A stretch of 64,000 nucleotides of DNA, from positions 62,001 to 126,000 of the forward strand of contig NZ_CVUA01000001.1 in NCBI RefSeq assembly GCF_001282785.1. The letters are read 5' to 3'. A program made the position numbers and the translations under genes. A model generated the notes under the pieces. That model ran no database searches. It was not told the DNA's origin and saw nothing but the letters and a program-made list of their open reading frames with translations. Shown here piece after piece: positions 1 through 64,000 of the stretch (positions are counted from its first letter, which is position 1; the number at the start of each line of letters is the position of its first letter). Source of the stretch: Halolamina sediminis (GTDB taxonomy: Archaea > Halobacteriota > Halobacteria > Halobacteriales > Haloferacaceae).

Positions 1-642
1 GGTGTCGCCGCGGACGCGGAAGGTGCCCTGCGTGAAGTCGACGTCGTTGCGCTCGTAGTTCAGGTCGACGAGCCGGCCGAGCAACTCGTCGCGATCGATC
101 CGCTGGCCCTGCTCGAGTTTCAGGGACATGTCGACGTAGTTCCGCGGATCACCCAGCCCGTAGATTGCGGAGACGGAGGCGACGACGATCACGTCCTCGC
201 GAGTGAGCAGCGAGCGCGTCGCGGAGTGGCGCAGGCGGTCGATCTCGTCGTTGATCGAGGCGTCCTTCTCGATGAACGTGTCCGACTGCTCGACGTACGC
301 CTCGGGCTGGTAGTAGTCGTAGTAGGAGACGAAGTACTCGACGGCGTTGTCCGGGAACAGCTCCCGGAACTCCTCGTACAGCTGGGCCGCGAGCGTCTTG
401 TTGTGCGCGATGACGAGCGTCGGCTGCTGGATCTCCTCGATCAGCCACGAGACGGTGTTGGTCTTCCCCGAGCCGGTCACGCCCAGCAACGTCTGGCGGT
501 CCATCCCCTCGCGGAACCCCGCGGCCAACTGCTCGATGGCCTCGGGCTGGTCGCCCGCGGGGTCGAAGGGGGCGTCGACGCGGAACGGGCGCTCGGCGTC
601 GGGTCGGTCCGGCGACAGCGGACCGCTCTGGGAGTCGCTCAT
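1..642 (-). CDS. uvrB: UvrABC excision repair protein UvrB, 5' part
   Basis: This is the damage-recognition helicase-like subunit of nucleotide excision repair, which is loaded onto DNA by UvrA and nicks with UvrC. The visible 214 residues are the N-terminal ATPase domain. They contain Walker A (GVTGSGKT, about residues 54-61), the NKTLAAQLY block and the [10 protein letters not shown] segment that is the UvrB beta-hairpin signature. The ATG at 640-642 gives a short polar start followed by the family motif [11 protein letters not shown]. The gene runs off the left edge, so about two thirds of the protein (helicase domain 2 and the UvrC-binding tail) lie outside. The family assignment is certain. 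Operon partners cannot be judged. Confidence 0.97.
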
Positions 643-745
643 TGGCGAGAAACAGGTGACGAACAGACTTGAGCGGCCCGGTCGTGGGAACCGTTCGCAC
701 CGACGAACAGAACCGCTTTCCCGCCCGCGAACCGACGGGTCGGCC

Positions 746-1015
746 ATGTCCGAGGGCCGACTCCGAAGCGCGAGCGAGGCGCTCAGGCAGGCCAGCGCGG
801 CCGCCGACGACGCGGAGATCCAGCGCCGGCTGTACGACCTCTCCGACCGGCTGGCCGGATTGGCGGCCGGCGACGAGAGTCCGGACGGTGACGACTTGAT
901 GCAGCACCTCCACGCGCTCGGCGACCTGCGCGAGGCGACGAGCGGCGACGTGAGCGAACAGGTGGACGACGCGCTCGAAACCGTACGCGAGTACCGGGAG
1001 GAACTGGACGGCTGA
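746..1015 (+). CDS. Small acidic helical protein, tandem paralogue 1
   Basis: An 89-residue acidic, helix-rich protein starting [16 protein letters not shown]. It has no membrane segment, cysteine cluster or signal peptide. It is clearly paralogous to the protein encoded just downstream. Both share an N-terminal heptad-like helix, an E-x-Q-x-R/L block near residue 25, the segment [10 protein letters not shown] ([10 protein letters not shown] in the partner) near residue 55, and an E..I/V..YR end. I recognise it only as a conserved haloarchaeal family of unknown function, possibly a helical-hairpin dimer. The ATG at 746 was chosen because the longer in-frame extension runs through the uvrB promoter region and antisense to uvrB. 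Confidence 0.8.
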
Positions 1016-1086
1016 GACCCGGAACAGGAGCGCTGGCGGGGAATGCCGGCCGAACGGCTTTGGCGCTTCGCGCCGAACCACCGCAC

Positions 1087-1359
1087 ATGGCCCGAGAGAA
1101 ACTGCAGACCGCGAGCGACGAACTCCGCGAGGCGGCCGAGTGCGCGACCGACCCCGAACTGCAGGAGCGGCTCGCCGAGCAGGCCGACCAGTTCGATCGA
1201 CTGGCGACCGCCGACCGCGGGCCGGATCAGGGGCGGCTCGCGCGCCACCTGAACGCGCTGTCGGATATCCGCGAGTCGCTGGACGGGGAGGCTGCGGCCC
1301 ACATCGACGACGCCGAGGAAGCGATCACGGCGTACCGCGGGACCGTCGGCGGGGTGTGA
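1087..1359 (+). CDS. Small acidic helical protein, tandem paralogue 2
   Basis: A 90-residue acidic helical protein starting [16 protein letters not shown]. It aligns along its whole length with the product encoded 71 bases upstream, so the pair is a local tandem duplication that has diverged substantially. There is no catalytic motif. The 71-base gap includes a possible promoter (GGCTTTGGCG about 25-30 bases before the ATG), so it may be transcribed on its own. An origin-box-like motif in reverse orientation begins within the stop codon. The function is unknown. Conservation as a pair would suggest a heteromeric complex, but the sequence does not show that. Confidence 0.8.
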
Positions 1360-1384
1360 CACCCCTCCGTTTCGTCTGGAGATC
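1359..1384 (-). promoter_or_regulatory. Dispersed origin-box-like motif
   Basis: Read on the minus strand this is GATCTCCAGACGAAACGG followed by AGGGGTGT. It is nearly identical to the site at 37848-37873 and has the same layout as the boxes in the origin near 13 kb: a TCCAnnCGAAAC core followed by a G run. Whether Orc1/Cdc6 binds here or the motif serves another factor is unknown. Confidence 0.5.
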
Positions 1385-1424
1385 CTGAAAGGTAGGTCGA
1401 TCCAGGACGGGGAAACTGGTCGAC

Positions 1425-2042
1425 TCAGCAGACGTTCTTCGGTTCGACGCCCATCCCCTCCAGCGTCTCGACGTACCAGTCGTACGCGGCGTCGATCACG
1501 TCGGCGCCGACCTCGCTCGCGATCTCCCGGTCGGCGTCGTCCGTACAGTTCTCGGCGAGCAAGTCCGCCGCGTCGTCGCGGTACTCGCCCAGTTCCGAGC
1601 GGAACTCGCGGAACTCGTCGGCGCTCGTGCGGTCGGCGTCGCCGACGAAGAAGCCGACGAGCTGGCCCGCGAGCTCTTCGAGCACGAGCAGCGCGGCCGC
1701 GGCGCCGGCGAGTCGCTCGGTGTCGGTCTCACAGCCGTCGAGCGCGTCGGCGGTGATGGCCGCCGGGGAGTCGCTCGCTGCCTCGGTGTCGAAGTTCCCG
1801 GCAGACGTTGCCGCGAACACTGCGGCGTCGGCGAACAGGTCGGCCGCATCGTCCTCGCTCGTCTCTGCCCAGTCGTCGAGGACCGACGTGAGCGCGTGGA
1901 GTTCGCGTGCGGTGCCAGTCCGGACCGCGTCGCCGGTCATCTCGCCGTCGGTAAGCGCATAGACGGCTTTCGAGGAGCTCAGCCGCGAGAGTTCGGTGGC
2001 GTGGGCGTCCCGCAACTCTTGGAGAAAGGTGTCGGCGTCCAT
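1425..2042 (-). CDS. Acidic helical protein, possibly ferritin/rubrerythrin-like
   Basis: A 205-residue all-helical acidic protein. The N-terminal segment [20 protein letters not shown] and the following [13 protein letters not shown] resemble haloarchaeal proteins annotated loosely as rubrerythrin-family. The E/H metal-ligand pairs of a working ferritin-like diiron site are not obvious, so an enzymatic role is not supported. Two similar helical halves can be made out, at about residues 1-60 and 90-150. The ATG at 2040-2042 was preferred over one 36 bases further upstream because the extension (GYKPLLPLRWG) is basic and hydrophobic and unlike the rest. A single cysteine ends the protein. The fold assignment is uncertain. 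Confidence 0.7.
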
Positions 2043-2134
2043 ACCCCAGCGGAGGGGCAGGAGCGGTTTGTAGCCCACGGTCGGGGCAGTCGAACGCCGT
2101 CAACACGGCCGGAGGGGGCGGCTGGCTGCTGGCG

Positions 2135-2998
2135 TTACTCCGCGTCGCCGGTTTCGACGGGCGCGCCGACGAGGTTGCCCCACTCGGTCCAGGAGCCGTC
2201 GTAGTTCACGGTCGACTCGTAGCCGAGCAGTTCGTGGAGTGCGAACCACGCGATCGAGGAGCGCTCGCCGATGCGGCAGTACGCGACGACGGACTCGTCG
2301 CCGTCGATCCCCTTCTCCGCGTACAGCTCGCGGAGCTCGTCGGCGGACTTGAACGTCCCGTCGTCGTTGACGGTCGCGGCCCAGGAGATGTTCTGGGCGC
2401 CGGGGATGTGGCCGCCGCGCTGGGCGGTCTCGTTGAGTCCCGGGGGCGCGAGCACCTCGCCGCTGAACTCCTCGGGCGAGCGAACGTCGACGAGGGGGAC
2501 GCCGCGCTCGATGGCGTTCTCCACGTCCTCGCGGTAGGCGCGGATGTCCTCGAATGGGCCGCGGGCGGTGTACTCCTGTGCGGAGAAGTCGGGCTCCTCC
2601 GTCGTGGTCGGGTAGTCGTTCTCGACCCAGTAGTCGCGGCCGCCGTCGAGCAGGCGGACGTCCTCGTGGCCGTAGTAGTTGAACTGCCAGTAGGCGTAAG
2701 CGGCGAACCAGTTGGAGTTGTCGCCGTAGAACACGACCGTCGAGTCGTTGGCGATCCCGTGCTCGCCGAGGAGCGTCTCGAAGTCACCCTTGCTCAGGAT
2801 GTCACGGGTCGTCTGGTCCTGCATCTGTGTCTCCCAGTTGAAGCCGATCGCGCCGGGCGCGTGGCCCTCGTCGTAGGCTTCGGTGTCGACGCTGACCTCC
2901 ACCAGCCGGTAGTCGGGGTCGTCGCTCCGGAACTCGTCCAAGCGCTCCTCCACCCAGTCGGCGGAGACGAGCGCGTCGGTCGCGTACTCTGAAGACAT
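2135..2998 (-). CDS. Thiosulfate/3-mercaptopyruvate sulfurtransferase (tandem rhodanese)
   Basis: A 287-residue two-domain rhodanese that transfers sulfane sulfur from thiosulfate or mercaptopyruvate to thiol acceptors or cyanide. Domain 1 (about 1-140) is inactive and contains the HAPGAIGFNW block. Domain 2 (about 155-287) has LVDVRSPEEFSG, GHIPGAQNI and the active-site loop with Cys at about residue 241 in CRIGERSS, which matches the thiosulfate-type CRxGxR[ST] loop. The start at 2998 gives MSSEYATDALVSADWVEE, the usual family N-terminus. It is divergent from a second rhodanese at 3149 and shares a 150-base promoter region with it. The protein is cytoplasmic. Confidence 0.95.
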   Translation of the reverse strand: MSSEYATDALVSADWVEERLDEFRSDDPDYRLVEVSVDTEAYDEGHAPGAIGFNWETQMQDQTTRDILSKGDFETLLGEHGIANDSTVVFYGDNSNWFAAYAYWQFNYYGHEDVRLLDGGRDYWVENDYPTTTEEPDFSAQEYTARGPFEDIRAYREDVENAIERGVPLVDVRSPEEFSGEVLAPPGLNETAQRGGHIPGAQNISWAATVNDDGTFKSADELRELYAEKGIDGDESVVAYCRIGERSSIAWFALHELLGYESTVNYDGSWTEWGNLVGAPVETGDAE

Positions 2999-3148
2999 AT
3001 TCGCTCGGTAATGGGTCGGGGACGCACTTAAACGACAACCCACCGGCGGCGCTCGCCGGCCTCTCTGACGGCGCGTGAGCGCGTGATTTGGGCGTTCCGC
3101 GGTGTCACGATCCGGGGGGCTAAGTCCGGCCGCGCCGTTCGATCACCC

Positions 3149-3928
3149 ATGCAGCCATTCGTTCCTCCGTCGTGGGTCGAGGACGGCGACGCCCTCGTCG
3201 TCGGCGTGCGCGACCCGTGGGAGTACGACAGCATCGGCCACCTGCCGGGCGCAGTGAACGTCCCGTTCGACAGCTTCCGCTCCGACGAGGGGGAGGCCGG
3301 GAAGCTCCCGCCGCGTGCGGAGTGGGAGGCGCTGCTCTCCGACGGCGGGATCGGGACTGACGACGAGATCGTCGCCTACGACGACACGCAGGGCGTGTTC
3401 GCCGCGCGGTTCGTCGTGACCGCGCTGCTGCTCGGTCACGATCCGGAGAAGCTCCACCTGCTCGACGGCGACTTCAGTTCGTGGCAACGGGAGTACGAGA
3501 CGACGACCGACGGCGTCGACCCCGAGCCCGCCACGTACGAGAGCGACTCCGAGGCGGAGACGCCGCTAGTCGACTTCGAGACGGTCCAAGGGTTGCTGCC
3601 GGCAGCCGAATCCGGTGACGTGACGCTGGTCGACACCCGCGAGGACTGGGAGTTCGCCGAGGGGCACCTCCCGGGCGCGGTCCAGCTCGACTGGCGCGAG
3701 CTCGTCGACGAGGACAGCCGCGGGCTGGGACCCGAGAGCGAACTCCGGGCGCTACTGCGAGAGCGCGGGATCGTCCCCGAGACGCGGACGGTGCTGTACT
3801 GCAACACCGCCCGTCGAGTGAGCCACACGTACCTCGTTCTCCGGCAGTTAGGGTACGAGCAGGTCGAGCTGTACGAGGGGAGCCTGACGGAGTGGGTGGA
3901 TCGCAGCGGGGAGCTGGTGACGGAGTAG
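3149..3928 (+). CDS. Second tandem-rhodanese sulfurtransferase
   Basis: A 259-residue protein with two rhodanese domains. Domain 1 (about 5-120) carries VRDPWEYDSIGHLPGAVNVP but no catalytic cysteine (AYDDTQGVFAAR instead). Domain 2 (about 145-259) has LVDTREDWEFAEGHLPGAV and a loop CNTARRVS with the likely catalytic Cys. The loop differs from CRIGERSS of the divergent neighbour, so the acceptor or donor specificity probably differs. It is more compact than the neighbour and is not a recent duplicate. The ATG at 3149 gives a start just ahead of domain 1. A T-rich promoter box is not obvious in the shared 150-base spacer. Confidence 0.93.
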   Translation: MQPFVPPSWVEDGDALVVGVRDPWEYDSIGHLPGAVNVPFDSFRSDEGEAGKLPPRAEWEALLSDGGIGTDDEIVAYDDTQGVFAARFVVTALLLGHDPEKLHLLDGDFSSWQREYETTTDGVDPEPATYESDSEAETPLVDFETVQGLLPAAESGDVTLVDTREDWEFAEGHLPGAVQLDWRELVDEDSRGLGPESELRALLRERGIVPETRTVLYCNTARRVSHTYLVLRQLGYEQVELYEGSLTEWVDRSGELVTE

Positions 3929-3958
3929 GAATCGGCGCGCCGACCAGAGGGGAAGCAG

Positions 3959-5017
3959 CTACTCGATGCCCGCCTCACGGTCGGACTGCACCGCCTCGTC
4001 GGTCAGCGCCTCTGGCGCTGGCCCGTCCTCGATCTCCGGCACCGTCGAAAGGAGTTCGACCGTCTCCACGAGGAGGCCGACCGCCAGCGGCCCGAGCACG
4101 AACCCCAGCGGGCCGATCGTGAGCACGCCGCCGACGAACCCCACGAAATACAGCGTCGTCGGGAGCTCGCCGGTCATGGCAGCCAGCCGCGGCCGGACCA
4201 CTGCGTCCGGGAGGAAGCCGACGACGACGAGGCCGACGAGCAGCACGATCGTCGCCCGCGGCACGTTCCCGGCCAAGACATCGGTCGCCGCGAGCGCGAC
4301 GATGACGACGCTCGGGCCGACGACCGGGACGAACTGGAGCACCCCCGCGACGACCGCGAGTGTGAGGGCGGCGTCGTACCCCAGCAGCGCGAAGACGACG
4401 TAGGCGACGACCGAGGTGGCCGCCGCGGTCGCCGCCTGCACGACGTAGATCCCGACGAGCGTCGCGTGGATCCGCTCGTGGTAGCGCTCCAGCACGTCGT
4501 AGAAGTCAGTGGGGGCCAGCCCGGCCGCGACCGCCCGGACCGACCCCGGCCGCGCGAGGAGGCCGTAAACGACGATGGCGAACAGCAGCCCCTTGAGCGA
4601 GAGCACCGTCGCGGCGCTCGCGACCGACAGGGCGGCGTCCCGGAGCGCGGCGCCGACGGCCGCGATCAGCGGCGTCGTCTCGATCGTGTAGGAGAACTCG
4701 CCCACGACGATCGGGATGCGTTCCGGGAGCTCGCGGGCGATATCCAGCAACACCGATCGGCGCCGGTAGAGCACGTACACCACCGGGACGACCGCACCGA
4801 CCAGCGCCAGCCCCGCGACGCCCGTGACCACGCTCGTCGCGATCCGTCGGGAGTAGCCGCGGTCGACGATCGCCTGCCAGAACGGGAACAGGGTGTACGC
4901 GACGGTGATCGCGAACACCACAGTGTACAGCACTTCGGCGAGTACCACCGCCGACAGCGCGGTCAGAACGACCAGCGCGAGCACGAGCAGCCGGGTCTTG
5001 CCGAAGTCGCTCTCCAT
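3959..5017 (-). CDS. AI-2E transporter family (UPF0118) permease
   Basis: A 352-residue multi-pass membrane protein of the AI-2E exporter/PerM family. The order is paired N-terminal helices (LLVLALVVLTALSAVVLAEV, then a second), a periplasmic-type middle section with the basic YRRRSVLLDIARELPERI stretch, and a C-terminal half with the typical GxxxxFIPxxG-like block (LQFVPVVGPSVVIV) and the final LGPLAVGLLVETVELL helix. The start at 5017 (MESDFGKTR) places a short soluble tail before helix 1. The substrate is unknown: some relatives export autoinducer-2, others act as Na+/H+ antiporters. It is divergent from the binding-protein gene at 5111, with 93 bases between them. Confidence 0.9.
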   Translation of the reverse strand: MESDFGKTRLLVLALVVLTALSAVVLAEVLYTVVFAITVAYTLFPFWQAIVDRGYSRRIATSVVTGVAGLALVGAVVPVVYVLYRRRSVLLDIARELPERIPIVVGEFSYTIETTPLIAAVGAALRDAALSVASAATVLSLKGLLFAIVVYGLLARPGSVRAVAAGLAPTDFYDVLERYHERIHATLVGIYVVQAATAAATSVVAYVVFALLGYDAALTLAVVAGVLQFVPVVGPSVVIVALAATDVLAGNVPRATIVLLVGLVVVGFLPDAVVRPRLAAMTGELPTTLYFVGFVGGVLTIGPLGFVLGPLAVGLLVETVELLSTVPEIEDGPAPEALTDEAVQSDREAGIE

Positions 5018-5110
5018 ACCGGCGAGGGAACCCGCTGGGAGAAAACCGTTGTCCCGCCGCGGCCCGTCGGATCGCACGGCTTAACTACCACCCGGAGAAA
5101 CAACTGCGTA

Positions 5111-6265
5111 ATGAGCCGAGACCGGATCGACAGACGGCGGTTCCTCGCGGGCGCCGGGGCGGCCGGCGCGGCACTGTTAGCGGGCTGTTCGGCCGAGCAA
5201 GCTGACTCGCCGACGGCGACCACATCGTCCGGGGGAACGGAGACGACCGGCACGACCGTCGGCGAGACCGATGGCGGCGGCACGCTGGTCGTCGCGACGT
5301 ACAGTTCGTTCATCGACGCCGTCAGCTCCAGCCCGGGTGGGTGGCTCAAACAGCAGTTCGAGTCGGAGTTCGACGCCGATCTGGTGTACCAGACGCCGCC
5401 GAACGAGCTCGATCAGTACATCCAGCGGGCTAACGCGGGCGTCGAGATCGACGCCGACGTGTACGTCGGGCTGAACGTCGACGGGCTGATCCGGCTGGAC
5501 GAGAACCTCGAGAGCGACTCGCTGTTCGCCGAGGCGCCCGACCTCCCCGGCGAGTCCGACATCAAGGAGGGCCTCGGCTTCGACCCGCAGGGGCGGGCGG
5601 TGCCCTACGACACGGGGTACATCAGCCTCGTCTGGAACGCGACCGCCGACGACGGCGAGTTCGCCGCGCCGGAGACGTTCGATGGGCTGCTTGAGTCGGA
5701 GTATCGGGGCGACCTGCTCGCCCAGAACCCCTCCTCCTCGGCGACCGGGCGAGCGTTCCTGCTGCACACGATCAAGGCCCGTGGCGAGGAGAACTACCTC
5801 GACTACTGGTCACAGCTCCAGGACAACGACGTCCGAGTGCTCGGAAGCTGGGGCGACGCCTACGGCGCATACGGGGAGGACGAGGCGCCGATGGTCGTCT
5901 CCTACTCCACCGATCAGGTGTACGCCAACCGCTCGGATCAGAACATGGACCGCCACCAAATCCGGTTCCTGAACGATCAGGCGTACGCCAACCCCGAGGG
6001 GATGGCCCAGTTCGCGAGCACCGACAGCCCAGAGCTCGCGCAGTCGTTCATGGAATTCGTGCTCCGGCCCGAAGTGCAGGCCGAGATCGCGGTGCGGAAC
6101 GTCCAGTTCCCCGCGATCACAGACGCCGAGTTCGGCGAGGAGAACGCCGAGTACGAGCAGTACGCCAAGGTCCCGCCGGAGGCGGTCAGCTTCACCTACG
6201 ACGAGCTCCGGGGGAACCTCCAGGGCTGGATCGAGGAGTGGAGCCGCCAGATCGCGAGCAACTGA
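5111..6265 (+). CDS. Thiamine-type ABC transporter substrate-binding lipoprotein (ThiB-like)
   Basis: A 384-residue secreted binding protein. The N-terminus has a twin-arginine motif (RRRFLAG, residues 8-14), a short hydrophobic stretch and a lipobox LLAGC, so it is a Tat-exported, lipid-anchored protein. A Ser/Thr/Gly-rich linker follows, then a ThiB-like domain with the family start LVVATYSSF, the GGWLKQQFE motif and the VLGSWGDAYGAYG and MVVSYSTDQVYA ligand-side blocks. Thiamine or a phosphorylated form is the likely ligand. No permease or ATPase gene flanks it, which is unusual because thiB normally leads a thiBPQ operon. The partners must be elsewhere or lost. A longer upstream frame was rejected because the Tat signal fixes the ATG. 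Confidence 0.88.
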   Translation: MSRDRIDRRRFLAGAGAAGAALLAGCSAEQADSPTATTSSGGTETTGTTVGETDGGGTLVVATYSSFIDAVSSSPGGWLKQQFESEFDADLVYQTPPNELDQYIQRANAGVEIDADVYVGLNVDGLIRLDENLESDSLFAEAPDLPGESDIKEGLGFDPQGRAVPYDTGYISLVWNATADDGEFAAPETFDGLLESEYRGDLLAQNPSSSATGRAFLLHTIKARGEENYLDYWSQLQDNDVRVLGSWGDAYGAYGEDEAPMVVSYSTDQVYANRSDQNMDRHQIRFLNDQAYANPEGMAQFASTDSPELAQSFMEFVLRPEVQAEIAVRNVQFPAITDAEFGEENAEYEQYAKVPPEAVSFTYDELRGNLQGWIEEWSRQIASN

Positions 6266-6405
6266 GGCAGCGACGACCCCGACGGACCACCCCCGCTGCG
6301 GATCCTCCACCCCGCTGACTCGGCCCTCCCCCGCCCGATCAGCCGGTCGACCCGACGCCGGCCCGCTAGCCGAACCGTTTTCTCCCGCAGTCCACGAGTT
6401 CGGGT

Positions 6406-7428
6406 ATGGATCTCTCCGCCGTCGACCTCTCGCCGGTTCCCGACAACGGGAGCGCGGCCGACGCGTTCCAGCACACCGTCGACGCCGCACGACAGGCCGA
6501 GGAGCTTGGGTTCGAGCGGTTCTGGGTCGCCGAACACCACGGGATGGGGAGCCGCCTCGCCGGCGTCGCGCCGGAGGTGCTGCTGGGCCACCTTGCCGCC
6601 GAGACCGACTCCATCCGGCTGGGCTCGGGTGCGGTACTGCTGAACCACTACAGTCCGCTGAAAGTCGCCGAGCAGTTCGGGGTGCTCGACGGGCTCGCGC
6701 CCGGCCGCGTCGACGCCGGGCTGGGGCGGGCGAACGGCTCGCCCGCGGTCGACCGCGCACTCGGGACGAACCGCCGGAAGCGCAACCCCGACGAGGACCA
6801 CCGTAAGAAGGTCACCGCAGTCGTGAACCACCTCTACGACGACTTCCCGGAGGGCCACGAGTACGCCGACATCGAGGTCCCGAGTTCCGACGGCGACGGG
6901 CCCGTGCCGTGGGTGCTGGGGTCGAGCGCGTCGAGCGCGAAGATCGCCGGGCAACTCGGGCTGCGGTTCTGCTTCGCCGCGTTCATCCGGCCGGATTTCG
7001 CGGTGCCGGCATTCGAGGCGTACCGCGAGACGTTCGAGCCGTCGTCGCTGCCCGGCGGGATCGACGAGCCACAGGGGATGGTCGCGCTCAACGCCGTCGC
7101 CGCCGAGACCGACGGTGAGGCCGCTCGCCTGCGGGCGGTCGCGGAGGCGTCGTTCAAGCGGATGCAGCGCGGCGAGGTGGGGTCGACGCCCTCGGTCGAG
7201 GAGGCGATCGACGAACTCGGCGGCGTTCCCGAGCCGACGCCGGCGACGCTCGACGAGGACGAGTGGCCGCGCGCGATCTCGGGCAGCCCGGAAACGATCG
7301 CCGGCCTGTTCGAGCAGCTTGCAGACCGCGTGGGGGTCGACGAGATGATGATTCAGCACGTCGTGCCGGAGCAGGAAGCGGCGCTGCGCTCGCACGAACT
7401 GATCGCCGAGGGTGTGAACGGTGGGTAA
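6406..7428 (+). CDS. LLM-class flavin-dependent oxidoreductase
   Basis: A 340-residue luciferase-like monooxygenase of the MsnO8/YhbW type. The N-terminus LSAVDLSPVPDNGSAADAF is the usual start of this subgroup. FERFWVAEHHGM and the IRLGSGAVLLNHYSPLKVAEQF block form the flavin-binding TIM-barrel face, followed by the APGRVDAGLGRA loop. The C-terminal SGSPETIAGLFEQLAD is also typical. It binds FMN or F420, and haloarchaea make F420, but the sequence alone does not decide. The substrate is unknown. It is monocistronic: 140 bases of empty sequence precede it, and a structured repeat begins 79 bases after the stop. Confidence 0.92.
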   Translation: MDLSAVDLSPVPDNGSAADAFQHTVDAARQAEELGFERFWVAEHHGMGSRLAGVAPEVLLGHLAAETDSIRLGSGAVLLNHYSPLKVAEQFGVLDGLAPGRVDAGLGRANGSPAVDRALGTNRRKRNPDEDHRKKVTAVVNHLYDDFPEGHEYADIEVPSSDGDGPVPWVLGSSASSAKIAGQLGLRFCFAAFIRPDFAVPAFEAYRETFEPSSLPGGIDEPQGMVALNAVAAETDGEAARLRAVAEASFKRMQRGEVGSTPSVEEAIDELGGVPEPTPATLDEDEWPRAISGSPETIAGLFEQLADRVGVDEMMIQHVVPEQEAALRSHELIAEGVNGG

Positions 7429-7507
7429 GGTTATCGGCTGGAAGTAATCGACTAGGTTGCGTATTCTGCGAGGATGATGACGGCGATGCCACTGCGACAG
7501 CGAACAG

Positions 7508-7798
7508 CAACAGCATCTCGACGCTAGACCACTTGCGACCGCAGGGTGCCGGGCACGAGGCCCGGCACAGCGCCGAGTCCCCACCCCTCCCCCCGCGAGC
7601 GCCGTAATTGGCGCTCGCGAGGCGTCCACCGCGACCGCACCGCGGCCGCGGTGGCGCGTGACGTGAGCGCCTCCGTGCGCGAACGAGCGCGCGAGGGACG
7701 AGTGAACGACCGAAGGGAGTGAACGAGTCGGCTGGGGAGGAACGAGGGCTGTGCGGGGCGGTTGCGGTCACAAGTGGCCAAGCATCGAGCTGCTGTTG
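7508..7798 (+). repeat. Structured dispersed element, copy A
   Basis: Copy A occupies most of the 462-base convergent gap between the oxidoreductase and methyltransferase genes. The left end CAACAGCATCTCGACGC.. and the right end are imperfect inverted repeats of about 36 bases. Inside lie the hairpin GTGCCGGGC-acgag-GCCCGGCAC, the invariant block GAGTCCCCACCCCTCCCCCC, a hairpin GAGCGCC-gtaatt-GGCGCTC, then GCGAGGCGTCCACCGC, a short GCGCG stem and the G-rich right arm. This is the shortest copy: it lacks the two extra hairpins seen in copies B, D and E. A degraded unit similar to the right end follows to about 7840. The strand given is the arbitrary orientation with the C-rich block first. Confidence 0.85.
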
Positions 7799-7890
7799 CC
7801 GTCGGTGCCGAAGGATAGAACTGCTGTTACCGCCCTGCCGAAGAGAAGAAAGACCCCAGCCAGCGCAGTTCCTACCGAAAAGCCCGCTAA

Positions 7891-8568
7891 TCAGGGCGCG
7901 ACACCGACCGTCAGCAGCGTTCCCCACGTCCGGTAGCGCTCGACCATCGCCTCGCGACTCCCGAACCCCTCGTGGGGGAACTCGGACTCGTCGGGGATCT
8001 CCGTCTCGCGGTCCGGAACGTTGTCCTGCTCGGCGACGTGCAGGCCGGCGTCGCGGAACGCCTCGCGGTACTGCTGGCGGTCCCAGCGGGTCATCTCCAC
8101 CGAGATGTTCTCCTGCCACTCGTGGGAGGCGGTGTTCTCCTCGTAGTAGTTCACCGCACAGTAGAACGTCCCGCCGGGTTTCAGCACGCGCCGAATCTCC
8201 TCCAGCGTGCGGTGAGGGTCGTTCGCGTAGTAGAACGCCTCCATCGAGAAGACGTGGTCGATCGAGTTCGTGGCGAACGGCAGGTGGTCGAAGTCGCCGA
8301 CGAGGAAGCCGACCGCGTCGTCGTCGGTGTAGCCGTCGGCCTTCCGCGCCATCTCGGGCGAGCCGTCGAACCCGTAGGCAGCGTCGATACCGCGCTCCCG
8401 GAGGGCTCGCAGCGCGTAGCCGCTGCCCGTCCCGAGGTCGAGCACAGTGTCCGCCGCCTCGACCGGGATCCGTGCGAGGATCGGTCGCGCGGTGTGCCAG
8501 TGACGCTCCTCCATCCCCTGTTCGCGGCCCTCCGCAGCCCAGCTGTCGAACTCCTCGCGGACGCTCAT
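7891..8568 (-). CDS. SAM-dependent methyltransferase (class I)
   Basis: A 225-residue Rossmann-fold methyltransferase. Motif I is VLDLGTGSGYALRAL (about residues 42-56). The acidic ribose-binding loop follows (AYGFDGSPEM), then motif II-like GDFDHLPFATNSIDHVFSMEAFYYANDP and motif III-like RRVLKPGGTFYCAVNYYEEN. This is the UbiE/COQ5-like arrangement, and the substrate cannot be named. The C-terminus (REAMVERYRTWGTLLTVGVAP) suggests dimerisation rather than an extra domain. The ATG at 8568 is divergent from the gene at 8689, with 120 bases between them. Its stop lies 92 bases from the right end of repeat copy A. Confidence 0.9.
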   Translation of the reverse strand: MSVREEFDSWAAEGREQGMEERHWHTARPILARIPVEAADTVLDLGTGSGYALRALRERGIDAAYGFDGSPEMARKADGYTDDDAVGFLVGDFDHLPFATNSIDHVFSMEAFYYANDPHRTLEEIRRVLKPGGTFYCAVNYYEENTASHEWQENISVEMTRWDRQQYREAFRDAGLHVAEQDNVPDRETEIPDESEFPHEGFGSREAMVERYRTWGTLLTVGVAP

Positions 8569-8688
8569 GGTCGTGCTTGGAGCGTGGCGGGCAAAACGGG
8601 TTCGGCTCCGGGCTGGGCGCTCCGGGACCAGTCGACGCTGTGGGGCAGGCGCCGCGAGTTTGAAGTCGTCGCCGCGCTACTACCGGAT

Positions 8689-9273
8689 ATGGAGTACGAC
8701 CTCGCCATCGACGGCGCGCCCGAGAGCGTCTCGGCCGGGACCGCGCTACTGCTGCTACACCCCAGCATCGGGGAGACCGACCGCGTCGACACCGACTTCC
8801 TCAGCGTCGACACCGACCGCTTCCTAGTCGTCTCGACCCGAACCACCGCTCGCGAGGTCGAACAGAAACTCGACTACTACGAGGTCGAGGAGTCGCGGGC
8901 GGAGATCCTCGACACGCTCTCGATCGAGCGGGGCTACTCCCGGCGCTCGGCGCCGCACGTCCACTACGCTGCCGGCCCGGACGACGTGGAGGGGATCGTC
9001 GAGCAGGTCGAGGCGTTCCTCACCGAGAACGACGGGAAGCGCCGGATCACGCTCGACTCGCTCAGCGAACTGGCGTACTACGGCGACGAGGCGGCCGCGC
9101 TGGAGACTGCCGAACGACTGATCGAACTGGTACGCGAACACGACGCCGTCTGCCTGTTTCACCTTTCCAGCGAGGTCCACGACGACGAGACCGTCGCCGC
9201 GTTCGCGGAACTGTTCGACGCGACGGTCCGCCTCCACGACGACGGGACCGTGAGCTACGAACCGCAGGAGTAG
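8689..9273 (+). CDS. Degenerate RecA/KaiC-fold protein of haloarchaea
   Basis: A 194-residue protein with alternating beta and helical segments like the RecA/KaiC core. The site of the P-loop reads ALLLLHPSIGETDRVDTDF, which lacks GxxxxGK[TS]. It therefore probably cannot hydrolyse ATP. A FLVVSTRTTAREVEQKLDYY segment resembles the strand-helix after Walker A in KaiC-like proteins, and CLFHLSSEVHDDETVAAFAELFD resembles the late core strands. I recall related haloarchaeal proteins named HTR-like. The role is unknown; binding partners among working KaiC-like ATPases would fit. The ATG at 8689 starts EYDLAIDGAPESV. Confidence 0.72.
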   Translation: MEYDLAIDGAPESVSAGTALLLLHPSIGETDRVDTDFLSVDTDRFLVVSTRTTAREVEQKLDYYEVEESRAEILDTLSIERGYSRRSAPHVHYAAGPDDVEGIVEQVEAFLTENDGKRRITLDSLSELAYYGDEAAALETAERLIELVREHDAVCLFHLSSEVHDDETVAAFAELFDATVRLHDDGTVSYEPQE

Positions 9274-9318
9274 GGCAGGGACGGCGTTCTCGCCGTCGTC
9301 GGTTAGTCGTTTCCACTC

Positions 9319-9628
9319 GAGACACCGAGACAGCGGTGTGGCTTCCGTTCCAGTCGAAACGAAGAGTGGAGTCGAAAGAGCCGAAACGGTTCGTGCAGTC
9401 GAAACGGATGGTAGAGTCGAAACGGGAGAGTGCAGTGGAAACGGAGAGTGCAGTGGAAACGGATGATAGAGTCGAAACGGGAGAGTGCAGTGGAAACGGG
9501 GGAAACAGTCGAAGAGGGACGCACAGTCGAAAGAGAGGGAGCAGTCGAAACGCAGCCTCCACTCGAAACAGTGAGTGTACTCGAAACACCGAGCGCACTC
9601 GAAGCACCAAGTGGACCCGAAACGCTCC
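9319..9628. repeat. 18/9-bp minisatellite with CGAAAC core
   Basis: This fills the 359-base gap between two genes. The tetramer GAAA/GAAG of an [A/C]GTCGAAACnG-like unit occurs at 9356, 9374, 9383, 9401, 9419, 9438, 9456, 9474, 9493, 9502, 9511, 9529, 9547, 9565, 9583, 9601 and 9619. Spacing is thus almost always 18 or 9 bases, with three 19-base steps. A first unit with GAGA sits at 9319. Because of the 19-base steps no reading frame is kept through the array, so it is not coding. The core resembles the TCGAAAC centre of the origin boxes 3 kb away but lacks their G run. Confidence 0.85.
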
Positions 9629-9632
9629 GCCG

Positions 9633-10415
9633 CTACTCGGCGAGCGAGTCGATCGTCTTCTCCGCCCACTGGACCGCGTACTCGGCGCCGTGATCCCGGT
9701 AGGCAAGCGTATCAAGCGCCGCGAACGGCGCGGGTAGATCGAGGCCGTGTTTCAGCGCCGAACACGCCAGCTCCGTCGCCGCCGGGAACTCCGTCTCCCC
9801 GCGGGCGACCTCGCCCGGGAGGTCGTCGATCCGGCCGACGAGGCGGTCGCCGGCGTCCTCCCACGCGGCGTGGAGTTCGTCGTGATCGCCTTCCCACGCG
9901 CGGAACCGCTCGCGGGTGTGCAGGCCGACCCACGCGTCGAACAGCGCGGCCGCGATCTGGTACGTCGCGGTGCCGCCGAGCCCGAGTGCGTCGTCGAGTT
10001 CGGCGTACTGCTCGCCAAAGAAGGGGAGGAAGCTCTCCGGAACCCCCTCCTCGATCTCCACCAGCGCCTCGGCGACGAGGAAGTCGCGGAACGACGCCGG
10101 GGTCGTCTCGGCGCGGGCCTTGACGAGCACCGTCGGCGGCTGGGTCTGCTGTGTCCGGACGACCGTGCCGTCACCCGGAAGGCCGATGGTGAACTGCTCG
10201 GAGGCGTACGCTTCGAGCTGTGCGGGCGTGTTTTCGGGCAGCCACGTCTCGGGGTAGCTGGCGGGATCGAGCGACTCCACGAGGAGGCCCAACTCCTCCG
10301 CGACCGCCGGCGGGAGCGTCTCGAAGTCCCGCTCGGTGTCGAGAACGAGCACGTCGGGCGTGATCTCGCTGTGCAGTCGCTCGACCGCCGGCGAGAGCGT
10401 CCGCTCGGCGAACAT
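9633..10415 (-). CDS. Uncharacterised haloarchaeal protein (DUF7089-like)
   Basis: A 260-residue acidic cytoplasmic protein that I cannot assign to a known enzyme. Residues 1-60 (FAERTLSPAVERLHSEITPDVLVLDT) look like a small alpha/beta segment. The rest is helical, with blocks SFLPFFGEQYAELDDAL and AAALFDAWVGLHTRERFRAW that look like a buried helical bundle. Start and stop overlap by one base with the 30-residue membrane peptide gene upstream (ATGA), so the two are probably translationally coupled. The closeness to the origin cluster may be chance. It ends next to the minisatellite. Confidence 0.75.
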   Translation of the reverse strand: MFAERTLSPAVERLHSEITPDVLVLDTERDFETLPPAVAEELGLLVESLDPASYPETWLPENTPAQLEAYASEQFTIGLPGDGTVVRTQQTQPPTVLVKARAETTPASFRDFLVAEALVEIEEGVPESFLPFFGEQYAELDDALGLGGTATYQIAAALFDAWVGLHTRERFRAWEGDHDELHAAWEDAGDRLVGRIDDLPGEVARGETEFPAATELACSALKHGLDLPAPFAALDTLAYRDHGAEYAVQWAEKTIDSLAE

Positions 10416-10507
10416 CAGGCCGAGAGGACGATCTGGAAGACGAACGCGAACGCCAGAAGCGCCGACAGGCCGACTGTGCTGGTGACGATCTTCGTCGCCG
10501 TGCTCAT
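10415..10507 (-). CDS. 30-residue single-pass membrane peptide
   Basis: ATG at 10505-10507 and TGA overlapping the ATG of the next gene. The product begins MSTATKIVTSTVG and then has a hydrophobic stretch SALLAFAFVFQIVL ending S-A, one predicted transmembrane helix. The one-base overlap with the downstream gene and the clean hydrophobic profile argue that it is real. No enzymatic motif is possible at this size. It may anchor or regulate the product of the coupled gene. Confidence 0.7.
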   Translation of the reverse strand: MSTATKIVTSTVGLSALLAFAFVFQIVLSA

Positions 10508-10594
10508 AGCACCATCTGCGACCGCGTGGCTGTTAACGGTTGCTGAAGCGGTCGGGGTGGGAGAAAGGGATGGGGAGGGTCGGGGGACGGACAC

Positions 10595-11389
10595 CTACTC
10601 GTCGATACCGTAGTCGTCGGCCATCTCGATCACGTATCGGCCGTCCTCCTGGAGCGAGATGATGTACTCTTTCCGGTCGTACAGCTCCATGAGGTTGAGT
10701 TCGTACTGGCCAGGAGCGGTGATCTTGATGCTCTCGAACTGGTCGTTCAGCTCCTCGCGCAGCGCGCCGAGATCGGCGTCGTCGTCGGTCTCCGGCTCCT
10801 CGTGTTCGGGGGCCGAGCCCGCGACGGGTTGTTTCTCGACCGGGTCGTCGTCCTCGGGCCCGACCGCGCCCGAGATATCGAACTCGTCGGGAGAGACGTC
10901 CGAAGGAGTCTCCGTCGGGGGACCCTGCGGCGTCCCACGGGCGGGGGAGTTGGCCTCCGAGGATTCCGCCTCAGCCTCGGTCATCGTCCGGCGAGCCTCG
11001 TCGATCTCGTCGACGCTGGCCGACGAGGAGCGAGCGTCGGTCTGTGCGCGGTCCTCCGAACCGCCGGGGTCGACCTCAGCGCCGAGATCGCCCTCGGGTT
11101 CTGGGGGCTCCGGCTCGGCTGATTCCGCTGGCTCGGCGGATTCAGCAGATCGGGGATCAGCAGGTTCGGGGTCTGGCGACTCGGTGTCAGCCGGAGTGGC
11201 GTCGCTACTCGTCGCGGACGGCTCGGCATCGGCCGGAGTGGCGTCGCTGCGCGTCGCGGACGCCTCGGCGGTGTCGCGGCCGGCCGGCTGGAACTGGAAC
11301 TTGTTCCCGCCGCAGTTCGGACAGCCCGACAGCATCTCCTTGGAGCCGTCGTCGAACTGCCGGCCGCAGGTGGTACACTCGTGGGGCAC
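10595..11389 (-). CDS. oapC: Origin-associated zinc-ribbon protein OapC
   Basis: A 264-residue protein with an N-terminal zinc ribbon (CTTCGRQF ... GCPNCGG, about residues 5-27). It is followed by a long low-complexity acidic, Pro/Ser/Glu-rich linker (about 40-190) and a conserved C-terminal domain (ELNDQFESIKITAPGQYELNLMELYDRKEYIISLQEDGRYVIE split by turns). The start codon is GTG at 11387-11389, fixed by PHECTTCG and by the four-base gap to oapB. The oapC-oapB-oapA order beside orc1 and an origin is a conserved haloarchaeal arrangement, hence the name origin-associated protein. The biochemical role is not established. The linker DNA contains tandem imperfect repeats (encoding AxxSDATPAD units). 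Confidence 0.85.
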   Translation of the reverse strand: MPHECTTCGRQFDDGSKEMLSGCPNCGGNKFQFQPAGRDTAEASATRSDATPADAEPSATSSDATPADTESPDPEPADPRSAESAEPAESAEPEPPEPEGDLGAEVDPGGSEDRAQTDARSSSASVDEIDEARRTMTEAEAESSEANSPARGTPQGPPTETPSDVSPDEFDISGAVGPEDDDPVEKQPVAGSAPEHEEPETDDDADLGALREELNDQFESIKITAPGQYELNLMELYDRKEYIISLQEDGRYVIEMADDYGIDE

Positions 11390-11393
11390 GGGA

Positions 11394-11783
11394 CTACTTG
11401 CGCGAGACGAGCGCGCTGATCAGGTTCTCGTCCTTGTGGAGCGTCTGGATCTGGTTCGCCGGGCCGATCACGGTGAGCTTCTGGGTCTGCTCTTCTTTCC
11501 CCATCAGCCGGTCGAACAGCCCAGGGTTGCTCGAACTCGACTTGGGGTAGGTCTCGATCTCGATGCCGCTGAACTCGTCGGGGCTGATCTCGGTCATCGT
11601 CACCTCGATCAGCTTCGACTCCTCGTCGGGGGTGAGCCCCTCCTCTAAGATCACGATGTTGCCGTCGCGGACGCCGTCGAGGATGAGGCGGATCTTCTCC
11701 ATGCTGGTGAGTCCCTCCATCCGGGCGCCGCTGATCATGTCGACCCGGACCCCGTCGCCGTCGCCGCTGGTTACTTCGGGCAT
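11394..11783 (-). CDS. oapB: Origin-associated protein OapB (DUF2073)
   Basis: A 129-residue DUF2073 protein. The conserved start is VRVDMISGARMEGLTSMEK, followed by KIRLILDGVRDGNIVILEEGLTPDEE. The C-terminal part is LTVIGPANQIQTLHKDE. The family is found in euryarchaea next to an Era-like GTPase and, in haloarchaea, beside the orc1-linked origin. Its function is unproven; roles in replication and in RNA metabolism have both been considered. It lies two bases downstream of oapA and four bases upstream of oapC, so it is the middle gene of a three-gene operon read away from the origin. Confidence 0.9.
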   Translation of the reverse strand: MPEVTSGDGDGVRVDMISGARMEGLTSMEKIRLILDGVRDGNIVILEEGLTPDEESKLIEVTMTEISPDEFSGIEIETYPKSSSSNPGLFDRLMGKEEQTQKLTVIGPANQIQTLHKDENLISALVSRK

Positions 11784-11785
11784 TG

Positions 11786-12427
11786 TTAGGAGAAGTACTC
11801 CGCGATTTTCTCGTACACTTCGTCCATGTTCTGTCCCTCCAGTGCCGACAGGGGAATCGTCTCGTGCTGGGGGAACGCGTTCGCGATGCGCTGGATGTCC
11901 GACTCCTCTTTGTCGATCTTGTTCGCGAGGATCAGCACCGGGAGCTCCTGACTCTCGATGATGCCGATCAGCATCGTGTTCACCTGCGTGAACGGGTCCT
12001 CGGTGCTGTCGAGCACGTAGATCACGCCGTCGACGTCCTCCCGGAGCCAGTGCATGGCTTCGGCCACGCCCTCGGTGGCCTCGCGGGAGCGCCGGACGGC
12101 GTCCTCTTTCTCCATGTCGTGGTCGAGGAACTCCTCGTAGTCGACCTTCGTCGCGACGCCGGGCGTGTCGACGATGTCGATCGTAACCTCTCGGCCGTCA
12201 CGCTCGATCGTCACGTCCTCCTTCCGGCGTGCACGCCGGGTCTCGTGGGGGATGTGACTCTCCGGGCCCACCGCGTCGCCGGTCCAGTCGCGGGCGATCC
12301 GGTTCGCCAGCGTGGTCTTCCCGGCGTTCGGCGGGCCGTATATCCCGATCCGTTTCGGCTCCTCCGATGCGAACAGGCCGTCCGTGACCCGCGTAATGCT
12401 TTGTTTCAGATTCGTGAGCAGACCCAT
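11786..12427 (-). CDS. oapA: Origin-associated Era-like GTPase OapA
   Basis: A 213-residue GTPase of the TRAFAC/Era type. G1 is GPPNAGKT at residues 31-38, G3 is DTPG near residue 88, and G4 is NKID near residue 175. An amphipathic N-terminal helix (LLTNLKQSITRVTDGLF) may mediate membrane or partner contact. No KH domain follows, unlike bacterial Era. It is the first gene of the oapABC operon and faces away from the replication origin. Its promoter has TTAAGTATATC at about 12484-12494 and the mRNA would have a short leader with a hairpin (12439-12460) and a purine-rich GGAGATAAGG just before the ATG. Confidence 0.93.
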   Translation of the reverse strand: MGLLTNLKQSITRVTDGLFASEEPKRIGIYGPPNAGKTTLANRIARDWTGDAVGPESHIPHETRRARRKEDVTIERDGREVTIDIVDTPGVATKVDYEEFLDHDMEKEDAVRRSREATEGVAEAMHWLREDVDGVIYVLDSTEDPFTQVNTMLIGIIESQELPVLILANKIDKEESDIQRIANAFPQHETIPLSALEGQNMDEVYEKIAEYFS

Positions 12428-12438
12428 CCTTATCTCCT

Positions 12439-12460
12439 GCTCCCTGTGGCGGTAGGGAGC
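12439..12460 (-). promoter_or_regulatory. Hairpin in the oapA leader, with upstream TATA box
   Basis: GCTCCCT and AGGGAGC are separated by eight bases and form a 7-bp stem that ends about 12 bases before the oapA start. It lies downstream of the TATA-like element at 12484-12494, so it would be in the mRNA. Haloarchaeal genes are often leaderless, which makes a leader with a stem and ribosome-binding purines (GGAGATAAGG) notable. Translational control is possible but unproven. Confidence 0.5.
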
Positions 12461-12663
12461 GGTTACACCGAGTTCCGCCGGCGATATACTTAAGAATGGC
12501 GTCGAGCAGGGTGAGGCGTTCCGACCGCAGACGACGCCCTCCCCGATCGAAAACCGCGTTCCGAACCGTCGAGAGGAAACGGAGGGTCGACGGGAGGAAC
12601 CGGAGGCGCACTGACGTAGCGGGGGGCGACGAACCGAGACTCGCTCAGTATCAGTAAGTGGGC

Positions 12664-12690
12664 GTTTCCAGTCGAAACAGTGGTGTGGGG
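12664..12690 (+). promoter_or_regulatory. Origin recognition box, left cluster, forward
   Basis: GTTTCCAGTCGAAACAGTGG followed by TGTGGGG. The core plus G run points toward the AT-rich region. It is the initiator binding site furthest from orc1. Confidence 0.75.
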
Positions 12691-12784
12691 TTAGCGAAAC
12701 GGGCTTCGGTTGAGATGATCGTCAGGTGAGAACGGCTGAACCTACCGTTCGGCGGGGTTCGGCTCTCGAGAGAGACACCGAGCA

Positions 12785-12812
12785 ACCCCCTCCCCATCGT
12801 TTCCCGTGGAAC
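12785..12812 (-). promoter_or_regulatory. Origin recognition box, left cluster, reverse
   Basis: On the minus strand GTTCCACGGGAAACGATGGGG followed by AGGGGGT (quoted in two parts). It faces the first box, so the left cluster is an inverted pair about 95 bases apart. Confidence 0.75.
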
Positions 12813-12852
12813 AACGAGACAGTCCGGGGTGGGGGTAGCGAGCTGGCCGACA

Positions 12853-12950
12853 GAAACACAACTAACCACACAACTCCACGTCTAAATAAAGAAGATAGAT
12901 TGCAGTACGGACTAATCTATCGTCGTATGATGTAAAACTACTGCTCGACA
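12853..12950. other. AT-rich duplex unwinding region of the origin
   Basis: This is the only strongly AT-rich stretch in the first 40 kb. It includes TCTAAATAAAGAAGATAG and, further on, CTAATCTATCGTC and ATGATGTAAAAC. It lies between the left (12664-12812) and right (12975-13051) box clusters, as expected for the site of initial strand opening. Confidence 0.8.
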
Positions 12951-12974
12951 GAGGGCAGTATCTGCCGGTTCTTA

Positions 12975-13051
12975 CCCCCCACCCCCACTGTTTCCGCGTT
13001 CCACCCGAAACGAGGGGGTGGGGGGGGGTCACGACCCCACCTCCGTTTCAC
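12975..13051. promoter_or_regulatory. Overlapping inverted origin boxes with long G runs
   Basis: Three boxes are packed together: reverse at 12975-13003, forward at 12998-13028 with a run of five then nine G interrupted by T, and reverse at 13034-13051. The first two overlap through GTTCCACCC, so their G runs point outward in opposite directions. These are the longest G runs in the window. Confidence 0.8.
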
Positions 13052-13252
13052 GTCGACCGCGGATCGACCCCGCACATCGATCGGCGCCATCACCCACTTC
13101 CACACTCAGTTGACCTCTCTGCACCCGAAGCGATGGCTGCGTGTAAGTCGCTCGGTAGCACCCCCAGTTTCACGTGCATCGACGCCCGGCGATCCTCGGT
13201 GGCCAGCTCCACGAACTGGGCACTCCTCGTCGAACTTCCCACCTGGGGCTGA

Positions 13253-13272
13253 TCCACTCGAAACAGTGGGGT
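13253..13272 (+). promoter_or_regulatory. Origin recognition box, right cluster
   Basis: TCCACTCGAAACAGTGGGGT, forward. It shares CGAAACAGTGG with the leftmost box and lies 235 bases before orc1. Confidence 0.7.
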
Positions 13273-13479
13273 ACGGAGGCAGCGATACACTGACTGAAAA
13301 CGACTCGGGACGACAATCGTCGACACAACTCCCCAGCAGATCGAGCCGACAGGGACAGGTTTTTGGTACCCCTATTCATTTGGTTCGAGTGCATCAACTG
13401 GACGGCGCTCCGGAACGTCTCCCGTGAGATCGCGTCTTGCAGCGGGTCACGTGCCGGATATACCGGTCCCGAGTGCCGT

Positions 13480-13501
13480 TCTCCACACGAAACGTAGGGG
13501 T
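13480..13501 (+). promoter_or_regulatory. Origin-box-like site over the orc1 start
   Basis: TCTCCACACGAAACGTAGGGG ends seven bases before the orc1 ATG and lies just downstream of a TATA-like palindrome (GGATATACC, about 13457-13465). It would cover the transcription start, so binding by Orc1 would give autorepression. It also matches the dispersed motif seen at 1359-1384 and 37848-37873. Confidence 0.55.
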
Positions 13502-13507
13502 ATCCAA

Positions 13508-15163
13508 ATGAACGACACCGACGACGATACGGACGGAGAAGGCGATCCGAACGACGGCTGGCCGATCACCGACGACGACGCCTTCGACGAAGCGGACAGT
13601 GCCGAGGATACCGATCCGGACGGGACCGAGGAGACGCCCGATGCCGACGAGTCGGAGCCGACCGACGATCTTCCGGATGGGATCGACTCCTCGCTAGACA
13701 CGGAGGGGACCGACTCTTCCGTCGATCTCGACACCGGCGGCGTCGATATCGACCGAATGCTGGAGGACGACGGCGACAGTCAGGGGCTGTTCGACGACCT
13801 GATGGCCGGGGAACCGATCTTCAGCAACAAGGAGGTGCTCAGACCCTCCTACACGCCCCACGAGCTCCCCCACCGGACGGACCAGATCAACCAGATGGCC
13901 ACCATCCTGGTGTCGGCGCTGCGCGGGGACACGCCGTCGAACATCCTGATCTACGGGAAGACGGGGACGGGGAAGACCGCGAGCGCGAAGTTCGTGAGCC
14001 AGGAGCTCGAGTCCACCTCCGAGAAGTACGACGTCCCCTGTGAGGTGGAGTATATCAACTGCGAGATCACGGACACGCAGTACCGCGTGCTCGCCCAACT
14101 CGCGAACAAGTTCATCGAGAAGAACCGCGAGATCGTCGGCGACCGCCTCGACGAGCTTCGCGAGCTCCGCTCGGCGGCGGCCGACGGCGACGAGGACGCG
14201 CTCGCCGACACCGAGTTCGACAGCGTCGAGGCGGTCGACGAGGAGATCGCCGACCTCGAGGACGACCGCGAGGAGATGGAGGAGGTGCCGATGACCGGCT
14301 GGCCGACCGACCGGGTGTACACCAAGTTCTTCGACGCGATCGACTACCACGAGCGCGTGGTCGTCATCATGCTCGACGAGATCGACAAGCTCGTCGAGAA
14401 GTCCGGCGACGACACGCTGTACAACCTCTCCCGGATGAACTCCGAACTGGAGACCTCCCGGATTTCGATCATGGGAATCTCGAACGACCTGAAGTTCACC
14501 GACTTCCTCGACCCCCGGGTCAAGTCGAGTCTGGGCGAGGAAGAGATCGTGTTCCCGCCGTACGACGCGAATCAGCTTCGGGACATCCTCCAGCACCGCT
14601 CGGACGTGGCGTTCAAGGAGGACGCACTGACTGACGACGTGATCCCGCTCTGTGCCGCCTTCGCCGCACAGGAGCACGGGGACGCCCGCCGAGCCCTGGA
14701 CCTCCTCCGGACCGCCGGCGAACTCGCCGAGCGCAGTCAGGCCGAGACTGTCGAGGAGCAGCACGTCCGGCAGGCACAGGACAAGATCGAGCTTGACCGC
14801 GTCGTCGAGGTCGTCCGCACCCTCCCCACTCAGAGCAAGATCGTCCTGTTTGCGACGATCCTGCTGGAGAAAAACGGCGTCCACAACATCAACACCGGCG
14901 AGGTGTTCAACATCTACAAGCGGCTCTGTGAGGAGATCGACGCCGACGTGCTCACCCAGCGCCGCGTCACGGATCTGATCAGCGAACTCGACATGCTGGG
15001 GATCGTCAACGCCGTCGTCGTCTCGAAAGGTCGCTACGGCCGCACGAAGGAGATCTCGCTGTCGGTCCCGATCGAGGAGACCGAACACGTCCTCCTCTCG
15101 GACTCCCGGCTCGGCGACATCGAGAACGCCCAGCCGTTCGTGCAGGCCCGGTTCGACAACTGA
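13508..15163 (+). CDS. orc1: Replication initiator Orc1/Cdc6
   Basis: A 551-residue AAA+ initiator that binds the origin boxes beside it and loads MCM. About 100 acidic residues of low complexity come first, and the AAA+ fold starts near IFSNKEVLRPSYTPHELPHR (103-122). Walker A is GKTGTGKT (150-157) and Walker B is VVIMLDEIDK. Sensor 1 is the ISIMGISNDLKF block, and a C-terminal winged helix ends in the RVTDLISELDMLGI region. A charged insertion of about 45 residues (ELRSAAADGDEDALADTEFD region) lies between Walker A and B. The ATG at 13508 follows the origin-box-like site directly. The long acidic N-terminus is typical of haloarchaeal Orc1 and may be a partner-binding tail. Confidence 0.97.
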   Translation: MNDTDDDTDGEGDPNDGWPITDDDAFDEADSAEDTDPDGTEETPDADESEPTDDLPDGIDSSLDTEGTDSSVDLDTGGVDIDRMLEDDGDSQGLFDDLMAGEPIFSNKEVLRPSYTPHELPHRTDQINQMATILVSALRGDTPSNILIYGKTGTGKTASAKFVSQELESTSEKYDVPCEVEYINCEITDTQYRVLAQLANKFIEKNREIVGDRLDELRELRSAAADGDEDALADTEFDSVEAVDEEIADLEDDREEMEEVPMTGWPTDRVYTKFFDAIDYHERVVVIMLDEIDKLVEKSGDDTLYNLSRMNSELETSRISIMGISNDLKFTDFLDPRVKSSLGEEEIVFPPYDANQLRDILQHRSDVAFKEDALTDDVIPLCAAFAAQEHGDARRALDLLRTAGELAERSQAETVEEQHVRQAQDKIELDRVVEVVRTLPTQSKIVLFATILLEKNGVHNINTGEVFNIYKRLCEEIDADVLTQRRVTDLISELDMLGIVNAVVVSKGRYGRTKEISLSVPIEETEHVLLSDSRLGDIENAQPFVQARFDN

Positions 15164-15221
15164 TCGGTTCGGGCAGCGTTCCCTTTTGCCGACGTAGAGA
15201 ACTTCTTCGACAGCTACCGTC

Positions 15222-16037
15222 TCACGCTGCAGCGATCCGGTTCGAGGACAGCCCCGGACTCGAAACCCCCTCGACCGACGCCGGCATTTCGACTCCAGTC
15301 GAAGCGGTGGCGTTCACCGTCGCGGCGCCGTCGGTCGTCGCGCTCGCGATGCCCGAATCGACGGGGCCGGCCGTCGCCGCGCCCGAGAACCCCAGCCGGA
15401 CCCAGCCGAGGTAGGGGATCCGGAGTCGCGCGGTGCCGACCACCCACTCGGGCTTCACCGGCTCACGGATGTTGCCAGTCTGGTCGTAGTAGGCGTTGTT
15501 GTCGCCCTTCGTGATGAAGCCGTCGTGGGGGGCTGGACAGTTGTCCATCTCGGCGCAGTTGTCGGCGCCACGGACCCACGCCTTGTTTGCCTCGTCGTAC
15601 CAGTTCTCGCCCTCCTCGACCCAGAACCGGGCGCGGTGGATGATCGGCGGGCCCGTCCCGCTGCTCTGGTAGACGACGACGGTGCCGAAGTCGTTGAACG
15701 TCTCGTAGCCGACCTCCTCGCCGACGCGGTGGGTGACGACGCCAGTGTCCCCGCGGGCGGCGTCGGGCGCGAAGCGGCCGGGTTCGGTGACGAAGATCAG
15801 GTCGCCCTTCTGCATGTTGGGGTCCATGCTCCCGCTCTCGACGGCGACCATCGGCGGCCAGATGCCGCTGATCCCGAACAGCAACAGCCCGACGAGCGCG
15901 ACCGTCGCCATGCTGGTCAGCATCTCGCGAGCGAACATCAGCGGGCCGCTCTCGGCGTGGAGGAACCGCTGGATCAGCCCGTCCGGTTCGTCGTCGCCGG
16001 CGGACGGCTTCGGCGGGGAACCCTCGCCAGCACTCAT
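15222..16037 (-). CDS. Signal peptidase I, archaeal/ER type
   Basis: A 271-residue membrane serine protease that removes signal peptides on the outer face. An N-terminal cytoplasmic part is followed by a transmembrane helix (MATVALVGLLLFGISGIW, about 43-60) and then box B with catalytic Ser70 in ESGSMDPNM. The box D equivalent is PIIHRARF with His134 in place of the bacterial Lys, and box E is ITKGDNN. This Ser-His-Asp layout is the Sec11/ER-type family. A segment of about 45 residues with two Cys (WVRGADNCAEMDNC) is inserted between the boxes, and a Ser/Ala/Thr-rich tail of about 45 residues follows VVGTARLRIPYLGWVRL. The ATG at 16037 (MSAGEGSPPK) is preferred because the upstream extension is Arg-rich and reaches into the next promoter. 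Confidence 0.93.
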   Translation of the reverse strand: MSAGEGSPPKPSAGDDEPDGLIQRFLHAESGPLMFAREMLTSMATVALVGLLLFGISGIWPPMVAVESGSMDPNMQKGDLIFVTEPGRFAPDAARGDTGVVTHRVGEEVGYETFNDFGTVVVYQSSGTGPPIIHRARFWVEEGENWYDEANKAWVRGADNCAEMDNCPAPHDGFITKGDNNAYYDQTGNIREPVKPEWVVGTARLRIPYLGWVRLGFSGAATAGPVDSGIASATTDGAATVNATASTGVEMPASVEGVSSPGLSSNRIAAA

Positions 16038-16164
16038 CTGGTCACCGCTTGACGGGGGGCCGCCATAGGCCTTCTGACTACTCCGCCTCCGCCGGCGTCG
16101 CCGCTCTCGCACGTTTTTGGCCGCAACCGACACCCTTTCGGCCCGTAGGTCCGCGCGTCACCCC

Positions 16165-18294
16165 ATGGCACGAATCGAGGCCGCGGATTTCCACGAGATC
16201 ACCAAACCCGGCGACGTTCGGCTCTCACCGGACGGCGAGCAGGTCGCGTTCGTCCGGCAGACCCCCGACGACGACGAGAGCTACGAGTCGACGATCTACC
16301 TCGTCCCCAGCGACGGGAGCGACGATCCCCGGCAGTTCACCGTCAGCGAGGGCGGCGACAGCCAGCCCCGCTGGTCGCCGTCCGGCGACCGTCTCGCGTT
16401 CGTCTCGAACCGCGGGAAGGACGACGATCGCCCGCAGCTCTGGCTGATCCCCGTCGACGGCGGCGAGGCCCGGCAGGTCACGGAGGTCCCCGCCGGCGTA
16501 CAGGGGATCAGCTGGTCGCCCGACGGCACCCGGATCGCGTTCACCCAGTCCACCACCGAGGACGAGCGCGAGGAGGGGCTCGACGTCGACATCTCCGAGG
16601 AGCCGGAGTACGAGCGCGAGGAGCCCGATCCCCGGGTGATCGACCGCACCGTCTACCGCACGGGCCAGTCGTACTTCGACGGGACGCGCTCGCACGTCTA
16701 CGTCGCCCACGTCGGTGACGGCCTCGCGAGCGCCGAGGACGTGGACGTCGAACGGATCACGGACGGCGACGTCGACTTCGGCGGCCCCGAGTGGGGCGAC
16801 GCGTCGACGCTGTACTACACCGCACAGGACGTGGGCGAGGACCCCGACGACTCACACCGCTACTCGATCTACGCCTACGACACCGACCCCGACGAGGCCG
16901 AGAAGCTTCACGAGTCGAGTGGCTGGGGCGCCGGCCTCGCCGCCAACGGCGAGGGCGAGATCGCCTTCCTCTACAGCGAGGAGGAGCAGGCCAGCATCCA
17001 GCCGACCGAACTCAAAGTGCTCGACGCCGAGAGCGGCGACGTGGCGTGGATCACCGAGGCGCTCGACCGCGGGCTGGGGTACGAGTCCGCGCCGGAGTGG
17101 GGCCCGGACGACGTGCGCGTCTACTTCTCGACGCCCGACGAGGGGAAGACCAGCGTTTGGTCGGCACCCGGCGACGCGAGCGAGGCGCCCAGCCGCGTGA
17201 TCCGTCCCGGCGCCGTCAGCACGGGCCACGTCGGCGAGGAGCGTTTCGCGTTCGCGATGAGCGAGTGGGACCACCCCGGCGACGTGTTCGTCTGTAGCCG
17301 CCAGCACCCCGACGAGCCCGGCCTCGACGGCGGTGTCGGCGTCGAACGCGAAGACTGCGTTCGGCTCACCGAACTCAACGCCGACTACCTCGACGACGTG
17401 TCGGTTCAGGAGCCCGAAGAGCTCCACTTCGACTCCGAGCAGGGCGAGGTCCACGGCTGGACGATCACGCCGCCAGAGTTCGACCCCGACGAGGAGTACC
17501 CCCTCGCGGTCGAGGTCCACGGCGGCCCCCACGCGATGTGGACTACCGCCGGGACGATGTGGCACGAGTTCCAGACGCTCGCGGCCCGCGGCTACGTCGT
17601 GTTCTGGTCGAACCCCCGCGGCTCGACGGGCTACGGGAAGGAGTACATGCAGGCGATCGAACGCGACTGGGGCGACGTCACGCTGACCGACGTGCTGGCC
17701 GGCGTCGACCTGCTGGCGGACCGCGAGTACGTCGACGGCGACGACGTCCACCTCACGGGCGGCTCCTTCGGCGGCTTCATGACCTCGTGGACGGTCGGCC
17801 AGACCGATTTCTTCAGCTCCGCGGTCTCCCAGCGCGGCGTCTACGACCTCACGAGCTTCTATGGCTCGACCGACGGCGCCTACAGCCTGGTCGAGGGCGA
17901 CTTCGACACGACGCCGTGGGAGGAGCCCGAGTTCCTCTGGGAGAAGTCGCCTGCGGGCCACGCCCACGAGGTAGAAACCCCGACGCTGGTGATCCACTCC
18001 GAGGACGACTACCGGACCCCGGCCTGCACGGCCGAGCTCTGGTACCGCATGGTCCGCAAGCAGGGCACCGACACGCGGTTCGTCCGCTACCCGCGAGAGG
18101 GCCACGAGCTCTCGCGCTCGGGCGAGCCGGGCCACATCGTCGACCGCATCGAGCGCATCGCGCGGTGGTTCGACGGCTACAGCGACCACCACGACGTGCC
18201 GCGCGCGCTCGACCGCGAGCCCGACGACGGCCTCTCCGCGGATGAGGACGAGAACGGTAACGACGGGAACGACGACGACGAGAACGACGAGTAG
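16165..18294 (+). CDS. S9 family prolyl-oligopeptidase-like serine peptidase
   Basis: A 709-residue acylaminoacyl-peptidase-like enzyme. The N-terminal two thirds is a beta-propeller with TolB/PD40 repeats (RLSPDGEQVAFV, RWSPSGDRLAFVS, SWSPDGTRIAFTQ). The alpha/beta hydrolase domain starts near residue 430 and has catalytic Ser in GGSFGGFM, Asp in SEDDYRTP and His in REGHELSRSG. No signal peptide is present, so it acts in the cytoplasm and probably trims short peptides. The tail (about 25 residues of Asp/Glu/Asn after EPDDG) is low complexity. The ATG at 16165 matches the family start ARIEAADFHEI. Confidence 0.96.
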   Translation: MARIEAADFHEITKPGDVRLSPDGEQVAFVRQTPDDDESYESTIYLVPSDGSDDPRQFTVSEGGDSQPRWSPSGDRLAFVSNRGKDDDRPQLWLIPVDGGEARQVTEVPAGVQGISWSPDGTRIAFTQSTTEDEREEGLDVDISEEPEYEREEPDPRVIDRTVYRTGQSYFDGTRSHVYVAHVGDGLASAEDVDVERITDGDVDFGGPEWGDASTLYYTAQDVGEDPDDSHRYSIYAYDTDPDEAEKLHESSGWGAGLAANGEGEIAFLYSEEEQASIQPTELKVLDAESGDVAWITEALDRGLGYESAPEWGPDDVRVYFSTPDEGKTSVWSAPGDASEAPSRVIRPGAVSTGHVGEERFAFAMSEWDHPGDVFVCSRQHPDEPGLDGGVGVEREDCVRLTELNADYLDDVSVQEPEELHFDSEQGEVHGWTITPPEFDPDEEYPLAVEVHGGPHAMWTTAGTMWHEFQTLAARGYVVFWSNPRGSTGYGKEYMQAIERDWGDVTLTDVLAGVDLLADREYVDGDDVHLTGGSFGGFMTSWTVGQTDFFSSAVSQRGVYDLTSFYGSTDGAYSLVEGDFDTTPWEEPEFLWEKSPAGHAHEVETPTLVIHSEDDYRTPACTAELWYRMVRKQGTDTRFVRYPREGHELSRSGEPGHIVDRIERIARWFDGYSDHHDVPRALDREPDDGLSADEDENGNDGNDDDENDE

Positions 18295-18428
18295 CGCTCC
18301 CGACGGCTCCGGAGCGCTACTGGGGGCAGCTTCACCTGCTCGTCAGACGCGCTCCCCGGGTGCGGTCTCGATCCGAAGCGAAGGGGTTCCGCCGTAACGC
18401 CCATCGGCGCCGATCCCGAAAATTCCGT

Positions 18429-18596
18429 ATGGACTGCGAGTACTGCGACTCGACTGTCGAGGAGCACGATCCGGTGTACGTCGCCGAGGGCACGATCGAC
18501 GCCGAGCCGATGGCGTTCTGCAACTACGCCTGTCTCACCACCTACGTCGACGAGCACGGGCTGGCCGACGGCGCCGCCTGTCACTGGTCGCCCTGA
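18429..18596 (+). CDS. Small zinc-binding protein
   Basis: A 55-residue protein with CEYC near the N-terminus and CNYACLTTYVDEHG near the middle, giving four Cys suited to one zinc (a TRASH/MYM-like arrangement), plus a C-terminal CHW. Proteins of this kind are common in haloarchaea, but individual functions are mostly unknown; nucleic-acid binding or metal sensing is plausible. An AAAATTCC element directly upstream of GTATGG suggests a leaderless transcript. No neighbour gives a functional hint. Confidence 0.85.
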   Translation: MDCEYCDSTVEEHDPVYVAEGTIDAEPMAFCNYACLTTYVDEHGLADGAACHWSP

Positions 18597-18639
18597 GGCC
18601 CCAGAAGGCACTTATCCGAAACGCCGGGAATTTCGAGCG

Positions 18640-19419
18640 ATGGATCCCCGCCGCGTCGCCCTCCTGCTCGCCGTCGTCGGGCTCCTCTGCCTCCCGGCGC
18701 CGATGTATCTCGGCTGGGCAGCGGAGGCCACGTCCCCGCCCGCACAGACCTCCCAAATCTACCTCGCCGAGCCGGTCGACCTCGACAACACGTCCGACCG
18801 GAAGCGGCTCGTCGACGCCCACGATCACGATGTCGCGCTCCCGGACTACCGACTCACGGCGCGGTACGGCAGCGACTATCGCGCGCCGAACGCCACGCTC
18901 GACGCGCTGGTGACCGCGATGCGCGAGGGCTCGGCGACCGTCGACGACCCGGACGCCCGCGCGGATCTGCGCGAGATCGACCGCGAGTACGCGTTCGTGC
19001 GTGACACCAACGAGAACACCGAATCGGACGGCTACTACCGGCTCACGGTCGAGGAGAACGGCTCGCTCGTCCGCGCGGAGAACGTCTCGCTGCGCCCCGT
19101 CGCGGACGCCGTCGCCGAGCAGGCACCGCGCTACGCCAGCCTCACCGCCGGCGAACAGCGCACGATCGACCGGCTCATCGACAACTCCACGGGCGACGAT
19201 CTGGGCTACCGCCCGTCCGTGAACGAGCCGTACGTCGACCAGCTGCCGACCGTGATCCAGAAGGAGGGAACGCTGTACAGTATCTCCGTCTACGGCCACG
19301 TCGACGACTTCGGCTCGGGCTTCGCCGGCTTCGTCGTCGGCCTCGGGGTGGCGGCGCTGGGGATCGTACTGCTACTGGCCGCCGCCGGGATCTACGCCTA
19401 CGACCGCTGGCGTTCGTAG
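18640..19419 (+). CDS. Membrane-anchored protein with external domain
   Basis: A 259-residue protein with an N-terminal signal-anchor helix (VALLLAVVGLLCLPAPMYLGW), an acidic external region of about 195 residues with Asn-Xaa-Ser/Thr sequons (NTS, NAT, NGS, NVS, NST) and a C-terminal transmembrane helix (GFVVGLGVAALGIVLLLAAAGIYAY) with a short basic cytoplasmic tail. The sequons would be exposed to haloarchaeal N-glycosylation. No catalytic motif is recognised. The tail end of the neighbouring upp gene faces it convergently. Function unknown. Confidence 0.8.
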   Translation: MDPRRVALLLAVVGLLCLPAPMYLGWAAEATSPPAQTSQIYLAEPVDLDNTSDRKRLVDAHDHDVALPDYRLTARYGSDYRAPNATLDALVTAMREGSATVDDPDARADLREIDREYAFVRDTNENTESDGYYRLTVEENGSLVRAENVSLRPVADAVAEQAPRYASLTAGEQRTIDRLIDNSTGDDLGYRPSVNEPYVDQLPTVIQKEGTLYSISVYGHVDDFGSGFAGFVVGLGVAALGIVLLLAAAGIYAYDRWRS

Positions 19420-19442
19420 TCAGTTCGCGAGCCCCCCACTGC

Positions 19443-20123
19443 TCAGTTCGTCCGGAACGACCGATCCCCCGCGTCGCCGAGCCCGGGGACGATGAACCCC
19501 TCCTCGTTGAGTTCGTCGTCGATCGACACCGTCAGCAGGTCGGCCTCGGGGAACGCCTCGTCGACCCGGACGAGTCCTTCCGGCGCCGACACCGCCGACA
19601 ACACGAACAGGTCCTCGGGCTCCTCGACGGCGGCGTCGAGGACGTGCTCCAGCACGGTACACATCGTCGACCCGGTCGCGAGCATCGGGTCCGCGACGAC
19701 GACCGTGTCGTCGGCGGTGATCTCGGGCAGCTTCTTGTAGTCGACGCTGATGGGGAACGTGCCGTCCTCCCCCATCCCGGCCTCCTCGTCGCGGCCGGCG
19801 GAGATGACTCCCTGCTTGGCGCGGGGGAACGCCTTGAGCAGCCCCTCGACAAAGGGCGTCGCGGCCCGGAGGACGTTGATGATCACCACGTCGTCGAGCC
19901 CCTTGACGCGCTCGCCGGTGGTCTCCGTCAGCGGGGTTTCGACGGGGACGTACTCCGTCTCCATCGCGCCGTCGATGATCTCGTAGCCGCAGATCCGGCC
20001 GAGTTTGACGAGTCCCTTGCGGAAGCCGACCTGTTCGGTCTCCACGTCCCGGATCTGTGAGAGGGTGTCTTTCGCCAGCGCGTGCGTGACCAGCTTGGCC
20101 TGGTCGCGATCCTCGATGGGCAT
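19443..20123 (-). CDS. upp: Uracil phosphoribosyltransferase
   Basis: A 226-residue enzyme of pyrimidine salvage that makes UMP from uracil and PRPP. The PRPP-binding loop is [14 protein letters not shown], and the uracil-side C-terminal segment reads [15 protein letters not shown], matching the family ending [12 protein letters not shown]. The [15 protein letters not shown] block is also typical. The start at 20123 ([16 protein letters not shown]) fits the family; an extension of nine residues upstream (PLPTRQPT) is not typical and includes the promoter region. Confidence 0.97.
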
Positions 20124-20183
20124 TGTCGGCTGTCGGGTCGGGAGCGGCATAAACGCGGGCGGTTCAGTTCCTCCGTGTGTGGC

Positions 20184-21956
20184 TTACACGAACTTCCGCA
20201 CCGTCATGTCGAGCGTATCCAGATCGAGGATCGGCGCGTGGCCGTAGTCGGGGTCGATGTTTACCGACTTCTGGAACTCGGTCTGCTCCTGCCAGCAGCC
20301 CGAGTTGACCGCGAGGACGTTATGGTACTTCCCCCAGCCGAGCTTGTGGACGTGGCCGGTGTGGAACACGTCGGGCACCTCGTCGATCACGAGGTAGTCC
20401 TTCTCCTCGGGCGCGACGCGGGTGTGGCCGCCGTACTGCGGGGCGACGTGGCGCTTCTTGAGGAGTTGGTACATCGCCTTGTGGGGATCGTCGTAGCTGG
20501 CTTTCTCCTCGGGCAGTTCGGCGATCACCTCGTCCAGCGAGACGCCGTGGTACATCAGCACCGAGACGCCTTCGACGGTGACGGTCGAGGGGTTCCCCGT
20601 GAATCGGGCGTCGTGGGCGCTCATGATCTCCCGGAGCTCTTCGGTGAAGGCGGGCTGGGGCTCCGCGAGTCGGACGGCGTCGTGGTTCCCGGGGATCATC
20701 ACGATCTCCATGTCGCCGGGCACCTTCTTGAGTTGCTCTGAGAACGCCTCGTACTGCTCGTAGATGTCGACGACGTCCAGTTCCTCGTCCTGATCCGGGT
20801 AGACGCCGACGCCCTCGACCATGTCACCGCCGATCAGGAGGTACTCCACGGCCTCGGCCTCGGGCGTGTGGAGCCAGTCGGCGAAGCGGTCCCACGCCTC
20901 CTGTGCGAACTCCTGACTGCCGACGTGCACGTCGGAGATCAGCGCCGCCTGCACGTGCCTGTCGGCGGTGTTGGGCTTGTGCGTCCGGGGCACGTCCGGG
21001 AAGTGGAGTGAGTCGACGAACAGGATGCCCCCGTCGTCGGCCAGCGTCCCCTGCACCGCGAGACACTCGTCGAGTAGTAGATCGTCGACGAGCGGGGCGA
21101 ACGCCCGGTCCTTCATGATCAGGCAGGGGAACGTTCCCGTCGTGTCCTCCAGTTCGACGATCCAGTGACCCGACGCCGTCGAGCGGATGTCGTCGACGAG
21201 CCCGATCATCTCCGCGTCGCTCCCGCCGGGCATCGACTGGATCGCCTCCGCCGGGCGGTGGTTCACGCGCCCGCGAAGCAGCCCCGAGAGCCGCTCGTAG
21301 CGGTCCTGAAACGTCCCGACGAACTCATCGTACTCGCCGGTGCCCGTCGAGCGCCCGGTCACGTCGTTGCGGATGTCGGGAGCGGGCGGGGAGCGGTCGC
21401 CGACGGCGTCGGCGGTGGTCGTCGACTGTCTCCCGGCGTCGCCGCCAGCGGTGGTCGGCGATGCTTTCCCGGCGTCGCCGGTCGTCCCGTCGTCGTCCAC
21501 CCTTCCTGCTTCGCCCGCGTGAGACCCCTCTGTTTCGACTCCGTACCCTGATTCAGTCTGTCGATTTTTAGAATATTTGTCTCCAGTTGAAACGTCGGAA
21601 TTCTCGCTTCCGTCCTCGCCGGTGAGCAGTTCGTCCGCGGGTGTCGGCTCGTTCCCGGCGTTCACGTCCGTCGGCGCCTGTTGGCCGAGGTCGGGGGCGC
21701 CCTCGCTGGACTCGGGCGGGGTGGGTTCGTCGGGAGTCGCCTCGCTGTCGGGGGCGGGATCGAGCAGCGCGCTGTCGAGCGCCTCGCGGGCGTGCTCGAC
21801 GGTGACGACGAACGCGTCGCCGGCCGCGTCGGCGGCGGCCTCGGCGGCGAGTTCGGGCTCGCCGGCGTTCGCGAGCAGCGTCACCGCCTCGCGCTCGGCG
21901 TTGTACCCCCGGCTCGTGAGCTCCTCCACGAGCCGTCGATGGGACTCCTGTGGCAC
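20184..21956 (-). CDS. polD1: DNA polymerase D small subunit DP1 (3'-5' exonuclease)
   Basis: A 590-residue small subunit of archaeal polymerase D. An N-terminal helical domain (RRLVEELTSRGYNAEREAVTLLA, about 5-28) is followed by a poorly conserved acidic, Ser/Gly-rich linker (about 60-200), an OB-type domain and the calcineurin-like exonuclease domain. The latter has SDVHVGSQEF, GGDMVEG, IPGNHDAVR and the late HTGHVHKLGWG metal-binding motifs. GTG at 21954-21956 is the start, giving PQESHRRLVEEL as in relatives. Linker DNA at 21520-21600 is unusually AT-rich and holds two origin-box-like sequences. The large subunit is encoded 6 kb away. Confidence 0.96.
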   Translation of the reverse strand: MPQESHRRLVEELTSRGYNAEREAVTLLANAGEPELAAEAAADAAGDAFVVTVEHAREALDSALLDPAPDSEATPDEPTPPESSEGAPDLGQQAPTDVNAGNEPTPADELLTGEDGSENSDVSTGDKYSKNRQTESGYGVETEGSHAGEAGRVDDDGTTGDAGKASPTTAGGDAGRQSTTTADAVGDRSPPAPDIRNDVTGRSTGTGEYDEFVGTFQDRYERLSGLLRGRVNHRPAEAIQSMPGGSDAEMIGLVDDIRSTASGHWIVELEDTTGTFPCLIMKDRAFAPLVDDLLLDECLAVQGTLADDGGILFVDSLHFPDVPRTHKPNTADRHVQAALISDVHVGSQEFAQEAWDRFADWLHTPEAEAVEYLLIGGDMVEGVGVYPDQDEELDVVDIYEQYEAFSEQLKKVPGDMEIVMIPGNHDAVRLAEPQPAFTEELREIMSAHDARFTGNPSTVTVEGVSVLMYHGVSLDEVIAELPEEKASYDDPHKAMYQLLKKRHVAPQYGGHTRVAPEEKDYLVIDEVPDVFHTGHVHKLGWGKYHNVLAVNSGCWQEQTEFQKSVNIDPDYGHAPILDLDTLDMTVRKFV

Positions 21957-22046
21957 GGGGCTCTCTCGGCGAGGGGGGCGGAAAAGCGTACCGACCGCCC
22001 CCCGGTTCCGGCACGGCTAAGCGAGCGGCGGCCCCAGTCCCCGGTC

Positions 22047-22775
22047 GTGAGCCAGTTTCCGACGTTCGAGGTGATCCCCGCGGTGGACGTACAGGACGGC
22101 GAGGCGGTCCAGCTCGTCGCCGGCGAGCGCGACTCGGGGAAACGCTACGGTGACCCCGTCGCCGCCGCGGAGCGCTGGCTGGACGAGGGGGCGGAGACGC
22201 TCCACCTCGTCGATCTCGACGGCGCGTTCGAGGGTGAGCGCGCGAACGCCGACGCGATCGAAGCGATCGTCGACGCGACGGGCGAGGACGTGGACGTCCA
22301 GGTCGGCGGCGGGATTCGGACCGTCGAGGACGCCACGTCGCTGCTCGATGCCGGCGTCGATCGCGTGATCCTCGGCACTGCGGCGGTCGAGAACCCCGAG
22401 ATCGTCGAAGAGATATCCGAGACGCATCCGGAGAGCGTGATGGTCAGCCTCGACGCGAAGGAGGGGGAGGTCGTCGTCTCGGGCTGGACCGAGGGGACCG
22501 GGCTCGATCCGGCCGAAGCCGCAGCGCGCTACGAGGAACTGGGCGCGGGCTCGGTGCTGTTCACGAACGTCGATGTGGAGGGACAGCTCTCGGGGATCGA
22601 CCGCGAGGCGGTTGAGCGAGTGGTGGACGCGGTGGAGATTCCGGTGGTCGCGAGTGGTGGCGTGACGGATTTGGAGCACGTCTCGGCGTTGCGGGAGTCG
22701 GGGTCGGCGGCGGTGGTCGTGGGGACGGCGCTGTACGAGGGTCGGTTCTCCTTGTCGGAAGCGATGGGGGTCTGA
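22047..22775 (+). CDS. hisA: ProFAR isomerase HisA
   Basis: A 242-residue (beta-alpha)8 isomerase of histidine biosynthesis that converts ProFAR to PRFAR. Phosphate-binding and catalytic features are visible: VIPAVDVQDGEAVQL with the N-terminal catalytic Asp, GGGIRTVEDATSLLDAGVDRVILGT, and VVASGGVTDLEHV near the C-terminus. The start is GTG at 22047, which gives SQFPTFEVIPAVDVQ; the alternative upstream frame is antisense to polD1. hisB follows on the same strand, but repeat copy B separates them, so they may no longer share a transcript. Confidence 0.96.
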   Translation: MSQFPTFEVIPAVDVQDGEAVQLVAGERDSGKRYGDPVAAAERWLDEGAETLHLVDLDGAFEGERANADAIEAIVDATGEDVDVQVGGGIRTVEDATSLLDAGVDRVILGTAAVENPEIVEEISETHPESVMVSLDAKEGEVVVSGWTEGTGLDPAEAAARYEELGAGSVLFTNVDVEGQLSGIDREAVERVVDAVEIPVVASGGVTDLEHVSALRESGSAAVVVGTALYEGRFSLSEAMGV

Positions 22776-22805
22776 TTCTGGGGTTGGTTCGTCGGTGTTT
22801 CGTTC

Positions 22806-22867
22806 GTTGGCTACTGGGACAGCAACCGCGACAGCAGCTCGATCGTTGACTACTGGGACAGCAACCG
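22806..22867 (+). repeat. 39-bp tandem units leading into repeat copy B
   Basis: GTTGGCTACTGGGACAGCAA (22806) and GTTGACTACTGGGACAGCAA (22845) begin two 39-base units. A third period starts at 22884 with CTAGACCACTTGTGACC, which is already inside copy B. The units resemble the element's own left end (ACCACTTG.GACC then CAGCAnCTCGAT), so the end has been iterated head to tail. Confidence 0.75.
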
Positions 22868-23216
22868 CAACAGCATCTCGATGCTAGACCACTTGTGACC
22901 GCAGTGCGCCGGATATGGAGTCCGGCGCAGCATCAAGTCCCCACCCCTCCCCCCGCGGCGGCCGACTGTCGGCCGCCGCGAGGCGTCCACCGCCACCGCA
23001 CCGCGGCGGCGGTTGGCGCGCGACGTGAGCAGGGCGGGACCGGCGGTCCCGCTGGCAGTGCGGGCGACGCGTGGGTCGCCCGCACGACGCCTCCGTGCGC
23101 GAACGAGCGCGCGAGGGACGAACGACCGCAGGGAGTGAGTCGGCTGGGGAGGCCTGAGGGCTGTGCGGGGCGGTGCGGTCGCAAGTGGTCTAGCTCACTC
23201 CGCGGTCCTGTTCGCA
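22868..23216 (+). repeat. Structured dispersed element, copy B
   Basis: It lies in the 567-base gap between hisA and hisB. The left end CAACAGCATCTCGATGCTAG is complementary to the right end through GCTAGACCACTTG. Internal hairpins are GCGCCGGA-tatggag-TCCGGCGC, a 12-bp palindromic stem GCGGCGGCCGAC/GTCGGCCGCCGC, GCGGGACC-ggc-GGTCCCGC and GTGCGGGCGAC-gcgtgg-GTCGCCCGCAC. The core blocks are as in copy A. The right flank AGCTCACTCCGCGGTC is shared with copy E but not with A, C or D. Nothing else is recognised between the element and hisB. Confidence 0.85.
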
Positions 23217-23342
23217 GTCATGCCACCGAACTCGCGGTTGCCGTGATAGTCGCGACTACGTCGTGACGCCAACAGCACGTAGCCTCCTACTACACCCAGT
23301 CCTTCCACAATCGCTTTGCCCCCGCGGAACACCCTCTCAACC

Positions 23343-23930
23343 ATGACCGACCGGCACGCGACCGTCGCCCGGGAGACGGCCGAGACCGAGATCGACTGCA
23401 CGCTCACGCTCGACGGGAGCGGCGACAGCGAGGTCGACACGGGTATCGGCTTCCTCGACCACATGCTCGACGCCTTCGCCCGGCACGGCCTGTTCGACCT
23501 CGAACTGACCTGCGACGGCGACCTCGAGATCGACGACCACCACTCCGTCGAGGACGTGGCGATCGTCCTCGGGCAGGCGTTCGACGAGGCGCTCGCGGAT
23601 CGCTCGGGCATCCGCCGGTTCGCCGATCGCCGCGTCCCCATGGACGAGGCACAGGCGGGCGTCGTCGTCGACGTCTCCGGCCGCCCGTACTTCCGGTTCG
23701 ACGGCGAGTTCTCCCAGGAGGAGGTCGGCGAGTTCACCAGCGTGCTCGCCCGCCACTTCGCGCGCTCGCTGGGCCAGCACGCCGGCCTCACGCTCCACTG
23801 CGAGATCGAGGGCGACAACGCCCACCACGAGGTCGAGGCGCTGTTCAAGGGACTCGCCCGCGCGCTCGACGACGCGACCCGACTCGACGAGCGCCGAGGC
23901 GACACCCCGAGCACGAAGGAGACGCTCTAA
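23343..23930 (+). CDS. hisB: Imidazoleglycerol-phosphate dehydratase HisB
   Basis: A 195-residue Mn-dependent dehydratase of histidine biosynthesis. The two repeated metal-binding motifs are visible: [16 protein letters not shown] with [16 protein letters not shown], and the second half [17 protein letters not shown] with [19 protein letters not shown]. It is the monofunctional form with no phosphatase domain. Its 3' end overlaps the zinc-ribbon gene on the other strand by four bases. The distance to hisA is filled by repeat copy B. Confidence 0.97.
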
Positions 23931-24529
23931 GCTTCCCGGATCTCCCCGTCCTCGACGACGAGTCGCCCCTCCAACGCCGCGTGTGAGAGCACCCCGTCGA
24001 TCTCCTCGCGTTCGAGGTCGTAGGCGTTCGCGAGCATCGACTCCGCCTCGCTGCGATCGATCGGGAACGGTCGGTTCGAGAGCATCCGCATTGCCCGGCG
24101 GTAGCTCGGCGGCGTCTCCGCCCCGTCGCCGGGTCTCGACCCCGAACCGGCGCCTCCTGTACTGTCGCCTCCCGCTCCGCTGCCTCCCGTACCGTCGCCC
24201 TCCGCCCCGCCACCCACCTCACCGCTACTGCCGCCGCTCGGTTCTGAACTCCCGCCCGCGCTCATCGTGATTCCGTCCGTCGCGGGACCGGGATCACCGT
24301 GTGCATCCGTCGAGGACTGTGCGGCGGTCGAGCCGTCCGTCTCCGCACTCCCACCGTCGCCGGCCTCGGCCCGCTCGATCAGCGGCTCCATCACGCGCAG
24401 CAGTTTGGTCTTGCAGTCCGAACAGAGTACCACCGAGCGGTCGCCGCCGCCGAGGCGGGGCGGGACCACCGCGTACTCCCCGATGTCGTCGGGCGCGCCA
24501 CAGAAGTAACACGACTGGAGGTCGGCCAT
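23927..24529 (-). CDS. Zinc-ribbon protein with glycine-rich linker and C-terminal helical domain
   Basis: A 200-residue protein. Residues 1-45 form a zinc ribbon (CYFCGA ... LCSDCKTKL). Residues 55-140 are a Gly/Ser-rich linker, and residues 140-200 form a conserved C-terminal domain ([20 protein letters not shown], then [21 protein letters not shown]) that looks like a winged-helix or UBA-like hairpin. Nucleic-acid binding is plausible. It is convergent with hisB, sharing the four bases of the two stop codons. The ATG at 24529 fits [13 protein letters not shown]. Function unknown. Confidence 0.8.
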
Positions 24530-24630
24530 GGTCGAGTGTCGCTCCCTCCGGGGAAAAACCTGTGTCGTGTGGGTCGACCCGCCGCTTAAGGCCGGCGAGG
24601 CCCGAAGTGGGACGCCACCAGCCGCCCACC

Positions 24631-25002
24631 ATGGACACCCAACCCACCGAGACGACCGGCCGCTCGATCGTCGTCAAACTGTTCCGCCGCCACGGCGTCG
24701 AGAGCGAATCGGTGGCGTCGATCGCCGACGCCGTCGCGACCGTGAAAGTCGCCAGCGAGTTCGACGAGGCGAAGATCCTCCAGGACGACGAGGTCGTCTA
24801 TCACTCCGAGCGCAACGGGTCGATCGAGGGCTGGGAACGAGCGTGGGAACGAGAGAAGCGACGACTCTCCGCGGAGGAATCGGCGTGGGACTGCCCACAC
24901 GGCGTCGAGCAGTGCTACGAGGACGACCGCTGCATCGACTGCCAGATCGACCGCGCGGCCGGGAACACGCCCGCGGAGTCGGCCGCCGAGCGAGGAGAGT
25001 GA
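24631..25002 (+). CDS. Small protein with C-terminal cysteine cluster
   Basis: A 123-residue protein. The N-terminal half (SIVVKLFRRHGVESESVASIADAVATVKVASEF) looks like a mixed alpha/beta domain. The C-terminal part has Cys/His ligands CPHGVEQCYEDDRCIDCQ that could bind zinc. It is haloarchaeal, with no function known to me. It lies 33 bases upstream of the ACT-domain regulator on the same strand and may be co-transcribed with it. A TTAAGGCCGG element at about 24585 could be its promoter. Confidence 0.75.
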   Translation: MDTQPTETTGRSIVVKLFRRHGVESESVASIADAVATVKVASEFDEAKILQDDEVVYHSERNGSIEGWERAWEREKRRLSAEESAWDCPHGVEQCYEDDRCIDCQIDRAAGNTPAESAAERGE

Positions 25003-25035
25003 CTTTAAACCCGGCCGCCCGCCTTTTCCGGTAAC

Positions 25036-25536
25036 GTGTTCGACGAGATCATGGAGAAGTTCGAGGGGTCGCCCTCCCAGCAGGCGGTGGTCCGTCTGCT
25101 GCTGGAGCGCGGCTTCTCGATCAACGACGAGGGGCGGGTCGTCTCCGGCGGTATCGAGATCCCCGACACGCAGATCGCCCGCGAGATCGGCGTCGACCGG
25201 CGGGTCGTCGACTCCACCACGGAGGCGCTACTGGAAGACGACGAACTCCGGGACATCTTCCGGAACATCTCCGCGGTGCCGAGCCTGATGGATCTCGCGC
25301 CCGTGCTCGACTTCACCGTCGTCCGAGTCAAACCCACCGACGCCGACGCCGCGGGCATCGTCGCCCGCGTCACCGACGTCGTCGCCGAGGATGGTCACTC
25401 GATCCGGCAGGTGCTCTCGGACGACCCGGAGTTCGCCGACGAACCGATGCTGTACCTGATCCTCGACGACGAGCCGTCCGGCGAGCTCCTGAAGCGGGTC
25501 CACGACCTGCCGCACGTCCGGGAAGTGAGCTTCTGA
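25036..25536 (+). CDS. HTH-ACT domain regulator of amino-acid metabolism
   Basis: A 166-residue protein with an N-terminal helix-turn-helix (QQAVVRLLLERGFSINDEG then IAREIGVDRRVVDSTTEALL, about 15-70) and a C-terminal ACT-like ligand-binding domain (LDFTVVRVKPTDADAAGIVARVTDVVAEDG and onward). This arrangement suits an amino-acid-responsive transcription factor. The start is GTG at 25036. The stop codon abuts the ATG of the next gene (TGAATG), so the two are translated from one message. The proximity to hisB makes a histidine or related effector worth considering but is not evidence. Confidence 0.85.
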   Translation: MFDEIMEKFEGSPSQQAVVRLLLERGFSINDEGRVVSGGIEIPDTQIAREIGVDRRVVDSTTEALLEDDELRDIFRNISAVPSLMDLAPVLDFTVVRVKPTDADAAGIVARVTDVVAEDGHSIRQVLSDDPEFADEPMLYLILDDEPSGELLKRVHDLPHVREVSF

Positions 25537-26166
25537 ATGGCGCCCGAGCCGTTCCGCACCGTCGCCGGCCGCGGGGAGGCCCGCTTCGAGATCCGCGGCT
25601 CGGAGTTCATCGGCCACGTCGACCGCGTCGACTCCGTCGAGGCCGCGGAGGCGTTCGTCGACGCCGTCCGCGCGGAGTACGACGATGCCACCCACAACGT
25701 CCCGGCGTACCGCGTCCCGGCGGGCGAGACCTCGCCCGAGCGCGTGAACGAGGTCATGATCCGGGAGTACCAGAGCGACGACGGCGAGCCCACGGGCTCC
25801 TCGGGCAAGCCCGCGCTGAACGTGCTCCAGCAACGGGAAATCCGGAACGTCGTCGCGGTCGTGACGCGGTACTACGGCGGGACGAACCTCGGCGTCGGGG
25901 GGCTCGCCCGGGCCTACTCCCGCGCGGTGAAGGAGGCCGTCGACGACGCCGGCGTCGCGGAGGTCCAGCCACGGCACCGCTTTACCGTCACCGTCGACTA
26001 CGACGACTCCGGGACGGTTCGGGGGCTGCTCGAAGGCGCCGACTGCGAGTTCGACGCCGCCTACGAGGCCGAGGTCAGCTTCGAGGTGTCGGTGCCGGTC
26101 ACCGAGAGCGACGAGCTACGCGACCGGATCCAGTCCGCGACCAGCGGGCGGGCACGCGTCGAGTAG
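25537..26166 (+). CDS. IMPACT/YigZ family protein
   Basis: A 209-residue UPF0029 protein. The N-terminal domain has the family signature: KPALNVLQQREIRNVVAVVTR split by turns, then YYGGTNLGVGGLARAYS. The C-terminal domain (about 135-209) is the ferredoxin-like DUF1949 type. Relatives in eukaryotes (IMPACT) act on the Gcn1-Gcn2 stress pathway; the archaeal and bacterial function is unknown. It begins immediately after the stop of the ACT-domain regulator, so the two are co-transcribed. Confidence 0.93.
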   Translation: MAPEPFRTVAGRGEARFEIRGSEFIGHVDRVDSVEAAEAFVDAVRAEYDDATHNVPAYRVPAGETSPERVNEVMIREYQSDDGEPTGSSGKPALNVLQQREIRNVVAVVTRYYGGTNLGVGGLARAYSRAVKEAVDDAGVAEVQPRHRFTVTVDYDDSGTVRGLLEGADCEFDAAYEAEVSFEVSVPVTESDELRDRIQSATSGRARVE

Positions 26167-26205
26167 GCCGCGGTCGGGGGAGGGCGGTCGACGCGGAACA
26201 GGAAA

Positions 26206-26222
26206 CTTATCCGCCCTACAGT
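26206..26222 (+). promoter_or_regulatory. Promoter of the sulfatase gene
   Basis: CTTATCCGCCCTACAGT lies 14-30 bases before the ATG at 26236, placing the TATA-like CTTAT about 28 bases ahead of a leaderless start. Nearly the same string (TTATCCGCCCTATAGT) recurs at about 40393, where no gene starts. Confidence 0.6.
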
Positions 26223-26235
26223 CACTACTCGGGGT

Positions 26236-27798
26236 ATGACCAGCGGCTCGCCCGAGAACGTCCTCTTCGTGGTGATGGACACGGTCCGAAAGGACTACCT
26301 CGGCCCGTACGGCTACGACCGTGACACGACGCCCGGGCTCGACGCGTTCGCCGAGGAGGCGACCGTGTTCGACAACGCCGTCGCGCCCGCGCCGTGGACG
26401 CTCCCCGTCCACGCATCGATCTTCACGGGGATGTACCCCTCCCGCCACGGCGCCGACCAGGAGAACCCCTACCTCGAAGGGGCGACGACGCTCGCCCAGT
26501 CGCTCTCGGCGGCGGGCCACGACACCGCCTGCTACTCCTCGAACGCCTGGATCACCCCCTACACCCACCTCACCGACGGGTTCGACGATCAGGACAACTT
26601 CTTCGAGGTGATGCCGGGCGACCTGCTTTCGGGCCCGCTCGCGCGGATGTGGCAGGTGCTCAACGACAACCCCCGGCTCCGCAAGCTGGCGGACATGATC
26701 GTCAGCGCGGGCAACACCGCCCACGAGTACCTGAGTTCGGGCGAGGGCGCCGACTCCAAGACCCCGCGGGTGATCGACCGCACGAAGCAGTTCGTCGAGG
26801 AGGCCGAATCGGGCGACAGCGACGGGTGGTTCTCCTTCATCAACCTCATGGACGCCCACCTGCCGTACCACCCGCCCGCGGAGTTCCGCGAGGAGTTCGC
26901 CCCCGGCGTCGACTCCACGGAGGTCTGCCAGAACTCGAAACTGTACAACTCCGGCGCGCGGGAGATCGACGACGAGGAGTGGGACGACATCCGCGGGCTG
27001 TACGACGCCGAGGTCGCCCACATCGACAGCCAGCTCACCCGGCTGTTCGACTGGCTGAAAGAGACCGACCGCTGGGACGACACCGCGATCGTGGTCTGTG
27101 CAGACCACGGCGAACTCCACGGCGAGCACGGTCTCTACGGCCACGAGTTCGGGCTGTACGACCCCCTCGTGAACGTCCCGCTGCTGGTGAAACACCCCGA
27201 ACTGGACGCCGACCGCCGCGAGGACACGGTCGAACTGCTCGACCTCTATCACACCGTGCTCGACACGTTCGACGCCGACGCGACGCCGACCCCGGGATCG
27301 AACGAGGAGGCGGTCGCGCTCGACCCCACGCGCTCGCTGCTCTCGGAGCAGTACCGCGAGTTCGACGGCGCCGACGACCCGGACCCGGCCCAGCAGGCCG
27401 CGCCGTCGGGCGAGACTGGCTTCGTCGAGTACTCCCGTCCCGTGGTCGAACTCAAGCAGTTGGAGGAGAAGGCTGCCGACGCCGGGATCGAACTCGACGA
27501 GGACTCGCGGTTCTACGCGCGGATGCGTGCGGCGCGCAGCGCGGACGCGAAGTACGTCCGGATCGACCGCATCGAGGACGAGGCGTACCGGCTCGACGAG
27601 GACCCCGGCGAGGAGGAGAACCTCGCGGGTGAAGGGGACGAGGCGATCGACACGGTGGAAGGCGAGCTGGCGATCTTCGAGAACGAGATCGGCGGCGCGT
27701 GGACGAGTGCTGCCGCGGGTGAGGTGAGCGACGATTCGGTGGAGGAGATGGACGAGGAGATCCAAGAGCGGTTGCAGGATCTTGGGTATATGGAGTAG
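26236..27798 (+). CDS. Sulfatase/alkaline phosphatase superfamily hydrolase
   Basis: A 520-residue cytoplasmic hydrolase. The N-terminus has NVLFVVMDTVRKDYLGPYG with metal-binding Asp15. The nucleophile position reads APWTLPVHAS with Thr55, so the formylglycine motif [CS]xPxR of true sulfatases is absent. A Thr nucleophile suits phosphodiester, phosphomonoester or phosphonate substrates. Later metal ligands are in VVCADHGELHGEHGLYGH. The C-terminal 40 residues are an acidic helix ending EEIQERLQDLGYME. No signal peptide. Relatives in haloarchaea often sit in surface-glycan loci, but not here. Repeat copy C begins 64 bases after the stop. Confidence 0.92.
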   Translation: MTSGSPENVLFVVMDTVRKDYLGPYGYDRDTTPGLDAFAEEATVFDNAVAPAPWTLPVHASIFTGMYPSRHGADQENPYLEGATTLAQSLSAAGHDTACYSSNAWITPYTHLTDGFDDQDNFFEVMPGDLLSGPLARMWQVLNDNPRLRKLADMIVSAGNTAHEYLSSGEGADSKTPRVIDRTKQFVEEAESGDSDGWFSFINLMDAHLPYHPPAEFREEFAPGVDSTEVCQNSKLYNSGAREIDDEEWDDIRGLYDAEVAHIDSQLTRLFDWLKETDRWDDTAIVVCADHGELHGEHGLYGHEFGLYDPLVNVPLLVKHPELDADRREDTVELLDLYHTVLDTFDADATPTPGSNEEAVALDPTRSLLSEQYREFDGADDPDPAQQAAPSGETGFVEYSRPVVELKQLEEKAADAGIELDEDSRFYARMRAARSADAKYVRIDRIEDEAYRLDEDPGEEENLAGEGDEAIDTVEGELAIFENEIGGAWTSAAAGEVSDDSVEEMDEEIQERLQDLGYME

Positions 27799-27862
27799 TC
27801 TGAGTTGACGGATTTGCTGTGGATCGGTGTTCTACGCGAGGTCGGTTTGTCCCTGCTACCAG

Positions 27863-28154
27863 CAACCGCATCTCGTTCGTAGACCGCTTGTAACCGCAGT
27901 GTGCCGGACACCAGGTCCGGCACAGCCCCGAGTCCCCACCCCTCCCCCCGCCGGCCCCGACCGATGGGGCCGGCGAGGCGTCCACCGCTACCGCACCGCG
28001 GCCGGCGGTGGCGCGAAGCGCACGCGGCATCGTGCCGCGTGTCAGCGCGAGGGATGAGCGAGTGAGCGGAGCGAACGAGCGAATCGGTTGGGGGAGGCCT
28101 GAGGGCTGTGCCGGGCGGTGCGGTTACAAGAGGTCTAGCGTCGAGACGCCGTTG
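27863..28154 (+). repeat. Structured dispersed element, copy C
   Basis: It fills the 409-base convergent gap between the sulfatase and polymerase D genes. The terminal stem shows a compensated change: TTGTAACCGCA on the left pairs with TGCGGTTACAA on the right, where other copies have GTGACC/GGTCAC. Internal hairpins are GTGCCGGAC-accag-GTCCGGCAC, GCCGGCCCC-gaccgat-GGGGCCGGC and a copy-specific CACGCGGCA-tcg-TGCCGCGTG. The C-rich block, GCGAGGCGTCCACCGC and CCGCACCGC are invariant. The right arm has CCGGGCGGTGCGG where others have CGGGGCGG. No other feature was found in the gap. Confidence 0.85.
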
Positions 28155-28207
28155 CCGTCGCGGAAAGCAGAAAGGGGACGGAAAGACGAGGATCTCCTCG
28201 CCGTAGC

Positions 28208-31200
28208 CTACATGAAGTCCGCAATCCCGCTCTGTTTGTTCTTGTCGTTCTCGAAGATCGACTCCAGCGACCGCTCCAGCACCTCCAGCCGCTGTTTCGT
28301 GTAGTCCCGGCAGCCGTACTCCTCGGCGACCTCGATGGCGATGTCCATGTACTTGTTCACGGAGCCGCGGTGGACCGTCAGCGTCATCCGGCCGCCACAC
28401 TCCCGGCAGTCGCCGGTCAGCGGCACCCGGCGGTACTTCTCACCGCAGTCGAGACAGCGCGTCTCCTGCCGGGAGAACGCCCGGAGGTTCCCGATCAGGT
28501 CCGGCAGGAAGTGGTTCTCGATCACCCGCTCGGCCACGTCGGTCTGATCGACGGCCCGTAGCTTGCGGGAGAGTTCGAGTTGGGCGTCCATCTTCGTCTC
28601 CATGTCGCCGAGGGTCTTGTACGCCGAGAGGTCCGGTCCGAGCGCGAGGTCGGTGGTGTCGTGGGTGTGGTCGAACCCGTGGTACTCCTCCTCGGTGCCG
28701 AGCGTGTCATCCCCGATCTGGATCAGCTCCTCCACCTCTTCGGGGTCGGCCATCTCGAGGCTGGCCTCGTAGAACTCCGTGGGGTACTGCCGGACGATGT
28801 CCATGTTGTGTGCCTCGTCGTCGATCTCGGAGGGGTCGATCCGGGAGGACATCACCAGCGGGGCGTCCATCCGGCCGCCGCGCTGGTCGGGCAGGAACTC
28901 CTTCGAGAAATTGAGGAGGCCGTCGAGCAGGAGCATGACGCAGTCCTCGTCGCCGTCGCACTGCTTTTGGGAGGTATCGTTTGCGATCAGTGAGTGGGTG
29001 TCCTCGACGGTGAGGCAGTACGTGTTCTCGGTGTCGCTCTCGACGTACTCCACCGACGCGACAGACTCGACGAGGTAGTCCCCGTCGCCGCCGTCGAATG
29101 CACGTCGCTTTTGCGTGTCCCGTGCCGCCAACTGCGCTTCGAGAGTCTCGGTCTTTCGTGTGAGGTGGAACCCGACCGTTTCCGAGAACGCAACTGCGTC
29201 TTCCGAACTGATCGAGAGGACGTAGCTCCGTGCGGATTCGCGTGGGTCGTCGATGTCGTAGTAGCCCGGGAAGTACTCGTGGAGCGGTGACGGCTCAGTC
29301 GTCTTGACGCTCGAAACGATTCCTAGCCGCGTCAGAAGCGCAAGCAAGTCTTCTTTGAGTTCACGACTGACTGTCGTCGCTGAGATGACAGCGGCGTTCG
29401 TTGACGCTGCCCCGTCACCGCTGAAGTAGCCTCGGAGGTACGCGGCGACGATCGCGTCCGGAGCATCGAACACGGGCTGGGGCACACGCTTCGACTCTGC
29501 GAGTACGCCAGCATCCAGAACGGTGTCGAAGAACGTCCGCAGGAGTCTCCCTGACGCCGTCACTTTCGCCTCGTTCTCGCGATACGGTTCGACGCCGAAC
29601 TCCTCTCGAAGCACTTCGACGAAGAAACCGCGTGCTTCCGTTTCCGTCCCGCAGATCGTCGTCTGGTGGATCGTTCCTTTCGGGGTTTCCTGCTCTCGGG
29701 CGAAGCCTTCAGCGGCGTAGTACCCGAGAAGGGTAGCGACTCGCTCGTTCAGTTCGACAAAGCGGTCCATGTCGGGACCATCTCGCTTCATCCCGAGCCG
29801 AACGTCGGTGGGGAGTCGGTCAAGCAACGCCTCCGTGGAGTCGAACAGTTCGAGAAGCAGGTCTACGGGGATACTCTCCCGGTAGATGTAGTTACTCAAC
29901 CCCTTCTTGTTCAGCCCGAGCACCTCAGCAGTACTCTTGAGGGGGTAGAACGTGCCCTCGTAATCATCAGCGAGCTGCTCCGTGAAGAGGTCGTACAGCC
30001 ACTCTTTCTCCAGACCCTTGACCGTCAGTCGGCTGTTGTCGATCTCTTCAGTCTGCAGGAACTCCTCTAAGAGGTCGAACTTCGTCGTCTGATCCGGAGA
30101 AACCGTATCCAGACCGTCTGGCTTCACGATGCTGTCGTCCTCGGTCAGTTCGGACGCCTTCTTCGACTCGATCTCCCCGTCGAACACCTGCATCTCGTGA
30201 TCCGGCGTCACCGTGATCTCCCGGCCGCTCCGGGTCTCGACTCGGACCATGTGCTCCGGCGACGGGTGTTTGCTCACCGCCTCGACGGGCTTGACGACCT
30301 CGTTGCCGTCGGCGTCGATGGAGGGAACGAACACGTCGCCGTCAAGTTCCTGCACGAGCGTCCCGAAGTCGTCCTCCTCGGCCGTCTCGGGGTCGAGTCG
30401 GTCCTCGACGAGCGTCTGAATCTCCTCGTGGTGCCACGACTCCTTCTCGTCGCGGAACCACACCTTCGTCTCGGGGTGGAAACAGTTCCGACGCTTCGCC
30501 GCGTGGAAGTACGGATGCGCGTACCCCACGGCTGCGCTGGTGAAGCCGACCACCCGACCCACGACCGCCGCGGAGGTGTGCGGCGCCATCCCGAACACGA
30601 GTTCGCCCACCAGGTCGTCGCGTTCCTCGACCTCGTAGAAGGGCTCGAGCCCGTAGAACCGTTCGAGCAGGTCGTCGACGAAGTCCGCCGTGCGCATCAT
30701 GTGTTCGGCGGCGCCGTCGGGGAGCACGATGTCCTGCACCTTCAGTTCGATCAGCTGATCGTCGTGCTCCAGCGGCTCGCCGTCGATGTCGGTCTCGTAG
30801 CCGAGCCGCCGGAACTCCGCGGCGGTGGTGTCCAGCTCCTCGGGCCGGACCGAGGTGACCGGCAGGTCGGTCATGTCGTAGCGTACGGTGCCGTCCTTGA
30901 ACGACGAGACGCCGTGTTTGGCCCGAAGAATCCCTTTCTCCATCGGCTCGGGGGTCTCGTTCGCCGACATCAGCCCCTGCACGCCCTTCAGGATGGAGAA
31001 GCTCCCTTCGCGCTCACCGATGGAGTCGAGCGCGTCGTGGTACACCGAGTTGAGGTCGATGGTGCGCTCCTCGGGGCTCTCGACTTCCCACTCACAGCGC
31101 GGGCAGACGACGCGGCCGGACTCGTCCGGCTCGACTTCGACGCCGCAGTCGTCGCACTCGTAGTACGGCTCGGTGTGGCTCTCACACTCCTGACAGCGGT

Positions 31201-33400
31201 TCTCGTAGGTGTGTTCGCCGCAGTTCGGGCACTCCCGCTCGCCGAGGCTGACCTCGATCTGGCCACGGCCGGCGTCGGTGCGATCCTTCGCGGCCTTGGC
31301 CACGTCGCGCTGGCTGCCGCCGGCCTCGCCGATCGGGAACATCGTGTGCACCGCCGGCGAGAGGTCCCGGCTCTCGGACTTCTCGGGGCGGCCCATCCGG
31401 TTCCCGATCCGGGTGGGGGCACGCTCCCGAATCGTGAAGGGGGCGATCTCGTTCACCGCCTCGATCGCGTTCGTGCCGGGTAGCGAGGGCGACTCGACGG
31501 ACGTGTCGGCAGCCGAGTCCGCGGCGGCCGAGTCGGTAGCGTCGTCCCGAACCGCCATCCCGCCGTCAGCCTCGGCGGGCGGCGGCGACTGTCGGCCGCC
31601 GTCGGCGACTGCGGCGTCCTCCGCGTCGGCGCCCCACGTCCGCGCGCGCTCGCTCAGGTCCGCGGGGGTCCACTGCCGATCCAGTTCCGTCGTCACGCCC
31701 AGCGAGCGCAGCAGCGGGCGGTACTCCGGCACGACCAGCGTCCCCTCGGTCGCGGTGTGCTCGACGAGCAGCCGTTCCAGCGCGCGCTGCACGTCGTCGC
31801 TGCGTGCCAGGCGGAGCTCGTCGTCCACGATCTCGCCGTCGGCCGCCGCGGCCGCGAGCGCGTCGAACTCCGCGACAGAGATGTCGTGCCAGAGGTAGGT
31901 GTACTCGGGATGGAGGGGACAGTCGTAGCGGTCTGCCCAGTCCAGCGCGGTGCGCGGGTCGGGCTCGTCGAGGTCGACGTGAGGGTCGTCCCGGAGCGCC
32001 TGCACGTCCGCGCCGGCGTCGTCGAACTCCTGCTCCCACCACTCGACGGCGTAGGAGGCCGGCGAGAGCGGGTGGTTGTTCTCGACGTACTCCCCGAAGT
32101 TGACCAGGTACTCGCCGAGGTCGAGGATCTCGTCGACGCCGTTGCGGATCTCCAGGGCCTCCTCGGGGTCGTCGATGCGCCGCACGTCGCCGTTCGCGAG
32201 GCGGACGGTCGGCCCCTCGATCGAGTCGACGGGGATGATCCCGGCGGCCTTCCCCGGCCGCTCGGTCTTGATCTGGGTCCCCGTCGCGAGGAAATCGTCG
32301 ACCAGATGCATCGTCGCGGGGTGGATCCCGGCGGTCGCGAACCCGTGGTTGCGGGCCCGACCGTACCGGAGCCTGAACCCGCCGGACTCGGAGGGGTGGC
32401 TGAACACCGGTCGACCGGCGATCAGGTCCCGGAGATACTTCGTCGCGGGCTCGTGCCGGACCGGACCTTCGGACTCGTTCACCTCTTCGTCGCTCTCGGT
32501 CTCGGCTTCCTCCTCGTCGTCCGCGTCCTCGTCGTCCGCCCCGTCGTCGCCGCCCTCGCCGTAGTACGTCCCGTCGATGAGGTCCTGCAGCCACGGCCAG
32601 TCGACCTCGTCGAGCTGGCGAGTGTAGCGCTGAATCTTCGGCGCCTTGAGGGCGATCCCCTCGGCCATGACGAGACACATCCCGCCGCGGGCGGAGTTGG
32701 TGTCGACGCGCTCGAGGTCGCGGAAGCCGGAGACCTCCTCGTCGCCGGTGGCCTCCCCGTCGAGCATGATCGGCATGTGCTCGGCGATGAACTTCGTCTC
32801 CTTGTCCTTCGGCGTGTACTGGAGGCCGGTCTCCTTCTCGTACAGCTGGATCTCCTCGGCGTAGCGTTCGACCTCGTCGTCGCGGGCGTGGAACTCCTCG
32901 ATCCCGAGCAGCGAGCGGGCGTAGTCGGCGACGAGCACCGACAGCGCCTGTGCGGTCCCACCTGCCGAGCGGATCGGGCCGGCGTAGTAGACGTTCACGA
33001 ACTCGGTCCCGTCGTCGTTCTCCAGTAGTTCCGCGCGGTCGATCCCCTCGATCGGCGCGGCGACGACACCCTCGGTCAGGAGTGCAACGGCGGTCCGGAC
33101 CGCGCCCTCGATCTTCCCCTCGCGGCTGTCGTAGTCGCCGACGTTGCCGTCGACGAAGTCCTCGACGAGTTCGAGCGCGGCCTCCTCGCGGCTCATCTCC
33201 CCTTCGAGCTCCCGGACGCGCTCAGCGACGCCGGGGATGCCGAGGATGTTCTCGACGCGGTCGGCCATGTCTTTCGCGACCGGGATCTCGATCTCGGTCT
33301 GGGGGTCCCGCCCCTGCTCGCGGGCGGCCTCGGCTCGGTCGAACGCGTCGTCGAGCTGGCCCTCCAGCCGCTCGAAGTACCGCTCGTCGTCGTCTCTCAC
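28208..33400 (-). CDS. polD2: DNA polymerase D large subunit DP2 with intein
   Basis: A 1730-residue precursor of the catalytic large subunit of polymerase D, which pairs with DP1 to replicate the chromosome. Removing the intein (residues 973-1480) leaves 1222 residues, the usual DP2 size. Visible blocks include NVYYAGPIRSAGGTAQALSV (about 128-147), an internal Asp/Glu-rich insertion near residue 290, zinc ribbons (CPNCGEHTYENRCQECESH; CDDCGVEVEP ... CPRCEWEVE) and the active-site section around HAAKRRN|CDGDEDCVMLLLDGLLNFS. A C-terminal zinc site (CLDCGEKYRRVP ... CRECGGRM) and a tail GIADFM follow. The start is GTG at 33398-33400. It lies 25 bases downstream of the PPC-domain gene, in one operon. 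Confidence 0.98.
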   Translation of the reverse strand: MRDDDERYFERLEGQLDDAFDRAEAAREQGRDPQTEIEIPVAKDMADRVENILGIPGVAERVRELEGEMSREEAALELVEDFVDGNVGDYDSREGKIEGAVRTAVALLTEGVVAAPIEGIDRAELLENDDGTEFVNVYYAGPIRSAGGTAQALSVLVADYARSLLGIEEFHARDDEVERYAEEIQLYEKETGLQYTPKDKETKFIAEHMPIMLDGEATGDEEVSGFRDLERVDTNSARGGMCLVMAEGIALKAPKIQRYTRQLDEVDWPWLQDLIDGTYYGEGGDDGADDEDADDEEEAETESDEEVNESEGPVRHEPATKYLRDLIAGRPVFSHPSESGGFRLRYGRARNHGFATAGIHPATMHLVDDFLATGTQIKTERPGKAAGIIPVDSIEGPTVRLANGDVRRIDDPEEALEIRNGVDEILDLGEYLVNFGEYVENNHPLSPASYAVEWWEQEFDDAGADVQALRDDPHVDLDEPDPRTALDWADRYDCPLHPEYTYLWHDISVAEFDALAAAAADGEIVDDELRLARSDDVQRALERLLVEHTATEGTLVVPEYRPLLRSLGVTTELDRQWTPADLSERARTWGADAEDAAVADGGRQSPPPAEADGGMAVRDDATDSAAADSAADTSVESPSLPGTNAIEAVNEIAPFTIRERAPTRIGNRMGRPEKSESRDLSPAVHTMFPIGEAGGSQRDVAKAAKDRTDAGRGQIEVSLGERECPNCGEHTYENRCQECESHTEPYYECDDCGVEVEPDESGRVVCPRCEWEVESPEERTIDLNSVYHDALDSIGEREGSFSILKGVQGLMSANETPEPMEKGILRAKHGVSSFKDGTVRYDMTDLPVTSVRPEELDTTAAEFRRLGYETDIDGEPLEHDDQLIELKVQDIVLPDGAAEHMMRTADFVDDLLERFYGLEPFYEVEERDDLVGELVFGMAPHTSAAVVGRVVGFTSAAVGYAHPYFHAAKRRNCFHPETKVWFRDEKESWHHEEIQTLVEDRLDPETAEEDDFGTLVQELDGDVFVPSIDADGNEVVKPVEAVSKHPSPEHMVRVETRSGREITVTPDHEMQVFDGEIESKKASELTEDDSIVKPDGLDTVSPDQTTKFDLLEEFLQTEEIDNSRLTVKGLEKEWLYDLFTEQLADDYEGTFYPLKSTAEVLGLNKKGLSNYIYRESIPVDLLLELFDSTEALLDRLPTDVRLGMKRDGPDMDRFVELNERVATLLGYYAAEGFAREQETPKGTIHQTTICGTETEARGFFVEVLREEFGVEPYRENEAKVTASGRLLRTFFDTVLDAGVLAESKRVPQPVFDAPDAIVAAYLRGYFSGDGAASTNAAVISATTVSRELKEDLLALLTRLGIVSSVKTTEPSPLHEYFPGYYDIDDPRESARSYVLSISSEDAVAFSETVGFHLTRKTETLEAQLAARDTQKRRAFDGGDGDYLVESVASVEYVESDTENTYCLTVEDTHSLIANDTSQKQCDGDEDCVMLLLDGLLNFSKEFLPDQRGGRMDAPLVMSSRIDPSEIDDEAHNMDIVRQYPTEFYEASLEMADPEEVEELIQIGDDTLGTEEEYHGFDHTHDTTDLALGPDLSAYKTLGDMETKMDAQLELSRKLRAVDQTDVAERVIENHFLPDLIGNLRAFSRQETRCLDCGEKYRRVPLTGDCRECGGRMTLTVHRGSVNKYMDIAIEVAEEYGCRDYTKQRLEVLERSLESIFENDKNKQSGIADFM
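28961..30484 (-). mobile_element. Intein with LAGLIDADG endonuclease in DP2
   Basis: 508 residues inserted after AAKRRN and before CDGDEDC in the polymerase active site, the position used by other archaeal Pol II inteins. Block A is CFHPETKVWF with Cys1 and block B is ITVTPDHEM. Two LAGLIDADG-type motifs, LLGYYAAEGFA and YLRGYFSGDGA, mark a homing endonuclease. The C-terminal blocks are VEDTHSLIAND then TSQKQ|C. The last residue is Gln rather than Asn and the residue before it is Lys rather than His, a rare but known variation for Pol II inteins. Codons here are visibly less GC-rich than in the flanking exteins, which fits horizontal homing. Confidence 0.93.
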
Positions 33401-33425
33401 CGCTTCTCACCTCGGGGGGCCGGGG

Positions 33426-33890
33426 TCACAGCCAGAGATCCAGATCGGTCTCCTCGTCGTGTTCGCGCTCCAGCGGTTCCTCGAACGTCCGCATGTACAC
33501 CTCGCCCGCGAACACCGTGCCGGCGTCGAGGTGGCCCGCGAGTGCCTGCCCGCTCGGCCGCGAGAGCACGGCGTGTGTGTGCGCGAACCGCTCGCCGTGA
33601 CCGGACTGCGTCCGGTCGCCAGAGGGACTCTGTCCCTCCCTGTCGAGGTAGGAGACGTTGCCCATGCAGGCGGCGACCTCCAGCGGCTCCTCGAACTCGA
33701 CGGACTCGTACTCGCCCTCCTGCTGGTCGTAGAACCAGACGACGGCGTCTTGCACCGCGCCCATGGCGTTGAACCACGCCGCGTCGACGTCCTCCTCGAC
33801 CGCCAGCGACTCGATCTCCTCGCGCCAGTCGGCGCCGGTTTCGAGCCGTGCGAGGAACTCGCGGTCGGGCGAGAGTTCGCGGTAATCCAT
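33426..33890 (-). CDS. PPC/DUF296 domain protein
   Basis: A 154-residue single-domain protein of the PPC (plant and prokaryote conserved) family. Typical parts are DAAWFNAMGAVQDAVVWFYD, the strand FEEPLEVAACMGNVSYLD, then FAHTHAVLSRPSGQALAGHLDAG (quoted across a turn) with the family's H-x-H and G-H pairs, and TVFAGEVYMRTFEEPL. In plants the domain helps DNA-binding AT-hook proteins trimerise; prokaryotic versions are of unknown function and may bind metal through the His cluster. It is the first gene of the operon with DP2. The start at 33890 (MDYRELSPDREFL) follows a T-rich box about 25 bases upstream. Confidence 0.9.
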   Translation of the reverse strand: MDYRELSPDREFLARLETGADWREEIESLAVEEDVDAAWFNAMGAVQDAVVWFYDQQEGEYESVEFEEPLEVAACMGNVSYLDREGQSPSGDRTQSGHGERFAHTHAVLSRPSGQALAGHLDAGTVFAGEVYMRTFEEPLEREHDEETDLDLWL

Positions 33891-34074
33891 ACTGGAGTAC
33901 AGCAGCGACGAGAACAAAAACCTCACCCCTGCCGCGTCGTCGCGGCTCGAACGCCCTCGTTCGGCGCTCCCGCTCACGATCGAGCGACGGGAGGGAGAGA
34001 GCGGTCCCGCGACTGCTCGACGTTCGAGACGGGCGGAAAAACGGCGAATCGACGGTCGAGAACGGGCGTGACCG

Positions 34075-34218
34075 CTACGCCCACTCCTCGACGACCGGCG
34101 CGTCGGCCTCGGCTACCGAGATCCAGGCCTCCTCCCGGCCGAGATCCGCGATAACGAACTCGGCGTCGTCCAGCGAGCCCATCACGTCGTCGCCGCCGTG
34201 AACCGTGCCCGGTGCCAT
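34075..34218 (-). CDS. 47-residue haloarchaeal protein (DUF7556-like)
   Basis: ATG at 34216-34218 and TAG at 34075-34077. The product starts MAPGTVHGGDDVMGSLDD, continues EFVIADLGREEAWISV and ends VVEEWA. I recall this small family as widespread in haloarchaea with the same VMGSIDD and FVIADI.RE.AW pattern. A TATA box (TTTATATC on the minus strand at 34240-34248) sits about 27 bases upstream, fitting a leaderless message. Function unknown; it may be a small regulator. The 184 bases between it and the PPC gene hold only promoter sequence. Confidence 0.8.
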   Translation of the reverse strand: MAPGTVHGGDDVMGSLDDAEFVIADLGREEAWISVAEADAPVVEEWA

Positions 34219-34403
34219 GGTACACTATCCCACGCACAGCGATATAAACCCGTCGAAACATTGAGGCGCGTTCACACGGATCCGGGCATCGCTTCTGAGG
34301 GGGTTCGTGTCCGCCAGTGTCGGACATACCTTCGGAGTACGCGCCTGCCATCGCCGCGCACACCTTCGCAGAGTACAAGAGGGGCCCAAGAGAAGGGAAC
34401 TGC

Positions 34404-35261
34404 ATGAAGGTTGCCGACGCCATGACGCCCGCGGAAGACCTCGTGACCGTCTCGCTCCCGGGCTCGCGCGACGACGCCCTCGAGTACCTGCAGGAGCGGA
34501 AGTTCTCCTCCGTTCCCGTCGTCCGCGAGACCGAGGAGGGCGAGCGCTACCGCGGGCTCGTCTCCCGGGACGACCTGATCGAACACCCCGACGAAGACGA
34601 CCTCGCGCTGCTGATGCGCGAGGTACCGACCACGACCGCGGACGCGACGCTCCACGAGCTCGCGGCGCTGATGCTCTCGGCGGGCACGCGCCGCGTCCCG
34701 GTCGTCGACGCCACCGACGACGGAACGCTCGTCGGTATCGTCACCATCACGGACCTGATCCACGCGCTCGCCCGCGAGGAGGTCGGCACCGACGCCGACG
34801 TGGGTGACCTCTGTAACGGGACGGTCAACACGACCTACGCCGGGACGCCGCTCCCGGTCGCCGAGCGCGAGATCGGCCTCGCGGACGTGCCCTACACGGT
34901 CGTGCTCGGCGACGACACGGAGATGACGGGGATGCTCACCGAGGTCGACATCGTCGCCGTCGCCGAGGTCGTCGAGGGCGAGGAGGACGCCGGCGCCTCG
35001 ATGGCCGGCGACGACGAGGACTGGAAGTGGGAGAGCGTCCAGTCGGTCGGCAACCGCTACGTCCCCACGCGCAACGTCGAGTTCCCCGACGAGCCGGTCT
35101 CGACGTTCATGACCGAGGACGTCGTGACTGTCTCGAAGCGCAAGTCCGCCGTCGAGGCCGCACAGCTGATGATCACGAACGACATCGAACAGATCCCGGT
35201 CGTCAGCGGCGGCGAGATCGCCGGCGTGCTCCGGGACGTCCACCTGCTGGAGGCGGTCTGA
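34404..35261 (+). CDS. Four-CBS-domain protein
   Basis: A 285-residue protein built of two CBS pairs (Bateman modules) and nothing else. CBS1 starts at the N-terminus (MKVADAMTPAEDLVTVSLPG), CBS2 ends near GIVTITDLIHALAREEVG, a third region ends TGMLTEVDIVAVAEVVEGEED, and CBS4 runs FMTEDVVTVSKRKSAVEAAQLM to AGVLRDVHLLEAV. Such proteins bind adenine nucleotides or S-adenosyl compounds and regulate partners. The ATG at 34404 is preferred to one 87 bases upstream because MKVADAMTP is the usual first strand and a GAAGGGAA purine run precedes it. It overlaps glyS by one base (TGATG), so the two are translationally coupled. Confidence 0.93.
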   Translation: MKVADAMTPAEDLVTVSLPGSRDDALEYLQERKFSSVPVVRETEEGERYRGLVSRDDLIEHPDEDDLALLMREVPTTTADATLHELAALMLSAGTRRVPVVDATDDGTLVGIVTITDLIHALAREEVGTDADVGDLCNGTVNTTYAGTPLPVAEREIGLADVPYTVVLGDDTEMTGMLTEVDIVAVAEVVEGEEDAGASMAGDDEDWKWESVQSVGNRYVPTRNVEFPDEPVSTFMTEDVVTVSKRKSAVEAAQLMITNDIEQIPVVSGGEIAGVLRDVHLLEAV

Positions 35262-37060
35262 TGAGCGAGCACGCCGACGTCACCGAGCTCGCCAAGCGCC
35301 GCGGCTTCTTCTTCGCCTCGGCGGCGGCGTACGGCGGCGCCGCGGGCTTCTACACGTTCGGCCCGGAGGGCGCGGCGCTCAAGCGCAACGTCGAGGCTGC
35401 CTGGCGCGACCGCTTCGCGCTCAAGGAGGACAACGAGGAGATCGCGGCGCCGACGATCATGCCCGAGCCGGTCTTCGAGGCGTCGGGCCACCTCGACACG
35501 TTCGACGACATGCTCGTCGAGTGTGCGGAGTGCGGCGAGTCCCACCGTGCGGACCACCTCGTCGAGGACGCGACCGACCTCGAGGACGCCGAGGCGCTCG
35601 ACCCCGAAGAAGTCGCGGAGTTGATCGCCGAGCACGAGCTCGCCTGCCCGGCCTGTGGTGCCGCCCTCGGCGGCCAGTCGGTCGAGGAGTTCAACCTCAT
35701 GTTCGAGACGAGCATCGGCCCCGGTTCGGGCCAGCCGGGCTACCTCCGCCCCGAGACCGCCCAGGGCATCTTCGTGGAGTTCCCGCGGCTGAAGGAGTAC
35801 GCCCGCGGGAAGCTCCCCTTCGGCGTCACCCAGATCGGCCCGGCGTACCGCAACGAGATCTCGCCCCGCCGGGGCCTGATCCGCGTACGCGAACTCACGC
35901 AGGCCGAACTGGAGACGTTTATCGACCCCGAGACCGACGAGCCCGACCTCGAGAAGGTCGCGGACGTGGAGCTCCGACTCTACCCGGCGCCCGAACAGGC
36001 CGAGGACGCGCCGGCCGAGGACGGCTACCGGGAACTCACCGTCGGCGAAGCGGTCGAGCAGAACGTGATCGCCTCGGACTGGATCGCCTACTACCTCGGC
36101 GTCGCTCAGGAGTGGTACGAGCGGATCGGCGTCGACACCGAGCAGCTGCGCTTCCGCCAGCACCTCCCGGGCGAGCGCGCCCACTACGCCGCGGACTGCT
36201 GGGACGCCGAGGCGAAAGTCGAGAGCGCCGGCGGCGACTGGATCGAGATCGCGGGCTTCTCGACCCGGAGCGACTACGACCTCTCGAAACACGCCGAGGC
36301 CAGCGACGACAACTTCACCGTGTTCAAGCAGTACGACGAGCCGCGCACTGTCGAACGGCCCAGCGTCGACCCCGATATGTCGACGCTCGGCCCCGAGTTC
36401 GGCGGCGACGCCGGCGCGGTCGCCGCGGCGCTCGAAGAGCTGGCCGAGCGCGACCCCGACGCGTTCGAGGGGGACGAGGTGACCGTCGCCGTCGACGGCG
36501 AAGAGTACACCGTCGACACCGCGGTCGCGAACTTCGAGGTCGTCGAGGAGACCGAGGCGGGCGAGCACATCGTCCCGCACGTCATCGAACCCTCTTTCGG
36601 CGTGGACCGCACCGTCTACACCCTGATCGACCACGGGCTCCAGCGCGACGAGCTCGGCGGCGAACCGCGGGACTACCTCTCGCTCGCGCCCGAGATGGCG
36701 CCGACGGACGTGGCGGTGTTCCCGCTGGTCAGCAACCACGAGCCGCTGCTGGACACCGCGAGCGACGTGGTCTCGACGCTGCGTGGCGCCGGCTTCGACG
36801 CGACCCGCGACGACTCGGGCTCGATCGGCCGGCGCTACCGTCGGCAGGACGAGGTCGGCACGCCGTTCTGTGTCACCGTCGACCGCGACGGGCTGGAGGA
36901 CGACCCCACGACCGTCACGCTCCGGGACCGTGACACGGGCGCGCAGGCCCGGATTCCGGTCGGCGAACTGGTCGGCCAGCTCGAAGCGCTGCGCGACGGC
37001 GAGGCCGACTTCGAGGCCGTCCTGAGCCGGTACGAGACGGTCGAGACCGCCAGCGAATGA
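35261..37060 (+). CDS. glyS: Glycine--tRNA ligase
   Basis: A 599-residue class II synthetase of the dimeric archaeal/eukaryotic type. Motif 1 is in the segment EEIAAPTIMPEPVFEASGH, and an inserted zinc ribbon has CAECGE ... CPACGA. Motif 2 is GPAYRNEISPRRGLIRVREL and motif 3 is HVIEPSFGVDRTVYTL. The C-terminal anticodon-binding domain starts near LAPEMAPTDVAVFPL. The ATG shares its A with the stop of the CBS protein, and the stop overlaps the next ATG by four bases (ATGA), so a three-gene coupled operon is clear. Confidence 0.98.
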   Translation: MSEHADVTELAKRRGFFFASAAAYGGAAGFYTFGPEGAALKRNVEAAWRDRFALKEDNEEIAAPTIMPEPVFEASGHLDTFDDMLVECAECGESHRADHLVEDATDLEDAEALDPEEVAELIAEHELACPACGAALGGQSVEEFNLMFETSIGPGSGQPGYLRPETAQGIFVEFPRLKEYARGKLPFGVTQIGPAYRNEISPRRGLIRVRELTQAELETFIDPETDEPDLEKVADVELRLYPAPEQAEDAPAEDGYRELTVGEAVEQNVIASDWIAYYLGVAQEWYERIGVDTEQLRFRQHLPGERAHYAADCWDAEAKVESAGGDWIEIAGFSTRSDYDLSKHAEASDDNFTVFKQYDEPRTVERPSVDPDMSTLGPEFGGDAGAVAAALEELAERDPDAFEGDEVTVAVDGEEYTVDTAVANFEVVEETEAGEHIVPHVIEPSFGVDRTVYTLIDHGLQRDELGGEPRDYLSLAPEMAPTDVAVFPLVSNHEPLLDTASDVVSTLRGAGFDATRDDSGSIGRRYRRQDEVGTPFCVTVDRDGLEDDPTTVTLRDRDTGAQARIPVGELVGQLEALRDGEADFEAVLSRYETVETASE

Positions 37061-37671
37061 GCGAACTCGGGCGCCGTGGCGTCCACGCATCCGGGGTAGG
37101 GATTCCCGCGCTGTACCTGCTCGGCGTGGTGGACTGGCCCGAAGTGCGCCTCCTGCTCGTCGCGCTGTCAGTCGCCGTCTCGGCGCTCGAGTTCGTCCGA
37201 CTCGTGCTCGACTACGAGTGGCCGCTGTTCGACACGCTCGCCCGCGAGTACGAACGCGACAACGTCGCGGGCTACGCGCTGTACGCCTACTCCCAGACGC
37301 TCGTGGCGTTCGTCTTCGCCCCGGCGGTGGCGCTCCCGGGGATGCTGATGCTGATCGTCGGCGACCCCGTCTCGGGCTATCTGGGCGACAACGACGCGGG
37401 CAGCGCCAAACAGGCGGGCGTCCTCGGCGTGATGTTCCTCGTCTGCTTCGCACTGGCAGCGCCCTTTACGACCGCCGTCACGCCACTCCCGGTCGGGCTC
37501 GCGGCCGCGGTCGCGGGCGCCGCGGGGGCGACGCTGGCCGACGGCCTGAAGCCGGTCGTCGCGGGCTACGTCGTCGACGACAACGCCACCATTCCCCCGG
37601 CGGCCGCGGCCGGAATCACGCTCGTGTTCGTCGCCGCCGGCCCGGGGCTCTCCGGCGCGCTCGGGCTCTGA
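37057..37671 (+). CDS. Dolichol kinase-like membrane protein
   Basis: A 204-residue integral membrane protein with about six hydrophobic segments, starting ELGRRGVHASGVGIPALYLLG. The conserved motif MLIVGDPVSGYLG resembles the CTP-dependent dolichol/phytol kinase signature (GDP/GDA-x-A-A-x-x-G) but is altered. In archaea this family is expected to phosphorylate dolichol or geranylgeraniol for lipid and glycan synthesis. It is translationally coupled to glyS by a four-base overlap. Assignment at family level is good; activity is less sure. Confidence 0.8.
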   Translation: MSELGRRGVHASGVGIPALYLLGVVDWPEVRLLLVALSVAVSALEFVRLVLDYEWPLFDTLAREYERDNVAGYALYAYSQTLVAFVFAPAVALPGMLMLIVGDPVSGYLGDNDAGSAKQAGVLGVMFLVCFALAAPFTTAVTPLPVGLAAAVAGAAGATLADGLKPVVAGYVVDDNATIPPAAAAGITLVFVAAGPGLSGALGL

Positions 37672-37717
37672 ACCGGCCACCACGTCCTTCAGGCTCGACG
37701 GCGAACCACGCCCCGCC

Positions 37718-37849
37718 ATGGAGATCGGACTGGTCGAGATACTGATCGCCGCGATCGTGCTGTTCGTGGTGCTCGGCATCCTCTACTACCTCCTCCGGAG
37801 GGAGGGCGACGGAGAGATGCTCGAACTCGCGCTCGAACTGGTCGGCTGA
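37718..37849 (+). CDS. 43-residue single-pass membrane protein
   Basis: ATG at 37718-37720 and TGA at 37847-37849. The product starts MEIGLVEILI, has a transmembrane stretch AAIVLFVVLGILYYLL and a basic stop-transfer RREG, then an acidic helix EMLELALELVG. It lies 46 bases after the dolichol kinase-like gene and may be the last gene of the glyS operon. An origin-box-like motif begins at its stop codon. Function unknown. Confidence 0.7.
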   Translation: MEIGLVEILIAAIVLFVVLGILYYLLRREGDGEMLELALELVG

Positions 37850-37873
37850 TCTCCAGTCGAAACGGAGGGGTGT
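37848..37873 (+). promoter_or_regulatory. Dispersed origin-box-like motif
   Basis: GATCTCCAGTCGAAACGG followed by AGGGGTGT. It matches the site at 1359-1384 (other strand) at all but one position over 26 bases. It lies in the 334-base gap ahead of the helicase gene. Confidence 0.5.
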
Positions 37874-37959
37874 GAGAACGGCGCCCACGGGGAGTTCTCG
37901 CTCGCGCTTTTTGACAGTCGAACGCTCGGAGTGGATCCGTAGTCGTTCGTTTTTCGGCG

Positions 37960-38110
37960 GATGTTCGCGTTTCCTCATCGTCTCCCGGCTCACTCCGTTC
38001 GCCGCTCGATTCTGGAGACGGTTTCCCGCTCGCTCCCGTTTCCCTAGCCACCCGGCTCGCGGGTCGCTTCGCTCCCCGCTCGCTTCCGAGGTGGTTTGCC
38101 TCCGCTCAGT
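37960..38110. repeat. GC-rich short-hairpin repeat, second family
   Basis: The gap before the helicase gene (37850-38183) is filled with short imperfect palindromes such as CGCTCG/CGAGCG units and GGTTTCCCGCTCGCTCC. On the minus strand CCTCGGAAGCGAGCGGGGAG is identical to 51973-51992, and the homology extends over about 40 bases. It is unrelated to the large five-copy element. The remaining part of the gap holds only the helicase promoter. Confidence 0.6.
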
Positions 38111-38153
38111 CGTTTCACTCCTTCGCGGAGTTTCCCCACCTCCCGACCGAGAG

Positions 38154-38158
38154 TTTTT
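38154..38158 (+). promoter_or_regulatory. T-rich promoter box of the helicase gene
   Basis: GAGTTTTTGAC is centred 28 bases before the GTG at 38184, the spacing of an archaeal TATA box and a leaderless start. This supports the GTG start over the much longer upstream frame. Confidence 0.6.
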
Positions 38159-38183
38159 GACCGAGAACGCCCCACTCCCGATA

Positions 38184-40373
38184 GTGGCAGAGACGACGCG
38201 ACGGTTCTTCCCGTACGACAGCCCCTACCCCAACCAGGGCGAGGCGATGACTCGCATCGCCGCCGCGCTGGACGACGGCGACGACGTGCTGTTCGAGGGT
38301 GCACCAGGAACGGGGAAGACGCTCTCGGCGCTCGTGCCCGCGCTCGAGCACGCCCGCGAGGAGGACCGCACCGTCGTCATCACGACCAACGTCCACCAGC
38401 AGATGCGCCAGTTCGTCGAGGAGGCCCGCGCGATCAACGACGAGGAGGACATCCGCGCGGTGGTGTTCAAGGGGAAGTCCTCGATGTGTCACATTGGCGT
38501 CGACTACCAGGAGTGTCAGACCCTGCGGGACACCACCCGCGAACTGGTCGAGGACGAGGCCGAGAAGCGGGAACTCGAGGCCCAGCAGCGCGAACTGCTC
38601 GATGCCAGCCGTGAGGGTGACGCCGCGGCCGCCCAGCGCCGCGAGGCGGTGATGGAGGAGTTGGAGGAGGTCGAGGACCGCATCGAGGACGTCGAGAGCG
38701 CCAACGTCTGCGAACACTACCGCAACAACCTGCTCGGTGACAACGAGGAGTTCTACGAGTGGCTGTACGACGGCGTTCGGACGCCCGAGGAGATCTACGA
38801 GTACGCCGACCGGAACCAGCTCTGTGGCTACGAACTGCTGAAGGAGGGGATGGAGGCGGTCGATCTCGTGGTCTGTAACTACCACCACCTGCTCGACCCC
38901 AACATCCGCGAGCAGTTCTTCCGGTGGCTCGACCGCGAGCCCGAGCGCGTGGTCACGGTGTTCGACGAAGCCCACAACATCGAGTCAGCGGCGCGGGACC
39001 ACGCCAGCCGCAGTCTCACAGAGAACACCCTCGACAGCGCGCTGGACGAGCTCGACGACCGGGAGGACTCCCGGGCCGACGCCGCCGAGAACGTGATCGG
39101 CGCGTTCCGGGACGCGCTGGTCGACGCCTACGAAGACGGGTTCGAGTACGGCGAACGCGAGGGGATCGACGAGCACTGGCACGACGTGCCGATCGCCAAC
39201 GACGACGCCCGCGACGACCTCACGCTCGCGTTCCTCCGAAACTACGAGGGCCGCGGGATCGATACGGAGACCGAGCTCGCGGTCCAGTTGGGCGAGGCGA
39301 TCGACGAGGAGTACGAGGAGGCGTACAAGAACGGCGAGGCGACCTCCCGCGCCGAGAGCTCGACGCTCGCGGCCGCCCGCTTCCTCGCGACGTGGATGGA
39401 GGAGAACGCCGAACTCGGCCAGTACCCCGTGGTCTCGGTCCGCCGAGACGAGGGCACCGACGAAATCTACGGTCGCGCCGAACTGTACACCTGCATCCCC
39501 CGCCGCGTGACTGAGGCGCTGTTCGACGAGGTGTACGCGAGCGTGCTGATGTCTGCGACGCTCCGGCCGTTCGACGTGGCCGCCGATGTGCTCGGCCTCG
39601 ACGACCCCGTGACGATGGCCTACGGGCTTGAGTACCCCGAGGAGCACCGCCGGACGTACGCCGCCGGGACGCCGGCGCTGTTCGCCAGCGACCGCGGCGA
39701 CCCCGAGGTACAGGAGTCGGTGTCGGGGCTCGTCTCGGACGTGGTGGAGTTCACGCCCGGGAACACGCTGCTCTTTTTCCCCTCCTACAGCGAGGCTGAG
39801 CGCTACTACCAGCGTCTCGGCGGCGGCGGGGGACGAGCCGTCGGCGATGCCGACGCCGGCGACGCGGAGCTGTTGCTCGACGGGTCAGACGTGGACACCG
39901 AACAGCTCCGCGAACGGTTCGTCGACGGCGAGCACGCGGCGCTGTTCACCTCGCTGTGGGGGACGCTCGCGGAGGGGGTGAGCTTCGACGGCGACGACGC
40001 CCGGGCGGTGGTGGTCGTCGGCGTCCCCTACCCCCACATCGACGACCGGCTGGAGGCCGTCCAGGACGCCTACGACCGCGCCTACGGCGACAGAAACAAC
40101 GCCGGCTGGCGCTACGCGGTCGAGATCCCGACGGTCCGCAAGACCCGACAGGCGCTGGGGCGAGTGATCCGCTCGCCCGAGGATTTCGGTGTCCGCGTGC
40201 TCGCGGACAAGCGATACACCCGCGCGGACATGGGCCGGTTCTCGGTCCGGGACACGTTCCCCGAGGAGGAGCGCGACGAGCTCATCGACATGAACCCGGA
40301 GAAGCTGAAGTTCGGGATACTGAACTTCTACGCCGACCGCGACGCGTACGACGGTGCGCCGCCACAGCCTTGA
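38184..40373 (+). CDS. XPD/Rad3-type iron-sulfur DNA helicase
   Basis: A 729-residue superfamily 2 helicase moving 5' to 3'. Walker A is GAPGTGKT (39-46). Four cysteines at about 102, 111, 176 and 214 (SSMC, YQEC, ANVC, NQLC) lie between Walker A and the DEAH box (VTVFDEAHNIES) and should hold the [4Fe-4S] cluster of XPD. An arch-like helical insertion of about 55 residues rich in Glu/Arg falls between the second and third Cys. Helicase domain 2 has SATLRPFD, LLFFPSYSEAERYY, LFTSLWGTLAEGVSF and QALGRVIRSPEDFG. It is used in repair or general helicase work; haloarchaea carry several such paralogues. Confidence 0.95.
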   Translation: MAETTRRFFPYDSPYPNQGEAMTRIAAALDDGDDVLFEGAPGTGKTLSALVPALEHAREEDRTVVITTNVHQQMRQFVEEARAINDEEDIRAVVFKGKSSMCHIGVDYQECQTLRDTTRELVEDEAEKRELEAQQRELLDASREGDAAAAQRREAVMEELEEVEDRIEDVESANVCEHYRNNLLGDNEEFYEWLYDGVRTPEEIYEYADRNQLCGYELLKEGMEAVDLVVCNYHHLLDPNIREQFFRWLDREPERVVTVFDEAHNIESAARDHASRSLTENTLDSALDELDDREDSRADAAENVIGAFRDALVDAYEDGFEYGEREGIDEHWHDVPIANDDARDDLTLAFLRNYEGRGIDTETELAVQLGEAIDEEYEEAYKNGEATSRAESSTLAAARFLATWMEENAELGQYPVVSVRRDEGTDEIYGRAELYTCIPRRVTEALFDEVYASVLMSATLRPFDVAADVLGLDDPVTMAYGLEYPEEHRRTYAAGTPALFASDRGDPEVQESVSGLVSDVVEFTPGNTLLFFPSYSEAERYYQRLGGGGGRAVGDADAGDAELLLDGSDVDTEQLRERFVDGEHAALFTSLWGTLAEGVSFDGDDARAVVVVGVPYPHIDDRLEAVQDAYDRAYGDRNNAGWRYAVEIPTVRKTRQALGRVIRSPEDFGVRVLADKRYTRADMGRFSVRDTFPEEERDELIDMNPEKLKFGILNFYADRDAYDGAPPQP

Positions 40374-40390
40374 CCCGGCTGCCGTAACGT

Positions 40391-40408
40391 ATTTATCCGC
40401 CCTATAGT
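40391..40408 (+). promoter_or_regulatory. Promoter-like sequence without a gene
   Basis: ATTTATCCGCCCTATAGT matches the sulfatase promoter at 26206-26222 almost exactly, but no reading frame starts about 27 bases later. It could drive a small RNA or a long leader for the zinc-ribbon gene at 40583, which has its own box (GCTTTATCC, about 40549-40557). Confidence 0.4.
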
Positions 40409-40582
40409 ACTGTCGAACACAGTCGATCGCCACGCGACAGGCAGAGCGCCCGCCGGACCGCACGACTGTCGAGATGACGCGCTTCGACGGCCGAGCGAGC
40501 CGTTCTCGGGCACTCTCGCCGCCGTCCTGTCGAGTACGACCAGCGCCGGCTTTATCCGGCTCCTCCGAATAGTAGGTGGCGC

Positions 40583-40783
40583 ATGGCCACTCAACCCTCC
40601 GACCCTGACAGCGTTCAGGAGAACTGTGCGGACTGTGGCGGGGAGACGCTCCACGACGTCCGGGTCGAAATCCGGACCGAGAGCGATCAAGAGGAGAACT
40701 CGGAGTTCTCCAGAGAGCCCTACCGCGTGGCTGTCTGTCAGACCTGTGACTCTGAGACGGCGACGCGGATGAACAACGCCTAA
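40583..40783 (+). CDS. Small zinc-ribbon protein
   Basis: A 66-residue protein with CADCGG near residue 15 and CQTCDSETATR near residue 52. The spacing suits a single zinc ribbon with a strand-rich middle (LHDVRVEIRTESD). I recall haloarchaeal homologues of the same length starting with an acidic N-terminus. It is likely to bind nucleic acid, perhaps as a transcription or translation accessory, but the function is unknown. TATA-like GCTTTATCC lies about 28 bases before the ATG. Confidence 0.85.
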   Translation: MATQPSDPDSVQENCADCGGETLHDVRVEIRTESDQEENSEFSREPYRVAVCQTCDSETATRMNNA

Positions 40784-40903
40784 CTACCGGCTGAGTGGCT
40801 TTCCGGCGGGCGTGGGGGCCCGTCGACGTTGCATCATGCCGGTCTGCGTCGGAACGGCGCCGCTGGCGCCGTCGGTTTTGCGTAAAACCCGGAACCCGAC
40901 GGC

Positions 40904-41809
40904 TTACTTGAACAGCCCGTCGGTCAGCAGTTCGTACCCGTCCTCGGTCACGATCAGACTGTGCTCGGCCTGTGAGATCAGCCGTCCTTCGTCCTCCTGC
41001 AGGACTGGGTAGCCCGTGATCGCGCCGTCGGCTTTCAGCCGGCGCAGCGCCATCGCCGGTCGCGGACTGTCGAGCCAGCGCTGGGCGAACGGGAGCCCGT
41101 CGAACTCGCCCGTGATCTGCTCCATCGCCTGCCGCGCCGCGCGGTCACGCACCGAGCGTTCCTCTTGGAGCTCGAAGATCTGCTCGTGGCTCCCCTCGCC
41201 GACCTTCCCGCTGCCGTCGGTCGCGAACGGCTCGATGGCGATTACCTGCCCGGCCTGCAGTTCGGCGGAGCGATCCATCCCCCGGTTCGGGATCGTCGGC
41301 CCGGTGTGGGCGTCGTAGCGCTCCAGCCCGTGGCCCGAGAGATTGAGCACCGGCGAGTAGCCGTAGCCGTCGATCACGTCCTCGATGGCCTGCCCGACGA
41401 CGCCGACTTCGGCGCCGGCTTCGACCTCGTCCAGCGCCGCGTCGAGCGCCTGCTCGGCGGCCTCGACCAGTTCGTCGCTGCCCGAGAAGTCGACGGTGAC
41501 GGCCGCGTCGGCGATGTAGCCGTCGACGTGGACGCCGATATCGAGACAGACCATGTCGTCCTCGCCGAACACCGTCTCGTCGTCGGCCTCCGGGGTCGCG
41601 TGAGAGGCCTCGTGGTCGACGCTGATGTTGACGGGGAACGCCGCCTCGCCGCCCAGCTCCACGATCCGCTCCTCGGCGGACTCGGCGACTTCGAGGTGGG
41701 TCGTCCCCGGCTCGACCAGCTCCTTGGCCTCGGTCATCACCTCGACCAGGATCTCGCCGGCCTCGTGGTGCTTCTCGACGGCTTCGTCGCGCAGATCGCC
41801 GTAGCTCAT
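40904..41809 (-). CDS. map: Methionine aminopeptidase, type II
   Basis: A 301-residue metallopeptidase that removes the initiator Met. The pita-bread core has metal ligands Asp in CLDIGVHVDGYIADAAVT (two Asp), His in LNLSGHGLERYDAH, Glu in IAIEPFAT and the last Glu near ISQAEHSLIV. The helical insertion of about 60 residues between the last two ligand regions (RAARQAMEQITGEFDGLPFAQ) marks type II. The start at 41809 (MSYGDLRDEAVEK) leaves 73 bases to the next gene upstream on the same strand. The gap to the plus-strand zinc-ribbon gene is convergent and has a GTTTTGCGTAAAAC inverted repeat (40873-40886) that could end transcription. Confidence 0.97.
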   Translation of the reverse strand: MSYGDLRDEAVEKHHEAGEILVEVMTEAKELVEPGTTHLEVAESAEERIVELGGEAAFPVNISVDHEASHATPEADDETVFGEDDMVCLDIGVHVDGYIADAAVTVDFSGSDELVEAAEQALDAALDEVEAGAEVGVVGQAIEDVIDGYGYSPVLNLSGHGLERYDAHTGPTIPNRGMDRSAELQAGQVIAIEPFATDGSGKVGEGSHEQIFELQEERSVRDRAARQAMEQITGEFDGLPFAQRWLDSPRPAMALRRLKADGAITGYPVLQEDEGRLISQAEHSLIVTEDGYELLTDGLFK

Positions 41810-41882
41810 GACTGTTCTGTTGGTCTGTTCGCGGCAAAGAGGTTCCGGCACGCGCATGGACCCGCGGGGCGGCTCCGAACGC

Positions 41883-42731
41883 CTACCGTGTCGCCGTGCT
41901 GGTCTGCATCCCCTCGGAGTTGAACGCCGCGCCCGTCCGCTCCTCGCCGCAGACGATCACGCCGGCGGAGGAGCCCGTGAGCTCGTCGAACTCCGCGATG
42001 GCGTCCTCTGCCGCGGTCTGTGCGTCGGCCCCCGCCTCGAGCTTGTCGACCGCGCGCTGGCTCAGCGTCACCTTCGCGATGTCCTCGCCGGCGCCCGTCG
42101 CGGAGGCGCCGCCGGCGGGGGTGCAGTAGAACCCCGAGCCGACCTGTGGCACGTCGCCCACCCGCCCCGCGAGCGCCCACGACCGCCCGCCCGTGGAGGT
42201 CGCGGCGGCGAACTCCCCGTCCTCGAACGCGACGGCGCCGACGGTGTCGTGGCCGCCGAAGCGCTCTTCGAGCCACTCGAGGTGAGCTTTCGGCCCCGCT
42301 TCCGGTGGGTCCTCGTCCTCGTACGATTTGCGGTTCTCCGGGGTGAGCAGTTCTACGTCGGTGTCGACGCCGAACTCCGCAGCGAGATCGACGGCGTGCT
42401 CGCCGCTGACGAAGATGTGTGGCGTCTCCTCCAGCACGACCCGGGCGGCCGAGACCGCCTCCCGCACGCCGTCCATGCTCGCGACGGCGCCGGTCTCGCG
42501 GTCGGAGGTCATCAGCCCGGCGTCGGTCCGCACCCGGCCGTCGGACTGGACCGCGCCGCCGTAGCCGGCGTTGAAGCGGTCCGACGCTTCGAGCACGTTC
42601 ACCGCGGCCTCGACGGCGTCGACGGGGTCGGACTCGGCCGCGCCCGTCTCGGCGGCGTCGTCGAGCACCGCCTGTCGGGGTTCGGGTTCGTCGGGCTGGC
42701 TGCCGGCGCCGCCGTGGACGATAATGCGCAT
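41883..42731 (-). CDS. Isoaspartyl peptidase/L-asparaginase (Ntn hydrolase)
   Basis: A 282-residue plant-type asparaginase. The N-terminus MRIIVHGGAGS is the family start. NAGYGGAVQSDGRVRTDAGLM carries substrate-side residues. The autocatalytic cleavage site is GHDT with Thr163 as the new N-terminal nucleophile, followed by VGAVAFEDGEFAAATSTGG. The substrate-binding loop GRVGDVPQVGSGFYCTP follows. It hydrolyses isoaspartyl peptides formed by protein ageing and L-asparagine. The upstream region (42732-42960) is shared with divergent icd and holds no recognisable gene. Confidence 0.96.
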   Translation of the reverse strand: MRIIVHGGAGSQPDEPEPRQAVLDDAAETGAAESDPVDAVEAAVNVLEASDRFNAGYGGAVQSDGRVRTDAGLMTSDRETGAVASMDGVREAVSAARVVLEETPHIFVSGEHAVDLAAEFGVDTDVELLTPENRKSYEDEDPPEAGPKAHLEWLEERFGGHDTVGAVAFEDGEFAAATSTGGRSWALAGRVGDVPQVGSGFYCTPAGGASATGAGEDIAKVTLSQRAVDKLEAGADAQTAAEDAIAEFDELTGSSAGVIVCGEERTGAAFNSEGMQTSTATR

Positions 42732-42960
42732 GGGGCAGTCAGCGGCGGCGCGACCCATCAATCCACGGGAAACGGCCGCGGACGCCGGAACGCCGAGCGT
42801 CGGTCGGCCCACTTCCTGTCCCGGAGCGACGCGGTGCGGTCGGTGACAGGCATCCCGTCGGTAGCAGCGACCGGACCGACAAAAAGCCGGCCCCGGAATC
42901 GACCACCGTGACAGCTGAAACGGCAGGCATTTGGGCTCGCTCTGAGACGGTAATCGTGCT

Positions 42961-44232
42961 ATGAGCTACGAGCACATCGAACCCCCCGAGTCGGGGTCGA
43001 AAATCACGCTCGCCGACGAGGAGTCCGGCGAACTCGACGTACCGAACGACCCAGTCATCCCGATCATCCACGGCGACGGGATCGGCAAGGACGTGGGGCC
43101 GGCCGCACAGGACGTGCTGACTGCCGCCGCCGAGGCGACGGGCCACGACGTGAACTGGATGGAAGTGTACGCCGGCGAGACCGCCCGCGAGAAGTACGAC
43201 GAGAACCTCCCCGAGGAGACAGTCGAGGCGATCGAGGAGCATCGCGTCGCGATCAAGGGGCCGCTGACGACGCCGGTCGGCGCCGGCTTCCGCAGTCTCA
43301 ACGTCGCGCTGCGGCAGACGCTCGACCTGTACGCGAACGTCCGACCGACCTACTACCTCGACGGCGTCCCGTCGCCGATGAAGGCCCCCGAGGAGATGGA
43401 CATGGTGACGTTCCGGGAGAACACCGAGGACGTGTACGCCGGCATCGAGTGGGAGGCCGGCACCGACGAGGCCGAGCAGGTCCGCGAGTTCGTCGAGGAG
43501 GAGATGGGCTTCGACGACGTGATGCACGAGGGGCCGATCGGCCTCGGCCTCAAGCCGATCTCGGAGAAGGGCTCGAAGCGCCTCGTCCGCGAGGCGATCG
43601 ACTACGCCATCGAGAACGACCGCGACAAGGTCACACTGGTCCACAAGGGGAACATCATGAAGTTCACCGAGGGCCAGTTCGGTACCTGGGGCATGGAGGT
43701 CGCCGACGAGGAGTACCCCGACGACGAAGTGTTCGCCGCCCCCGACTCCCTGTGGGAGGAGCAAGACGAGGTCGACATCCCGGAGGACGCCGTCATGGTC
43801 GAGGAGCGCCTCGCCGACGCGATGCTGCAGTGGATGCAGCTCCGCACCGACGAGTTCGACGTGCTCGCGATGCCGAACCTCAACGGCGACTACCTCTCCG
43901 ACGCCGCGGGCGCCCAGATCGGCGGCCTCGGCATCGCGCCGGGCGCCAACTTCGGCTTCGGCCGCTGTCTCGCCGAACCCGTCCACGGCTCCGCGCCCAA
44001 GCGCGCCGGCCAGGACAAGGCGAACCCGACCGCGCTGATCCTCTCGGGCCGACTGATGTTCGAGTACCTCGGCTGGGAGGACGCCGGCCAGCTGATCCGC
44101 GACGCCGTCGAGAAGACGATCGACGAGGGGACGGTCACCTACGACCTCGCGCGCCAGCGCGAGGACGCCGAGGAGGTTTCGACGACGGCGTACGCCGAGA
44201 CCGTGATCGACAACATTCAGGACCTGGCGTAA
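42961..44232 (+). CDS. icd: Isocitrate dehydrogenase (NADP+)
   Basis: A 423-residue decarboxylating dehydrogenase of the citric acid cycle. Substrate-side motifs are GPLTTPVGAGFRSLNVALRQ and ANVRPTYYLDGVPSPMK. The metal-binding segment is MPNLNGDYLSDAAGAQIGG, followed by LGIAPGANFG and AEPVHGSAPKRAGQDKANP. This set and the length match the bacterial/archaeal homodimeric NADP enzyme. The ATG at 42961 gives SYEHIEPPESGSKITL. Downstream is the convergent cupin gene, 53 bases away. Confidence 0.97.
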   Translation: MSYEHIEPPESGSKITLADEESGELDVPNDPVIPIIHGDGIGKDVGPAAQDVLTAAAEATGHDVNWMEVYAGETAREKYDENLPEETVEAIEEHRVAIKGPLTTPVGAGFRSLNVALRQTLDLYANVRPTYYLDGVPSPMKAPEEMDMVTFRENTEDVYAGIEWEAGTDEAEQVREFVEEEMGFDDVMHEGPIGLGLKPISEKGSKRLVREAIDYAIENDRDKVTLVHKGNIMKFTEGQFGTWGMEVADEEYPDDEVFAAPDSLWEEQDEVDIPEDAVMVEERLADAMLQWMQLRTDEFDVLAMPNLNGDYLSDAAGAQIGGLGIAPGANFGFGRCLAEPVHGSAPKRAGQDKANPTALILSGRLMFEYLGWEDAGQLIRDAVEKTIDEGTVTYDLARQREDAEEVSTTAYAETVIDNIQDLA

Positions 44233-44285
44233 GCCAGTCTCTGCGGCTCTCCGCTCTGCTTTCTTTTGCGACTGCCCGCCAGTCG

Positions 44286-44627
44286 CTACTCCGCCCAGTC
44301 GGGGTTCGTACGTGGCGGCGCGAACACGTCGATTCCCACGACCGGCTCGTCGCCGCGGTTCTCGGCAGCGTGGACCTCGTCGCCCAGCAGGGTGTAGGAC
44401 TCGCCGGCGCCGACGGTGATCTCCTCGCCGTCCTCGAGGACGAACGTGAGTTCGCCCTCCGTGATCAGGCCGGCCTGTTCGTGGTGGTGGCTGTGGGAGG
44501 GGACTTCGGCGCCGGGCTCGATGCGGAAGTGTTGGACGCTGGTTTCGTCGCCGCTCGCGCCGACCGTGAGATGGACGTCGTCGACGGCCTCGACGAAGTC
44601 GGCGTCGTTCGGTGTGTACTGATCCAT
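44286..44627 (-). CDS. Cupin domain protein
   Basis: A 113-residue single cupin barrel. Motif 1 is PGAEVPSHSHHHEQAGLITEG, with three His and a Glu as metal ligands, and motif 2 is LLGDEVHAAENRGDEP with the last His. Small cupins like this can be sensors, isomerases or dioxygenases; the sequence does not say which. The ATG at 44627 is in the flank of repeat copy D; a weak TATA-like GGAACTATACGCC on the minus strand (about 44650-44662) is at the right distance. Confidence 0.92.
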   Translation of the reverse strand: MDQYTPNDADFVEAVDDVHLTVGASGDETSVQHFRIEPGAEVPSHSHHHEQAGLITEGELTFVLEDGEEITVGAGESYTLLGDEVHAAENRGDEPVVGIDVFAPPRTNPDWAE

Positions 44628-44714
44628 GTGGGTGTGTGACGGGGCGAGGCGTATAGTTCCTGAGTTCCCGGCTATTTGGTTGTGGTACGTCTCGTCGGTC
44701 GGTCGGCAGGAGTG

Positions 44715-44779
44715 GTTTTCGACCACTCGGACGGCGACAGCATCTCGACCGTTGGCCACTGGAACCGCGACTGCGACAG
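44715..44779 (+). repeat. Iterated end units before repeat copy D
   Basis: TTCGACCACTCGGACGGCGA (44719) and GTTGGCCACTGGAACCGCGA (44751) begin two units like the element's left end. The next period starts at 44796 with GTCGACCACTTGCGACC, inside copy D. The last spacing is 45, which is 39 plus a six-base insertion. The same 39-base period occurs before copy B. Confidence 0.65.
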
Positions 44780-45127
44780 CAACCTCATCTCGTTCGTCGA
44801 CCACTTGCGACCGCAGTGTGCCGGACACGAGGTCCGGCACGGCACCGAGTCCCCACCCCTCCCCCCGCGAGCGCCAAGGTGGCGCTCGCGAGGCGTCCAC
44901 CGCCTCCGCACCGCTGCCGGCGGTGGCGCGCGACGTGAGCAGGGCGAGACCGAAGGTCTCGCTGGCCGTGCGGGCGACGCGTGGGTCGCCCGCACGACGC
45001 CTCCGTGCGCGAACGAGCGCGCGAGGGACGACCGACTGAGCGGAGCGAAGGAGGAAGTCGGCTGGGGAGGTGTGTGGGCTGTGCGGGACGGTGCGGTCAC
45101 AAGGTGCCAACGATCGAGATGCTGTCG
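44780..45127 (+). repeat. Structured dispersed element, copy D
   Basis: It lies in the 573-base gap between the cupin start and the epimerase stop. The terminal inverted repeats run CAACCTCATCTCGTTCGTCG.. against ..ATCGAGATGCTGTCG. Hairpins are GTGCCGGAC-acgag-GTCCGGCAC, GAGCGCC-aaggt-GGCGCTC, GCGAGACC-gaa-GGTCTCGC and GTGCGGGCGAC-gcgtgg-GTCGCCCGCAC. The third has A/T pairs where copy B has G/C, a compensated change. Core blocks are as in the other copies; the right arm has GTGCGGGACGGTGCGG. The short remainder up to 45200 holds a T-rich stretch only. Confidence 0.87.
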
Positions 45128-45200
45128 CCGGAGCGGTTGCTGTGTCGCCGTAAAAAAGAATCACTCAAGGGAACTCAAAAACCAAACCGCCCGAACCCAC

Positions 45201-46034
45201 TCACTCCAACAACTCCGACGGCGGCGACTGCCAATCACTCGCCGAATCCTGCGGCTCGTACCCAAGTAGCTCCTTCGTGTGCTCCAGATCGAACCAACTC
45301 CGGGGGTTGTCGCTGGTCGCGAAGAAGATCCCGAACTCGGTGTCCTCGTCCGTCAAACAGAGCTCGACCAACTGCGCCCAGTCCCGCAGCGAGAGCCACG
45401 TCCCCTTCAGCCGCTTCACCTGCTCGGTGTACGCCTCGCTCCTGCGCTCCCACCGCCCCTCCTCGACGCCACGCTCCGCGTCGCCGTACGGGTGGTCGTA
45501 GTCGCCCCCACGAACGCTCGCGATCCGGGCGGCGTAGAACCGTTTTGGATACTCCCGCTGCTCGACGTAGTACCGCCCCAGATCCTCGCCGTACGCTTTC
45601 GAGACGCCGTAGTAGGAGTCCGGTCGCTCGTCGTCGTCGACGGTGACGGTCGTGTCGTCGTCGAGTTCGTACACGTCCGGTTTCCCCTCCTCCTCCCACA
45701 TCCCGGCGGCGTGGATCGAGGAGGCGAACACGAACCGCTCGACCTCGGCGTCTGCGGCGGCTTCGAGCACGTTCCGCGTCCCGACGAGGTTGCTCCGCTC
45801 GACGGACTCCCACGACGCCGAAACCGCGGGGTTCGCGGCGAGATGAACGACCGCGTCGACGCCGTCGAACGCCGGCCGGATCGCGTCGTACTCCGAGATA
45901 TCGGCGACGACGTCCACGTCCGGGGCGTCCTCGCGATCGAGGTAGACGAACTCGTGGGGCGAGTCGTCGGTATCGAGGTGTTGCTTGATTCCCGAAGCGA
46001 CCTGACCTTCCGATCCGGTGACCAGCACGCGCAT
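45201..46034 (-). CDS. NAD-dependent epimerase/dehydratase (extended SDR)
   Basis: A 277-residue Rossmann-fold protein. The nucleotide-binding loop is VTGSEGQVASG, followed by Asp of YLDRED that favours NAD, AVVHLAANPAVSASW, and the catalytic SYYGVSKAYGEDL (YxxxK) with FASSIHAAG as the Ser strand. A conserved substrate-side segment is FYAARIASVRGGDYDHPYGD. It resembles uronate dehydrogenase-like and haloarchaeal glucose-6-phosphate dehydrogenase-like proteins; the substrate cannot be named with confidence. Its stop lies 73 bases from repeat copy D. Confidence 0.88.
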   Translation of the reverse strand: MRVLVTGSEGQVASGIKQHLDTDDSPHEFVYLDREDAPDVDVVADISEYDAIRPAFDGVDAVVHLAANPAVSASWESVERSNLVGTRNVLEAAADAEVERFVFASSIHAAGMWEEEGKPDVYELDDDTTVTVDDDERPDSYYGVSKAYGEDLGRYYVEQREYPKRFYAARIASVRGGDYDHPYGDAERGVEEGRWERRSEAYTEQVKRLKGTWLSLRDWAQLVELCLTDEDTEFGIFFATSDNPRSWFDLEHTKELLGYEPQDSASDWQSPPSELLE

Positions 46035-46126
46035 ACCCGGAGGTGGGCGGAGGCCGAGAAAAACGCCGGGATGGCCGGATGACTATGAGCGGAGGATTCA
46101 TACCCGATAGCGTACCACTCCCGGGC

Positions 46127-46642
46127 ATGTACGCGGTCGTCGGCTGTACCGAGTGTGGCACCTACTGGCTGCTCACGGACCCCCGGGAGAGCGACTCCGC
46201 GACCTGCCCCAAATGCGGCCGGCGCCACCAGACGAAGAAGCTCAATCGTTTCTTCGAGTCGGAGGACCGCGAGGCCGCCCGCGAGGCTCGCGCTGCCCTG
46301 CTGGCGAAGAAACACGGCGACAGCGCCGCGTTCGACGACGTGGCGCACGTCTCCGAACTGGAGGAGCGCATCGAGGAGAGCGGGCTCTCCGAGGAAGCGT
46401 ACCTCGAACAGTCGGGCATCGACGCCGACGAGGTGCAGGCGGCGGGCGACACGTCGAAATCGGCCTCACGCAGCCGCGACGAGAAAGTTCGCGATGCCGT
46501 CCGGGAGGGGGGAACCGAGGCCGAAATCGTCGAGCGTGTGGTTGAGGACGGCGTTCCCCGCGGCGCCGCGGAGAAGCTGTTGGAGAAGCTCCGGCGACAG
46601 GGGGAAGTGATCGAGTCCGGCGGTGAGTTGCGGTTGGTGTAG
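46127..46642 (+). CDS. Zinc-ribbon and coiled-coil protein (DUF5817-like)
   Basis: A 171-residue protein. The N-terminal zinc ribbon reads VVGCTECGTYWLL ... CPKCGRRHQ, followed by a basic helix KKLNRFFESEDREAAREARAALLAKKHGD. A middle helical section and a C-terminal winged-helix-like domain (DGVPRGAAEKLLEKLRRQGEV, then EL RLV) follow. Nucleic-acid binding is likely. The ATG at 46127 (MYAVVGCTEC) matches the family start; an ATG 42 bases upstream is possible. The gene is convergent with the toxin gene, three bases apart. Confidence 0.82.
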   Translation: MYAVVGCTECGTYWLLTDPRESDSATCPKCGRRHQTKKLNRFFESEDREAAREARAALLAKKHGDSAAFDDVAHVSELEERIEESGLSEEAYLEQSGIDADEVQAAGDTSKSASRSRDEKVRDAVREGGTEAEIVERVVEDGVPRGAAEKLLEKLRRQGEVIESGGELRLV

Positions 46643-46645
46643 CGT

Positions 46646-46909
46646 TCAGGGCGGAAGGTGTCGGTCGTAGACGTTCCGTCGGTGGCCGACAGCTTCGACG
46701 ACGATGGTGCCGTCACTACGGTCCCAACTCACTACTACCCGATAGTCACCGACTCGGAGCTTGTAGTACGGATATCCCGAAAGCGGTTCCAGTCGGTGTT
46801 CGGTCCACTCGGTCGCTTCTTCGACTTTGTTCAGTACGCGGTCGGCGACCTGTGGATCGAGCCCGTCGAGATGGTCGAGTGCCTGTTCGGTGTACTCGAC
46901 CTCAGTCAT
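46646..46909 (-). CDS. RelE/ParE-type toxin
   Basis: An 87-residue protein with the RelE fold pattern: EYTEQALDHLDGLDPQVADRV, then LEPLSGYPYYKLRVGDYRVVVSWD (quoted across a turn) and VEAVGHRRNVYDR at the end. The Arg/Tyr of RVGDYRV and the terminal H-R-R...Y match residues used by RelE-like ribonucleases to cut mRNA in the ribosome. It overlaps the antitoxin gene by eight bases, so the antitoxin is made first. A mild RelE homologue could also be a gyrase-type ParE toxin. Confidence 0.9.
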   Translation of the reverse strand: MTEVEYTEQALDHLDGLDPQVADRVLNKVEEATEWTEHRLEPLSGYPYYKLRVGDYRVVVSWDRSDGTIVVEAVGHRRNVYDRHLPP

Positions 46910-47177
46910 CGAGTCCGAGCCGTTCGCGCGCCTCTTCCTCCGACACCGTCTCACCCTGTTCTCGCTGCTCACGACTCTCCTCGAGGTCGTCGAGCGTTTC
47001 GTCGCTCAGTTTCGTGGACGGGTCGACCCAGTCACGGAGCGCGTCCCGAATCGCTTCGGACTTGCTCGAGTATCCGCGGCGCTCCCACTCGTCTTCGATC
47101 TGTTCGAGCAGCGTCTCGGGCACACGAACGTTGATTTTCCGCATTCGGTCGTCCCCACTTTCGGCGTCGGTGCTCAT
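46902..47177 (-). CDS. Ribbon-helix-helix antitoxin
   Basis: A 91-residue protein. After about ten polar residues comes the RHH domain: MRKINVRVPETLLEQIEDEW, then SSKSEAIRDALRDWV. The acidic C-terminal tail (LSDETLDDLEESREQREQG) would wrap the toxin. MRKINVRV is a possible internal start, but the ATG at 47177 is just four bases from a perfect palindrome that probably is its operator. The gene precedes and overlaps the RelE-type toxin gene, the usual order for such modules. Confidence 0.9.
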   Translation of the reverse strand: MSTDAESGDDRMRKINVRVPETLLEQIEDEWERRGYSSKSEAIRDALRDWVDPSTKLSDETLDDLEESREQREQGETVSEEEARERLGLDD

Positions 47178-47181
47178 ACTG

Positions 47182-47201
47182 TGTGATACAGCTGTATCAC
47201 A
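47182..47201. promoter_or_regulatory. Palindromic operator of the toxin-antitoxin pair
   Basis: A perfect 20-base inverted repeat made of TGTGATACAG and its reverse complement. It starts five bases upstream of the antitoxin ATG, so it would cover the transcription start of a leaderless message. RHH antitoxins commonly autoregulate through such sites. It is the only perfect palindrome of this length upstream of a gene in the window. Confidence 0.8.
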
Positions 47202-47229
47202 GAAAAACCTTCGCCGCCGTCGACGCGCC

Positions 47230-48462
47230 TTACCGACCCAGTTCCGCGTGCGCACTCGACAGGTTCCGCGACGCAAGCGCCGAGAGCAGCGAGAGCTCCC
47301 CTGCCAGCGCACCCGTCGCGACACACTCCGCGAGCGCGTCGGCGTTCGAGCCCGCAGGATCGCCGCCGCCGCGGATCCCCAGCACGTCCAGCCCCTCGGC
47401 CTGCGTCGGGAGCTTCGTCCCGCCGCCGACGGTGCCCACTTCGATCGACGCGAGCGAGACGGCGGCGTACAGCCCCTCCTCCCGCGCTTCGACGGAGACG
47501 ATCCCGTTACTGCCCTCGACGACCTGTGCGGCGTCCTGCCCGGTCGCGAGGTACATCGCGGCGACGACGTTCGCGACCTGTGCGTTGAACCCGAGACTCC
47601 CCGCCTTCGCGCTGCCGATCAGGTTCTTCCGGGTGTTGACCTCCGCGATCGCTTCGGGCGTGGTCTTCAGCGTCTCCTCGACGAACTCCCGGGGAAGCGT
47701 CGCCTCGGCGGTGACGCTGCGGCCCCGCCCCTCGACGGCGTTGATCGCGGCGGGCTTCTTGTCGGTACAGAGGTTCCCCGAGAGCGCGACCAGCGAGGCG
47801 TCGGTCTCGCGCTCGATCACGTCGCAGGCCTCCCCGGTCGCGATCGTGACCATGTTCATCCCCATCGCGTCCGCGGTGTCGTAGCGGAACCGCAGGAAGA
47901 CGTTGTCGCCGACGACGTAGGGCGTCACGTCGAGCAGCTTCCCGTGGCTCGTGGTCGACTCCGCAGCCTCTCGAAGCTTCTCGGTGTTCTCCCGGACCCA
48001 CTCCGCCAGCGCCTGCGACTCCGCGATCCCGCTCGTCCGGAACACCGGCGCGCGGGTCATTCCCGTCTTCGTCACCCGCGCGGTCGCGCCACCGGCATCG
48101 TCGATGACGGAGAGCCCGCGGTTGACGGAGGCCAGCAGCGCGCCCTCGGTGGTCGCGAGCGGGAGGTACGTCTCCCCCTCGAACGCGCCGCCGTCGATGG
48201 TGACGGGGCCGGCGACGCCCATCGGGATCTGAGCGGCGCCGACCATGTTCTCGATGTTGCTGCCCGCCGCCTGCTCGGCCGGGAAGGCGTACTCGCCGGT
48301 CGTTTCCAGTTCGGCGCCGGAGTCGCGCTCGACCACCAGCCGCCGGGCCGCGGCGGCGGTGTCAGCGTCGGCGTGGTCCTCGAGCTCGTACAGCCGCAGG
48401 TCGCCGCTCTCGACCCGGTCGGCCAGCTCCTCGGCGGCGTCGGCGTCGACGCGGTCGGTCAT
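47230..48462 (-). CDS. hmgA: HMG-CoA reductase (NADPH), class I
   Basis: A 410-residue enzyme that makes mevalonate for archaeal isoprenoid lipids and is the target of statins in haloarchaea. Motifs: SNIENMVGAAQIPMGVAGP, LATTEGALLASVNRG (catalytic Glu), the nucleotide-side DAMGMNMVTIATGEA, SGNLCTDKKPAAIN (catalytic Lys), GFNAQVANVVAAMYLATGQD (catalytic Asp), and the C-terminal SRNLSSAHAELGR with the catalytic His. There is no membrane anchor, as usual in archaea. The start at 48462 gives TDRVDADAAEELADRV. It is divergent from the amidohydrolase gene, 134 bases away. Confidence 0.98.
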   Translation of the reverse strand: MTDRVDADAAEELADRVESGDLRLYELEDHADADTAAAARRLVVERDSGAELETTGEYAFPAEQAAGSNIENMVGAAQIPMGVAGPVTIDGGAFEGETYLPLATTEGALLASVNRGLSVIDDAGGATARVTKTGMTRAPVFRTSGIAESQALAEWVRENTEKLREAAESTTSHGKLLDVTPYVVGDNVFLRFRYDTADAMGMNMVTIATGEACDVIERETDASLVALSGNLCTDKKPAAINAVEGRGRSVTAEATLPREFVEETLKTTPEAIAEVNTRKNLIGSAKAGSLGFNAQVANVVAAMYLATGQDAAQVVEGSNGIVSVEAREEGLYAAVSLASIEVGTVGGGTKLPTQAEGLDVLGIRGGGDPAGSNADALAECVATGALAGELSLLSALASRNLSSAHAELGR

Positions 48463-48596
48463 GCCCCCGGGTTCCGTCGGCGCGGGCAAACCGTTACCGA
48501 TCCGGGGCGGTCGGCTCGCCCCGTCCTACGGTGACCGCGCCCGCGGGACCGCCCGCTTCCCGAACGGTTTTGCCCGATCCGGCCCGTCCTCCGGCA

Positions 48597-50141
48597 ATGA
48601 CCGAGGCCGCCGACACCGTCTTCCTCGACGGCGAGATCCACACGCTGACCGACCCCGACGAGACGTACGAGGCCGTCGCGGTCCGCGACGGCGAGATCGT
48701 CCGGCTGGGGAGCAGCTACGACGTGGAGTTCCTCGCGGGCACCGACACCGACACCATCGACCTCGACGGCCGCGTGCTGCTCCCGGGGTTCATCGACGCC
48801 CACACGCACCTGACGACCGTCGGGGAGTACCTCGTCCACGCCGACCTCTCGGCGGCCGACGACCTCGACGAGGCGGTGTCGCTGCTCCGTGAGCGCGCCG
48901 CGGAGACCGACCACGCGGAGGATCCGGAGTGGATCCGCGGCTACGGCTACGACGAGAGCACGTGGCCCGAGGACCGCTACCTCGACCGCGAGGACCTCGA
49001 CGCCGTCAGCGAGGAACGTCCCGTCGTCGCGTTCCGGGAGGACATGCACGTCGCCTCCGTCAACAGCGTCGTCCTCGATCGCTACGCCGAGGAGATGGCC
49101 GCGGAGAACGTCCACTACGAGGGGACCGAGCCGACGGGCGTGCTCGTCGAGGAGGCGGTCGACGTGCTGTACGACGCGGTCGCGCCCGACGCCGCGGAGA
49201 CTGGCCGGCTTGCCGCGGCCGCACAGGCTCGCGCGAACGAACTCGGTGTTACCGGCGTCCACGACATGGTCCGCGGGTCGTACGCTCCCGAGGTGTATCG
49301 CGACATGGATCTCGCCGACGAGCTCTCGTTGCGGGTGCGCATCAACTACTGGTCGGACCACCTCGATGCGCTTATCGAGACCGGCCTGCGGACGAACCAC
49401 GGCTCCGAGATGGTGCGCGTCGGCGGGGTCAAGTCCTTCACCGACGGCAGCTTCGGCGGCCGGACCGCGAAGCTCTCCGAACCCTACCACGACGACACCG
49501 ACGAGTACGGCTCGTGGGTCGTCGAGCCCGAGGAGCTTCGCGAAATCGTTCAGAAGGCCGACGACGCGGGGCTCCAGATGACGGTCCACGCGATCGGCGA
49601 CGAGGCGATCGACGAGACGCTCGACGCGTTCGAGCAGACCGACGACCCCGGCGGCATGCGCCACCGCGTCGAGCACGTCGAACTGGCCTCCGAGGAAGCG
49701 ATCGAACGCTTCGGCGAGATGGGCGTGATCGCGTCGGTCCAGCCGAACTTCCTCAAGTGGGCCAAGGAGGGCGGGCTCTACGAGTCCCGGCTCGGCGCGC
49801 GCCGGGCGGAGACTAACCGCTACGCGCTGCTTGACGGCGCGGGCGCCCCGATCGCGTTCGGCTCGGACTGCATGCCGCTGGATCCACTGCTCGGCGTCCA
49901 CCACGCCGTCAACACCGAGGTCGACGCCCAACGGCTCGCCGTCACCGAGGCCCTCCGGGCGTACACGCTGGGCGCGGCCTACGCGGGCTTCGACGAGGGG
50001 CGACTCGGCACCGTCGAGACGGGGAAGCTCGCGGACTTCACGGTGCTCGAGGAGTCGCCGTGGGACAACGAGGGATCGATCGAGGATATCGACGTGGCGA
50101 TGACCGTCGTCGACGGCGAGGTCGTGTACGACGGGCGCTGA
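48597..50141 (+). CDS. YtcJ-like amidohydrolase
   Basis: A 514-residue metal-dependent hydrolase. The beta-sandwich segment DTVFLDGEIHTLTDPDETYEAVAVRDG is followed by LLPGFIDAHTHL with the HxH metal pair. VKSFTDGSFGGRTA carries the carboxylated-Lys position, then TVHAIGDEAID and RHRVEHVELAS provide further His ligands, and FGSDCMPLDP the final Asp. The C-terminal return to the sandwich is GTVETGKLADFTVLEESPW. Relatives hydrolyse exocyclic amide or ester bonds, and the substrate is unknown. No signal peptide. Confidence 0.93.
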   Translation: MTEAADTVFLDGEIHTLTDPDETYEAVAVRDGEIVRLGSSYDVEFLAGTDTDTIDLDGRVLLPGFIDAHTHLTTVGEYLVHADLSAADDLDEAVSLLRERAAETDHAEDPEWIRGYGYDESTWPEDRYLDREDLDAVSEERPVVAFREDMHVASVNSVVLDRYAEEMAAENVHYEGTEPTGVLVEEAVDVLYDAVAPDAAETGRLAAAAQARANELGVTGVHDMVRGSYAPEVYRDMDLADELSLRVRINYWSDHLDALIETGLRTNHGSEMVRVGGVKSFTDGSFGGRTAKLSEPYHDDTDEYGSWVVEPEELREIVQKADDAGLQMTVHAIGDEAIDETLDAFEQTDDPGGMRHRVEHVELASEEAIERFGEMGVIASVQPNFLKWAKEGGLYESRLGARRAETNRYALLDGAGAPIAFGSDCMPLDPLLGVHHAVNTEVDAQRLAVTEALRAYTLGAAYAGFDEGRLGTVETGKLADFTVLEESPWDNEGSIEDIDVAMTVVDGEVVYDGR

Positions 50142-50142
50142 C

Positions 50143-50553
50143 TCAGCGTTCGAACGCCGGCTCGCGTTCCTCACGCTCCGCAGTACCGCCACTGTCGCTC
50201 TCCATCAGCCGCTCCATCCGTCGCTCGAACTCCTCGTCGGTGAGTTCACCCTCGGCGTAACGCTGCTGGAGAGTCGTGATCGGGTCGGCGGTCTCCTCGA
50301 CTGCCGACGGCTCACTCGCGGCGGGGTTCGCCTCCTCGGGTGCGGCGTCGGCCTGCTCGACGAGCCCGCGGCCGAGCGAGACGGCCAGCCCGGCGGTCGC
50401 GACGGTGAAAAGCACCGCGAGCACAATCGCCGCGGTAGAGCCCGCCATCGTCGTCGAGAGCACGCCGATCATCGCCGCGACGAGCAGGGCGCCGGTCAGG
50501 AACATCCGTGCACGGGCGCTGGAGGGAGCGACGCGATGGACCAGATCGCTCAT
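50143..50553 (-). CDS. Membrane protein with C-terminal SHOCT domain
   Basis: A 136-residue protein. Two hydrophobic stretches (MFLTGALLVAAMIGVLSTTMAG and AIVLAVLFTVATAGLAVSL, each one helix) form a hairpin in the membrane. An acidic linker follows, then a SHOCT motif (DPITTLQQRYAEGELTDEEFERRMERL). SHOCT is a short oligomerisation domain found at the ends of many prokaryotic membrane proteins. The ATG at 50553 (MSDLVHRVAPSS) is preferred; another nine codons upstream is possible. The stop overlaps the end of the amidohydrolase region convergently. Confidence 0.85.
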   Translation of the reverse strand: MSDLVHRVAPSSARARMFLTGALLVAAMIGVLSTTMAGSTAAIVLAVLFTVATAGLAVSLGRGLVEQADAAPEEANPAASEPSAVEETADPITTLQQRYAEGELTDEEFERRMERLMESDSGGTAEREEREPAFER

Positions 50554-50601
50554 ACCACACGGCTGTCGCTGTCGGCTCATATTACTGTCGCTGCGTGGAC
50601 A

Positions 50602-51666
50602 TCAGGACCCGGCGGCGCCGGCCCGCGTCGAGAGCAGCGTCGTCGCCGTCCCGCCGAGCAGCAGCACGAACCAGTAGGTGCAGAGCCGGACACAGAACGC
50701 GATCACGGCGGCGGCCGCGAGGTCGATCCCCGCAAGCGCGACGAGCGCGCCGGCGAGCACCACCTCGACACCGCCGACCCCGCCGGGAACCGGGAGGAGA
50801 TTCAGGAAGTCGCTCACCGGGACGGCGACACAAGCGACCGCCAGTGCGACCGGCGTCCCCAGCGCCACGCCCGTCGTCACCGCCGGCAGGGAGAGCAGCG
50901 TCCAGCCCAGTATCGACAGCCCGGCCGCGACGACGATCCGGCTGGGTTCCGCCCGGATCAGCTGTCGCGCCTCGTCGAACTCCCCCAGCCCTCGCCCGAT
51001 CGCTTCCCTGCTCGTCCTCGTCGCGATGCGTCCGGAGAGCCGGCCGAGCGTTCGATTGACCGCTGCCGCGGTGGCGTGGACGATCCTGTCGAGGTCGACC
51101 CCGGTCACGAGCGCCCCGACGAGCGCGATCCAGCCGACGGCGACGACCGCGAGCACGCCGGCGACCGGGAGCAGCCCGGTCCGGCCTCCCGCGACGAGGG
51201 CGATCGTCCCCCCGAGTGCGACGACGGTCGAGCCGAGGAACGTCGACGCCTGCGCGATGATCGTCGCCGGGAGCGCCCGGTCGGTCGGGATCCCCGTCGC
51301 CGAGCGCATCGAGTAGGCGATCAGCACCGGCCCCGCGACGTTGCCGACCGGGAGGAGCTGGCGGCCGTAGACCCCGCGGAGGTACGCCAGCGCGCCGTCG
51401 ACGGAGGGGCGCACGCCGAGCAGCGCCGCCAGCGCGAGGAACTGCGCGCCCACCCCGCCGACGGCCGCGACGAGCCCCAGCGCGAACGGCATCGGGTCGA
51501 GCGACGCGAGGGTCGAGACGACCTGCTCGACGCCGACGAGCCAGCCGAACAGCGCCAGCGCGAGCAGTCCCGCGGCGAGACCGGCGGCAACGGAGAGACG
51601 CTGACGGGCGCGGGACACGCTCCGACGTGGTGCGGCACGCGTAAATCGTTCGGGGGAAAGAGCCAT
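50602..51666 (-). CDS. Lysylphosphatidylglycerol synthase TM-region (UPF0104) protein
   Basis: A 354-residue integral membrane protein with about eight hydrophobic segments, resembling the flippase-like TM domain of MprF/AglD. Typical spots are LRGVYGRQLLPVGNVAGPVLIAY (quoted as one loop-to-helix region across two segments), VPVSDFLNLLPVPGGVGGVEVVL and the final LCTYWFVLLLGG. There is no aminoacyl-transferase domain. In archaea such proteins occur in glycan and lipid modification. The ATG at 51666 (MALSPERFTRAAPRR) gives a basic N-terminus before the first helix; it is divergent from the small membrane protein gene 25 bases away. Confidence 0.88.
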   Translation of the reverse strand: MALSPERFTRAAPRRSVSRARQRLSVAAGLAAGLLALALFGWLVGVEQVVSTLASLDPMPFALGLVAAVGGVGAQFLALAALLGVRPSVDGALAYLRGVYGRQLLPVGNVAGPVLIAYSMRSATGIPTDRALPATIIAQASTFLGSTVVALGGTIALVAGGRTGLLPVAGVLAVVAVGWIALVGALVTGVDLDRIVHATAAAVNRTLGRLSGRIATRTSREAIGRGLGEFDEARQLIRAEPSRIVVAAGLSILGWTLLSLPAVTTGVALGTPVALAVACVAVPVSDFLNLLPVPGGVGGVEVVLAGALVALAGIDLAAAAVIAFCVRLCTYWFVLLLGGTATTLLSTRAGAAGS

Positions 51667-51691
51667 GCCCCGTCCGGCCCACGCTCCCGCC

Positions 51692-52033
51692 ATGCTCCTC
51701 CAAATCCCCGGCGGCCCGGAACTGCTGATCATCCTCCTCGTGATGGCGCTGTTGGTCGGCGTCCCGGTCGTCCTCGCGGCGCTGTTCCTGTTCGTCCGGT
51801 TCGTCGGCGGCAGCGACGACAGCGACGAGATCGCCGAGCTCAAAGGCCGGATCGAGGAGCTGGAAGCGGAGGTCGCGGCGGGCAGGGAGGCCGCCAGCAA
51901 CGATGTCTCCGTCGAGGACGAGCGTAGCGAGGCGGGAAAACGGCGCGAACGAAGTGAACGGCGGGAAACCGCCTCGGAAGCGAGCGGGGAGGAACGACCT
52001 GCGAGCAGCGTCGACTCCGACGGCGAGGACTGA
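51692..52033 (+). CDS. Small membrane protein with coiled coil and repeat-derived tail
   Basis: A 113-residue protein with a short N-terminal LLQIPGGPELLI, a transmembrane helix (ILLVMALLVGVPVVLAALFLFV), a coiled coil DEIAELKGRIEELEAEVA and a polar Arg/Glu/Ser-rich tail. The tail (about residues 75-105) is encoded by a GC-rich short-hairpin repeat also present at 37960-38110, so it is likely to be an insertion that extended the frame. A Sec/Tat-like role has been guessed for related small proteins, but nothing here proves it. Confidence 0.75.
   Translation: MLLQIPGGPELLIILLVMALLVGVPVVLAALFLFVRFVGGSDDSDEIAELKGRIEELEAEVAAGREAASNDVSVEDERSEAGKRRERSERRETASEASGEERPASSVDSDGED
51915..52015. repeat. 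GC-rich short-hairpin repeat inside a coding tail
   Basis: Series of small palindromic units (GCGAACGAAGTGAACGGCG, CTCGGAAGCGAGCGGGGAG). CCTCGGAAGCGAGCGGGGAG is identical to the minus strand in the helicase upstream region, with further similarity on both sides. It encodes the last third of the membrane protein at 51692-52033. Confidence 0.6.
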
Positions 52034-52076
52034 CCGAAACGGCAGGCTTCTTGCCCCGCCAGTGCGCGCTCCCGAT

Positions 52077-52937
52077 ATGTCCTTCTTCGACGACCTCGCC
52101 GCTCGCATCGACGACGCCGACAGCGTAGTCTCCGTGGGGCTGGACGCCGACCCCGACCGCATCCCGGAGTTCCTCGACGACCACGACCTGCCTCGCTGGG
52201 CGTTCAACCGTCGGATCATCGACGCGACCCACGAGCACGCCGCCTGCTACAAACCGAACGCCGCGTTCTACGAGGACGCCGACGGCTGGCGTGCGCTCCG
52301 AGAGACGGTGGCCTACGCCCACGGGAAAGGTGTGCCCGTCCTGCTCGACGCGAAACGCGGGGATATCGGCAACACCGCACGACAGTACGCCGAGGTGCTC
52401 GACGAGGTGGACGCGATCACCGTCAACCCCTACATGGGCGGCGACTCGCTCCAACCGTTCCTCGCCGAGGCCGACGCGGGGGTGTTCGTGCTCTGTCGGA
52501 CCTCAAACCCCGGCGGCGCCGACCTGCAGGACCTCGAACTCGCCTCCGGCGAACCCCTCTACGAGCGCGTCGCCGCGCTCGCGGACACCTGGAACGAACA
52601 CGGCAACGTCGGTCTCGTCGTCGGCGCGACTGCGCCCGAGGAGCTCGAAACCGTCCGGGAGGTCGTCCCCGAAATCCCGTTCCTCGTCCCCGGCGTGGGG
52701 GCACAGGGCGGCGACGCCGAGGCCGCGGTCGAACACGGCCTCGCGTCGAGCGACGCGTGGCCCGTCGACGTCGGGCTCGTGAACTCCTCGCGCGGGATCA
52801 TTTTCGCCGGCGAGGATGTGGGCCGGAACACCGTCTCCGGGGCCTCGGGCGGGCGGGACCCCGACGAGGACGCGTACTTCGCGGCGGCGGGCGACGCCGC
52901 CGCGCGGCTCAAAAAGCGCCTGAACCAGTACCGCTGA
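52077..52937 (+). CDS. pyrF: Orotidine 5'-phosphate decarboxylase
   Basis: A 286-residue TIM-barrel enzyme that makes UMP from OMP, the last step of pyrimidine synthesis. This is the longer type-2 form. Motifs: VVSVGLDADPDRIPEF, AACYKPNAAFYE with the first catalytic Lys, LLDAKRGDIGNTARQYAE with the Lys-Asp pair, TVNPYMGGDSLQPFL and VPGVGAQGGD with the phosphate gripper. NSSRGIIFAGED completes the site. The ATG at 52077 follows CGATATG in the usual leaderless context. It is the classical selectable marker gene in haloarchaea. Confidence 0.97.
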   Translation: MSFFDDLAARIDDADSVVSVGLDADPDRIPEFLDDHDLPRWAFNRRIIDATHEHAACYKPNAAFYEDADGWRALRETVAYAHGKGVPVLLDAKRGDIGNTARQYAEVLDEVDAITVNPYMGGDSLQPFLAEADAGVFVLCRTSNPGGADLQDLELASGEPLYERVAALADTWNEHGNVGLVVGATAPEELETVREVVPEIPFLVPGVGAQGGDAEAAVEHGLASSDAWPVDVGLVNSSRGIIFAGEDVGRNTVSGASGGRDPDEDAYFAAAGDAAARLKKRLNQYR

Positions 52938-52994
52938 GGCGGCAGACTGCTCCCCCGGCGAGGGGCTTAGGTGGCTCACGCCCCAAAATCAGCT

Positions 52995-53537
52995 ATGGTC
53001 CGTGACACGGTCGGCGTCGTGCTCGCGGCCGTGCTGACCGGGCTCGCGTCGGTGTTGCTGATCGCCGCGATCGCGGTCCAGCCGTTCCTCGTCGTCGCCG
53101 CCCTCCCCTTTGCGGCCGGCGCCTACCTCCTCTGGGAGGGCTCCCTCGGCGAATACGGCCGGCTGGGCCCCTCCGGCACATGCCGAGCGCGGGCGGCAAA
53201 CGGACGAACCACGAGCGAGGGAGCCCGCCCCGAGAGTGATGGAACCGGCCACGCCGACGCGGCGGGGCGCCGCCGACGGGACCGGACGCGTGACTCCGAG
53301 CGTGCCCGGCGGAAGGGACGACGGCGCGCGAGCGGCCGCGAGCGCTCCCGCGGCGCGGACAGCCTCGCCCGTCGGGAGGCCGCGGCGGTACTCGGTGTCG
53401 ACGCCGACGCCGAGCCGGCGGTAGTGCGGTCGGCCTACCGCGACCGCGTGAAGGAGGTCCATCCCGACACCGAGGATGGCGACGCCGAGACGTTTCAGGA
53501 AGTGAACGACGCGTACGAACGCCTGCGGGAGGACTGA
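52995..53537 (+). CDS. Membrane-anchored J-domain protein
   Basis: A 180-residue protein with two N-terminal hydrophobic segments (VGVVLAAVLTGLASVLLIAAIA and FLVVAALPFAAGAYLLWEG), a very basic, Arg-rich linker (about 60-125) and a C-terminal J domain. The J domain starts near EAAAVLGVDADAEPAVVRSAYR and has HPD at 156-158 and a helix IV-like EVNDAYERLRED. The J domain would stimulate a DnaK-type chaperone at the membrane. The basic linker is unusual for a haloarchaeal protein and may bind nucleic acid or lipid head groups. One base separates its stop from that of convergent thrB. Confidence 0.9.
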   Translation: MVRDTVGVVLAAVLTGLASVLLIAAIAVQPFLVVAALPFAAGAYLLWEGSLGEYGRLGPSGTCRARAANGRTTSEGARPESDGTGHADAAGRRRRDRTRDSERARRKGRRRASGRERSRGADSLARREAAAVLGVDADAEPAVVRSAYRDRVKEVHPDTEDGDAETFQEVNDAYERLRED

Positions 53538-53538
53538 C

Positions 53539-54414
53539 TCAGACGAACTCCGCGCCGTTTCCGGTCCACGTCCGGTAGGCCCGGGCGTCCTCGCCGTTGT
53601 CCGCGAACGCCTCGACCATCGCGCTCGCGACGGCGCGCCGGCGCTGTGGCGGACAGACCGCCAGCACCCCCGGGCCGGAGCCGCTGACGGTGACGCCGTG
53701 GGCGCCGGCCTCGCGAGCCGCTTCGACGGCATCGTCGTAGCCGGTGATCAGCGCCGCGCGGTTGGGCGTGACCACTTCGTCGGCCATCCCCGCCCCCACG
53801 AGCTCGGGGTCGGAGCGACACATCCCGACCGAGAGCGTCGCAGCGTTGCCGACGGTGGTAACGAGCTCCTCGATCGTGAGGTGGGTCGGCACGACTTCGC
53901 GGGCTTTGCGGGTGGAGATGGGCTCCTCGGGGAGACACGCGACGAGCGGGACGTCCGTCCCGACCGAGCGGACACCGTGTTCGGTCGCGATCGTGAAGCC
54001 GCCCAACAGCGCGGGGGCGACGTTGTCGGCGTGGGCGGCGCCGGAGACGACCGCCTCGCCCTCGGCGGCGATCGGGACGAGTTCTTTGCGGGAGTAGCCG
54101 CGGTCGTAGAGGTCGTTGAGCGCGAGCGCCGCGCCCGCGGCGGAGGCCGCCGAGGACCCGAGCCCCGAGGCGGGCCTGACGCCTTTGTCGATCTCGATGT
54201 GGGCGGGGGCGTCGAGTGCGTCGGCGACGGCGCCGACGGTGTTCTTCTCGGGGTCCTCGGGGATGAACTGGGCGCCGGCGCCGGTCACCTCGATGGTGGT
54301 GCGGTCGGCGCGCTCGACCCGGACGATATCCGCCGGGTGGGAGAGCGCGACGCCGAACGTGTCGTAGCCGCTACCGAGATTCGCGCTGGTTGCCGGCGCG
54401 CGGACTGTTCGCAT
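53539..54414 (-). CDS. thrB: Homoserine kinase
   Basis: A 291-residue GHMP kinase of threonine biosynthesis. Motif 1 is RAPATSANLGSGYDTFG. Motif 2, the ATP-phosphate loop, is GVRPASGLGSSAASAAGAAL. Motif 3 is GVTVSGSGPGVLAV. HADNVAPALLGGF lies between, as in homoserine kinases. The start at 54414 (MRTVRAPATS) is the family norm. It is convergent with the J-domain gene and shares no operon with thrC or hom in this window. Confidence 0.97.
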   Translation of the reverse strand: MRTVRAPATSANLGSGYDTFGVALSHPADIVRVERADRTTIEVTGAGAQFIPEDPEKNTVGAVADALDAPAHIEIDKGVRPASGLGSSAASAAGAALALNDLYDRGYSRKELVPIAAEGEAVVSGAAHADNVAPALLGGFTIATEHGVRSVGTDVPLVACLPEEPISTRKAREVVPTHLTIEELVTTVGNAATLSVGMCRSDPELVGAGMADEVVTPNRAALITGYDDAVEAAREAGAHGVTVSGSGPGVLAVCPPQRRRAVASAMVEAFADNGEDARAYRTWTGNGAEFV

Positions 54415-54459
54415 GGGCAGTCGTACCGTGGTTCGCGCGAAAAAGCTGGCGCTCGGTGG

Positions 54460-54711
54460 CTACTCGTCGGCGGTGGCGAACAGCATCGGCGCGATCACGA
54501 CCAGCCCCAGCCCGAGGAACAGGTAGAGCTTGGGGTTGATCGCCTGCGGGGTCAACAGGAAGATCAGGCCGAACGCACCGAAGTGCAGCCCGAGCACCTT
54601 CTTCGACCCGAGGCCGAGCAGGCCGAGCGTTCCCAGGGCGAACACGAGCAACAGTATCTGCCCAATGTTGTAGTTGAGCAGGAAACTGTCGATGACCTGG
54701 AGCGGGAGCAT
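54460..54711 (-). CDS. Small membrane protein, three helices
   Basis: An 83-residue hydrophobic protein with segments IGQILLLVFALGTLGLLGLG, VLGLHFGAFGLIFLLTPQAI and LYLFLGLGLVVIAPMLFATA, so three membrane spans with a basic loop SKK after the first. Conserved in haloarchaea as far as I recall; function unknown. It lies 45 bases upstream of thrB on the same strand and may be co-transcribed with it. A TTTAAAC element at about 54744 (54739-54745 read on the minus strand as GTTTAAA) lies about 28 bases upstream of its ATG. Confidence 0.78.
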   Translation of the reverse strand: MLPLQVIDSFLLNYNIGQILLLVFALGTLGLLGLGSKKVLGLHFGAFGLIFLLTPQAINPKLYLFLGLGLVVIAPMLFATADE

Positions 54712-54857
54712 TCCTTACGGCTACTCGGTCCGAACGGCGCTTTAAACTTCTGCTCTCGGGCGGCGCTCGGCGGTGGCTGCCGACGCCGCGGGAGACTGGG
54801 TCGCGGGCGAGCGGAGCGCGCGCCACATACATACGCTCGCGTACGCTACGGACGGGT

Positions 54858-55391
54858 ATGACCGAGACAGCGACAGTCGGTGGCGGCTGCTTCTGGTGTG
54901 TCGAGGCGGCGTTCGAGGAGCTTTCCGGCGTCGAGGACGTGACCGCCGGCTACGCCGGCGGCCACACCGATGACCCCACGTACCGCCAGGTCTGTTCCGG
55001 GGACACCGGCCACGCCGAAGTCGTGCAGATCGAGTACGACGAGACCGTCCTGCGCTACGAGGACGTGCTGGAGGTGTTCTTCACGATCCACGACCCGACC
55101 CAACTGAACCGACAGGGACCGGACGTGGGCAGCCAGTACCGCTCGATCGTCCTGCCCCACGACGAGCAGCAGCGCGAGGTCGCCGAGGCGTACGTTGAGG
55201 CGCTGGAGGAAGAGGGCGGCTACGACGACGAGGTTGTGACGGAGATTCAGCCGCTCTCGACGTTCTACCACGCCGAGGAGAAACACCAGAACTACTTCGA
55301 GAAGAACCCGAACGACGCCTACTGCTCGATGCACGCGACGCCGAAGATCGAGAAGGTCCGCGAGAAGTTCGAGCAGGAAGTCGAGGCCTAA
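54858..55391 (+). CDS. msrA: Peptide methionine (S)-S-oxide reductase MsrA
   Basis: A 177-residue enzyme that repairs methionine sulfoxide. The catalytic motif GGGCFWCVEAAFEEL has the nucleophilic Cys near residue 11. GVEDVTAGYAGGHTDDPTYRQVCSGDTGHAEVVQ is represented here by its parts AGYAGG, YRQVCSGDTGHAE, both family hallmarks. HDPTQLNRQGPDVGSQYRS and FYHAEEKHQNYF follow. It is a single MsrA domain with no MsrB fusion. The ATG at 54858 lies in GGTATGACC. Confidence 0.97.
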   Translation: MTETATVGGGCFWCVEAAFEELSGVEDVTAGYAGGHTDDPTYRQVCSGDTGHAEVVQIEYDETVLRYEDVLEVFFTIHDPTQLNRQGPDVGSQYRSIVLPHDEQQREVAEAYVEALEEEGGYDDEVVTEIQPLSTFYHAEEKHQNYFEKNPNDAYCSMHATPKIEKVREKFEQEVEA

Positions 55392-55456
55392 GAAAGCGGT
55401 TCTGCCGAGATCTGTGGCTGGCGGAAGATCTGCTGTGCGTCGACAAGTATCGGCGG

Positions 55457-55464
55457 TATATTTA
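55457..55464 (+). promoter_or_regulatory. TATA box of the small AT-richer gene
   Basis: GGTATATTTACG has TATATTTA 28-35 bases before the ATG at 55492. It is one of the clearest TATA boxes in the window and supports that start. Confidence 0.65.
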
Positions 55465-55491
55465 CGCCGATATTGTTCGATTAGACGACTA

Positions 55492-55833
55492 ATGACCGAT
55501 TGGGAAGGTGTGAGACAGGAGCTCGAAGAGGCGGGCTATTCTGGATTCGAGTTCGATAGCGGCGATACGGCCGTGCCGGGACTGTCCGGTGAGTGGGTAT
55601 CCGGAAACATCCCACGCGAGGGAGGATTGAAACACGAGAACCAATCGCTTTTGATACGGGTTCTCGACGGGCTACCGAGGGGTGGTGCCGTGGATGCTGC
55701 TCCAGAAAACGCCCCGGAAAGCATACGCAACATCGCTACTCAACACGGGCTGGAAGTCATCATCATTGGCGTCTCTGCCGACGAGGCACGTATCGCACTT
55801 TGTGAGTCCTCGGAGCGAAGCGCATCTGCGTAA
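55492..55833 (+). CDS. Uncharacterised 113-residue protein, AT-richer
   Basis: Starts TDWEGVRQELEEAGYSGFEF and has an alpha/beta pattern ending LEVIIIGVSADEARIAL. No Cys cluster, membrane span or catalytic motif is visible. Codon use is clearly less GC-biased than in msrA or the downstream hydrolase (many A/T third positions), which suggests recent transfer together with the next gene. A strong TATA box supports expression. Function unknown; the small size and the second gene being a membrane protein make a two-gene cassette possible. Confidence 0.75.
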   Translation: MTDWEGVRQELEEAGYSGFEFDSGDTAVPGLSGEWVSGNIPREGGLKHENQSLLIRVLDGLPRGGAVDAAPENAPESIRNIATQHGLEVIIIGVSADEARIALCESSERSASA

Positions 55834-55882
55834 CGGTAAGTTCAGCCGAACGGTTTAATTGGTCAAACGTCTGTTAGTACGT

Positions 55883-56176
55883 GTGAACTCAGTTCGCCGG
55901 ATACTGTTTCGTGAGCCAGATGGACGGCGAAAGGCGCTCCTTTTCTCACTCCTCTCCGTCGTTTGCCTCCTCGGCTGGGCGTATTTCGGCATTGTACTCG
56001 ACGGCCCTCACAATATGCTCTTTTTGGGTATCGCGTTCGCATTCACCGGGGTAGCCGAATCTCTTCCGCCGACCCGACAGCGTTCAGCAGGCGTACTTCG
56101 AATAGTTGGCCTCGGTGTCCTGATCGTCTTCCTCGGTCTCCTCATACTGGCTCCTGAAGTAATCTGGGCTGAGTGA
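55883..56176 (+). CDS. Small membrane protein, AT-richer island
   Basis: A hydrophobic protein of 97 residues from a GTG at 55883, or 105 residues from a TTG at 55859. The GTG is preferred because TTTAATT at 55854-55860 lies about 26 bases upstream, the spacing for a leaderless start. After a basic N-terminus (RRILFREPDGRRK) come three hydrophobic segments: ALLFSLLSVVCLLGWAYFGI, MLFLGIAFAFTGVAES and IVGLGVLIVFLGLLILA. Function unknown. Codon use matches the AT-richer gene just upstream. The region 56177-56271 holds nothing recognisable. Confidence 0.68.
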   Translation: MNSVRRILFREPDGRRKALLFSLLSVVCLLGWAYFGIVLDGPHNMLFLGIAFAFTGVAESLPPTRQRSAGVLRIVGLGVLIVFLGLLILAPEVIWAE

Positions 56177-56271
56177 GTAGAGTCTGTTTTGGGAAGTACG
56201 CAATCCTCCCTACCGGCTGTTTCACTACAGATGGTCTCGAACAGACTTGGAGTTGAATATAGCCAAGATGG

Positions 56272-56919
56272 CTACTGTTCTAGCCGCCTCAACAGCTCTT
56301 CCCGCAGTTCCTCGCTCCCGACACAGATCACGTCACACGCCGAGAGATCGGTCCCCGCGTTGTGGTCGACACGGTACCCGACGACGACCATCCCCGCCCG
56401 TTCGGCCGCGAGCGTGCCGTTCCGTGAGTCCTCGACGGCGACGCAGTCCGCCGGATCGACACCCAGCCGTTCGGCGGCCGTCTCGTAGATGTCGGGTTCG
56501 GGCTTCCCCGGAGCGTCGATTTCGTCGTTCGAGAGGACGAGGTCGAACTCCAGACCGAACCGATCGAGCACGTACCTCATCCACGTCGGCGGCGACGAGG
56601 AGACGAGCCCGACCGGAACGCCGGCGTCGCGGGCGCCGTCCCGAACCGCCGCGAAGCAGTCGAGCAGTTCCACTTTCTCCCGGTAGACGGTCTCGGCGGT
56701 CTCGTCGTACAGGTCGACGAACTCGGCCTTCGACACCCGCGTCTCGTAGTTCGCGTCGAGGTAGTCGTAGATCTCGCGGTACGGCATCCCCGTGATCTCG
56801 TCGAGGTCGGGCAGTTCCCCGTCGAGTACCTGCGGGAGTAGCTCCTCCCGCTCGGCGGGGTGCCAGTAGTCCTCGGAGTCGACGACGACCCCGTCCATGT
56901 CGAACAGCAGCGCGTCCAT
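56272..56919 (-). CDS. HAD superfamily hydrolase (phosphoglycolate phosphatase/beta-PGM-like)
   Basis: A 215-residue HAD hydrolase. Motif I is LLFDMDGVVVDSEDYWHPAE with nucleophile Asp and acid/base Asp. Motif II is VGLVSSSPP, motif III the Lys of GKPEPDIYETAAERLG, and motif IV is VAVEDSRNGTLAAERAGM. The cap between motifs I and II (EITGMPYREIYDYLDANYE) is the helical subtype I form. The substrate is a small phosphometabolite that cannot be specified. The start at 56919 gives MDALLFDMDG. Confidence 0.92.
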   Translation of the reverse strand: MDALLFDMDGVVVDSEDYWHPAEREELLPQVLDGELPDLDEITGMPYREIYDYLDANYETRVSKAEFVDLYDETAETVYREKVELLDCFAAVRDGARDAGVPVGLVSSSPPTWMRYVLDRFGLEFDLVLSNDEIDAPGKPEPDIYETAAERLGVDPADCVAVEDSRNGTLAAERAGMVVVGYRVDHNAGTDLSACDVICVGSEELREELLRRLEQ

Positions 56920-57000
56920 GATCGCCGTACTGGTGCCCGCGTCATCGTGTTTGGGGTTTCGCGCCGACGCTCAAGGCCGATGCCGGGACCACTCCCGCGC

Positions 57001-57768
57001 GTGACCGACCGGATCCGACTGTTCGCGGGCGACTGCACGATCGAGTTCGAGGGCGAGCGCGAGCGGACCCAGCGCGGCTACGTGGTCGTGGTGGTGAAGC
57101 CGGACCGAACCGTGCTGGTCCACGACGCCGGCGGCTATCAGCCCGTGGCGTGGCTCACCCGCGCCGACGAACTGACGACCGAGACCGAGGGCGACTCCTT
57201 CGCGATCACGGCCCGGAGCGGCGAGCAGGAACTTCGTGTGGTCTCGGAGGCACCGACGGGCCGTCGGGAGTACCCCGCGAGCGAGGCGGGCGTGCCGCTT
57301 GGCGACTGTCCTGACTGCGGCGACGCGCTCGTCCGATCGAGCGGGGAGGTGACCTGTCTGGGCTGTGACGCGGCCTACGGGCTCCCCGCGGGGGCGACGG
57401 TGCTCGACGAGACCTGCGACGACTGTGGGCTGCCGCGGATGTGCGTCGAGCGCGGCGAGACGTTCGAGCTCTGTGTGGACTGGCGGTGTGACTCGCTGGC
57501 CGACATCGTCGCCGACGCGCTCGACGGCCGGTGGGACTGCCCCGACTGCGGCGCGGCGCTCTCGGTGGTGAACCGCGGGAACCGCCCGTTCCTCGGCTGT
57601 GACGCCTACCCCGACTGCGAGACGACGTTCTCGATCCCGGCGGGCGAGGCGGTTGGGGAGTGTCCCTGCGGGCTGCCGGTGTTCGAGACGGCCACGGGGC
57701 GGCGGTGTCTGGACGGGACGTGCGATCGCTACCGGGAGGGGGTGGTCGACGGCTGCGCCGGCCCGTGA
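57001..57768 (+). CDS. DUF91 (NucS N-terminal-like) protein with zinc fingers
   Basis: A 255-residue protein. The N-terminal half (IRLFAGDCTIEFEGERERTQRGYVVVVV.., broken here) resembles the N-terminal beta domain of the NucS/EndoMS DNA endonuclease, but the nuclease half is absent. In its place are several Cys-rich segments: CPDCGDALVRSSGEVTCLGC, CDDCGLPRMC and then CPDCGAALSVVNRGNRPFLGC, the last like a topoisomerase C4 zinc finger. It should bind DNA, perhaps branched or single-stranded. The start is GTG at 57001, matching TDRIRLFAGDC in relatives; an ATG 21 bases upstream is less likely. Catalysis is not expected. Confidence 0.85.
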   Translation: MTDRIRLFAGDCTIEFEGERERTQRGYVVVVVKPDRTVLVHDAGGYQPVAWLTRADELTTETEGDSFAITARSGEQELRVVSEAPTGRREYPASEAGVPLGDCPDCGDALVRSSGEVTCLGCDAAYGLPAGATVLDETCDDCGLPRMCVERGETFELCVDWRCDSLADIVADALDGRWDCPDCGAALSVVNRGNRPFLGCDAYPDCETTFSIPAGEAVGECPCGLPVFETATGRRCLDGTCDRYREGVVDGCAGP

Positions 57769-57816
57769 TCGGGGGCGATCACAGCCCCTATACCCGCCGC
57801 CCCGGGACGTAGCCCC

Positions 57817-58851
57817 ATGGACGGGACGCTTCGCGACGGCGTGGTCCGACTCTCGGGCGACGCCAAACAGCGGTTCTACGACTCCGGGGGGTACGGCCGC
57901 CCGGCCGGCGGGAGCGACATCGAACTCGCGCCGGTCGAGGCCGCCCACCTGCTCTACCGCGGCGATCTCGACGCGGTCACGGGGGAGGACGGCACCTCGA
58001 TGGGGTTCCGCGAGTTCCTCACCCGGACCGACGCGGTGCTCTCCTTCGTCGTCTACAAGGACCTCCGCGATCGCGGCTTCTACCTCTCGCCGGCCCGCGA
58101 GGGCTGGGTCGACGACTCGGTCGACGACGCGACGGACTTCGTCGTCTACCCGCGCGGGAAGGGCCCCGCGGACGACGAGATCGCCCACCGGCTCCGGGTC
58201 GTCGGCGAGCGTGCGCCGCTGTTGGCGGCGAGCGTCGACGAGCACGTGCTCGCAATCGTCGACGAGGACGGCGAACTCACCTACTTCGGCACGGAGTGGC
58301 TCTCCCCGTCGGGCACTGCGGACCCGCCGCTGCCCGACTCCCTCGACGCGACGCTGATGGACGACCGGCTGCTGGTCTGGGAGCCGCCAGAGGAACTGTA
58401 CGAGGGCGGCTTCTTCGGGCAGCGACTGGCGGGGCGAAACGCCGACTCGGGCCCGCTCCAACTCTCGCTGCTGGAGGCGGCGTACCTCGCGGATCGGGGT
58501 TCGCTGGAACTGGATCTCGCGACGGTGCAGGGCCACGCCGAGGCGATCGAGGGCGAGCGGTTCCGCCGGCGCTACGCGGCGTACGAGTCGCTGCGGGCGG
58601 CGGGCGCGGTGCCCAAGTCCGGGTTCAAGTTCGGCGCGGACTTCCGGGTGTACGAATCGTTCGACGGCCTCTCGGATCTGGGCCACTCGGACAAGCTGGT
58701 CCGGGTCGTGGAGCCGGACCACGAGTTCCTCCCCCGGGAGCTGTCACTCGACGTACGGCTGGCCGGCGGGGTTCGCAAGCGAATGGTTTTTGCGCTGACC
58801 GAGCCGACTGGGGAGATAGATTGGCTCTGCGTCGAGCGAATCACGCCGTGA
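57817..58851 (+). CDS. endA: tRNA-splicing endonuclease EndA
   Basis: A 344-residue protein of the fused homodimeric (alpha-2) type, in which two endonuclease repeats lie in one chain. The catalytic repeat is C-terminal: SGFKFGADFRVYESFDG with the general-base Tyr, GHSDKLVRVVE with His, and VRKRMVFAL with Lys. The N-terminal repeat (residues 1-170) keeps the fold (FVVYKDLRDRGFYLSPAREG) but lacks the triad. The enzyme cuts bulge-helix-bulge introns from pre-tRNA and rRNA. trpS follows after 19 bases, so they are co-transcribed; the haloarchaeal trpS partner is fitting, because tRNA-Trp is the classical intron-bearing tRNA. Confidence 0.97.
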   Translation: MDGTLRDGVVRLSGDAKQRFYDSGGYGRPAGGSDIELAPVEAAHLLYRGDLDAVTGEDGTSMGFREFLTRTDAVLSFVVYKDLRDRGFYLSPAREGWVDDSVDDATDFVVYPRGKGPADDEIAHRLRVVGERAPLLAASVDEHVLAIVDEDGELTYFGTEWLSPSGTADPPLPDSLDATLMDDRLLVWEPPEELYEGGFFGQRLAGRNADSGPLQLSLLEAAYLADRGSLELDLATVQGHAEAIEGERFRRRYAAYESLRAAGAVPKSGFKFGADFRVYESFDGLSDLGHSDKLVRVVEPDHEFLPRELSLDVRLAGGVRKRMVFALTEPTGEIDWLCVERITP

Positions 58852-58870
58852 GCAGCGGCGAGGACCACCG

Positions 58871-60472
58871 ATGACCGAGGACCAACCCACACCGAAGACA
58901 GACGGGGGCACCGATAGCGTATCGAGCGACGACGTCGCCCTCGACCCGTGGGGCTCCTCGACCATCGAAGACTACCCGAAGCTGTTCGAGCAGTTCGGGA
59001 TCGAGGAGTTCGACGCCGAGGAGGTGCCGGAGCCGCACTACCTGATGCGCCGCGGGGCGATCTTCGGCCACCGTGAGTACGAGCGCGTGGCGGAGGCGAT
59101 GGCCAACGACGAGCCGTTCGCGGCGCTGTCGGGGTTCATGCCGACGGGCGATCCCCACATCGGCCACAAGATGGTGTTCGACGAGCTCATCTGGCACCAG
59201 CAGCAGGGCGGCGAGGTGTACGGCCTGATCGCCGACCTCGAAGCCCACTCCGCCCGGGGGATGTCCTGGGACGAGATCGACGAGCACGCCCGGAGCTACC
59301 TGCTCTCCTTCATCGCGCTGGGGTTCGACCCCGAGGCGGGGGAGCTCTACCGCCAGTCGGACAACCGTGTGCTGCAGGATCTCGCGTTCGAGATCGGCTC
59401 GACCACGAACTTCTCGGAGTTCGAGGCGATCTACGGCTTCGGCGGCGAGACGAACGTCAGCCACATGCAGTCGGTCGTGACGCAGTTGGCGGACATCCTC
59501 TACCCCCAACTGGACGAGCCGATGCCGACGGTGATCCCGGTCGGGCCGGATCAGGACCCGCACGTCCGCTTCGCCCGCGACGCCGCCGCGCGGATGCGCT
59601 ACTTCAAAGTGACCGAGGCGTTCGCGAGCTTCGAACTCGACGACGAGGAGCGTGCGCTGTTTCGCGACCTGTACGACGCGCTGCAGGCGACCGACGACGT
59701 GGACACCGACGACCTGCGGTGTGAGGACGCCGCGGAGCGCCTCCTCGCGTTCGTCAACGATCCCGCGGCGCCCGTCGACGCCGACCCCGCGACCCGAGAC
59801 TCGCTGGTCGAGAAGCTGGAGAACGGCGGGAAGGAGCCGATCCGCCCCCGCGTGCGCTTCCTCGACCGCAACGCGAACGCGGCGGCGTTCGACGCGCTGA
59901 TAGAAGAGATCCCGGGCGAGAAGCGGCGCTACGACGCCCACATCGACAGTTTCGACCTCGACCCCGAGGCGGCCCAGGAGATCGCCCGCGAGGTCGAGAT
60001 CGAGCACGACGGCTACGGGTTCGAGGCGCCGTCGTCGATCTACCACCGCTTCATGACCGGCCTGACCGGCGGGAAGATGTCCTCCTCGATCCCTGCCTCC
60101 CACATCTCGCTGCTCGACGACCCCGAGGACGGCTACGACAAGGTGAAGTCCGCCGCGACGGGCGGCCGGACGACCGCCGAGGAGCAGCGCGAACTCGGTG
60201 GGAAGCCCGACGAGTGCCCGGTGTACGAGCTGTACGCCTACCTGCTCGCGGAGGGCGACGACGAGTTCGCGACCCGGGTGTACGAGGAGTGTGCCGAGGG
60301 CGAGCGCCTCTGTGGCGGCTGCAAGGAGCAGGCCGCCGAGTTGATGGCGGAGTTCCTCGAAGACCACCAGGAGAAGCGGGAAGAGGCGAAGGAGCTGCTC
60401 GAGGACGTGGACATCGACTTGAGCAGTGATCGGCGCGGGCTGGGCGGGCGGGAGGAAGAGGACGCGGTTTAG
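58871..60472 (+). CDS. trpS: Tryptophan--tRNA ligase
   Basis: A 533-residue class I synthetase. The HIGH motif is GDPHIGHKMVFDE and KMSKS is GGKMSSSIPAS. The Trp-binding side includes the VIPVGPDQDPHVRFARD block. Between the two signatures is a charged insertion of about 85 residues (LDDEERALFRDLYDALQ onward) typical of haloarchaeal forms. A C-terminal Cys set (CAEGERLCGGC) may hold a metal. Haloarchaea often carry two trpS genes; this is the one linked to endA. Repeat copy E begins 84 bases after the stop. Confidence 0.97.
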   Translation: MTEDQPTPKTDGGTDSVSSDDVALDPWGSSTIEDYPKLFEQFGIEEFDAEEVPEPHYLMRRGAIFGHREYERVAEAMANDEPFAALSGFMPTGDPHIGHKMVFDELIWHQQQGGEVYGLIADLEAHSARGMSWDEIDEHARSYLLSFIALGFDPEAGELYRQSDNRVLQDLAFEIGSTTNFSEFEAIYGFGGETNVSHMQSVVTQLADILYPQLDEPMPTVIPVGPDQDPHVRFARDAAARMRYFKVTEAFASFELDDEERALFRDLYDALQATDDVDTDDLRCEDAAERLLAFVNDPAAPVDADPATRDSLVEKLENGGKEPIRPRVRFLDRNANAAAFDALIEEIPGEKRRYDAHIDSFDLDPEAAQEIAREVEIEHDGYGFEAPSSIYHRFMTGLTGGKMSSSIPASHISLLDDPEDGYDKVKSAATGGRTTAEEQRELGGKPDECPVYELYAYLLAEGDDEFATRVYEECAEGERLCGGCKEQAAELMAEFLEDHQEKREEAKELLEDVDIDLSSDRRGLGGREEEDAV

Positions 60473-60556
60473 GTCGGAGTTTCGTTCGTCTCGTTTTTCG
60501 TCGGTATCGCCGACGGCACGGCTACGAACAGTACTGCGGGGTTCGGTGCTTGGGTC

Positions 60557-61011
60557 GCGAACACGACCGCGGAGTGAGCTCGACCACTTGTGACCGCACC
60601 GCCCCGCACAGCCCTCAGACCTCCCCAGCCGACTCACTCCCTGCGGTCGTTCGTCCTCCGAGGGAGCGGAGCTCCCTCGTGCCCTCGTTCGGTTCACTCA
60701 CGAGGACCTCGCGCGCTCGTTCGCGCACGGAGGCGTCGTGCGGGCGACCCACGCGTCGCCCGCACTGCCAGCGAGACCGCCGGTCTCGCCCTGCTCACGT
60801 CGCGCGCCAACAGCCTCAGCGGTGCGGTGGCGGTGGACGCCTCGCCGGCGCCAATCGCCGGCGTCACCAGAACGCAAAGCGTTCTGGTTGGCAGCCGAGA
60901 GTCGAAGACTCTCGGCGACGCCCGCGGGGGAGGGGTGGGGACTCGGTACTGTGCCGGACCTCGTGTCCGGCACCCTGCGGTCGCAAGTGGCCAAGCATCG
61001 AGATGCTGTTG
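60557..61011 (-). repeat. Structured dispersed element, copy E (expanded)
   Basis: The largest copy (455 bases), inverted relative to A-D, between trpS and the pheST leader. Read on the minus strand it begins CAACAGCATCTCGATGCTTG and ends with AGCTCACTCCGCGGTC, like copy B. The variable site holds a multibranch set: GCCGAGAGTC-ttc-GACTCTCGGC, CCAGAACGC-ttt-GCGTTCTGG and GCCGGCG-attgg-CGCCGGC, with GGCGTC and GACGCC able to close the first two. It also has GCGAGACC-ggc-GGTCTCGC, GTGCGGGCGAC-gcgtgg-GTCGCCCGCAC and an extra CGAGGGAG-ctccg-CTCCCTCG near the right end. Core blocks are conserved. Bases 61012-61126 hold a degraded end unit and no gene. Confidence 0.87.
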
Positions 61012-61126
61012 CTGTCGCGGTCGCTGTCTCGCTGACCGAAATTCGTCTCGCCGTCGCAGTAGCCCTCCCACTCCACACTGGGACGTCCGCTACCGATGAC
61101 ACAACCACCGAATCCGGCCCACTCAC

Positions 61127-61155
61127 GGAACCTTTTTGCGCGCTCGGGAGGTTCC
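61127..61155 (+). promoter_or_regulatory. Promoter of the pheST leader within an inverted repeat
   Basis: CCTTTTTGCG (T run 61133-61137) is centred about 28 bases before the leader ATG at 61163. It is flanked by GGAACCT (61127-61133) and AGGTTCC (61149-61155), a 7-base inverted repeat that brackets the TATA region. The layout fits an operator at which a repressor could block TBP or TFB. Confidence 0.55.
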
Positions 61156-61162
61156 TCCGCGT

Positions 61163-61237
61163 ATGGCGCCCGACACCGCCGCCCGGACGCACCGCCACGC
61201 AGCCGACGGTCGCGGGGTCGGGTTCTTCTTCGCCTGA
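61163..61237 (+). CDS. Putative Phe-rich leader peptide of pheST
   Basis: ATG at 61163 and TGA at 61235-61237 encode 24 residues: MAPDTAARTHRHAADG, then RGVGFFFA. Three consecutive Phe codons (TTC TTC TTC) directly precede the last Ala and the stop. A promoter box at the right distance makes the peptide the first thing translated on the pheS message, and a strong hairpin starts at the base after the stop. This is the layout of bacterial attenuation leaders such as pheL. A chance short frame cannot be excluded, and no such archaeal mechanism is established to my knowledge. Confidence 0.5.
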   Translation: MAPDTAARTHRHAADGRGVGFFFA

Positions 61238-61285
61238 TCGGTCGGCGGAGCCCGGCGCGGGGCGGCCCGGGCGAAACCGACCGAG
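61238..61285 (+). promoter_or_regulatory. Hairpin after the Phe leader peptide
   Basis: TCGGTCGG pairs with CCGACCGA, and an inner GCCCGG pairs with CCGGGC. The outer stem starts at the base right after the leader stop codon, so a ribosome stalled on the Phe codons or released at the stop would change its folding. No U run follows, so it would act on translation or on antitermination of another kind. It lies about 60 bases before pheS. Confidence 0.5.
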
Positions 61286-61342
61286 CGGGCAGCACCGTTC
61301 CCCAGCGACGCCGGGGCGACCACCAAACCACACACTCACCAC

Positions 61343-62848
61343 ATGCGACTCCCCGAACGACAGGTCGCGGCCCTGCAGGCCGCGAGCGCGACCGACGCAC
61401 AGCCGATCCCCGAGCTCGCCGCCGAGGCGGGGATCGACGAGGCGGCAGCCCGGACTGCCGTCTTCGAACTGGAAGACGAGGGGCTGCTCTCCGTCGAGAG
61501 CGAGACCGAGGAGACGGTCTCGATCACCGACGAGGCCGAAACGTACCTCACCGAGGGCCTCCCGGAGGTCCGGCTCTACCGCACGGCCGTCGAGGCCGGC
61601 GCCCGCGACGAGCCGATCTCGATGGGGCAGGTCATCGGCGCCGCCGGCCTCGAAGGGCCCGAGGTCGACATCGCGCTGTCGAACTTCGCCCGCAAAGGCT
61701 ACGGCGAGATCGAGAGCGGCGAGGTGACCGCCGACCCCGACGCCGATCCCGACGCCGACCCCGAACTCGCTGCACTCGAACGGATCGACACCGGCGAGAC
61801 AGTCGAGGACGAGGGGCTGCTCGACCGGCTCGCGGAGCGCGGGCTGATCGAGCGCGAGGAACACACCGTACGCTCGGTGCTGCTGACCGACGACGGCGTC
61901 GACGCGCTGATGGCCGGCGTCGAGGCCGCCGAGACCGCCGACCGGCTCACCCCCGAGATGCTCACCTCCGGCGAGTGGCAGGAGGTGGAGTTCACCGACT
62001 ACAACGTCGAGGCCGACGCGACCGAGGCAGGCGCGGGGAAGGTTCACGTGCTCCGGCAGGCTGCCGAGCGCGTGAAGGACGTCCTCGTCGGGATGGGGTT
62101 TCAGGAGATGGACGGCCCCCACGCCGACGCCGACTTCTGGATCAACGACGCGCTGTTCATGCCCCAGGACCATCCTGCACGAACGCACTGGGACCGCTTT
62201 GCCCTGGACGTTGACCCCGTCGAGGACCTGCCCGAGGATCTCGTTCGCGCGGTCGAGAACGCCCACCGCGAGGGCGTCGGCTCGGATGGCGACGGCTACC
62301 ACTCGCCGTGGAGTGAAGATTTCGCGCGCGAGGTCGCGCTCCGCGGGCACACGACGTCGCTCTCGATGCGGTACCTCTCCGGGGAGGCCGAGGGCGAACT
62401 CGAACCGCCACAGCGCTACTTCTCGGTGCAGAAGGCGTACCGCAACGACACGATCGACGCCACGCACCTGCTGGAGTTCTTCCAGATCGAGGGCTGGGTG
62501 ATGGCCGAGGAGCTCTCGGTACGCGACCTGATGGGGACGTTCGAGGAGTTCTACGCACAGTTCGGGATTACGGACGTACAGTTCAAGCCCCACTACAACC
62601 CCTACACTGAGCCGAGCTTCGAACTGTTCGGCCGGCACCCCGAGACCGGCGAACTGATCGAGATCGGCAACAGCGGCATCTTCCGCGAGGAGGTCCTCTC
62701 GCCGCTGGGCGTCGAGTGTGACGTGATGGCTTGGGGGCTCGCGTTGGAGCGACTGGCGATGCTGTACACCGGCGCCGACGACATCCGCGACCTGCACGGC
62801 ACGCTCGCGGACCTTGAGTTCCTGCGGAACGCGGAGGTGATCTACTGA
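61343..62848 (+). CDS. pheS: Phenylalanine--tRNA ligase alpha subunit
   Basis: A 501-residue class II catalytic subunit. The N-terminal 170 residues are winged-helix tRNA-binding modules (ERQVAALQAASATD, IPELAAEAGIDEAAARTAVFEL). The catalytic core has motif 1 near GFQEMDGPHADADFWINDALFMP, motif 2 YFSVQKAYRNDTIDATHLLEFFQ (shown in parts) and motif 3 VMAWGLALERLAMLYTG. A DPDADPDADP low-complexity insert lies near residue 133. The ATG at 61343 follows CACCACATGCG. It overlaps pheT by one base (TGATG). Confidence 0.97.
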   Translation: MRLPERQVAALQAASATDAQPIPELAAEAGIDEAAARTAVFELEDEGLLSVESETEETVSITDEAETYLTEGLPEVRLYRTAVEAGARDEPISMGQVIGAAGLEGPEVDIALSNFARKGYGEIESGEVTADPDADPDADPELAALERIDTGETVEDEGLLDRLAERGLIEREEHTVRSVLLTDDGVDALMAGVEAAETADRLTPEMLTSGEWQEVEFTDYNVEADATEAGAGKVHVLRQAAERVKDVLVGMGFQEMDGPHADADFWINDALFMPQDHPARTHWDRFALDVDPVEDLPEDLVRAVENAHREGVGSDGDGYHSPWSEDFAREVALRGHTTSLSMRYLSGEAEGELEPPQRYFSVQKAYRNDTIDATHLLEFFQIEGWVMAEELSVRDLMGTFEEFYAQFGITDVQFKPHYNPYTEPSFELFGRHPETGELIEIGNSGIFREEVLSPLGVECDVMAWGLALERLAMLYTGADDIRDLHGTLADLEFLRNAEVIY

Positions 62849-64000
62849 TGCCCGTCGTCGATATCGACACCGACGAACTGCGCCGACTGACCGGCCACGA
62901 GGAGAAAGAGGACGACCAACTGAAGGAGGACCTGTTCGGCCTCGGCCTGGAGTTCGAGGGCGAGACCGAGGACGGCGATCTCCAGTTCGAGTTCGCGCCC
63001 GATCGGCTCGACCGGCTCTCCGTCGAGGGCGTCGCCCGGTCGCTGCGCTACCAGTACGGCGACGACCGCGGCGTGACCGTCCCGGACACCAACGATTCCG
63101 ACTGGACGATCGAGGTCGACCCCTCGGTCCCGGGCGAGCGCCCGTACGTCGCAGGCGCGGTCGCACGCGGGGTGGACTTGGACGAGGACGCGCTGGACTC
63201 GCTGATCCAGCTCCAAGAGAAGCTCCACGCGACGATGGGGCGCAAGCGCGCGAAAGGCGCGATCGGGATCCACGACCTCGCGATGCTCAAAGGCGAGCGC
63301 ATCGAGCAGCGCGAGATCGGCGAGGACAACGAGCTCGAACCGCCCGAGGACCTGACGCCCGTGGCCGGCGACGAGGGGCCGACCGACGTGGGCGGCCCGA
63401 CGATCACCTACCGCGGGATCGAGCCCGACGGCGACGAGTTCGTCCCGCTGGACGCCGACCGCGGGATGACCCCCGCCGAGGTGCTGACCGACCACTCGAC
63501 GGGCGAGGAGTACGCCGATCTCGTGAGCGAGTACGAGCGCTACCCCGCGATCTACGACGAGCTGGGGCTGTTTTCGTTCCCGCCGGTGATCAACGGGCAG
63601 CGGACCGAGGTCTCCACGGAGTCCCGGGAGCTGCTGATCGAGCTCACCGGTACCGACCAGTGGACGATCGACCGGATGCTCGCGATCATCTGCTACGCGC
63701 TGGACGCCCGCGGCGCGACCCTCGAAGACGTCGACGTGGTGTACGAGGACGGCGCCGCCGGCGAGCACGCGGGCGACCACCTCGTCCGGCCGGAGCTCGA
63801 CACCCGTGAGAAGACGGTCTCCCACGAGCAGATCGAAACCACACTCGGGATCGAACTGGAGATGGAGGAGGCCGTGGATCTATTCGAGCGTTCGGGGCTG
63901 GAGGCGACGACAAATCTGGGTGACGAGACGACGTACGAGGTCTCGATCCCGCCGTACCGGACCGACGTGCTCCACTCCATGGACCTCGTCGACGACGTGG
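62848..64000 (+). CDS. pheT: Phenylalanine--tRNA ligase beta subunit, 5' part
   Basis: 384 residues of the archaeal-type beta subunit are visible before the window ends. It starts MPVVDIDTDELRRLTG; then LQFEFAPDRLDRLSVEGVARSLR, an N-terminal motif, and the B3/B4 editing domain with HATMGRKRAKGAIGIHDLAM and FSFPPVINGQRTEVS. The B5 domain has just begun (TREKTVSHEQIETTLGIELEME). The start codon shares its A with the pheS stop, so the subunits are translationally coupled for equal amounts. About a third of the protein lies beyond the edge. Confidence 0.96.
   Translation, partial: MPVVDIDTDELRRLTGHEEKEDDQLKEDLFGLGLEFEGETEDGDLQFEFAPDRLDRLSVEGVARSLRYQYGDDRGVTVPDTNDSDWTIEVDPSVPGERPYVAGAVARGVDLDEDALDSLIQLQEKLHATMGRKRAKGAIGIHDLAMLKGERIEQREIGEDNELEPPEDLTPVAGDEGPTDVGGPTITYRGIEPDGDEFVPLDADRGMTPAEVLTDHSTGEEYADLVSEYERYPAIYDELGLFSFPPVINGQRTEVSTESRELLIELTGTDQWTIDRMLAIICYALDARGATLEDVDVVYEDGAAGEHAGDHLVRPELDTREKTVSHEQIETTLGIELEMEEAVDLFERSGLEATTNLGDETTYEVSIPPYRTDVLHSMDLVDDV

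Follow-up and report, generated by a model that had tools for sequence, protein, structure and literature searches.

Folded non-coding intergenic repeats with a conserved core in haloarchaea

Five copies of a structured element in one stretch of the Halolamina sediminis genome are members of an intergenic repeat family, non-coding and folded, that is found in about half of the sampled haloarchaea and whose shape is conserved. The core of the element has covarying pairs and an identifiable folding strand, it is spread across the class, and in related genomes the sites are shared, with copies in inverted orientation at some of them and empty joints at others. We give about an even chance to the reading that this is a haloarchaeal mosaic repeat resembling the REP/BIME elements of bacteria. 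New sites would be seeded rarely by a trans-acting enzyme whose substrate is either the ends or the single strand in its folded form; in these polyploid cells, gene conversion and recombination of the RadA type may later overwrite copies, and could also swap hairpin modules and flip elements via their inverted ends. Selection would retain the core at some sites, probably since the copy there became useful to the host. Counted against the REP/BIME-like reading are that no mobiliser, no target-site duplication and no recent burst were found, and that conservation of the core at the radB/phoU site points to a host function.

The window is the whole 64-kb stretch of DNA that was analysed. The earlier note described five intergenic copies in it, with a common order of blocks and hairpins, and all five were recovered at the positions given in Table 1 as multi-hairpin repeats of 291–455 bp. 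The near-invariance claimed for the C-block GTCCCCACCCCTCCCCC also holds, this block being exact in all five copies; allowing up to three mismatches there was a single further match in the window (three mismatches), with shuffled sequences giving 0.57 matches. The G-block GGCTGTGCGGGGCGGTGCGGTC was present with no more than three mismatches in 4 of the 5 copies, copy 1 having one extra base. The common order is kept overall, except in copy 3, where a hairpin of different sequence stands in for the GTGCGCGAACGAGCGCGC stem and the right block reads ATCGGTTGGGGGAGG.

Table 1. Positions of the five composite copies and their parts in the window
Feature	Copy	Position	Strand	Remark
Composite	1	7508..7798	+	between convergent genes
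C-block GTCCCCACCCCTCCCCC	1	7577..7593	+	exact
Class-wide core (model R1)	1	7653..7750	+	88.1 bits
Composite	2	22868..23216	+	
Left terminal inverted repeat CTAGACCACTTGTGACCGCA	2	22884..22903	+	
Hairpin H1	2	22905..22929	+	
C-block	2	22937..22953	+	
Hairpin H2	2	22954..22980	+	stem letters vary between copies, pairing maintained
Class-wide core (model R1)	2	23096..23162	+	62 bits
G-block GGCTGTGCGGGGCGGTGCGGTC	2	23159..23180	+	
Right terminal inverted repeat TGCGGTCGCAAGTGGTCTAG	2	23174..23193	+	
Composite	3	27863..28154	+	variant core hairpin; between convergent genes
C-block	3	27932..27948	+	
Class-wide core (model R1)	3	28010..28107	+	84.2 bits
Composite	4	44780..45127	+	
C-block	4	44849..44865	+	
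Class-wide core (model R1)	4	45006..45080	+	69.2 bits
Composite	5	60557..61011	-	two-hairpin module inserted in H2, plus optional hairpins
C-block	5	60926..60942	-	
Class-wide core (model R1)	5	60610..60700	-	47.1 bits

Pairing between the C-rich and G-rich blocks, proposed earlier, also appears in the predicted fold; it lies outside the reach of covariation because both blocks hardly vary. When folded as RNA, copy 2 gave z values of −6.8 (+ strand) and −7.4 (− strand). Across the H. sediminis genome we counted about 70 places, made up of 67 matches to the core covariance model (R1, E ≤ 0.01) and three further C-block sites. This is one per 40.5 kb, and the extrapolation from the window to a few hundred per genome was too high. 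The C-block with at most one mismatch occurs at 47 sites (33 exact), the reversed control giving 0. The window holds 5 copies where 1.6 were expected (P = 0.02); the densest 64 kb anywhere in the genome has 6, a value reached in 58% of simulations, so the window is not unusual genome-wide.

The earlier note treated the composite of Halolamina as the repeat unit. What recurs across the class is the ∼100-nt core, which in Halolamina is enclosed by hairpins and inverted ends. The covariance-model search that had been proposed as a check was run on this core and gave many matches with covarying pairs: 70 of 145 genomes of the class, from 32 of 58 genera, have the core (E ≤ 1e-3), with between 0 and at least 28 copies per genome among the up to 28 candidates scored in each. 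The exact C-block, by comparison, was present in only 5 of 391 class genomes, H. sediminis included, all of them Halolamina. In a broader collection of genome contigs it was found in 70 stretches, 17 from Halolamina; the remaining 53, from many taxa, were taken as chance matches. One core-rich genome (G122) also carries the core inside palindromic composites with inverted ends, in another form. There, 10 of 20 cores form head-to-head pairs (shuffled rate 2.5%), several with inverted ends, and none of 41 cores outside this genome has an inverted core pair upstream (61 of 64 loci used). Outside Halolamina and some of the G122 copies, inverted ends are not general.

In order, the core fold comprises a closing stem that bears a variable hairpin, a helix in which tandem G·A and Watson–Crick doublets alternate, and GTCGGYTGGGGAGG. 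In alignment A1 the core ends are GGCGCG and GTCGGYTGGGGAGG, and neither a GTAG nor a CGTC tag flanks the stem there. The tandem G·A helix was analysed in 61 of the 73 rows of alignment A2 and in 35 of 41 Halolamina cores, drawn from 69 Halolamina copies. Over the stems of the core, changes on both sides were seen at 9 of 14 pairs, with 106 double-changed cells compared to 26.9 after shuffling; structures slid along the alignment gave 2–14 cells, and on each of five measures 0 of 500 shuffles reached the observed value. Such an excess can arise from relatedness without structure, yet the slid controls were far lower. In helices 1–4 there were 71 GU wobbles against 18 of the mirror mismatch AC; therefore, one given strand of the core folds. 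The core behaves as a single-strand fold; the ends and outer hairpins have the appearance of palindromic DNA, with wobble nearly absent from H1 and one terminal-repeat base varying independently.

A tentative alternative, though a serious one, is that the element is a functional RNA: the + strand of the core would be transcribed with a neighbouring gene and fold near mRNA 3′ ends, where it would define or protect the 3′ end or separate convergent genes, the copies being numerous since they are useful. The covariation of the core stems favours this, as does strand-specific wobble at the GAY/RTC pair (24 UG, 0 CA; a separate count on overlapping loci gave 7 TG and no genuine CA in 69 rows, three of them dismissed as off-target). 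Core selection at the radB/phoU site, where conservation of the core (96.9%) exceeds that of the flanking genes, likewise points to a host function and keeps an RNA-level role a serious rival. A same-site pair (L164/L165) with flanks 92.7% identical and a core only 76.5% identical has kept the core while its stems were exchanged, with pairing preserved as read from the sequences. On the other side, three cores folded in isolation reached z values of only −0.5 to −1.6, no TATA-like enrichment was seen in the 150 nt upstream of 72 cores, TTTTT was absent within 80 nt downstream of 70 cores, and H1 is almost free of wobble. Nor is there a match in Rfam 15, whose families have a covarying conserved secondary structure as this one does: the window has none at gathering scores, in line with the earlier note, and ten sampled loci gave none at E ≤ 0.1 except one tRNA.

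Gene placement bears on the RNA reading in both directions. No predicted gene (simple gene caller) overlaps the C-block and its next 100 bases in any of 47 H. sediminis copies; 19 of these lie between convergent genes, 24 between co-directional genes and 4 between divergent genes. The scarcity of divergent spacers (4/47, compared to 15/59 gene pairs in the window; Fisher P = 0.04) fits a role at gene 3′ ends. In contrast, the depletion is not significant class-wide (8/52, P = 0.24), where 22 loci are convergent and 22 co-directional; this set is what remains of 64 loci after removal of 7 in which no core was recognised and 5 lacking a flank, and contains one Halolamina copy (L170). The co-directional copies have no sense bias (11 sense and 13 antisense in H. 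sediminis, 11 and 11 class-wide), which rules out a simple sense-strand 3′UTR element. A more doubtful proposal combines the RNA and repeat readings: the core may be a functional nucleic-acid domain of a new kind, shared across the haloarchaeal class, with a helix in which tandem G·A pairs and exchangeable Watson–Crick doublets recur periodically. It would work as RNA at the 3′ ends of genes and would also seed repeats that spread and, through gene conversion, overwrite each other; a single stretch of non-coding DNA would then combine a selected host function with a copying element.

To return to the REP/BIME-like reading, all five window sites are occupied in the sister species G073 and G240, with 2 of the 10 copies inverted, and short empty joints are seen at window sites in three other genomes (G089, G279 and G391). 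At the copy 1 site there is a ∼70-bp empty joint in G089 and G279 and an inverted copy in G240; at the copy 4 site there is a 6-bp gap in G089 and G391, an inverted copy in G073 and a short form with no core in G190. The gaps at site 3 (G279, G391, G190) and site 2 (G190) are excluded from the empty-joint reading. The ten same-site pairs are 80–86% identical, which is the paralogue level: the 1081 copy pairs within H. sediminis average 84.4%, with a maximum of 92.7%. Five of the ten are slightly above the mean, two rank first, and the H2 stem differs in all ten. An insertion in the C-block is present at sites 1, 2 and 4 of G240; a 29-base probe of it matched exactly at 6 places in G240 and nowhere in H. 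sediminis, and at 2 places in G073 with 2–3 mismatches (8 places in total; the close inspection covered the three that are window sites).

That copies at the same site are scarcely more similar to each other than paralogues are, and that one insertion recurs at three G240 sites, suggests that copies overwrite one another. We infer homogenisation with some reserve, since with looser gaps the identities of 11 same-site pairs at window sites (81–90%) overlap those of 6 G240 paralogue pairs (85–89%) and some same-site pairs exceed the mean; repeated insertion at hot sites could give the same picture. As the highest identity is only 92.7% and there is no recent burst, present movement is unproven and the empty joints are possibly losses. 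In the comparison of Halolamina loci, BLAST pieces below 200 bases were ignored; the 22 loci from other Halolamina genomes were picked by the exact C-block, so the conservation of that block in them is not evidence.

It is unlikely that the element is a MITE of the classical kind, in which a DDE transposase moves a non-autonomous DNA transposon by recognising its inverted ends. Halolamina copies do have terminal inverted repeats, conserved as sequence and not as pairs (in the 37 of 69 copies aligned, position 4 varies independently: 14 Watson–Crick, 9 GU, 14 AC), and the same site is occupied in some species and empty in others. However, an exact inverted word of at least 11 bases bounds only 4 of 53 cores class-wide (53 of 64 loci used), there are no near-identical copies among the 1081 pairs, and the target-site duplication named earlier as the sign of mobile DNA was not seen: 4- to 8-mers in 44 of the 69 copies fell within the range of shuffled pairings.

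We consider it improbable that the element is a double-stranded DNA site for recombination, pausing or nucleoid binding, recognised as a palindrome and with no single-stranded function. One copy lies at a rearrangement breakpoint in G073, the ends are conserved as sequence, and H1 and H2 are near-perfect Watson–Crick palindromes. In H1, 605 of 613 pairs are Watson–Crick and 5 are wobbles (65 of 69 copies, 9 of which, judged by their arms, have inserted-module hairpins and not H1); in H2 the figure is 578 of 624 (55 of 69 copies, excluding those with modules or missing hairpins). Against this, the tandem G·A and the wobble occur on one strand only, and the complementary strand would not form them.

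A title and abstract search of the open literature, from which most subscription journals are missing, returned no published description of this repeat and no haloarchaeal paper for six exact block strings. If REP/BIME is taken loosely to mean palindromic units that are scattered through intergenic space and often form inverted pairs, the family is of that kind. According to the available text on the bacterial GTAG and CGTC families (PMC3733652), these too are short palindromic intergenic units, mostly between convergent and unidirectional genes, with head-to-head pairs, alternative complementary stem residues and GT pairs in stems, and the CGTC families seemingly also have no dedicated transposase. 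The haloarchaeal family differs from them in being archaeal, with half of the tested core-rich genomes lacking Y1, in its ∼100-nt core with two hairpins, a tandem-GA helix and ends lacking GTAG, and in its long inverted composites, whose hairpin modules can be exchanged. The REPs of RepRanger, from bacteria and archaea, are likewise repeated extragenic palindromes, although their definition, in the available text, is generic and not of this core, and the main text has no ‘halo’ words (PMC12306157). As available to us, the description of Haloquadratum walsbyi repeats (PMC3119063) covers SMR, MITE and PATE elements, which are non-coding haloarchaeal repeats and include nested ones; the SMRs have inverted ends, show no target duplication and are mobilised in a way described as enigmatic. 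SMR-A is ∼110 bp, however, and SMR copies are commonly >95% identical, unlike the 291–455 bp window copies and the lower identities in H. sediminis; PATEs lack inverted ends, which Halolamina copies have, and are related to IS605 transposons; and no comparable folded core appears among the elements described there.

A repeat family comparable to REPs is thus present in about half of the sampled class genomes, some of them lacking both Y1 transposase and reverse transcriptase, and it has a strand-specific fold and an unusual tandem-G·A helix. In Halolamina, where sites are common to species and sequence is seemingly homogenised between sites, the repeats would read out gene conversion in polyploid archaea. 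With the covariance model, part of the GA-rich haloarchaeal intergenic sequence can be annotated, and whether the element acts as RNA or DNA can be tested directly in species that are in culture.

REPs of the GTAG type are linked to an IS200-like Y1 transposase. Among 8 core-rich genomes, this enzyme (PF01797) was missing in four (G122, G072, G043 and G076), occurred only as broken pieces in H. sediminis and was found in G073, G080 and G115, and this absence or inconsistency rules out REP/RAYT proper. A reverse-transcribed (SINE-like) element is ruled out as well, with RVT_1 in 0 of 15 core-rich genomes. A virus-borne element was also rejected: short blocks occur in 3 and 12 viral contigs, and were taken as chance because the model (E ≤ 0.01) recovered none of these 15. 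The phage search gave no match, and the plasmid search gave four records with partial matches.

The earlier note had reported five copies of a multi-hairpin element (291-455 bp) in the window. All five were confirmed, as was the near-invariance of one block: the 17-nt C-block is exact in every copy, with 0.57 matches expected at ≤3 mismatches. The genome of the window (G000) is a single contig of 2.84 Mb, with the window at C1:62001-126000. It carries the C-block at ≤1 mismatch at 47 sites (reversed control, 0), while R1, a covariance model of the ∼100-nt core within the element, found 67 places at E ≤ 0.01. An R1 match lies ≤500 bases away at 44 of the 47 sites, and the two sets combined make 70 places. 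By tests chosen after this list was seen, the 70 places are unevenly spread, with 25 in the contig's middle half (binomial P 0.02, relatedness ignored) and a mean near position 37 kb (Rayleigh P about 0.01).

The order in Halolamina is inverted end, hairpin H1, C-block, hairpin H2, CCACCGC hairpin, optional hairpins, core, right-hand G-block and inverted end. Exact copies of the C-block were found in 5 of 391 class genomes, including that of the window, all from a single genus. Partial matches on plasmids of other haloarchaea have pieces of the element's right-hand part in common, which indicates that the conserved unit is smaller than the Halolamina element, namely the core. Its motif GTCGGYTGGGGAGG is present in 66 of 145 class genomes (6 matches in total for the reversed control). 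At E ≤ 0.001, R1, built from A1, an alignment of 32 cores, matched at least 70 of these 145 genomes and at least 32 of 58 genera; the E-values are rough, and up to 28 candidates were scored per genome. The covariance search of this genome and other Halobacteria proposed in the earlier note, run here on the core, thus gave many matches with covarying pairs. The repeat is real, class-wide and structured, and no description of it was found in the open literature searched.

Pairing was assessed in A2, an alignment of 73 R1 matches at loci in other genera and on plasmids, which leans toward the modelled structure because it was fitted to R1 and which has 13 rows in loci also used to seed R1. The 14 model pairs show 91.2% standard pairing, 9 of them change on both sides, and there are 106 doubly changed cells compared with 26.9 in shuffles (0 of 500 reach the observed value) and 2–14 in slid-structure controls. 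In the helix before GTCGG, GA steps alternate with paired doublets; by general nucleic-acid chemistry, GA/GA steps would form sheared pairs. The first GA/GA is found in 34 and the second in 33 of 35 Halolamina cores (class-wide, 47 and 41 of 61), and the first doublets are paired in 33 of the 35 versus 13.2 with shuffled halves (class-wide, 40 of 61 versus 18.9). Energy-based folding of three cores alone gave z-scores of −0.5 to −1.6 and did not reveal the GA helix; their complements gave −0.1 to −1.5. The entire copy 2 gave −6.8 on the plus strand and −7.4 on the minus strand, as would be expected of a long palindrome.

Helices 1-4 of the core contain 636 Watson-Crick, 71 GU, 18 AC and 41 other cells, with 11 of the AC cells confined to one pair. 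The GAY/RTC pair is UG in 24 cases and CA in none; in a second count, whose loci overlap, it is CG in 51, TA in 8 and TG in 7, with no genuine CA. The excess of GU over AC, together with UG lacking a CA counterpart, shows that the strand carrying GTCGGYTGGGGAGG is the one that folds. The outer parts look different in kind: H1 has 605 Watson-Crick, 5 GU and 3 AC pairs, H2 has 578, 30 and 15 with 1 other (GU versus AC, binomial P 0.04, relatedness ignored), and one terminal-repeat position, with 14 Watson-Crick, 9 GU and 14 AC of 37, pairs at chance level. On these counts the outer parts resemble DNA palindromes, and the ends resemble sites recognised by their sequence.

Between radB and phoU (named via NCBIfam in one genome), a core is present in five genomes of one genus, each with one or two R1 matches. 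It is 96.9% identical, with 95 of 102 columns invariant; 14 columns were fixed by the search pattern, and 6 of the other 88 vary. The upstream gene (400 bases) is 89.9% identical, the downstream side 91.8% over aligned columns and a 27-base spacer 65-77%. Better conserved there than its flanks, the core is apparently under purifying selection at this site. At L164/L165, another shared site, identity is 92.7% over the flank and 76.5% over the core; as read from the two sequences, stems have been exchanged with their pairing preserved.

Six other Halolamina genomes were used to trace the five window sites. The two flanks of copy 1 are separated by about 54 kb in G073, where the breakpoint falls at the element. 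In ten same-site pairs the flanks are 83-92% and the elements 80-86% identical; five of these pairs exceed the mean identity to the other genome and five fall short of it, the same-site partner ranks first in two, and in G000 comparisons 13-40 of 46 own paralogues are closer than the same-site copy. A comparison with looser gaps gave 81-90% identity for 11 same-site pairs at window sites and 85-89% for six G240 paralogue pairs. The H2 stem differs in all ten pairs. One insertion within the C-block recurs in G240 at sites 1, 2 and 4; a 29-base probe for it matches exactly at 6 places in G240 and, with 2-3 mismatches, at 2 in G073, and is absent from the remaining five genomes, G000 included. 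Given these identities and the shared insertion, gene conversion between copies would be the simplest account of turnover; independent re-insertion at identical sites is a possible alternative. Gene conversion between genome copies is documented in Haloferax volcanii (PMC4056108), and polyploidy in Halolamina isolates (PMC4206341).

Window copies, their sites in other Halolamina genomes (joint lengths are distances between flank alignments) and loci of associated modules
Feature	Position	Occupied	Empty joint
Site 1	7508-7798 (+)	G073; G240 (inverted)	G089, G279: 70 bp
Site 2	22868-23216 (+)	G073; G240	G089: about 20 bp; G279, G391: about 54 bp
Site 3	27863-28154 (+)	G073; G240	
Site 4	44780-45127 (+)	G073 (inverted); G240; G279; G190 (short form without core)	G089, G391: 6 bp
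Site 5	60557-61011 (−)	G073; G240 (remodelled, no C-block, no R1 match at E ≤ 0.01); G089; G279	G391: about 70 bp
Optional hairpin pair	23027-23086; 44937-44996; Halarchaeum plasmid L145:601-658		
Two-hairpin module (H1 or H2)	L006, L009, L013, L015, L016, L027, L029, L133, L140, L141, others		
Second repeat	L143, L149, L150, L156, L158, L165, L167, L169; also L011, L017, L043, L131		

Gene orientations in G000 came from a simple codon-usage caller. Its 47 copies occupy 19 convergent, 24 co-directional (11 sense, 13 antisense) and 4 divergent spacers; class-wide, the 52 copies with both flanks occupy 22, 22 (11/11) and 8. Against the 59 neighbouring gene pairs of the window, divergent spacers are depleted in G000 (P 0.04) and not significantly so class-wide (P 0.24), and convergent enrichment is not significant (P 0.09). 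Neither set gives any sign of a required transcription sense. This placement is similar to that of bacterial REPs (PMC3733652).

The repeat works like a REP/BIME repeat, and we give a mosaic repeat of this kind about an even chance of being the right explanation. Membership tests for the GTAG/RAYT REP family failed. Of the eight core-rich genomes searched for a Y1 transposase, four lack it, three have it and G000 has broken pieces of one; none of 15 core-rich genomes tested has a reverse transcriptase. The folded strand may be RNA or single-stranded DNA. A functional RNA element is less probable than the mosaic repeat: selection at the radB/phoU site favours host function, and the absence of orientation bias and of TATA-like enrichment in the 150 nt upstream of 72 cores disfavours a simple RNA element. 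A MITE is improbable, as a membership test failed here too: target-site duplications, which the earlier note took as a mark of a mobile DNA unit, were looked for in 44 copies and not detected. A double-stranded DNA site, set beside the palindromic outer parts and the single folding strand of the core, is slightly less probable still. Viral contigs share words with the repeat but have no match to R1, and a virus-borne element was rejected.

Composite forms vary. G122 belongs to another family. An inverted partner lies 199-382 nt upstream (≤3 mismatches) of 10 of its 20 cores, and inverted ends bound several of the pairs inspected; the upstream partner was found at 0 of 41 cores outside G122, and a downstream one at 4 of 61. 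From a handful of sequences, we read GCGGTNNNANTGG as a candidate shared end pattern. A two-hairpin module, CGACGAGA..TCTCGTCTGCCAATCAGAAATC..GATTTCTGATGACGG, is sometimes inserted within the arms of H1 and H2, its orientation in H2 being opposite between the 5′ and 3′ arms. For the optional hairpin pair, GAGCAGGGCGAGACC..GGTCTCGCTGGC..GCGGGCGACGCGTGGGTCGCCCGC, another genus provides a match of 84.5%, so this pair may itself be a dispersed module. In copy 3 the core hairpin is of another type, GCGCGAAGCG-hairpin-CAGCGCGAGG, seen elsewhere too (e.g. L126, L130, L135). A second haloarchaeal repeat, with variants of ACTGAAAGGGGC ... GGGGCTTTC and a GA-rich middle of its own, closely follows the core or replaces the element's end in several genera. 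Beyond their inverted ends, many copies (L022, L023 and L203 among them) are flanked by degenerate tandem repeats of ∼30-40 bp, whose unit families vary from copy to copy.

Follow-up and report, generated by a model that had tools for sequence, protein, structure and literature searches.

Hypervariable but self-complementary hairpins in a modular foldback repeat of Halolamina: covariation that favors DNA-level templating over stepwise selection on RNA

The window analyzed here, a 64,000-nucleotide stretch of the Halolamina sediminis genome (contig positions 62001-126000), contains five copies (A, B, C, D and E) of an element with a length of about 290-460 bp. We read it as a foldback repeat of Halolamina that is modular, non-autonomous and non-coding. 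The stems of its local hairpins are hypervariable and yet almost always perfectly self-complementary, whereas the far-spaced complementary arms of the same copies drift independently. The most probable reading, to which we assign a probability of roughly 0.55, is that the local hairpins would be kept palindromic at the DNA level, by template switching inside the hairpin together with exchange between copies, rather than by stepwise selection on RNA.

Organization and genomic distribution of the element

The genome of the window, with Halolamina kinship, is a single contig of 2.84 Mb over which about 55 copies of the element are scattered, mostly in intergenic, non-coding positions. A search with the full-length element scored 40 candidates, and the copy set used below comprises 56 assembled genomic loci, including a few that are truncated or have had their ends exchanged. 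The conserved C-rich motif GAGTCCCCACCCCTCCCC occurs in this genome 32 times exactly and 59 times with three or fewer mismatches, against 5 for the reversed pattern. The element was found in all six congeners sampled, and the congener set consists of 55 loci from six Halolamina species; beyond the genus, matches extend to a part of the element only.

The first half of the element is composed of an outer arm, a terminal arm (CTTGYRACCGCA), hairpin H1, the C-rich block, hairpin H2 and GGCGTCCACCGC, and the second half of variable hairpins, the core (CGAGGGATGAGCGAGTGAGCGGAGCGAACGAGCGAATCGGYTGGGGAGG), another terminal arm (TGCGGTYRCAAG) and another outer arm, the fixed blocks (C-rich block, GGCGTCCACCGC, haloarchaeal core and termini) being separated by short-loop hairpins. 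H1 has a 9-bp stem and a 5-nt loop, and H2 a stem of 9 bp or more and a loop of about 4-7 nt. In copy C (about 27863-28155, forward strand, as are all its parts), which the earlier note on this DNA had flagged, the outer left arm GCAACCGCATCTCGTTCGTAGACCG (27862-27886) forms an imperfect inverted repeat with the outer right arm (28131-28155), and the two arms of the terminal stem are CTTGTAACCGCA (27887-27898) and TGCGGTTACAAG (28119-28130); the inverted ends of this copy amount to 37-nt arms that are 81% complementary. Between them lie the H1 arms GTGCCGGAC (27901-27909) and GTCCGGCAC (27915-27923) with the loop ACCAG (27910-27914), the C-rich block in the H1-H2 interval (27930-27947), the H2 arms GCCGGCCCC (27950-27958) and GGGGCCGGC (27966-27974) with the loop GACCGAT (27959-27965), the conserved GGCGTCCACCGC (27977-27988), which is the left side of a helix with a spacer of about 16 nt, the pre-core hairpin ACGCGGCA-TCG-TGCCGCGT (28022-28040) and the pan-haloarchaeal core GCGAGGGATGAGCGAGTGAGCGGAGCGAACGAGCGAATCGGTTGGGGGAGGC (28047-28097).

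Copies A (7508-7799), B (22868-23218) and D (44780-45127) lie on the forward strand and copy E (60554-61011) on the reverse strand. Copy D carries an internal module (GCGAGACC..GGTCTCGC / GTGCGGGCGAC..GTCGCCCGCAC), and copy E an inverted two-hairpin insert in H2 along with two further modules. The two-hairpin module, of about 58 bp (or about 116 bp) and with GTC...GAC ends, is present in some copies only, where it is inserted in either orientation between the CC and the GG of H1 or H2; the two further modules sit, again in some copies, between H2 and the core. In a few copies the usual terminus is swapped at one end for GGGYGGGRCTGAAAGGGGC, a second end type with 12 exact copies in the genome (at 385541, 481355, 714619, 1997651 and other positions) that also adjoins the core in other genera, a pattern of ends exchanged among repeat families. 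An exact scan for the terminal motif CTTGYRACCGCA found 85 sites, nearly all inside copies and about 6 elsewhere. Isolated copies of the terminal motif CTTGCGACCGCA, located outside known elements at 161173, 608092, 666426, 1947874, 2668759 and 2825736, could be decayed copies, ends of a partner transposon or chance occurrences. On its left, the copy at 2699590 is directly abutted by seven or more near-identical 39-bp units (GACAGCAACCGCGACAGCATCTCGTTCGTTGGCAACTGG) arranged in tandem, and one or two diverged units of this kind stand before many other copies.

Copy C is located between a sulfatase gene (26236-27798, forward strand), with relatives 84-91% identical in H. rubra, H. salifodinae and H. 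pelagica, and the gene for the DNA polymerase D large subunit (28208-33400, reverse strand). At the corresponding site in H. pelagica (L096, 11560-11940), an apparent small open reading frame takes the place of the element. The polymerase gene contains an intein with LAGLIDADG and splicing domains (gap at about 28960-30483), which at the same site is present in H. rubra (L089), partial in H. pelagica CDK2 (L109) and absent in H. salifodinae (L090) and H. pelagica CGMCC 1.10329 (L096). Copy B is flanked by a His_biosynth (hisA-like) gene on one side and the next gene on the other; in three congeners this spacer is about 55 bp or less and lacks the element, and in a fourth, H. salifodinae, it holds a copy with different stems, the occupied and empty forms being too divergent for a junction or target-site duplication to be placed. 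Across the copy set, 5 of 56 copies lie in divergent gene contexts and many seem to be downstream of genes. These figures come from a crude ORF caller, by which one gene or more (the hisA-like one) was misread, and the low number of divergent contexts is therefore no more than suggestive.

Covariation in the local hairpins

Pairing was assessed by setting the left arm of each copy against the right arm of that copy and, for comparison, against right arms taken from the others. For H1, scored at fixed coordinates in 47 copies of this genome, 414 of 423 pairs are Watson-Crick, against 356.8±5.4 with shuffled partners (0/5000 shuffles reach the observed value), and with congeners the count is 398/414 against 329±5. 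A further series comes from H2, which was absent from the list in the earlier note: 350 of 351 pairs against 186±15 in this genome, with 12 distinct stems, and 359/369 against 204±16 in the relatives, with 20 stems. The arms of H2, in contrast to those of H1 at fixed coordinates, were taken from the windows that pair best; this choice inflates the observed value to some extent but cannot account for 350/351. When each distinct stem is counted once, the excess persists (264/288 against 210±5 for the 32 stems of H1; 241/252 against 133±11 for the 28 stems of H2), and therefore many perfect stems arose separately.

As a phylogenetic null, columns were simulated independently along a FastTree tree of 77 copies with the number of changes per column kept. 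H1 pairs 2, 7 and 8 gave G values of 63-79 against simulated maxima of 14-37 (0/1000), with 11-23 inferred changes per side, under a null that exchange between copies makes only approximate; a better control is therefore provided by the terminal stem, which comes from the same copies. The earlier note had described compensated changes in this hairpin among the window copies (GTGCCGGGC/GCCCGGCAC in A; GTGCCGGAC/GTCCGGCAC in C, D and E; GCGCCGGA(T)/(G)TCCGGCGC in B) and expected covariation to exceed a phylogenetic null. All of the bases that it quoted are present in the sequence, and for the first hairpin both statements hold. Its third example, a module hairpin that differs between B on the one hand and D and E on the other, is also compensated and reads GCGAGACC/GGTCTCGC in ten copies and GCGGGACC/GGTCCCGC in two, with a single unpaired exception (GCGGGATC/GGTCCCGC).

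Stems with mismatches are nearly all singletons, and the mismatches themselves, in small counts, are G·U 7 and A·C 7 in H1 and G·U 3 and A·C 2 in H2. Some loops are exact reverse complements of each other: in H1, ACGAG (51) and CTCGT (3), and ACAGG (7) and CCTGT (1); in the module hairpins, TTC/GAA, GGA/TCC and AGA/TCT. One H2 hairpin, GCGCTCGCC-GACCGCT-GGCGAGCGC, is identical, loop included, in several copies of this genome and in congeners, and the frequency of identical H2 stems is 0.100 within genomes against 0.047 between genomes (P = 0.001).

Independent drift of the far-spaced arms

The terminal stem behaves differently. Among 49 copies with scorable 12-nt arms, 531 of 588 pairs are complementary against 536.4±3.8 with a random partner (P = 0.95), and at its variable pair, under the tree null for 77 copies, 29/77 are Watson-Crick against 34 expected, with 24 changes on each side. 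The combinations at this position in the 49 copies are C·A 18, T·G 12, T-A 10, C-G 8 and C·T 1. The double change reported for copy C (CTTGTAACCGCA/TGCGGTTACAAG) is thus real but isolated and reflects no general rule, and the expected covariation above the phylogenetic null fails here. The C-A mismatch in this stem, which the earlier note had added as a caveat, turned out to be the important clue. The variant TTGTAACC occurs unmatched on the left side at 2009310 and on the right side at 705182 and 2113291. The outer 26 nt of 49 copies likewise give no within-copy excess (733 pairs against 740±22 shuffled), so that covariation is rejected for the outer arms by the shuffle test and for the terminal stem by the shuffle test and the tree null. 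Two alternative stems, GCACAGC/GCTGTGC and CCTCCCC/GGGGAGG, show almost no variation and are uninformative.

The helix 3' of H2 with the spacer of about 16 nt shows no covariation either (426 against 425.5), its left arm being nearly invariant and its right arm occurring in 20 variants. Covariation is accordingly present where the loop is 3-7 nt and absent where the arms are about 16 nt or more than 200 nt apart (the terminal and outer arms). The terminal stem serves as an internal control because the same copies share the same genealogy. The proposal that pairing is selected or templated therefore applies to H1, H2, the pre-core hairpin and the hairpins of inserted modules, but not to the terminal stem, the outer arms or the helix with the longer spacer.

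Turnover of stems at orthologous loci

When both flanks were matched to a copy in this genome, 30 congener copies had the same orientation and one the opposite, with mean flank identity near 88%; because the flanks match and the orientation agrees 30:1, most insertions at these sites look inherited. The exception concerns copy A (7508-7799), for which the orthologous site (L196, genome G003) carries the element in the opposite orientation. The orthology signal is retained in the outer right arm and the flanks, whereas inside the element orthologs are no closer than random non-orthologs (0.813 against 0.806 for H1, 0.722 against 0.731 for H2, 0.750 against 0.738 for the core). For H2, 0 of 32 orthologous pairs share a stem and 126 compensated double differences are found against 8 single ones; for H1, 5 of 51 pairs share a stem, with 53 doubles against 31 singles. 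At locus 451283, the five comparable H2 stems from five species are all different and all perfect.

A hypervariable hairpin beside the core in other haloarchaea

Of the 194 genomes sampled from the class, 63 contain the core pattern CGAATCGGYTGGGGAGG, at up to 49 copies per genome, and they represent 28 of 65 genera; the reversed control gave 0. The counterpart of the pre-core hairpin was scored in four additional genera, of which three belong to other families, and gives 118/119, 86/91, 119/119 and 126/126 pairs, where shuffling yields means of 57, 42, 59 and 51, respectively. Given that this hairpin was chosen as the best in a 60-nt stretch, shuffled sequence is the fair control: perfect stems of 8 bp or more stand beside the core in 37 of 80 cases (46%) in other genera against 0.9% of shuffled segments. 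Hypervariable perfect pre-core hairpins in four further genera imply that the phenomenon is not confined to one genus.

Proposed mechanism and alternative explanations

Under the templating scenario, the nascent strand, or an extruded hairpin, would switch template inside the hairpin during DNA synthesis, such that one arm is copied from the other; this copying would repair any change or spread it to both arms together and would sometimes flip the loop. Exchange between copies, by gene conversion, would then carry whole hairpins from locus to locus, and weak selection for hairpin formation probably filters the palindromes. Gene conversion is efficient in polyploid haloarchaea. The covariation would in this case be a DNA-level by-product of local palindromes and not evidence for a functional RNA fold.

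Several features favor templating over stepwise selection on RNA: only arms 3-7 nt apart covary; exact loop inversions are predicted by a strand switch inside the hairpin but not by selection on pairing; A·C is as frequent as G·U in H1 and H2, and C·A exceeds G·T in the terminal stem; and multi-site differences dominate between orthologous stems. Identical H2 stems are enriched within genomes and therefore exchange between copies also acts, of which the lack of any closer likeness between orthologs inside the element is a further sign. We infer the simultaneity of the compensatory changes from the divergence of the copies, and template switching with gene conversion as the cause of the pattern. 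Some observations weigh against templating. Swapping of ready-made hairpins alone could produce many multi-site differences, the changes being unpolarized at the divergence of the strains compared; perfect stems are likewise the outcome when a DNA or RNA hairpin turns over fast under ordinary compensatory selection; and H1 orthologs retain the 31 single-side differences.

A possible, if unlikely, explanation is that the hairpins are selected as DNA structures (single-stranded hairpins or cruciforms) whose shape is recognized by a transposase, resolvase or chromosome protein, with stepwise compensation and spread by gene conversion. Pairing retained in nearly all copies and in several families, the near-restriction of mismatched stems to singletons and the lack of a G·U preference, as a constraint at the DNA level predicts, all agree with it, as does a single-stranded DNA fold far more stable than that of shuffled sequence (z = -8.0 and -8.7 for the two strands). 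This explanation alone, however, predicts neither the exact loop inversions nor the near-absence of single-arm H2 intermediates between orthologs, and no intact Y1 transposase was found in the genome, nor any ends in common between the element and local tnpB elements.

It is more doubtful that the covariation simply reflects a few old perfect palindromes, that is, a limited set of ready-made hairpin cassettes swapped between copies by ectopic conversion or insertion. The recurrence of GCGCTCGCC-GACCGCT-GGCGAGCGC, the greater stem sharing within genomes and the insertion of modules in both orientations fit this possibility, but the excess that persists per distinct stem speaks against it; cassette exchange probably acts together with templating.

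It appears improbable that the repeat represents a structured RNA, or else a 3' UTR element or terminator, and that its covariation arose by classical selection on RNA base pairs. The strong covariation of H1 and H2 and the gene contexts tallied by the rough caller would suit an RNA; nevertheless, the closing terminal stem does not covary and has more C·A than G·U pairs, G·U and A·C are balanced in H1 and H2, H2 stems are fully replaced at orthologous loci, and Rfam yielded nothing credible, with no match at the gathering threshold and only chance-level matches at E<=1. Finally, chance formation of palindromes and apparent covariation in GC-rich DNA with a low-complexity core is already refuted by the shuffle, tree and segment controls.

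Relationship to known repeats

Several other repeats are palindromic and modular. Allomyces double-hairpin elements have compensated stems, BIME/REP mosaics and pneumococcal BOX elements are modular, interspersed palindromic intergenic repeats, and REPs are tied to RAYT-type Y1 transposases. The element resembles BIME/REP and BOX in its modular palindromic intergenic build, as judged by description only. In contrast to REPs, its host genome has only broken or partial Y1_Tnp matches (one gene split by TAG and one partial frame of 75 aa) and lacks an intact RAYT-type Y1 transposase. The IS200-type Y1 matches are located at 2716873-2717231 and 2554893-2555084, and several TnpB frames are open. 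No partner transposase for the element was found in a scan of TnpB and Y1 matches. The terminal inverted repeats of copy C are those expected of a MITE. Among phage records no match was found, whereas five haloarchaeal replicons among plasmid records match, with no annotation under the matches. A literature search by sequence strings and topic, of limited coverage and thus no proof of absence, retrieved no description of the repeat family or of its covariation.

The closest mechanistic parallel is offered by hairpins maintained by template switching (Monttinen & Loytynoja 2022, PMC8794818), with which the element shares several simultaneous compensatory changes, inverted loops and near-perfect arms; a compensatory change combined with loop inversion is regarded there as the strongest possible support for template switching. 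Those hairpins lie in RNA genes and their loop inversions are rare, whereas here dispersed non-coding archaeal DNA repeats show several inverted loops and include a non-covarying terminal stem as an internal control. The PATEs and SMR-A elements (PMC3119063) are likewise haloarchaeal, transposase-free and palindrome-rich, and in the part of that paper available to us, element switches at one site are reported and arm covariation is not described. The same part describes SMR-A elements of Haloquadratum walsbyi as entering palindromes with no duplication of the target, and the inserted 58-bp and ~116-bp modules, though not the rest of the element, appear to do alike as short repeats within palindromes, a comparison by description rather than by sequence; the site of copy A with opposite orientations in two species resembles the Haloquadratum 'SwitchRepeats'. 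PATEs, as characterized in that part, have near-terminal palindromes resembling IS605 ends and no terminal inverted repeats, whereas the element has imperfect inverted ends unlike those of local tnpB elements. A reading as a PATE was rejected, as the ends of the element have nothing beyond short motifs in common with nine TnpB and three Y1 matches. The mobile GC clusters of yeast mitochondria (PMC4478555) are similarly GC-rich, palindromic, non-autonomous repeats that merge and shuffle and take different forms at a homologous site, but they are organellar and short (e.g. 42 bp) and have putative target duplications, compared with about 300-450 bp, fixed blocks and a clade-wide core here; the part of that paper available to us also cites Allomyces double-hairpin elements. 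We place the element with dispersed palindromic repeats and rate it as unusual in that the hairpin structure is inherited and the sequence is not.

Implications

It is conceivable, although speculative, that haloarchaea-wide intergenic repeats with self-renewing hairpins exist in which a dedicated DNA process rewrites the stem and enforces the palindrome, so that structure but not sequence would be inherited at fixed chromosomal sites. The standard proof that an RNA fold is functional is base-pair covariation. In this element such covariation is extreme in the local hairpins and absent from the closing stem of the same molecules, and hence covariation alone would mislead. With dozens of copies per genome, mostly at inherited sites, and complete turnover of H2 between congeners, the repeat family provides a natural assay of the rate of template switching, and it bears on whether covariation tests need a template-switch null.

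What the first reader, a model, noticed from the sequence alone, without database searches (positions are those of the whole stretch)
60840..60925. Variable hairpin site that accepts different stems, including a multi-hairpin cassette
Between the invariant C-rich block and GCGAGGCGTCCACC each copy has a different perfect stem: GAGCGCC/GGCGCTC (A, D), a 12-bp GC palindrome (B), GCCGGCCCC/GGGGCCGGC (C) and three consecutive hairpins in E (stems of 10, 9 and 7 bp) with a GGCGTC/GACGCC closing pair. Loops are also unrelated. Sequence freedom with strict pairing suggests either that hairpins are inserted or replaced as units, or that inversion and gene conversion keep the arms matched.
Basis: partly seen in the sequence, partly recalled or inferred. 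Interest (0 to 1): 0.78.

Follow-up and report, generated by a model that had tools for sequence, protein, structure and literature searches.

The report
Mobile double hairpin inside archaeal repeat
In salt-loving archaea of the genus Halolamina, about fifty intergenic repeats per genome carry a hairpin slot whose perfectly paired stems are swapped between copies, flipped, or invaded by a 57-letter two-hairpin mobile element that is widespread in haloarchaea and sometimes sits in frame inside genes.

Summary
The five window copies belong to a 230-410 bp dispersed repeat with inverted ends, about 52 copies per genome, found in all seven genomes of the genus examined. Of 118 single-hairpin copies, 109 have a perfect 9-bp stem (shuffles: 0.3%), with at least 22 different arms.

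Copy E's multi-hairpin cassette is one unit: a 57-bp double-hairpin element (CGTCAYC-hp-TGGCA-hp-GTCGACG), inserted at CG. The same unit sits, with empty sites in relatives, in IS605-type tnpB 3' regions and in frame in dapA. A covariance model finds it in 212 of 243 haloarchaeal genomes and almost nowhere else in the phylum.

Stems are replaced mainly as whole units. Elements at the same site in two species (flanking genes 82-95% identical) are no more alike than elements at different sites; elements within one genome are more alike. Some whole elements lie inverted, loops occur in both orientations, and one 21-kb inversion has both ends in element copies. This fits ectopic recombination and gene conversion plus insertion, not RNA-level drift. 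The mobilising enzyme is unknown. I call it a new variant of a known kind (mitochondrial double-hairpin/GC clusters, Rickettsia palindromic elements).

The parts
60582..60992 (-). copy E of the dispersed repeat (element strand is minus), from inverted end to inverted end
   Evidence: terminal motif CCACTTGYGACCGCA on both strands at 60584-60598 and 60976-60990; alignment to other copies
60862..60920 (+). 57-bp double-hairpin mobile element (with flanking CG) inserted in the variable hairpin of copy E: CGTC, hairpin 60866-60888, linker TGGCA 60889-60893, hairpin 60894-60916, GACG
   Evidence: covariance model match 83.3 bits, E 1.8e-20 (E is also one of the sequences the model was built from); filled/empty sites of the same unit elsewhere
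60840..60926 (-). variable hairpin slot (hp2) of copy E, between GCGAGGCGTCCACC and the C-rich block; remaining host stem GCCGGCG/CGCCGGC
60927..60944 (-). conserved C-rich block GAGTCCCCACCCCTCCCC
   Evidence: 52 matches in the genome, 0 in control
60951..60973 (-). hairpin 1 (GTGCCGGAC-ACGAG-GTCCGGCAC on the element strand), which also receives the double-hairpin element in other copies
60738..60789 (-). second double-hairpin segment (hp4-TGGCA-hp5), present in some copies and absent from others
60653..60708 (-). third optional insert (GTCC..GGCA..GGAC) with a 9-bp hairpin
7527..7779 (+). copy A; variable hairpin 7594-7619
22887..23190 (+). copy B; variable hairpin 22954-22980
27882..28135 (+). 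copy C; variable hairpin 27949-27975
44799..45108 (+). copy D; variable hairpin 44866-44890; at this site G005 carries an inverted element with a double-hairpin insert

Best explanation
The slot is one hairpin of a modular, non-coding, inverted-ended dispersed repeat that persists at mostly fixed intergenic sites. Its hairpins change in three ways, all at the DNA level. (i) A 57-bp double-hairpin mobile element (two perfect hairpins joined by TGGCA) inserts at a CG within stems, in the 3' arm, and elsewhere in the genome. Shown: filled and empty sites. Inferred: that it is mobilised in trans by an unidentified recombinase. (ii) Whole hairpins and larger segments are swapped among the ~50 copies by ectopic homologous recombination and gene conversion. 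Shown: loss of orthology at shared sites, within-genome similarity, a 21-kb inversion with both ends in copies. Inferred: that non-reciprocal conversion is the main route. (iii) Hairpins and whole elements invert between their own arms. Shown: reversed loops and whole elements in reversed orientation. Inferred: the enzymology. Because hairpins arrive or flip as units, arms stay matched while the sequence is free.
For: ~52 copies in the genome. 35 of 52 sites also occupied in relative G005, with flanking genes ~82-95% identical. Element similarity at shared sites no higher than in non-matching cross-species pairs (33 pairs, p=0.20) but higher within a genome (p=0.01 and 4e-6; these pairs are not independent). 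Whole-element inversion in 6 of 27 G000-G005 two-flank pairs. Reciprocal flank exchange L007/L044 versus L199/L178 = 21-kb inversion. Double-hairpin element: empty TCTGC-CG-TCTC versus filled TCTGC-CG[55]CG-TCTC in tnpB 3' regions; in-frame 57 bp in dapA of G000 and G003, absent from the 27 other relatives compared. DHE stems 98-99% paired, 91 cells changed on both sides. Stem departures show no consistent G-U excess (hp2 1 GU, 10 CA, 8 other, including mis-centred hairpins; DHE 8 GU, 2 CA, 6 other). In hp2 and hp1 the element lies in the 3' arm of the strand on which it reads forward in every case read (18 hp2 copies, some oriented by eye, and 19 hp1).
Against: No transposase or recombinase is linked to either element. 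Y1 transposase genes in the genome are partial or interrupted, and no long inverted pair of the repeat's ends was seen (list truncated). Conversion tracts were not mapped base by base. Independent re-insertion at preferred sites could also give shared sites with different content. Loop reversal could reflect a restricted set of loops. In one vertical lineage (tnpB) single-sided changes are common.
Confidence: 0.7

Rival explanations
1. The repeat is a functional structured RNA (or RNA-processing signal) and stems drift by compensatory substitution under RNA-level selection.
For: Strong pairing with many double changes in the double-hairpin element; wobble intermediates in the tnpB series (9 G-U cells).
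Against: Hardly any G-U in hp2 stems (1 of 1163 cells); whole elements occur reversed at the same site; no orientation preference relative to tandem genes (27 versus 27); no Rfam match; same-site arms share nothing rather than differing by steps.
Confidence: 0.12
2. Repeated independent insertion: the inverted-ended repeat is an active MITE-like element that targets the same intergenic hot spots in each species, so shared sites are parallel insertions and the stems are simply those of the incoming subfamily.
For: Inverted ends, many copies, species-specific stem repertoires.
Against: 35 of 52 sites are shared with one relative; no target duplication or autonomous partner found; crossover between copies is directly seen.
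Confidence: 0.25
3. Arms are kept matched by replication template switching or hairpin-arm correction (quasipalindrome repair) in situ, without exchange among copies.
For: Perfect arms with free sequence; reversed loops (7 reverse-complement loop pairs against 0.95 expected if all triloops are equally likely).
Against: The same arm sequences recur across copies within a genome, which in-situ correction does not predict.
Confidence: 0.2

Closest known systems
Mitochondrial double-hairpin elements and yeast GC clusters (GC42; PMC4478555, citing Paquin et al. 2000)
   Same: Very short mobile units made of hairpins, two-base direct repeat at the insertion, sporadic presence, merging with one another, changes concentrated in loops
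   Different: Archaeal chromosomes rather than mtDNA; CG rather than AG flanks; longer (57 versus 42 nt); insertion into hairpins of another repeat; some copies in frame in genes
Small mobile repeats (SMR-A) of Haloquadratum walsbyi (PMC3119063)
   Same: Haloarchaeal, no coding capacity, insert preferentially inside palindromes of other repeats and of IS605-type elements
   Different: SMR-A are about 110 bp with prominent inverted ends and no target duplication; this unit is 57 bp, two dissimilar hairpins, CG at both sides
Rickettsia palindromic elements (PMC10969869)
   Same: Palindromic repeat inserted in frame in protein-coding genes (dapA here)
   Different: RPEs are about 150 bp and often intragenic; here most copies are intergenic or inside other repeats
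MITEs of haloarchaea (PMC3119063, PMC10969869)
   Same: The host repeat has inverted ends, is short, non-coding and multicopy
   Different: No matching transposon ends or target duplication found; content at fixed sites is exchanged
PATEs (palindrome-associated, IS605-derived; PMC3119063)
   Same: Short, palindromic, can be reduced to about 52 bp
   Different: No evidence here of IS605 ends; TnpA-like genes in this genome are broken or partial

Membership tests
Mitochondrial double-hairpin element / GC cluster | short unit of two adjacent hairpins | tested here: met
   two 10-bp hairpins joined by TGGCA; 98-99% of stem cells paired
Mitochondrial double-hairpin element / GC cluster | presence/absence at homologous sites with a short direct repeat | tested here: met
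   tnpB filled/empty sites with CG on both sides
Mitochondrial double-hairpin element / GC cluster | located in organelle DNA and homologous in sequence | tested here: not met
   located in archaeal chromosomes; sequence homology to mitochondrial elements not tested
Rickettsia palindromic element | in-frame insertion in conserved genes, absent in orthologs | tested here: met
   dapA of G000 and G003 (+19 codons), absent in 27 other relatives compared
Rickettsia palindromic element | about 150-bp family homologous to an RPE | tested here: not met
   unit is 57 bp; sequence homology not tested
SMR-A (Haloquadratum) | insertion inside palindromes of other mobile repeats | tested here: met
   3' arms of hp1 and hp2
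SMR-A (Haloquadratum) | about 110 bp with prominent inverted ends, no target duplication | tested here: not met
   57 bp, no prominent inverted ends, CG both sides
MITE (host repeat) | terminal inverted repeats | tested here: met
   CCACTTGYGACCGCA and complement bounding copies
MITE (host repeat) | ends shared with an autonomous transposon | tested here: inconclusive
   no long inverted pair seen in the listed matches of the own genome (list truncated)
MITE (host repeat) | target-site duplication | tested here: inconclusive
   copies flanked by further diverged repeats; no empty site recovered for the whole repeat
PATE / IS605-derived element | ends recognised by an IS200-type (Y1) transposase | not testable with these tools
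   only partial or interrupted Y1 genes in the own genome; end recognition needs an assay
Rfam structured RNA | match to a known RNA family | tested here: not met
   no match in window at gathering threshold

The most novel reading that the evidence does not exclude
A haloarchaea-wide class of 57-bp double-hairpin mobile elements without any enzyme of their own that recognise the 3' arm of DNA hairpins, insert at a CG core, tolerate in-frame insertion in conserved genes, and together with ectopic conversion drive continuous rebuilding of hairpin arrays at fixed chromosomal sites.
Probability: 0.35. Interest if true: 0.78.

Novelty: new variant of a known kind. Interest (0 to 1): 0.64.

Why it matters
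Double-hairpin elements are, in the literature found here, described from organelle DNA, and how such tiny units move is unresolved. A unit in most haloarchaeal genera sampled, with filled and empty sites and with relatives among cultivable archaea, would make mobilisation testable in the laboratory. The host repeat also shows that chromosomal positions can be conserved while their sequence is exchanged, which warns against reading paired substitutions in dispersed repeats as proof of a functional RNA.

Tried and rejected
Rfam search of the window gave nothing. Blastn of copy E against plasmid and phage collections gave nothing. A double-hairpin-like core upstream of pheS in Halorubrum proved to be a chance 8-mer: the covariance model finds only the Halolamina salifodinae copy in 80 pheS loci. 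The IS200/IS605 TnpA idea was checked: only partial or interrupted Y1 genes in this genome. A search for an autonomous element sharing the ends found none among the listed matches. The fixed placement of the double hairpin (always 3' arm) first looked like proof of whole-hairpin inversion, but a strand-specific hairpin target gives the same pattern, so it is not used as such.

Full report
What is there. Copy E (60582-60992, element strand minus) lies between a tryptophanyl-tRNA synthetase gene (58871-60472) and the phenylalanyl-tRNA synthetase genes (61343 on) (gene names from the protein sequences). It is one of about 52 copies in a 2.84-Mb haloarchaeal chromosome. The nearest named relatives are Halolamina pelagica and H. 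salifodinae (PheS 88-89% identical). All six other genomes of the genus that were sampled carry the repeat. Each copy runs from an inverted end (CCACTTGYGACCGCA) through hairpin 1, a conserved C-rich block, the variable hairpin (hp2), a conserved GCGAGGCGTCCACC segment and further optional hairpins to the opposite end.

Pairing. In 146 copies from seven genomes, 118 have a single hairpin in the slot. A perfect 9-bp stem is present in 109; 6 have one mismatch and 3 have two; shuffled hairpins reach a perfect 9-bp stem in 0.3% of trials. At least 22 different arms are seen, with clear species preferences: CGCCGGCGC and CGCGAGCGC in the window's genome, CGCGCTCGC and CGCGGGCGC in G005. Departures from Watson-Crick pairing show no G-U excess in hp2 (1 GU, 10 CA, 8 other of 1163 cells, a count that includes some mis-centred hairpins) and a mild one in the double-hairpin element (8, 2, 6 of 1024). 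I read this as pairing established at the DNA level rather than selected in one transcript; that is an inference.

The cassette in E. The three hairpins of E are the host stem plus one inserted unit at 60862-60920: CGTC, a 10-bp hairpin, TGGCA, a second 10-bp hairpin, GACG. The same unit recurs in hp2 and in hp1 of other copies and outside the repeat. In an alignment of 36 units, the two hairpins are 98-99% paired, with 91 cells changed on both sides. A model built from them finds it in 212 of 243 genomes of the order, 73 of 78 genera. In the wider phylum sample only two genomes outside the order match, weakly. The model is specific: one locus in 660 kb of other haloarchaeal DNA. The E-values come from a shortened calibration and are rough.

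It is a mobile unit. In IS605-type tnpB 3' regions (identified from the protein sequence), aligned flanks read TCTGC-CG-TCTCAAG in empty copies and TCTGC-CG[55 nt]CG-TCTCAAG in filled ones, across many genera. In dapA (identified from the protein sequence), G000 and G003 carry a 57-bp in-frame insertion that the 27 other relatives compared lack; the two orthologous inserts have identical stems and differ in loops AAA/AGA and GAA/TTC, the latter an exact reversal. In the slot itself the unit always lies in the 3' arm of the strand on which it reads forward: by the script's table plus reading the three it left undecided or mis-signed, 8 copies forward in the 3' arm and 10 reversed in the 5' arm, with 19 forward copies in hp1. 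Other double hairpins with a GCA-containing linker occupy the slot in some G005 copies and form an optional segment of the host repeat itself.

How stems change. Between G000 and G005, 35 of 52 sites hold an element in both. Yet the elements at shared sites are not more alike than at unrelated sites (mean identity 0.840 versus 0.834, scores p=0.20), whereas elements within a genome are (the pairs are not independent, so these p-values are indicative). The 9-nt arm is the same in 1 of 20 shared-site pairs, 49 of 624 cross pairs, 53 of 253 and 82 of 378 within-genome pairs. Whole elements are reversed relative to both flanks in 6 of 27 pairs. Two copies 21 kb apart in opposite orientation (L007, L044) have exchanged flanks in G005 (L199, L178), the expected product of crossing over between them. 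At the E site itself, G005 has a single hairpin, H. pelagica another, and H. salifodinae a double hairpin fused to hairpin 1 with the C-rich block lost. Hairpin 1 shows three exactly reversed loops against about a hundred in the usual orientation, and seven pairs of reverse-complementary loops occur on identical stems of the double-hairpin element (expected 0.95 if all triloops are equally likely, an assumption that may not hold).

Where a double hairpin is inherited at one place (tnpB), paired changes (10 cells) are accompanied by 9 one-sided changes of the wobble type and 7 unpaired cells, several of them from one decayed copy. So matched arms are not an absolute rule; they are renewed by exchange and insertion in the active repeat.

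Context. Elements sit between convergent genes in 34 of 95 scored copies and divergent ones in 7, with no orientation preference between tandem genes (genes inferred from codon composition). This suggests avoidance of promoters and no strand-specific function; the role of the repeat, if any, is not known.

Literature. Haloquadratum small mobile repeats target palindromes (PMC3119063), yeast mitochondrial GC clusters carry two-base repeats (PMC4478555), Rickettsia palindromic elements insert in frame (PMC10969869), and haloarchaea convert genome copies efficiently (PMC11276520). A full-text search for double-hairpin elements returned papers whose titles concern organelle DNA or, in one case, a fission-yeast genome, and none joined with haloarchaea; subscription papers were not searched, so priority is not established.

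Noticed in passing
window 61164-61238 (+): Short reading frame upstream of pheS ending ...GVGFFFA-stop; similar frames ending GFGFFF or alike occur upstream of pheS in 38 of 80 haloarchaeal loci. It looks like a phenylalanine leader peptide; nothing in the library search described one.
   Followed up: partly
L278 (H. salifodinae) 3094-3152: At the E site the double hairpin joins hp2 to hairpin 1 and the C-rich block between them is missing, as if two inserted units had recombined.
   Followed up: partly
G005 L174, L179, L187 (slot): A different double hairpin (TTCCCGC...GCGGGAA-GCA-GCGAGAGC...GCTCTCGC) occupies the same slot.
   Followed up: no
G000 copies L016 and L069; DHE hits in other genera (L233, L235, L237, L249): Another dispersed sequence with GGGACTGAAAGGGGC or similar borders double hairpins.
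   Followed up: no
window 22800-22877 and flanks of other copies: About 39-bp repeats (CGACAGCAACAGCATCTCGAT...) lie outside the inverted ends and extend them.
   Followed up: no
window 9383-9492: Tandem 18-19-bp repeats GAAACGG...AGAGTGCAGTG.
   Followed up: no
L276 (G005:C1:730400-732400), 1022-1080: Two double hairpins in tandem, in frame within a predicted 666-codon frame.
   Followed up: no
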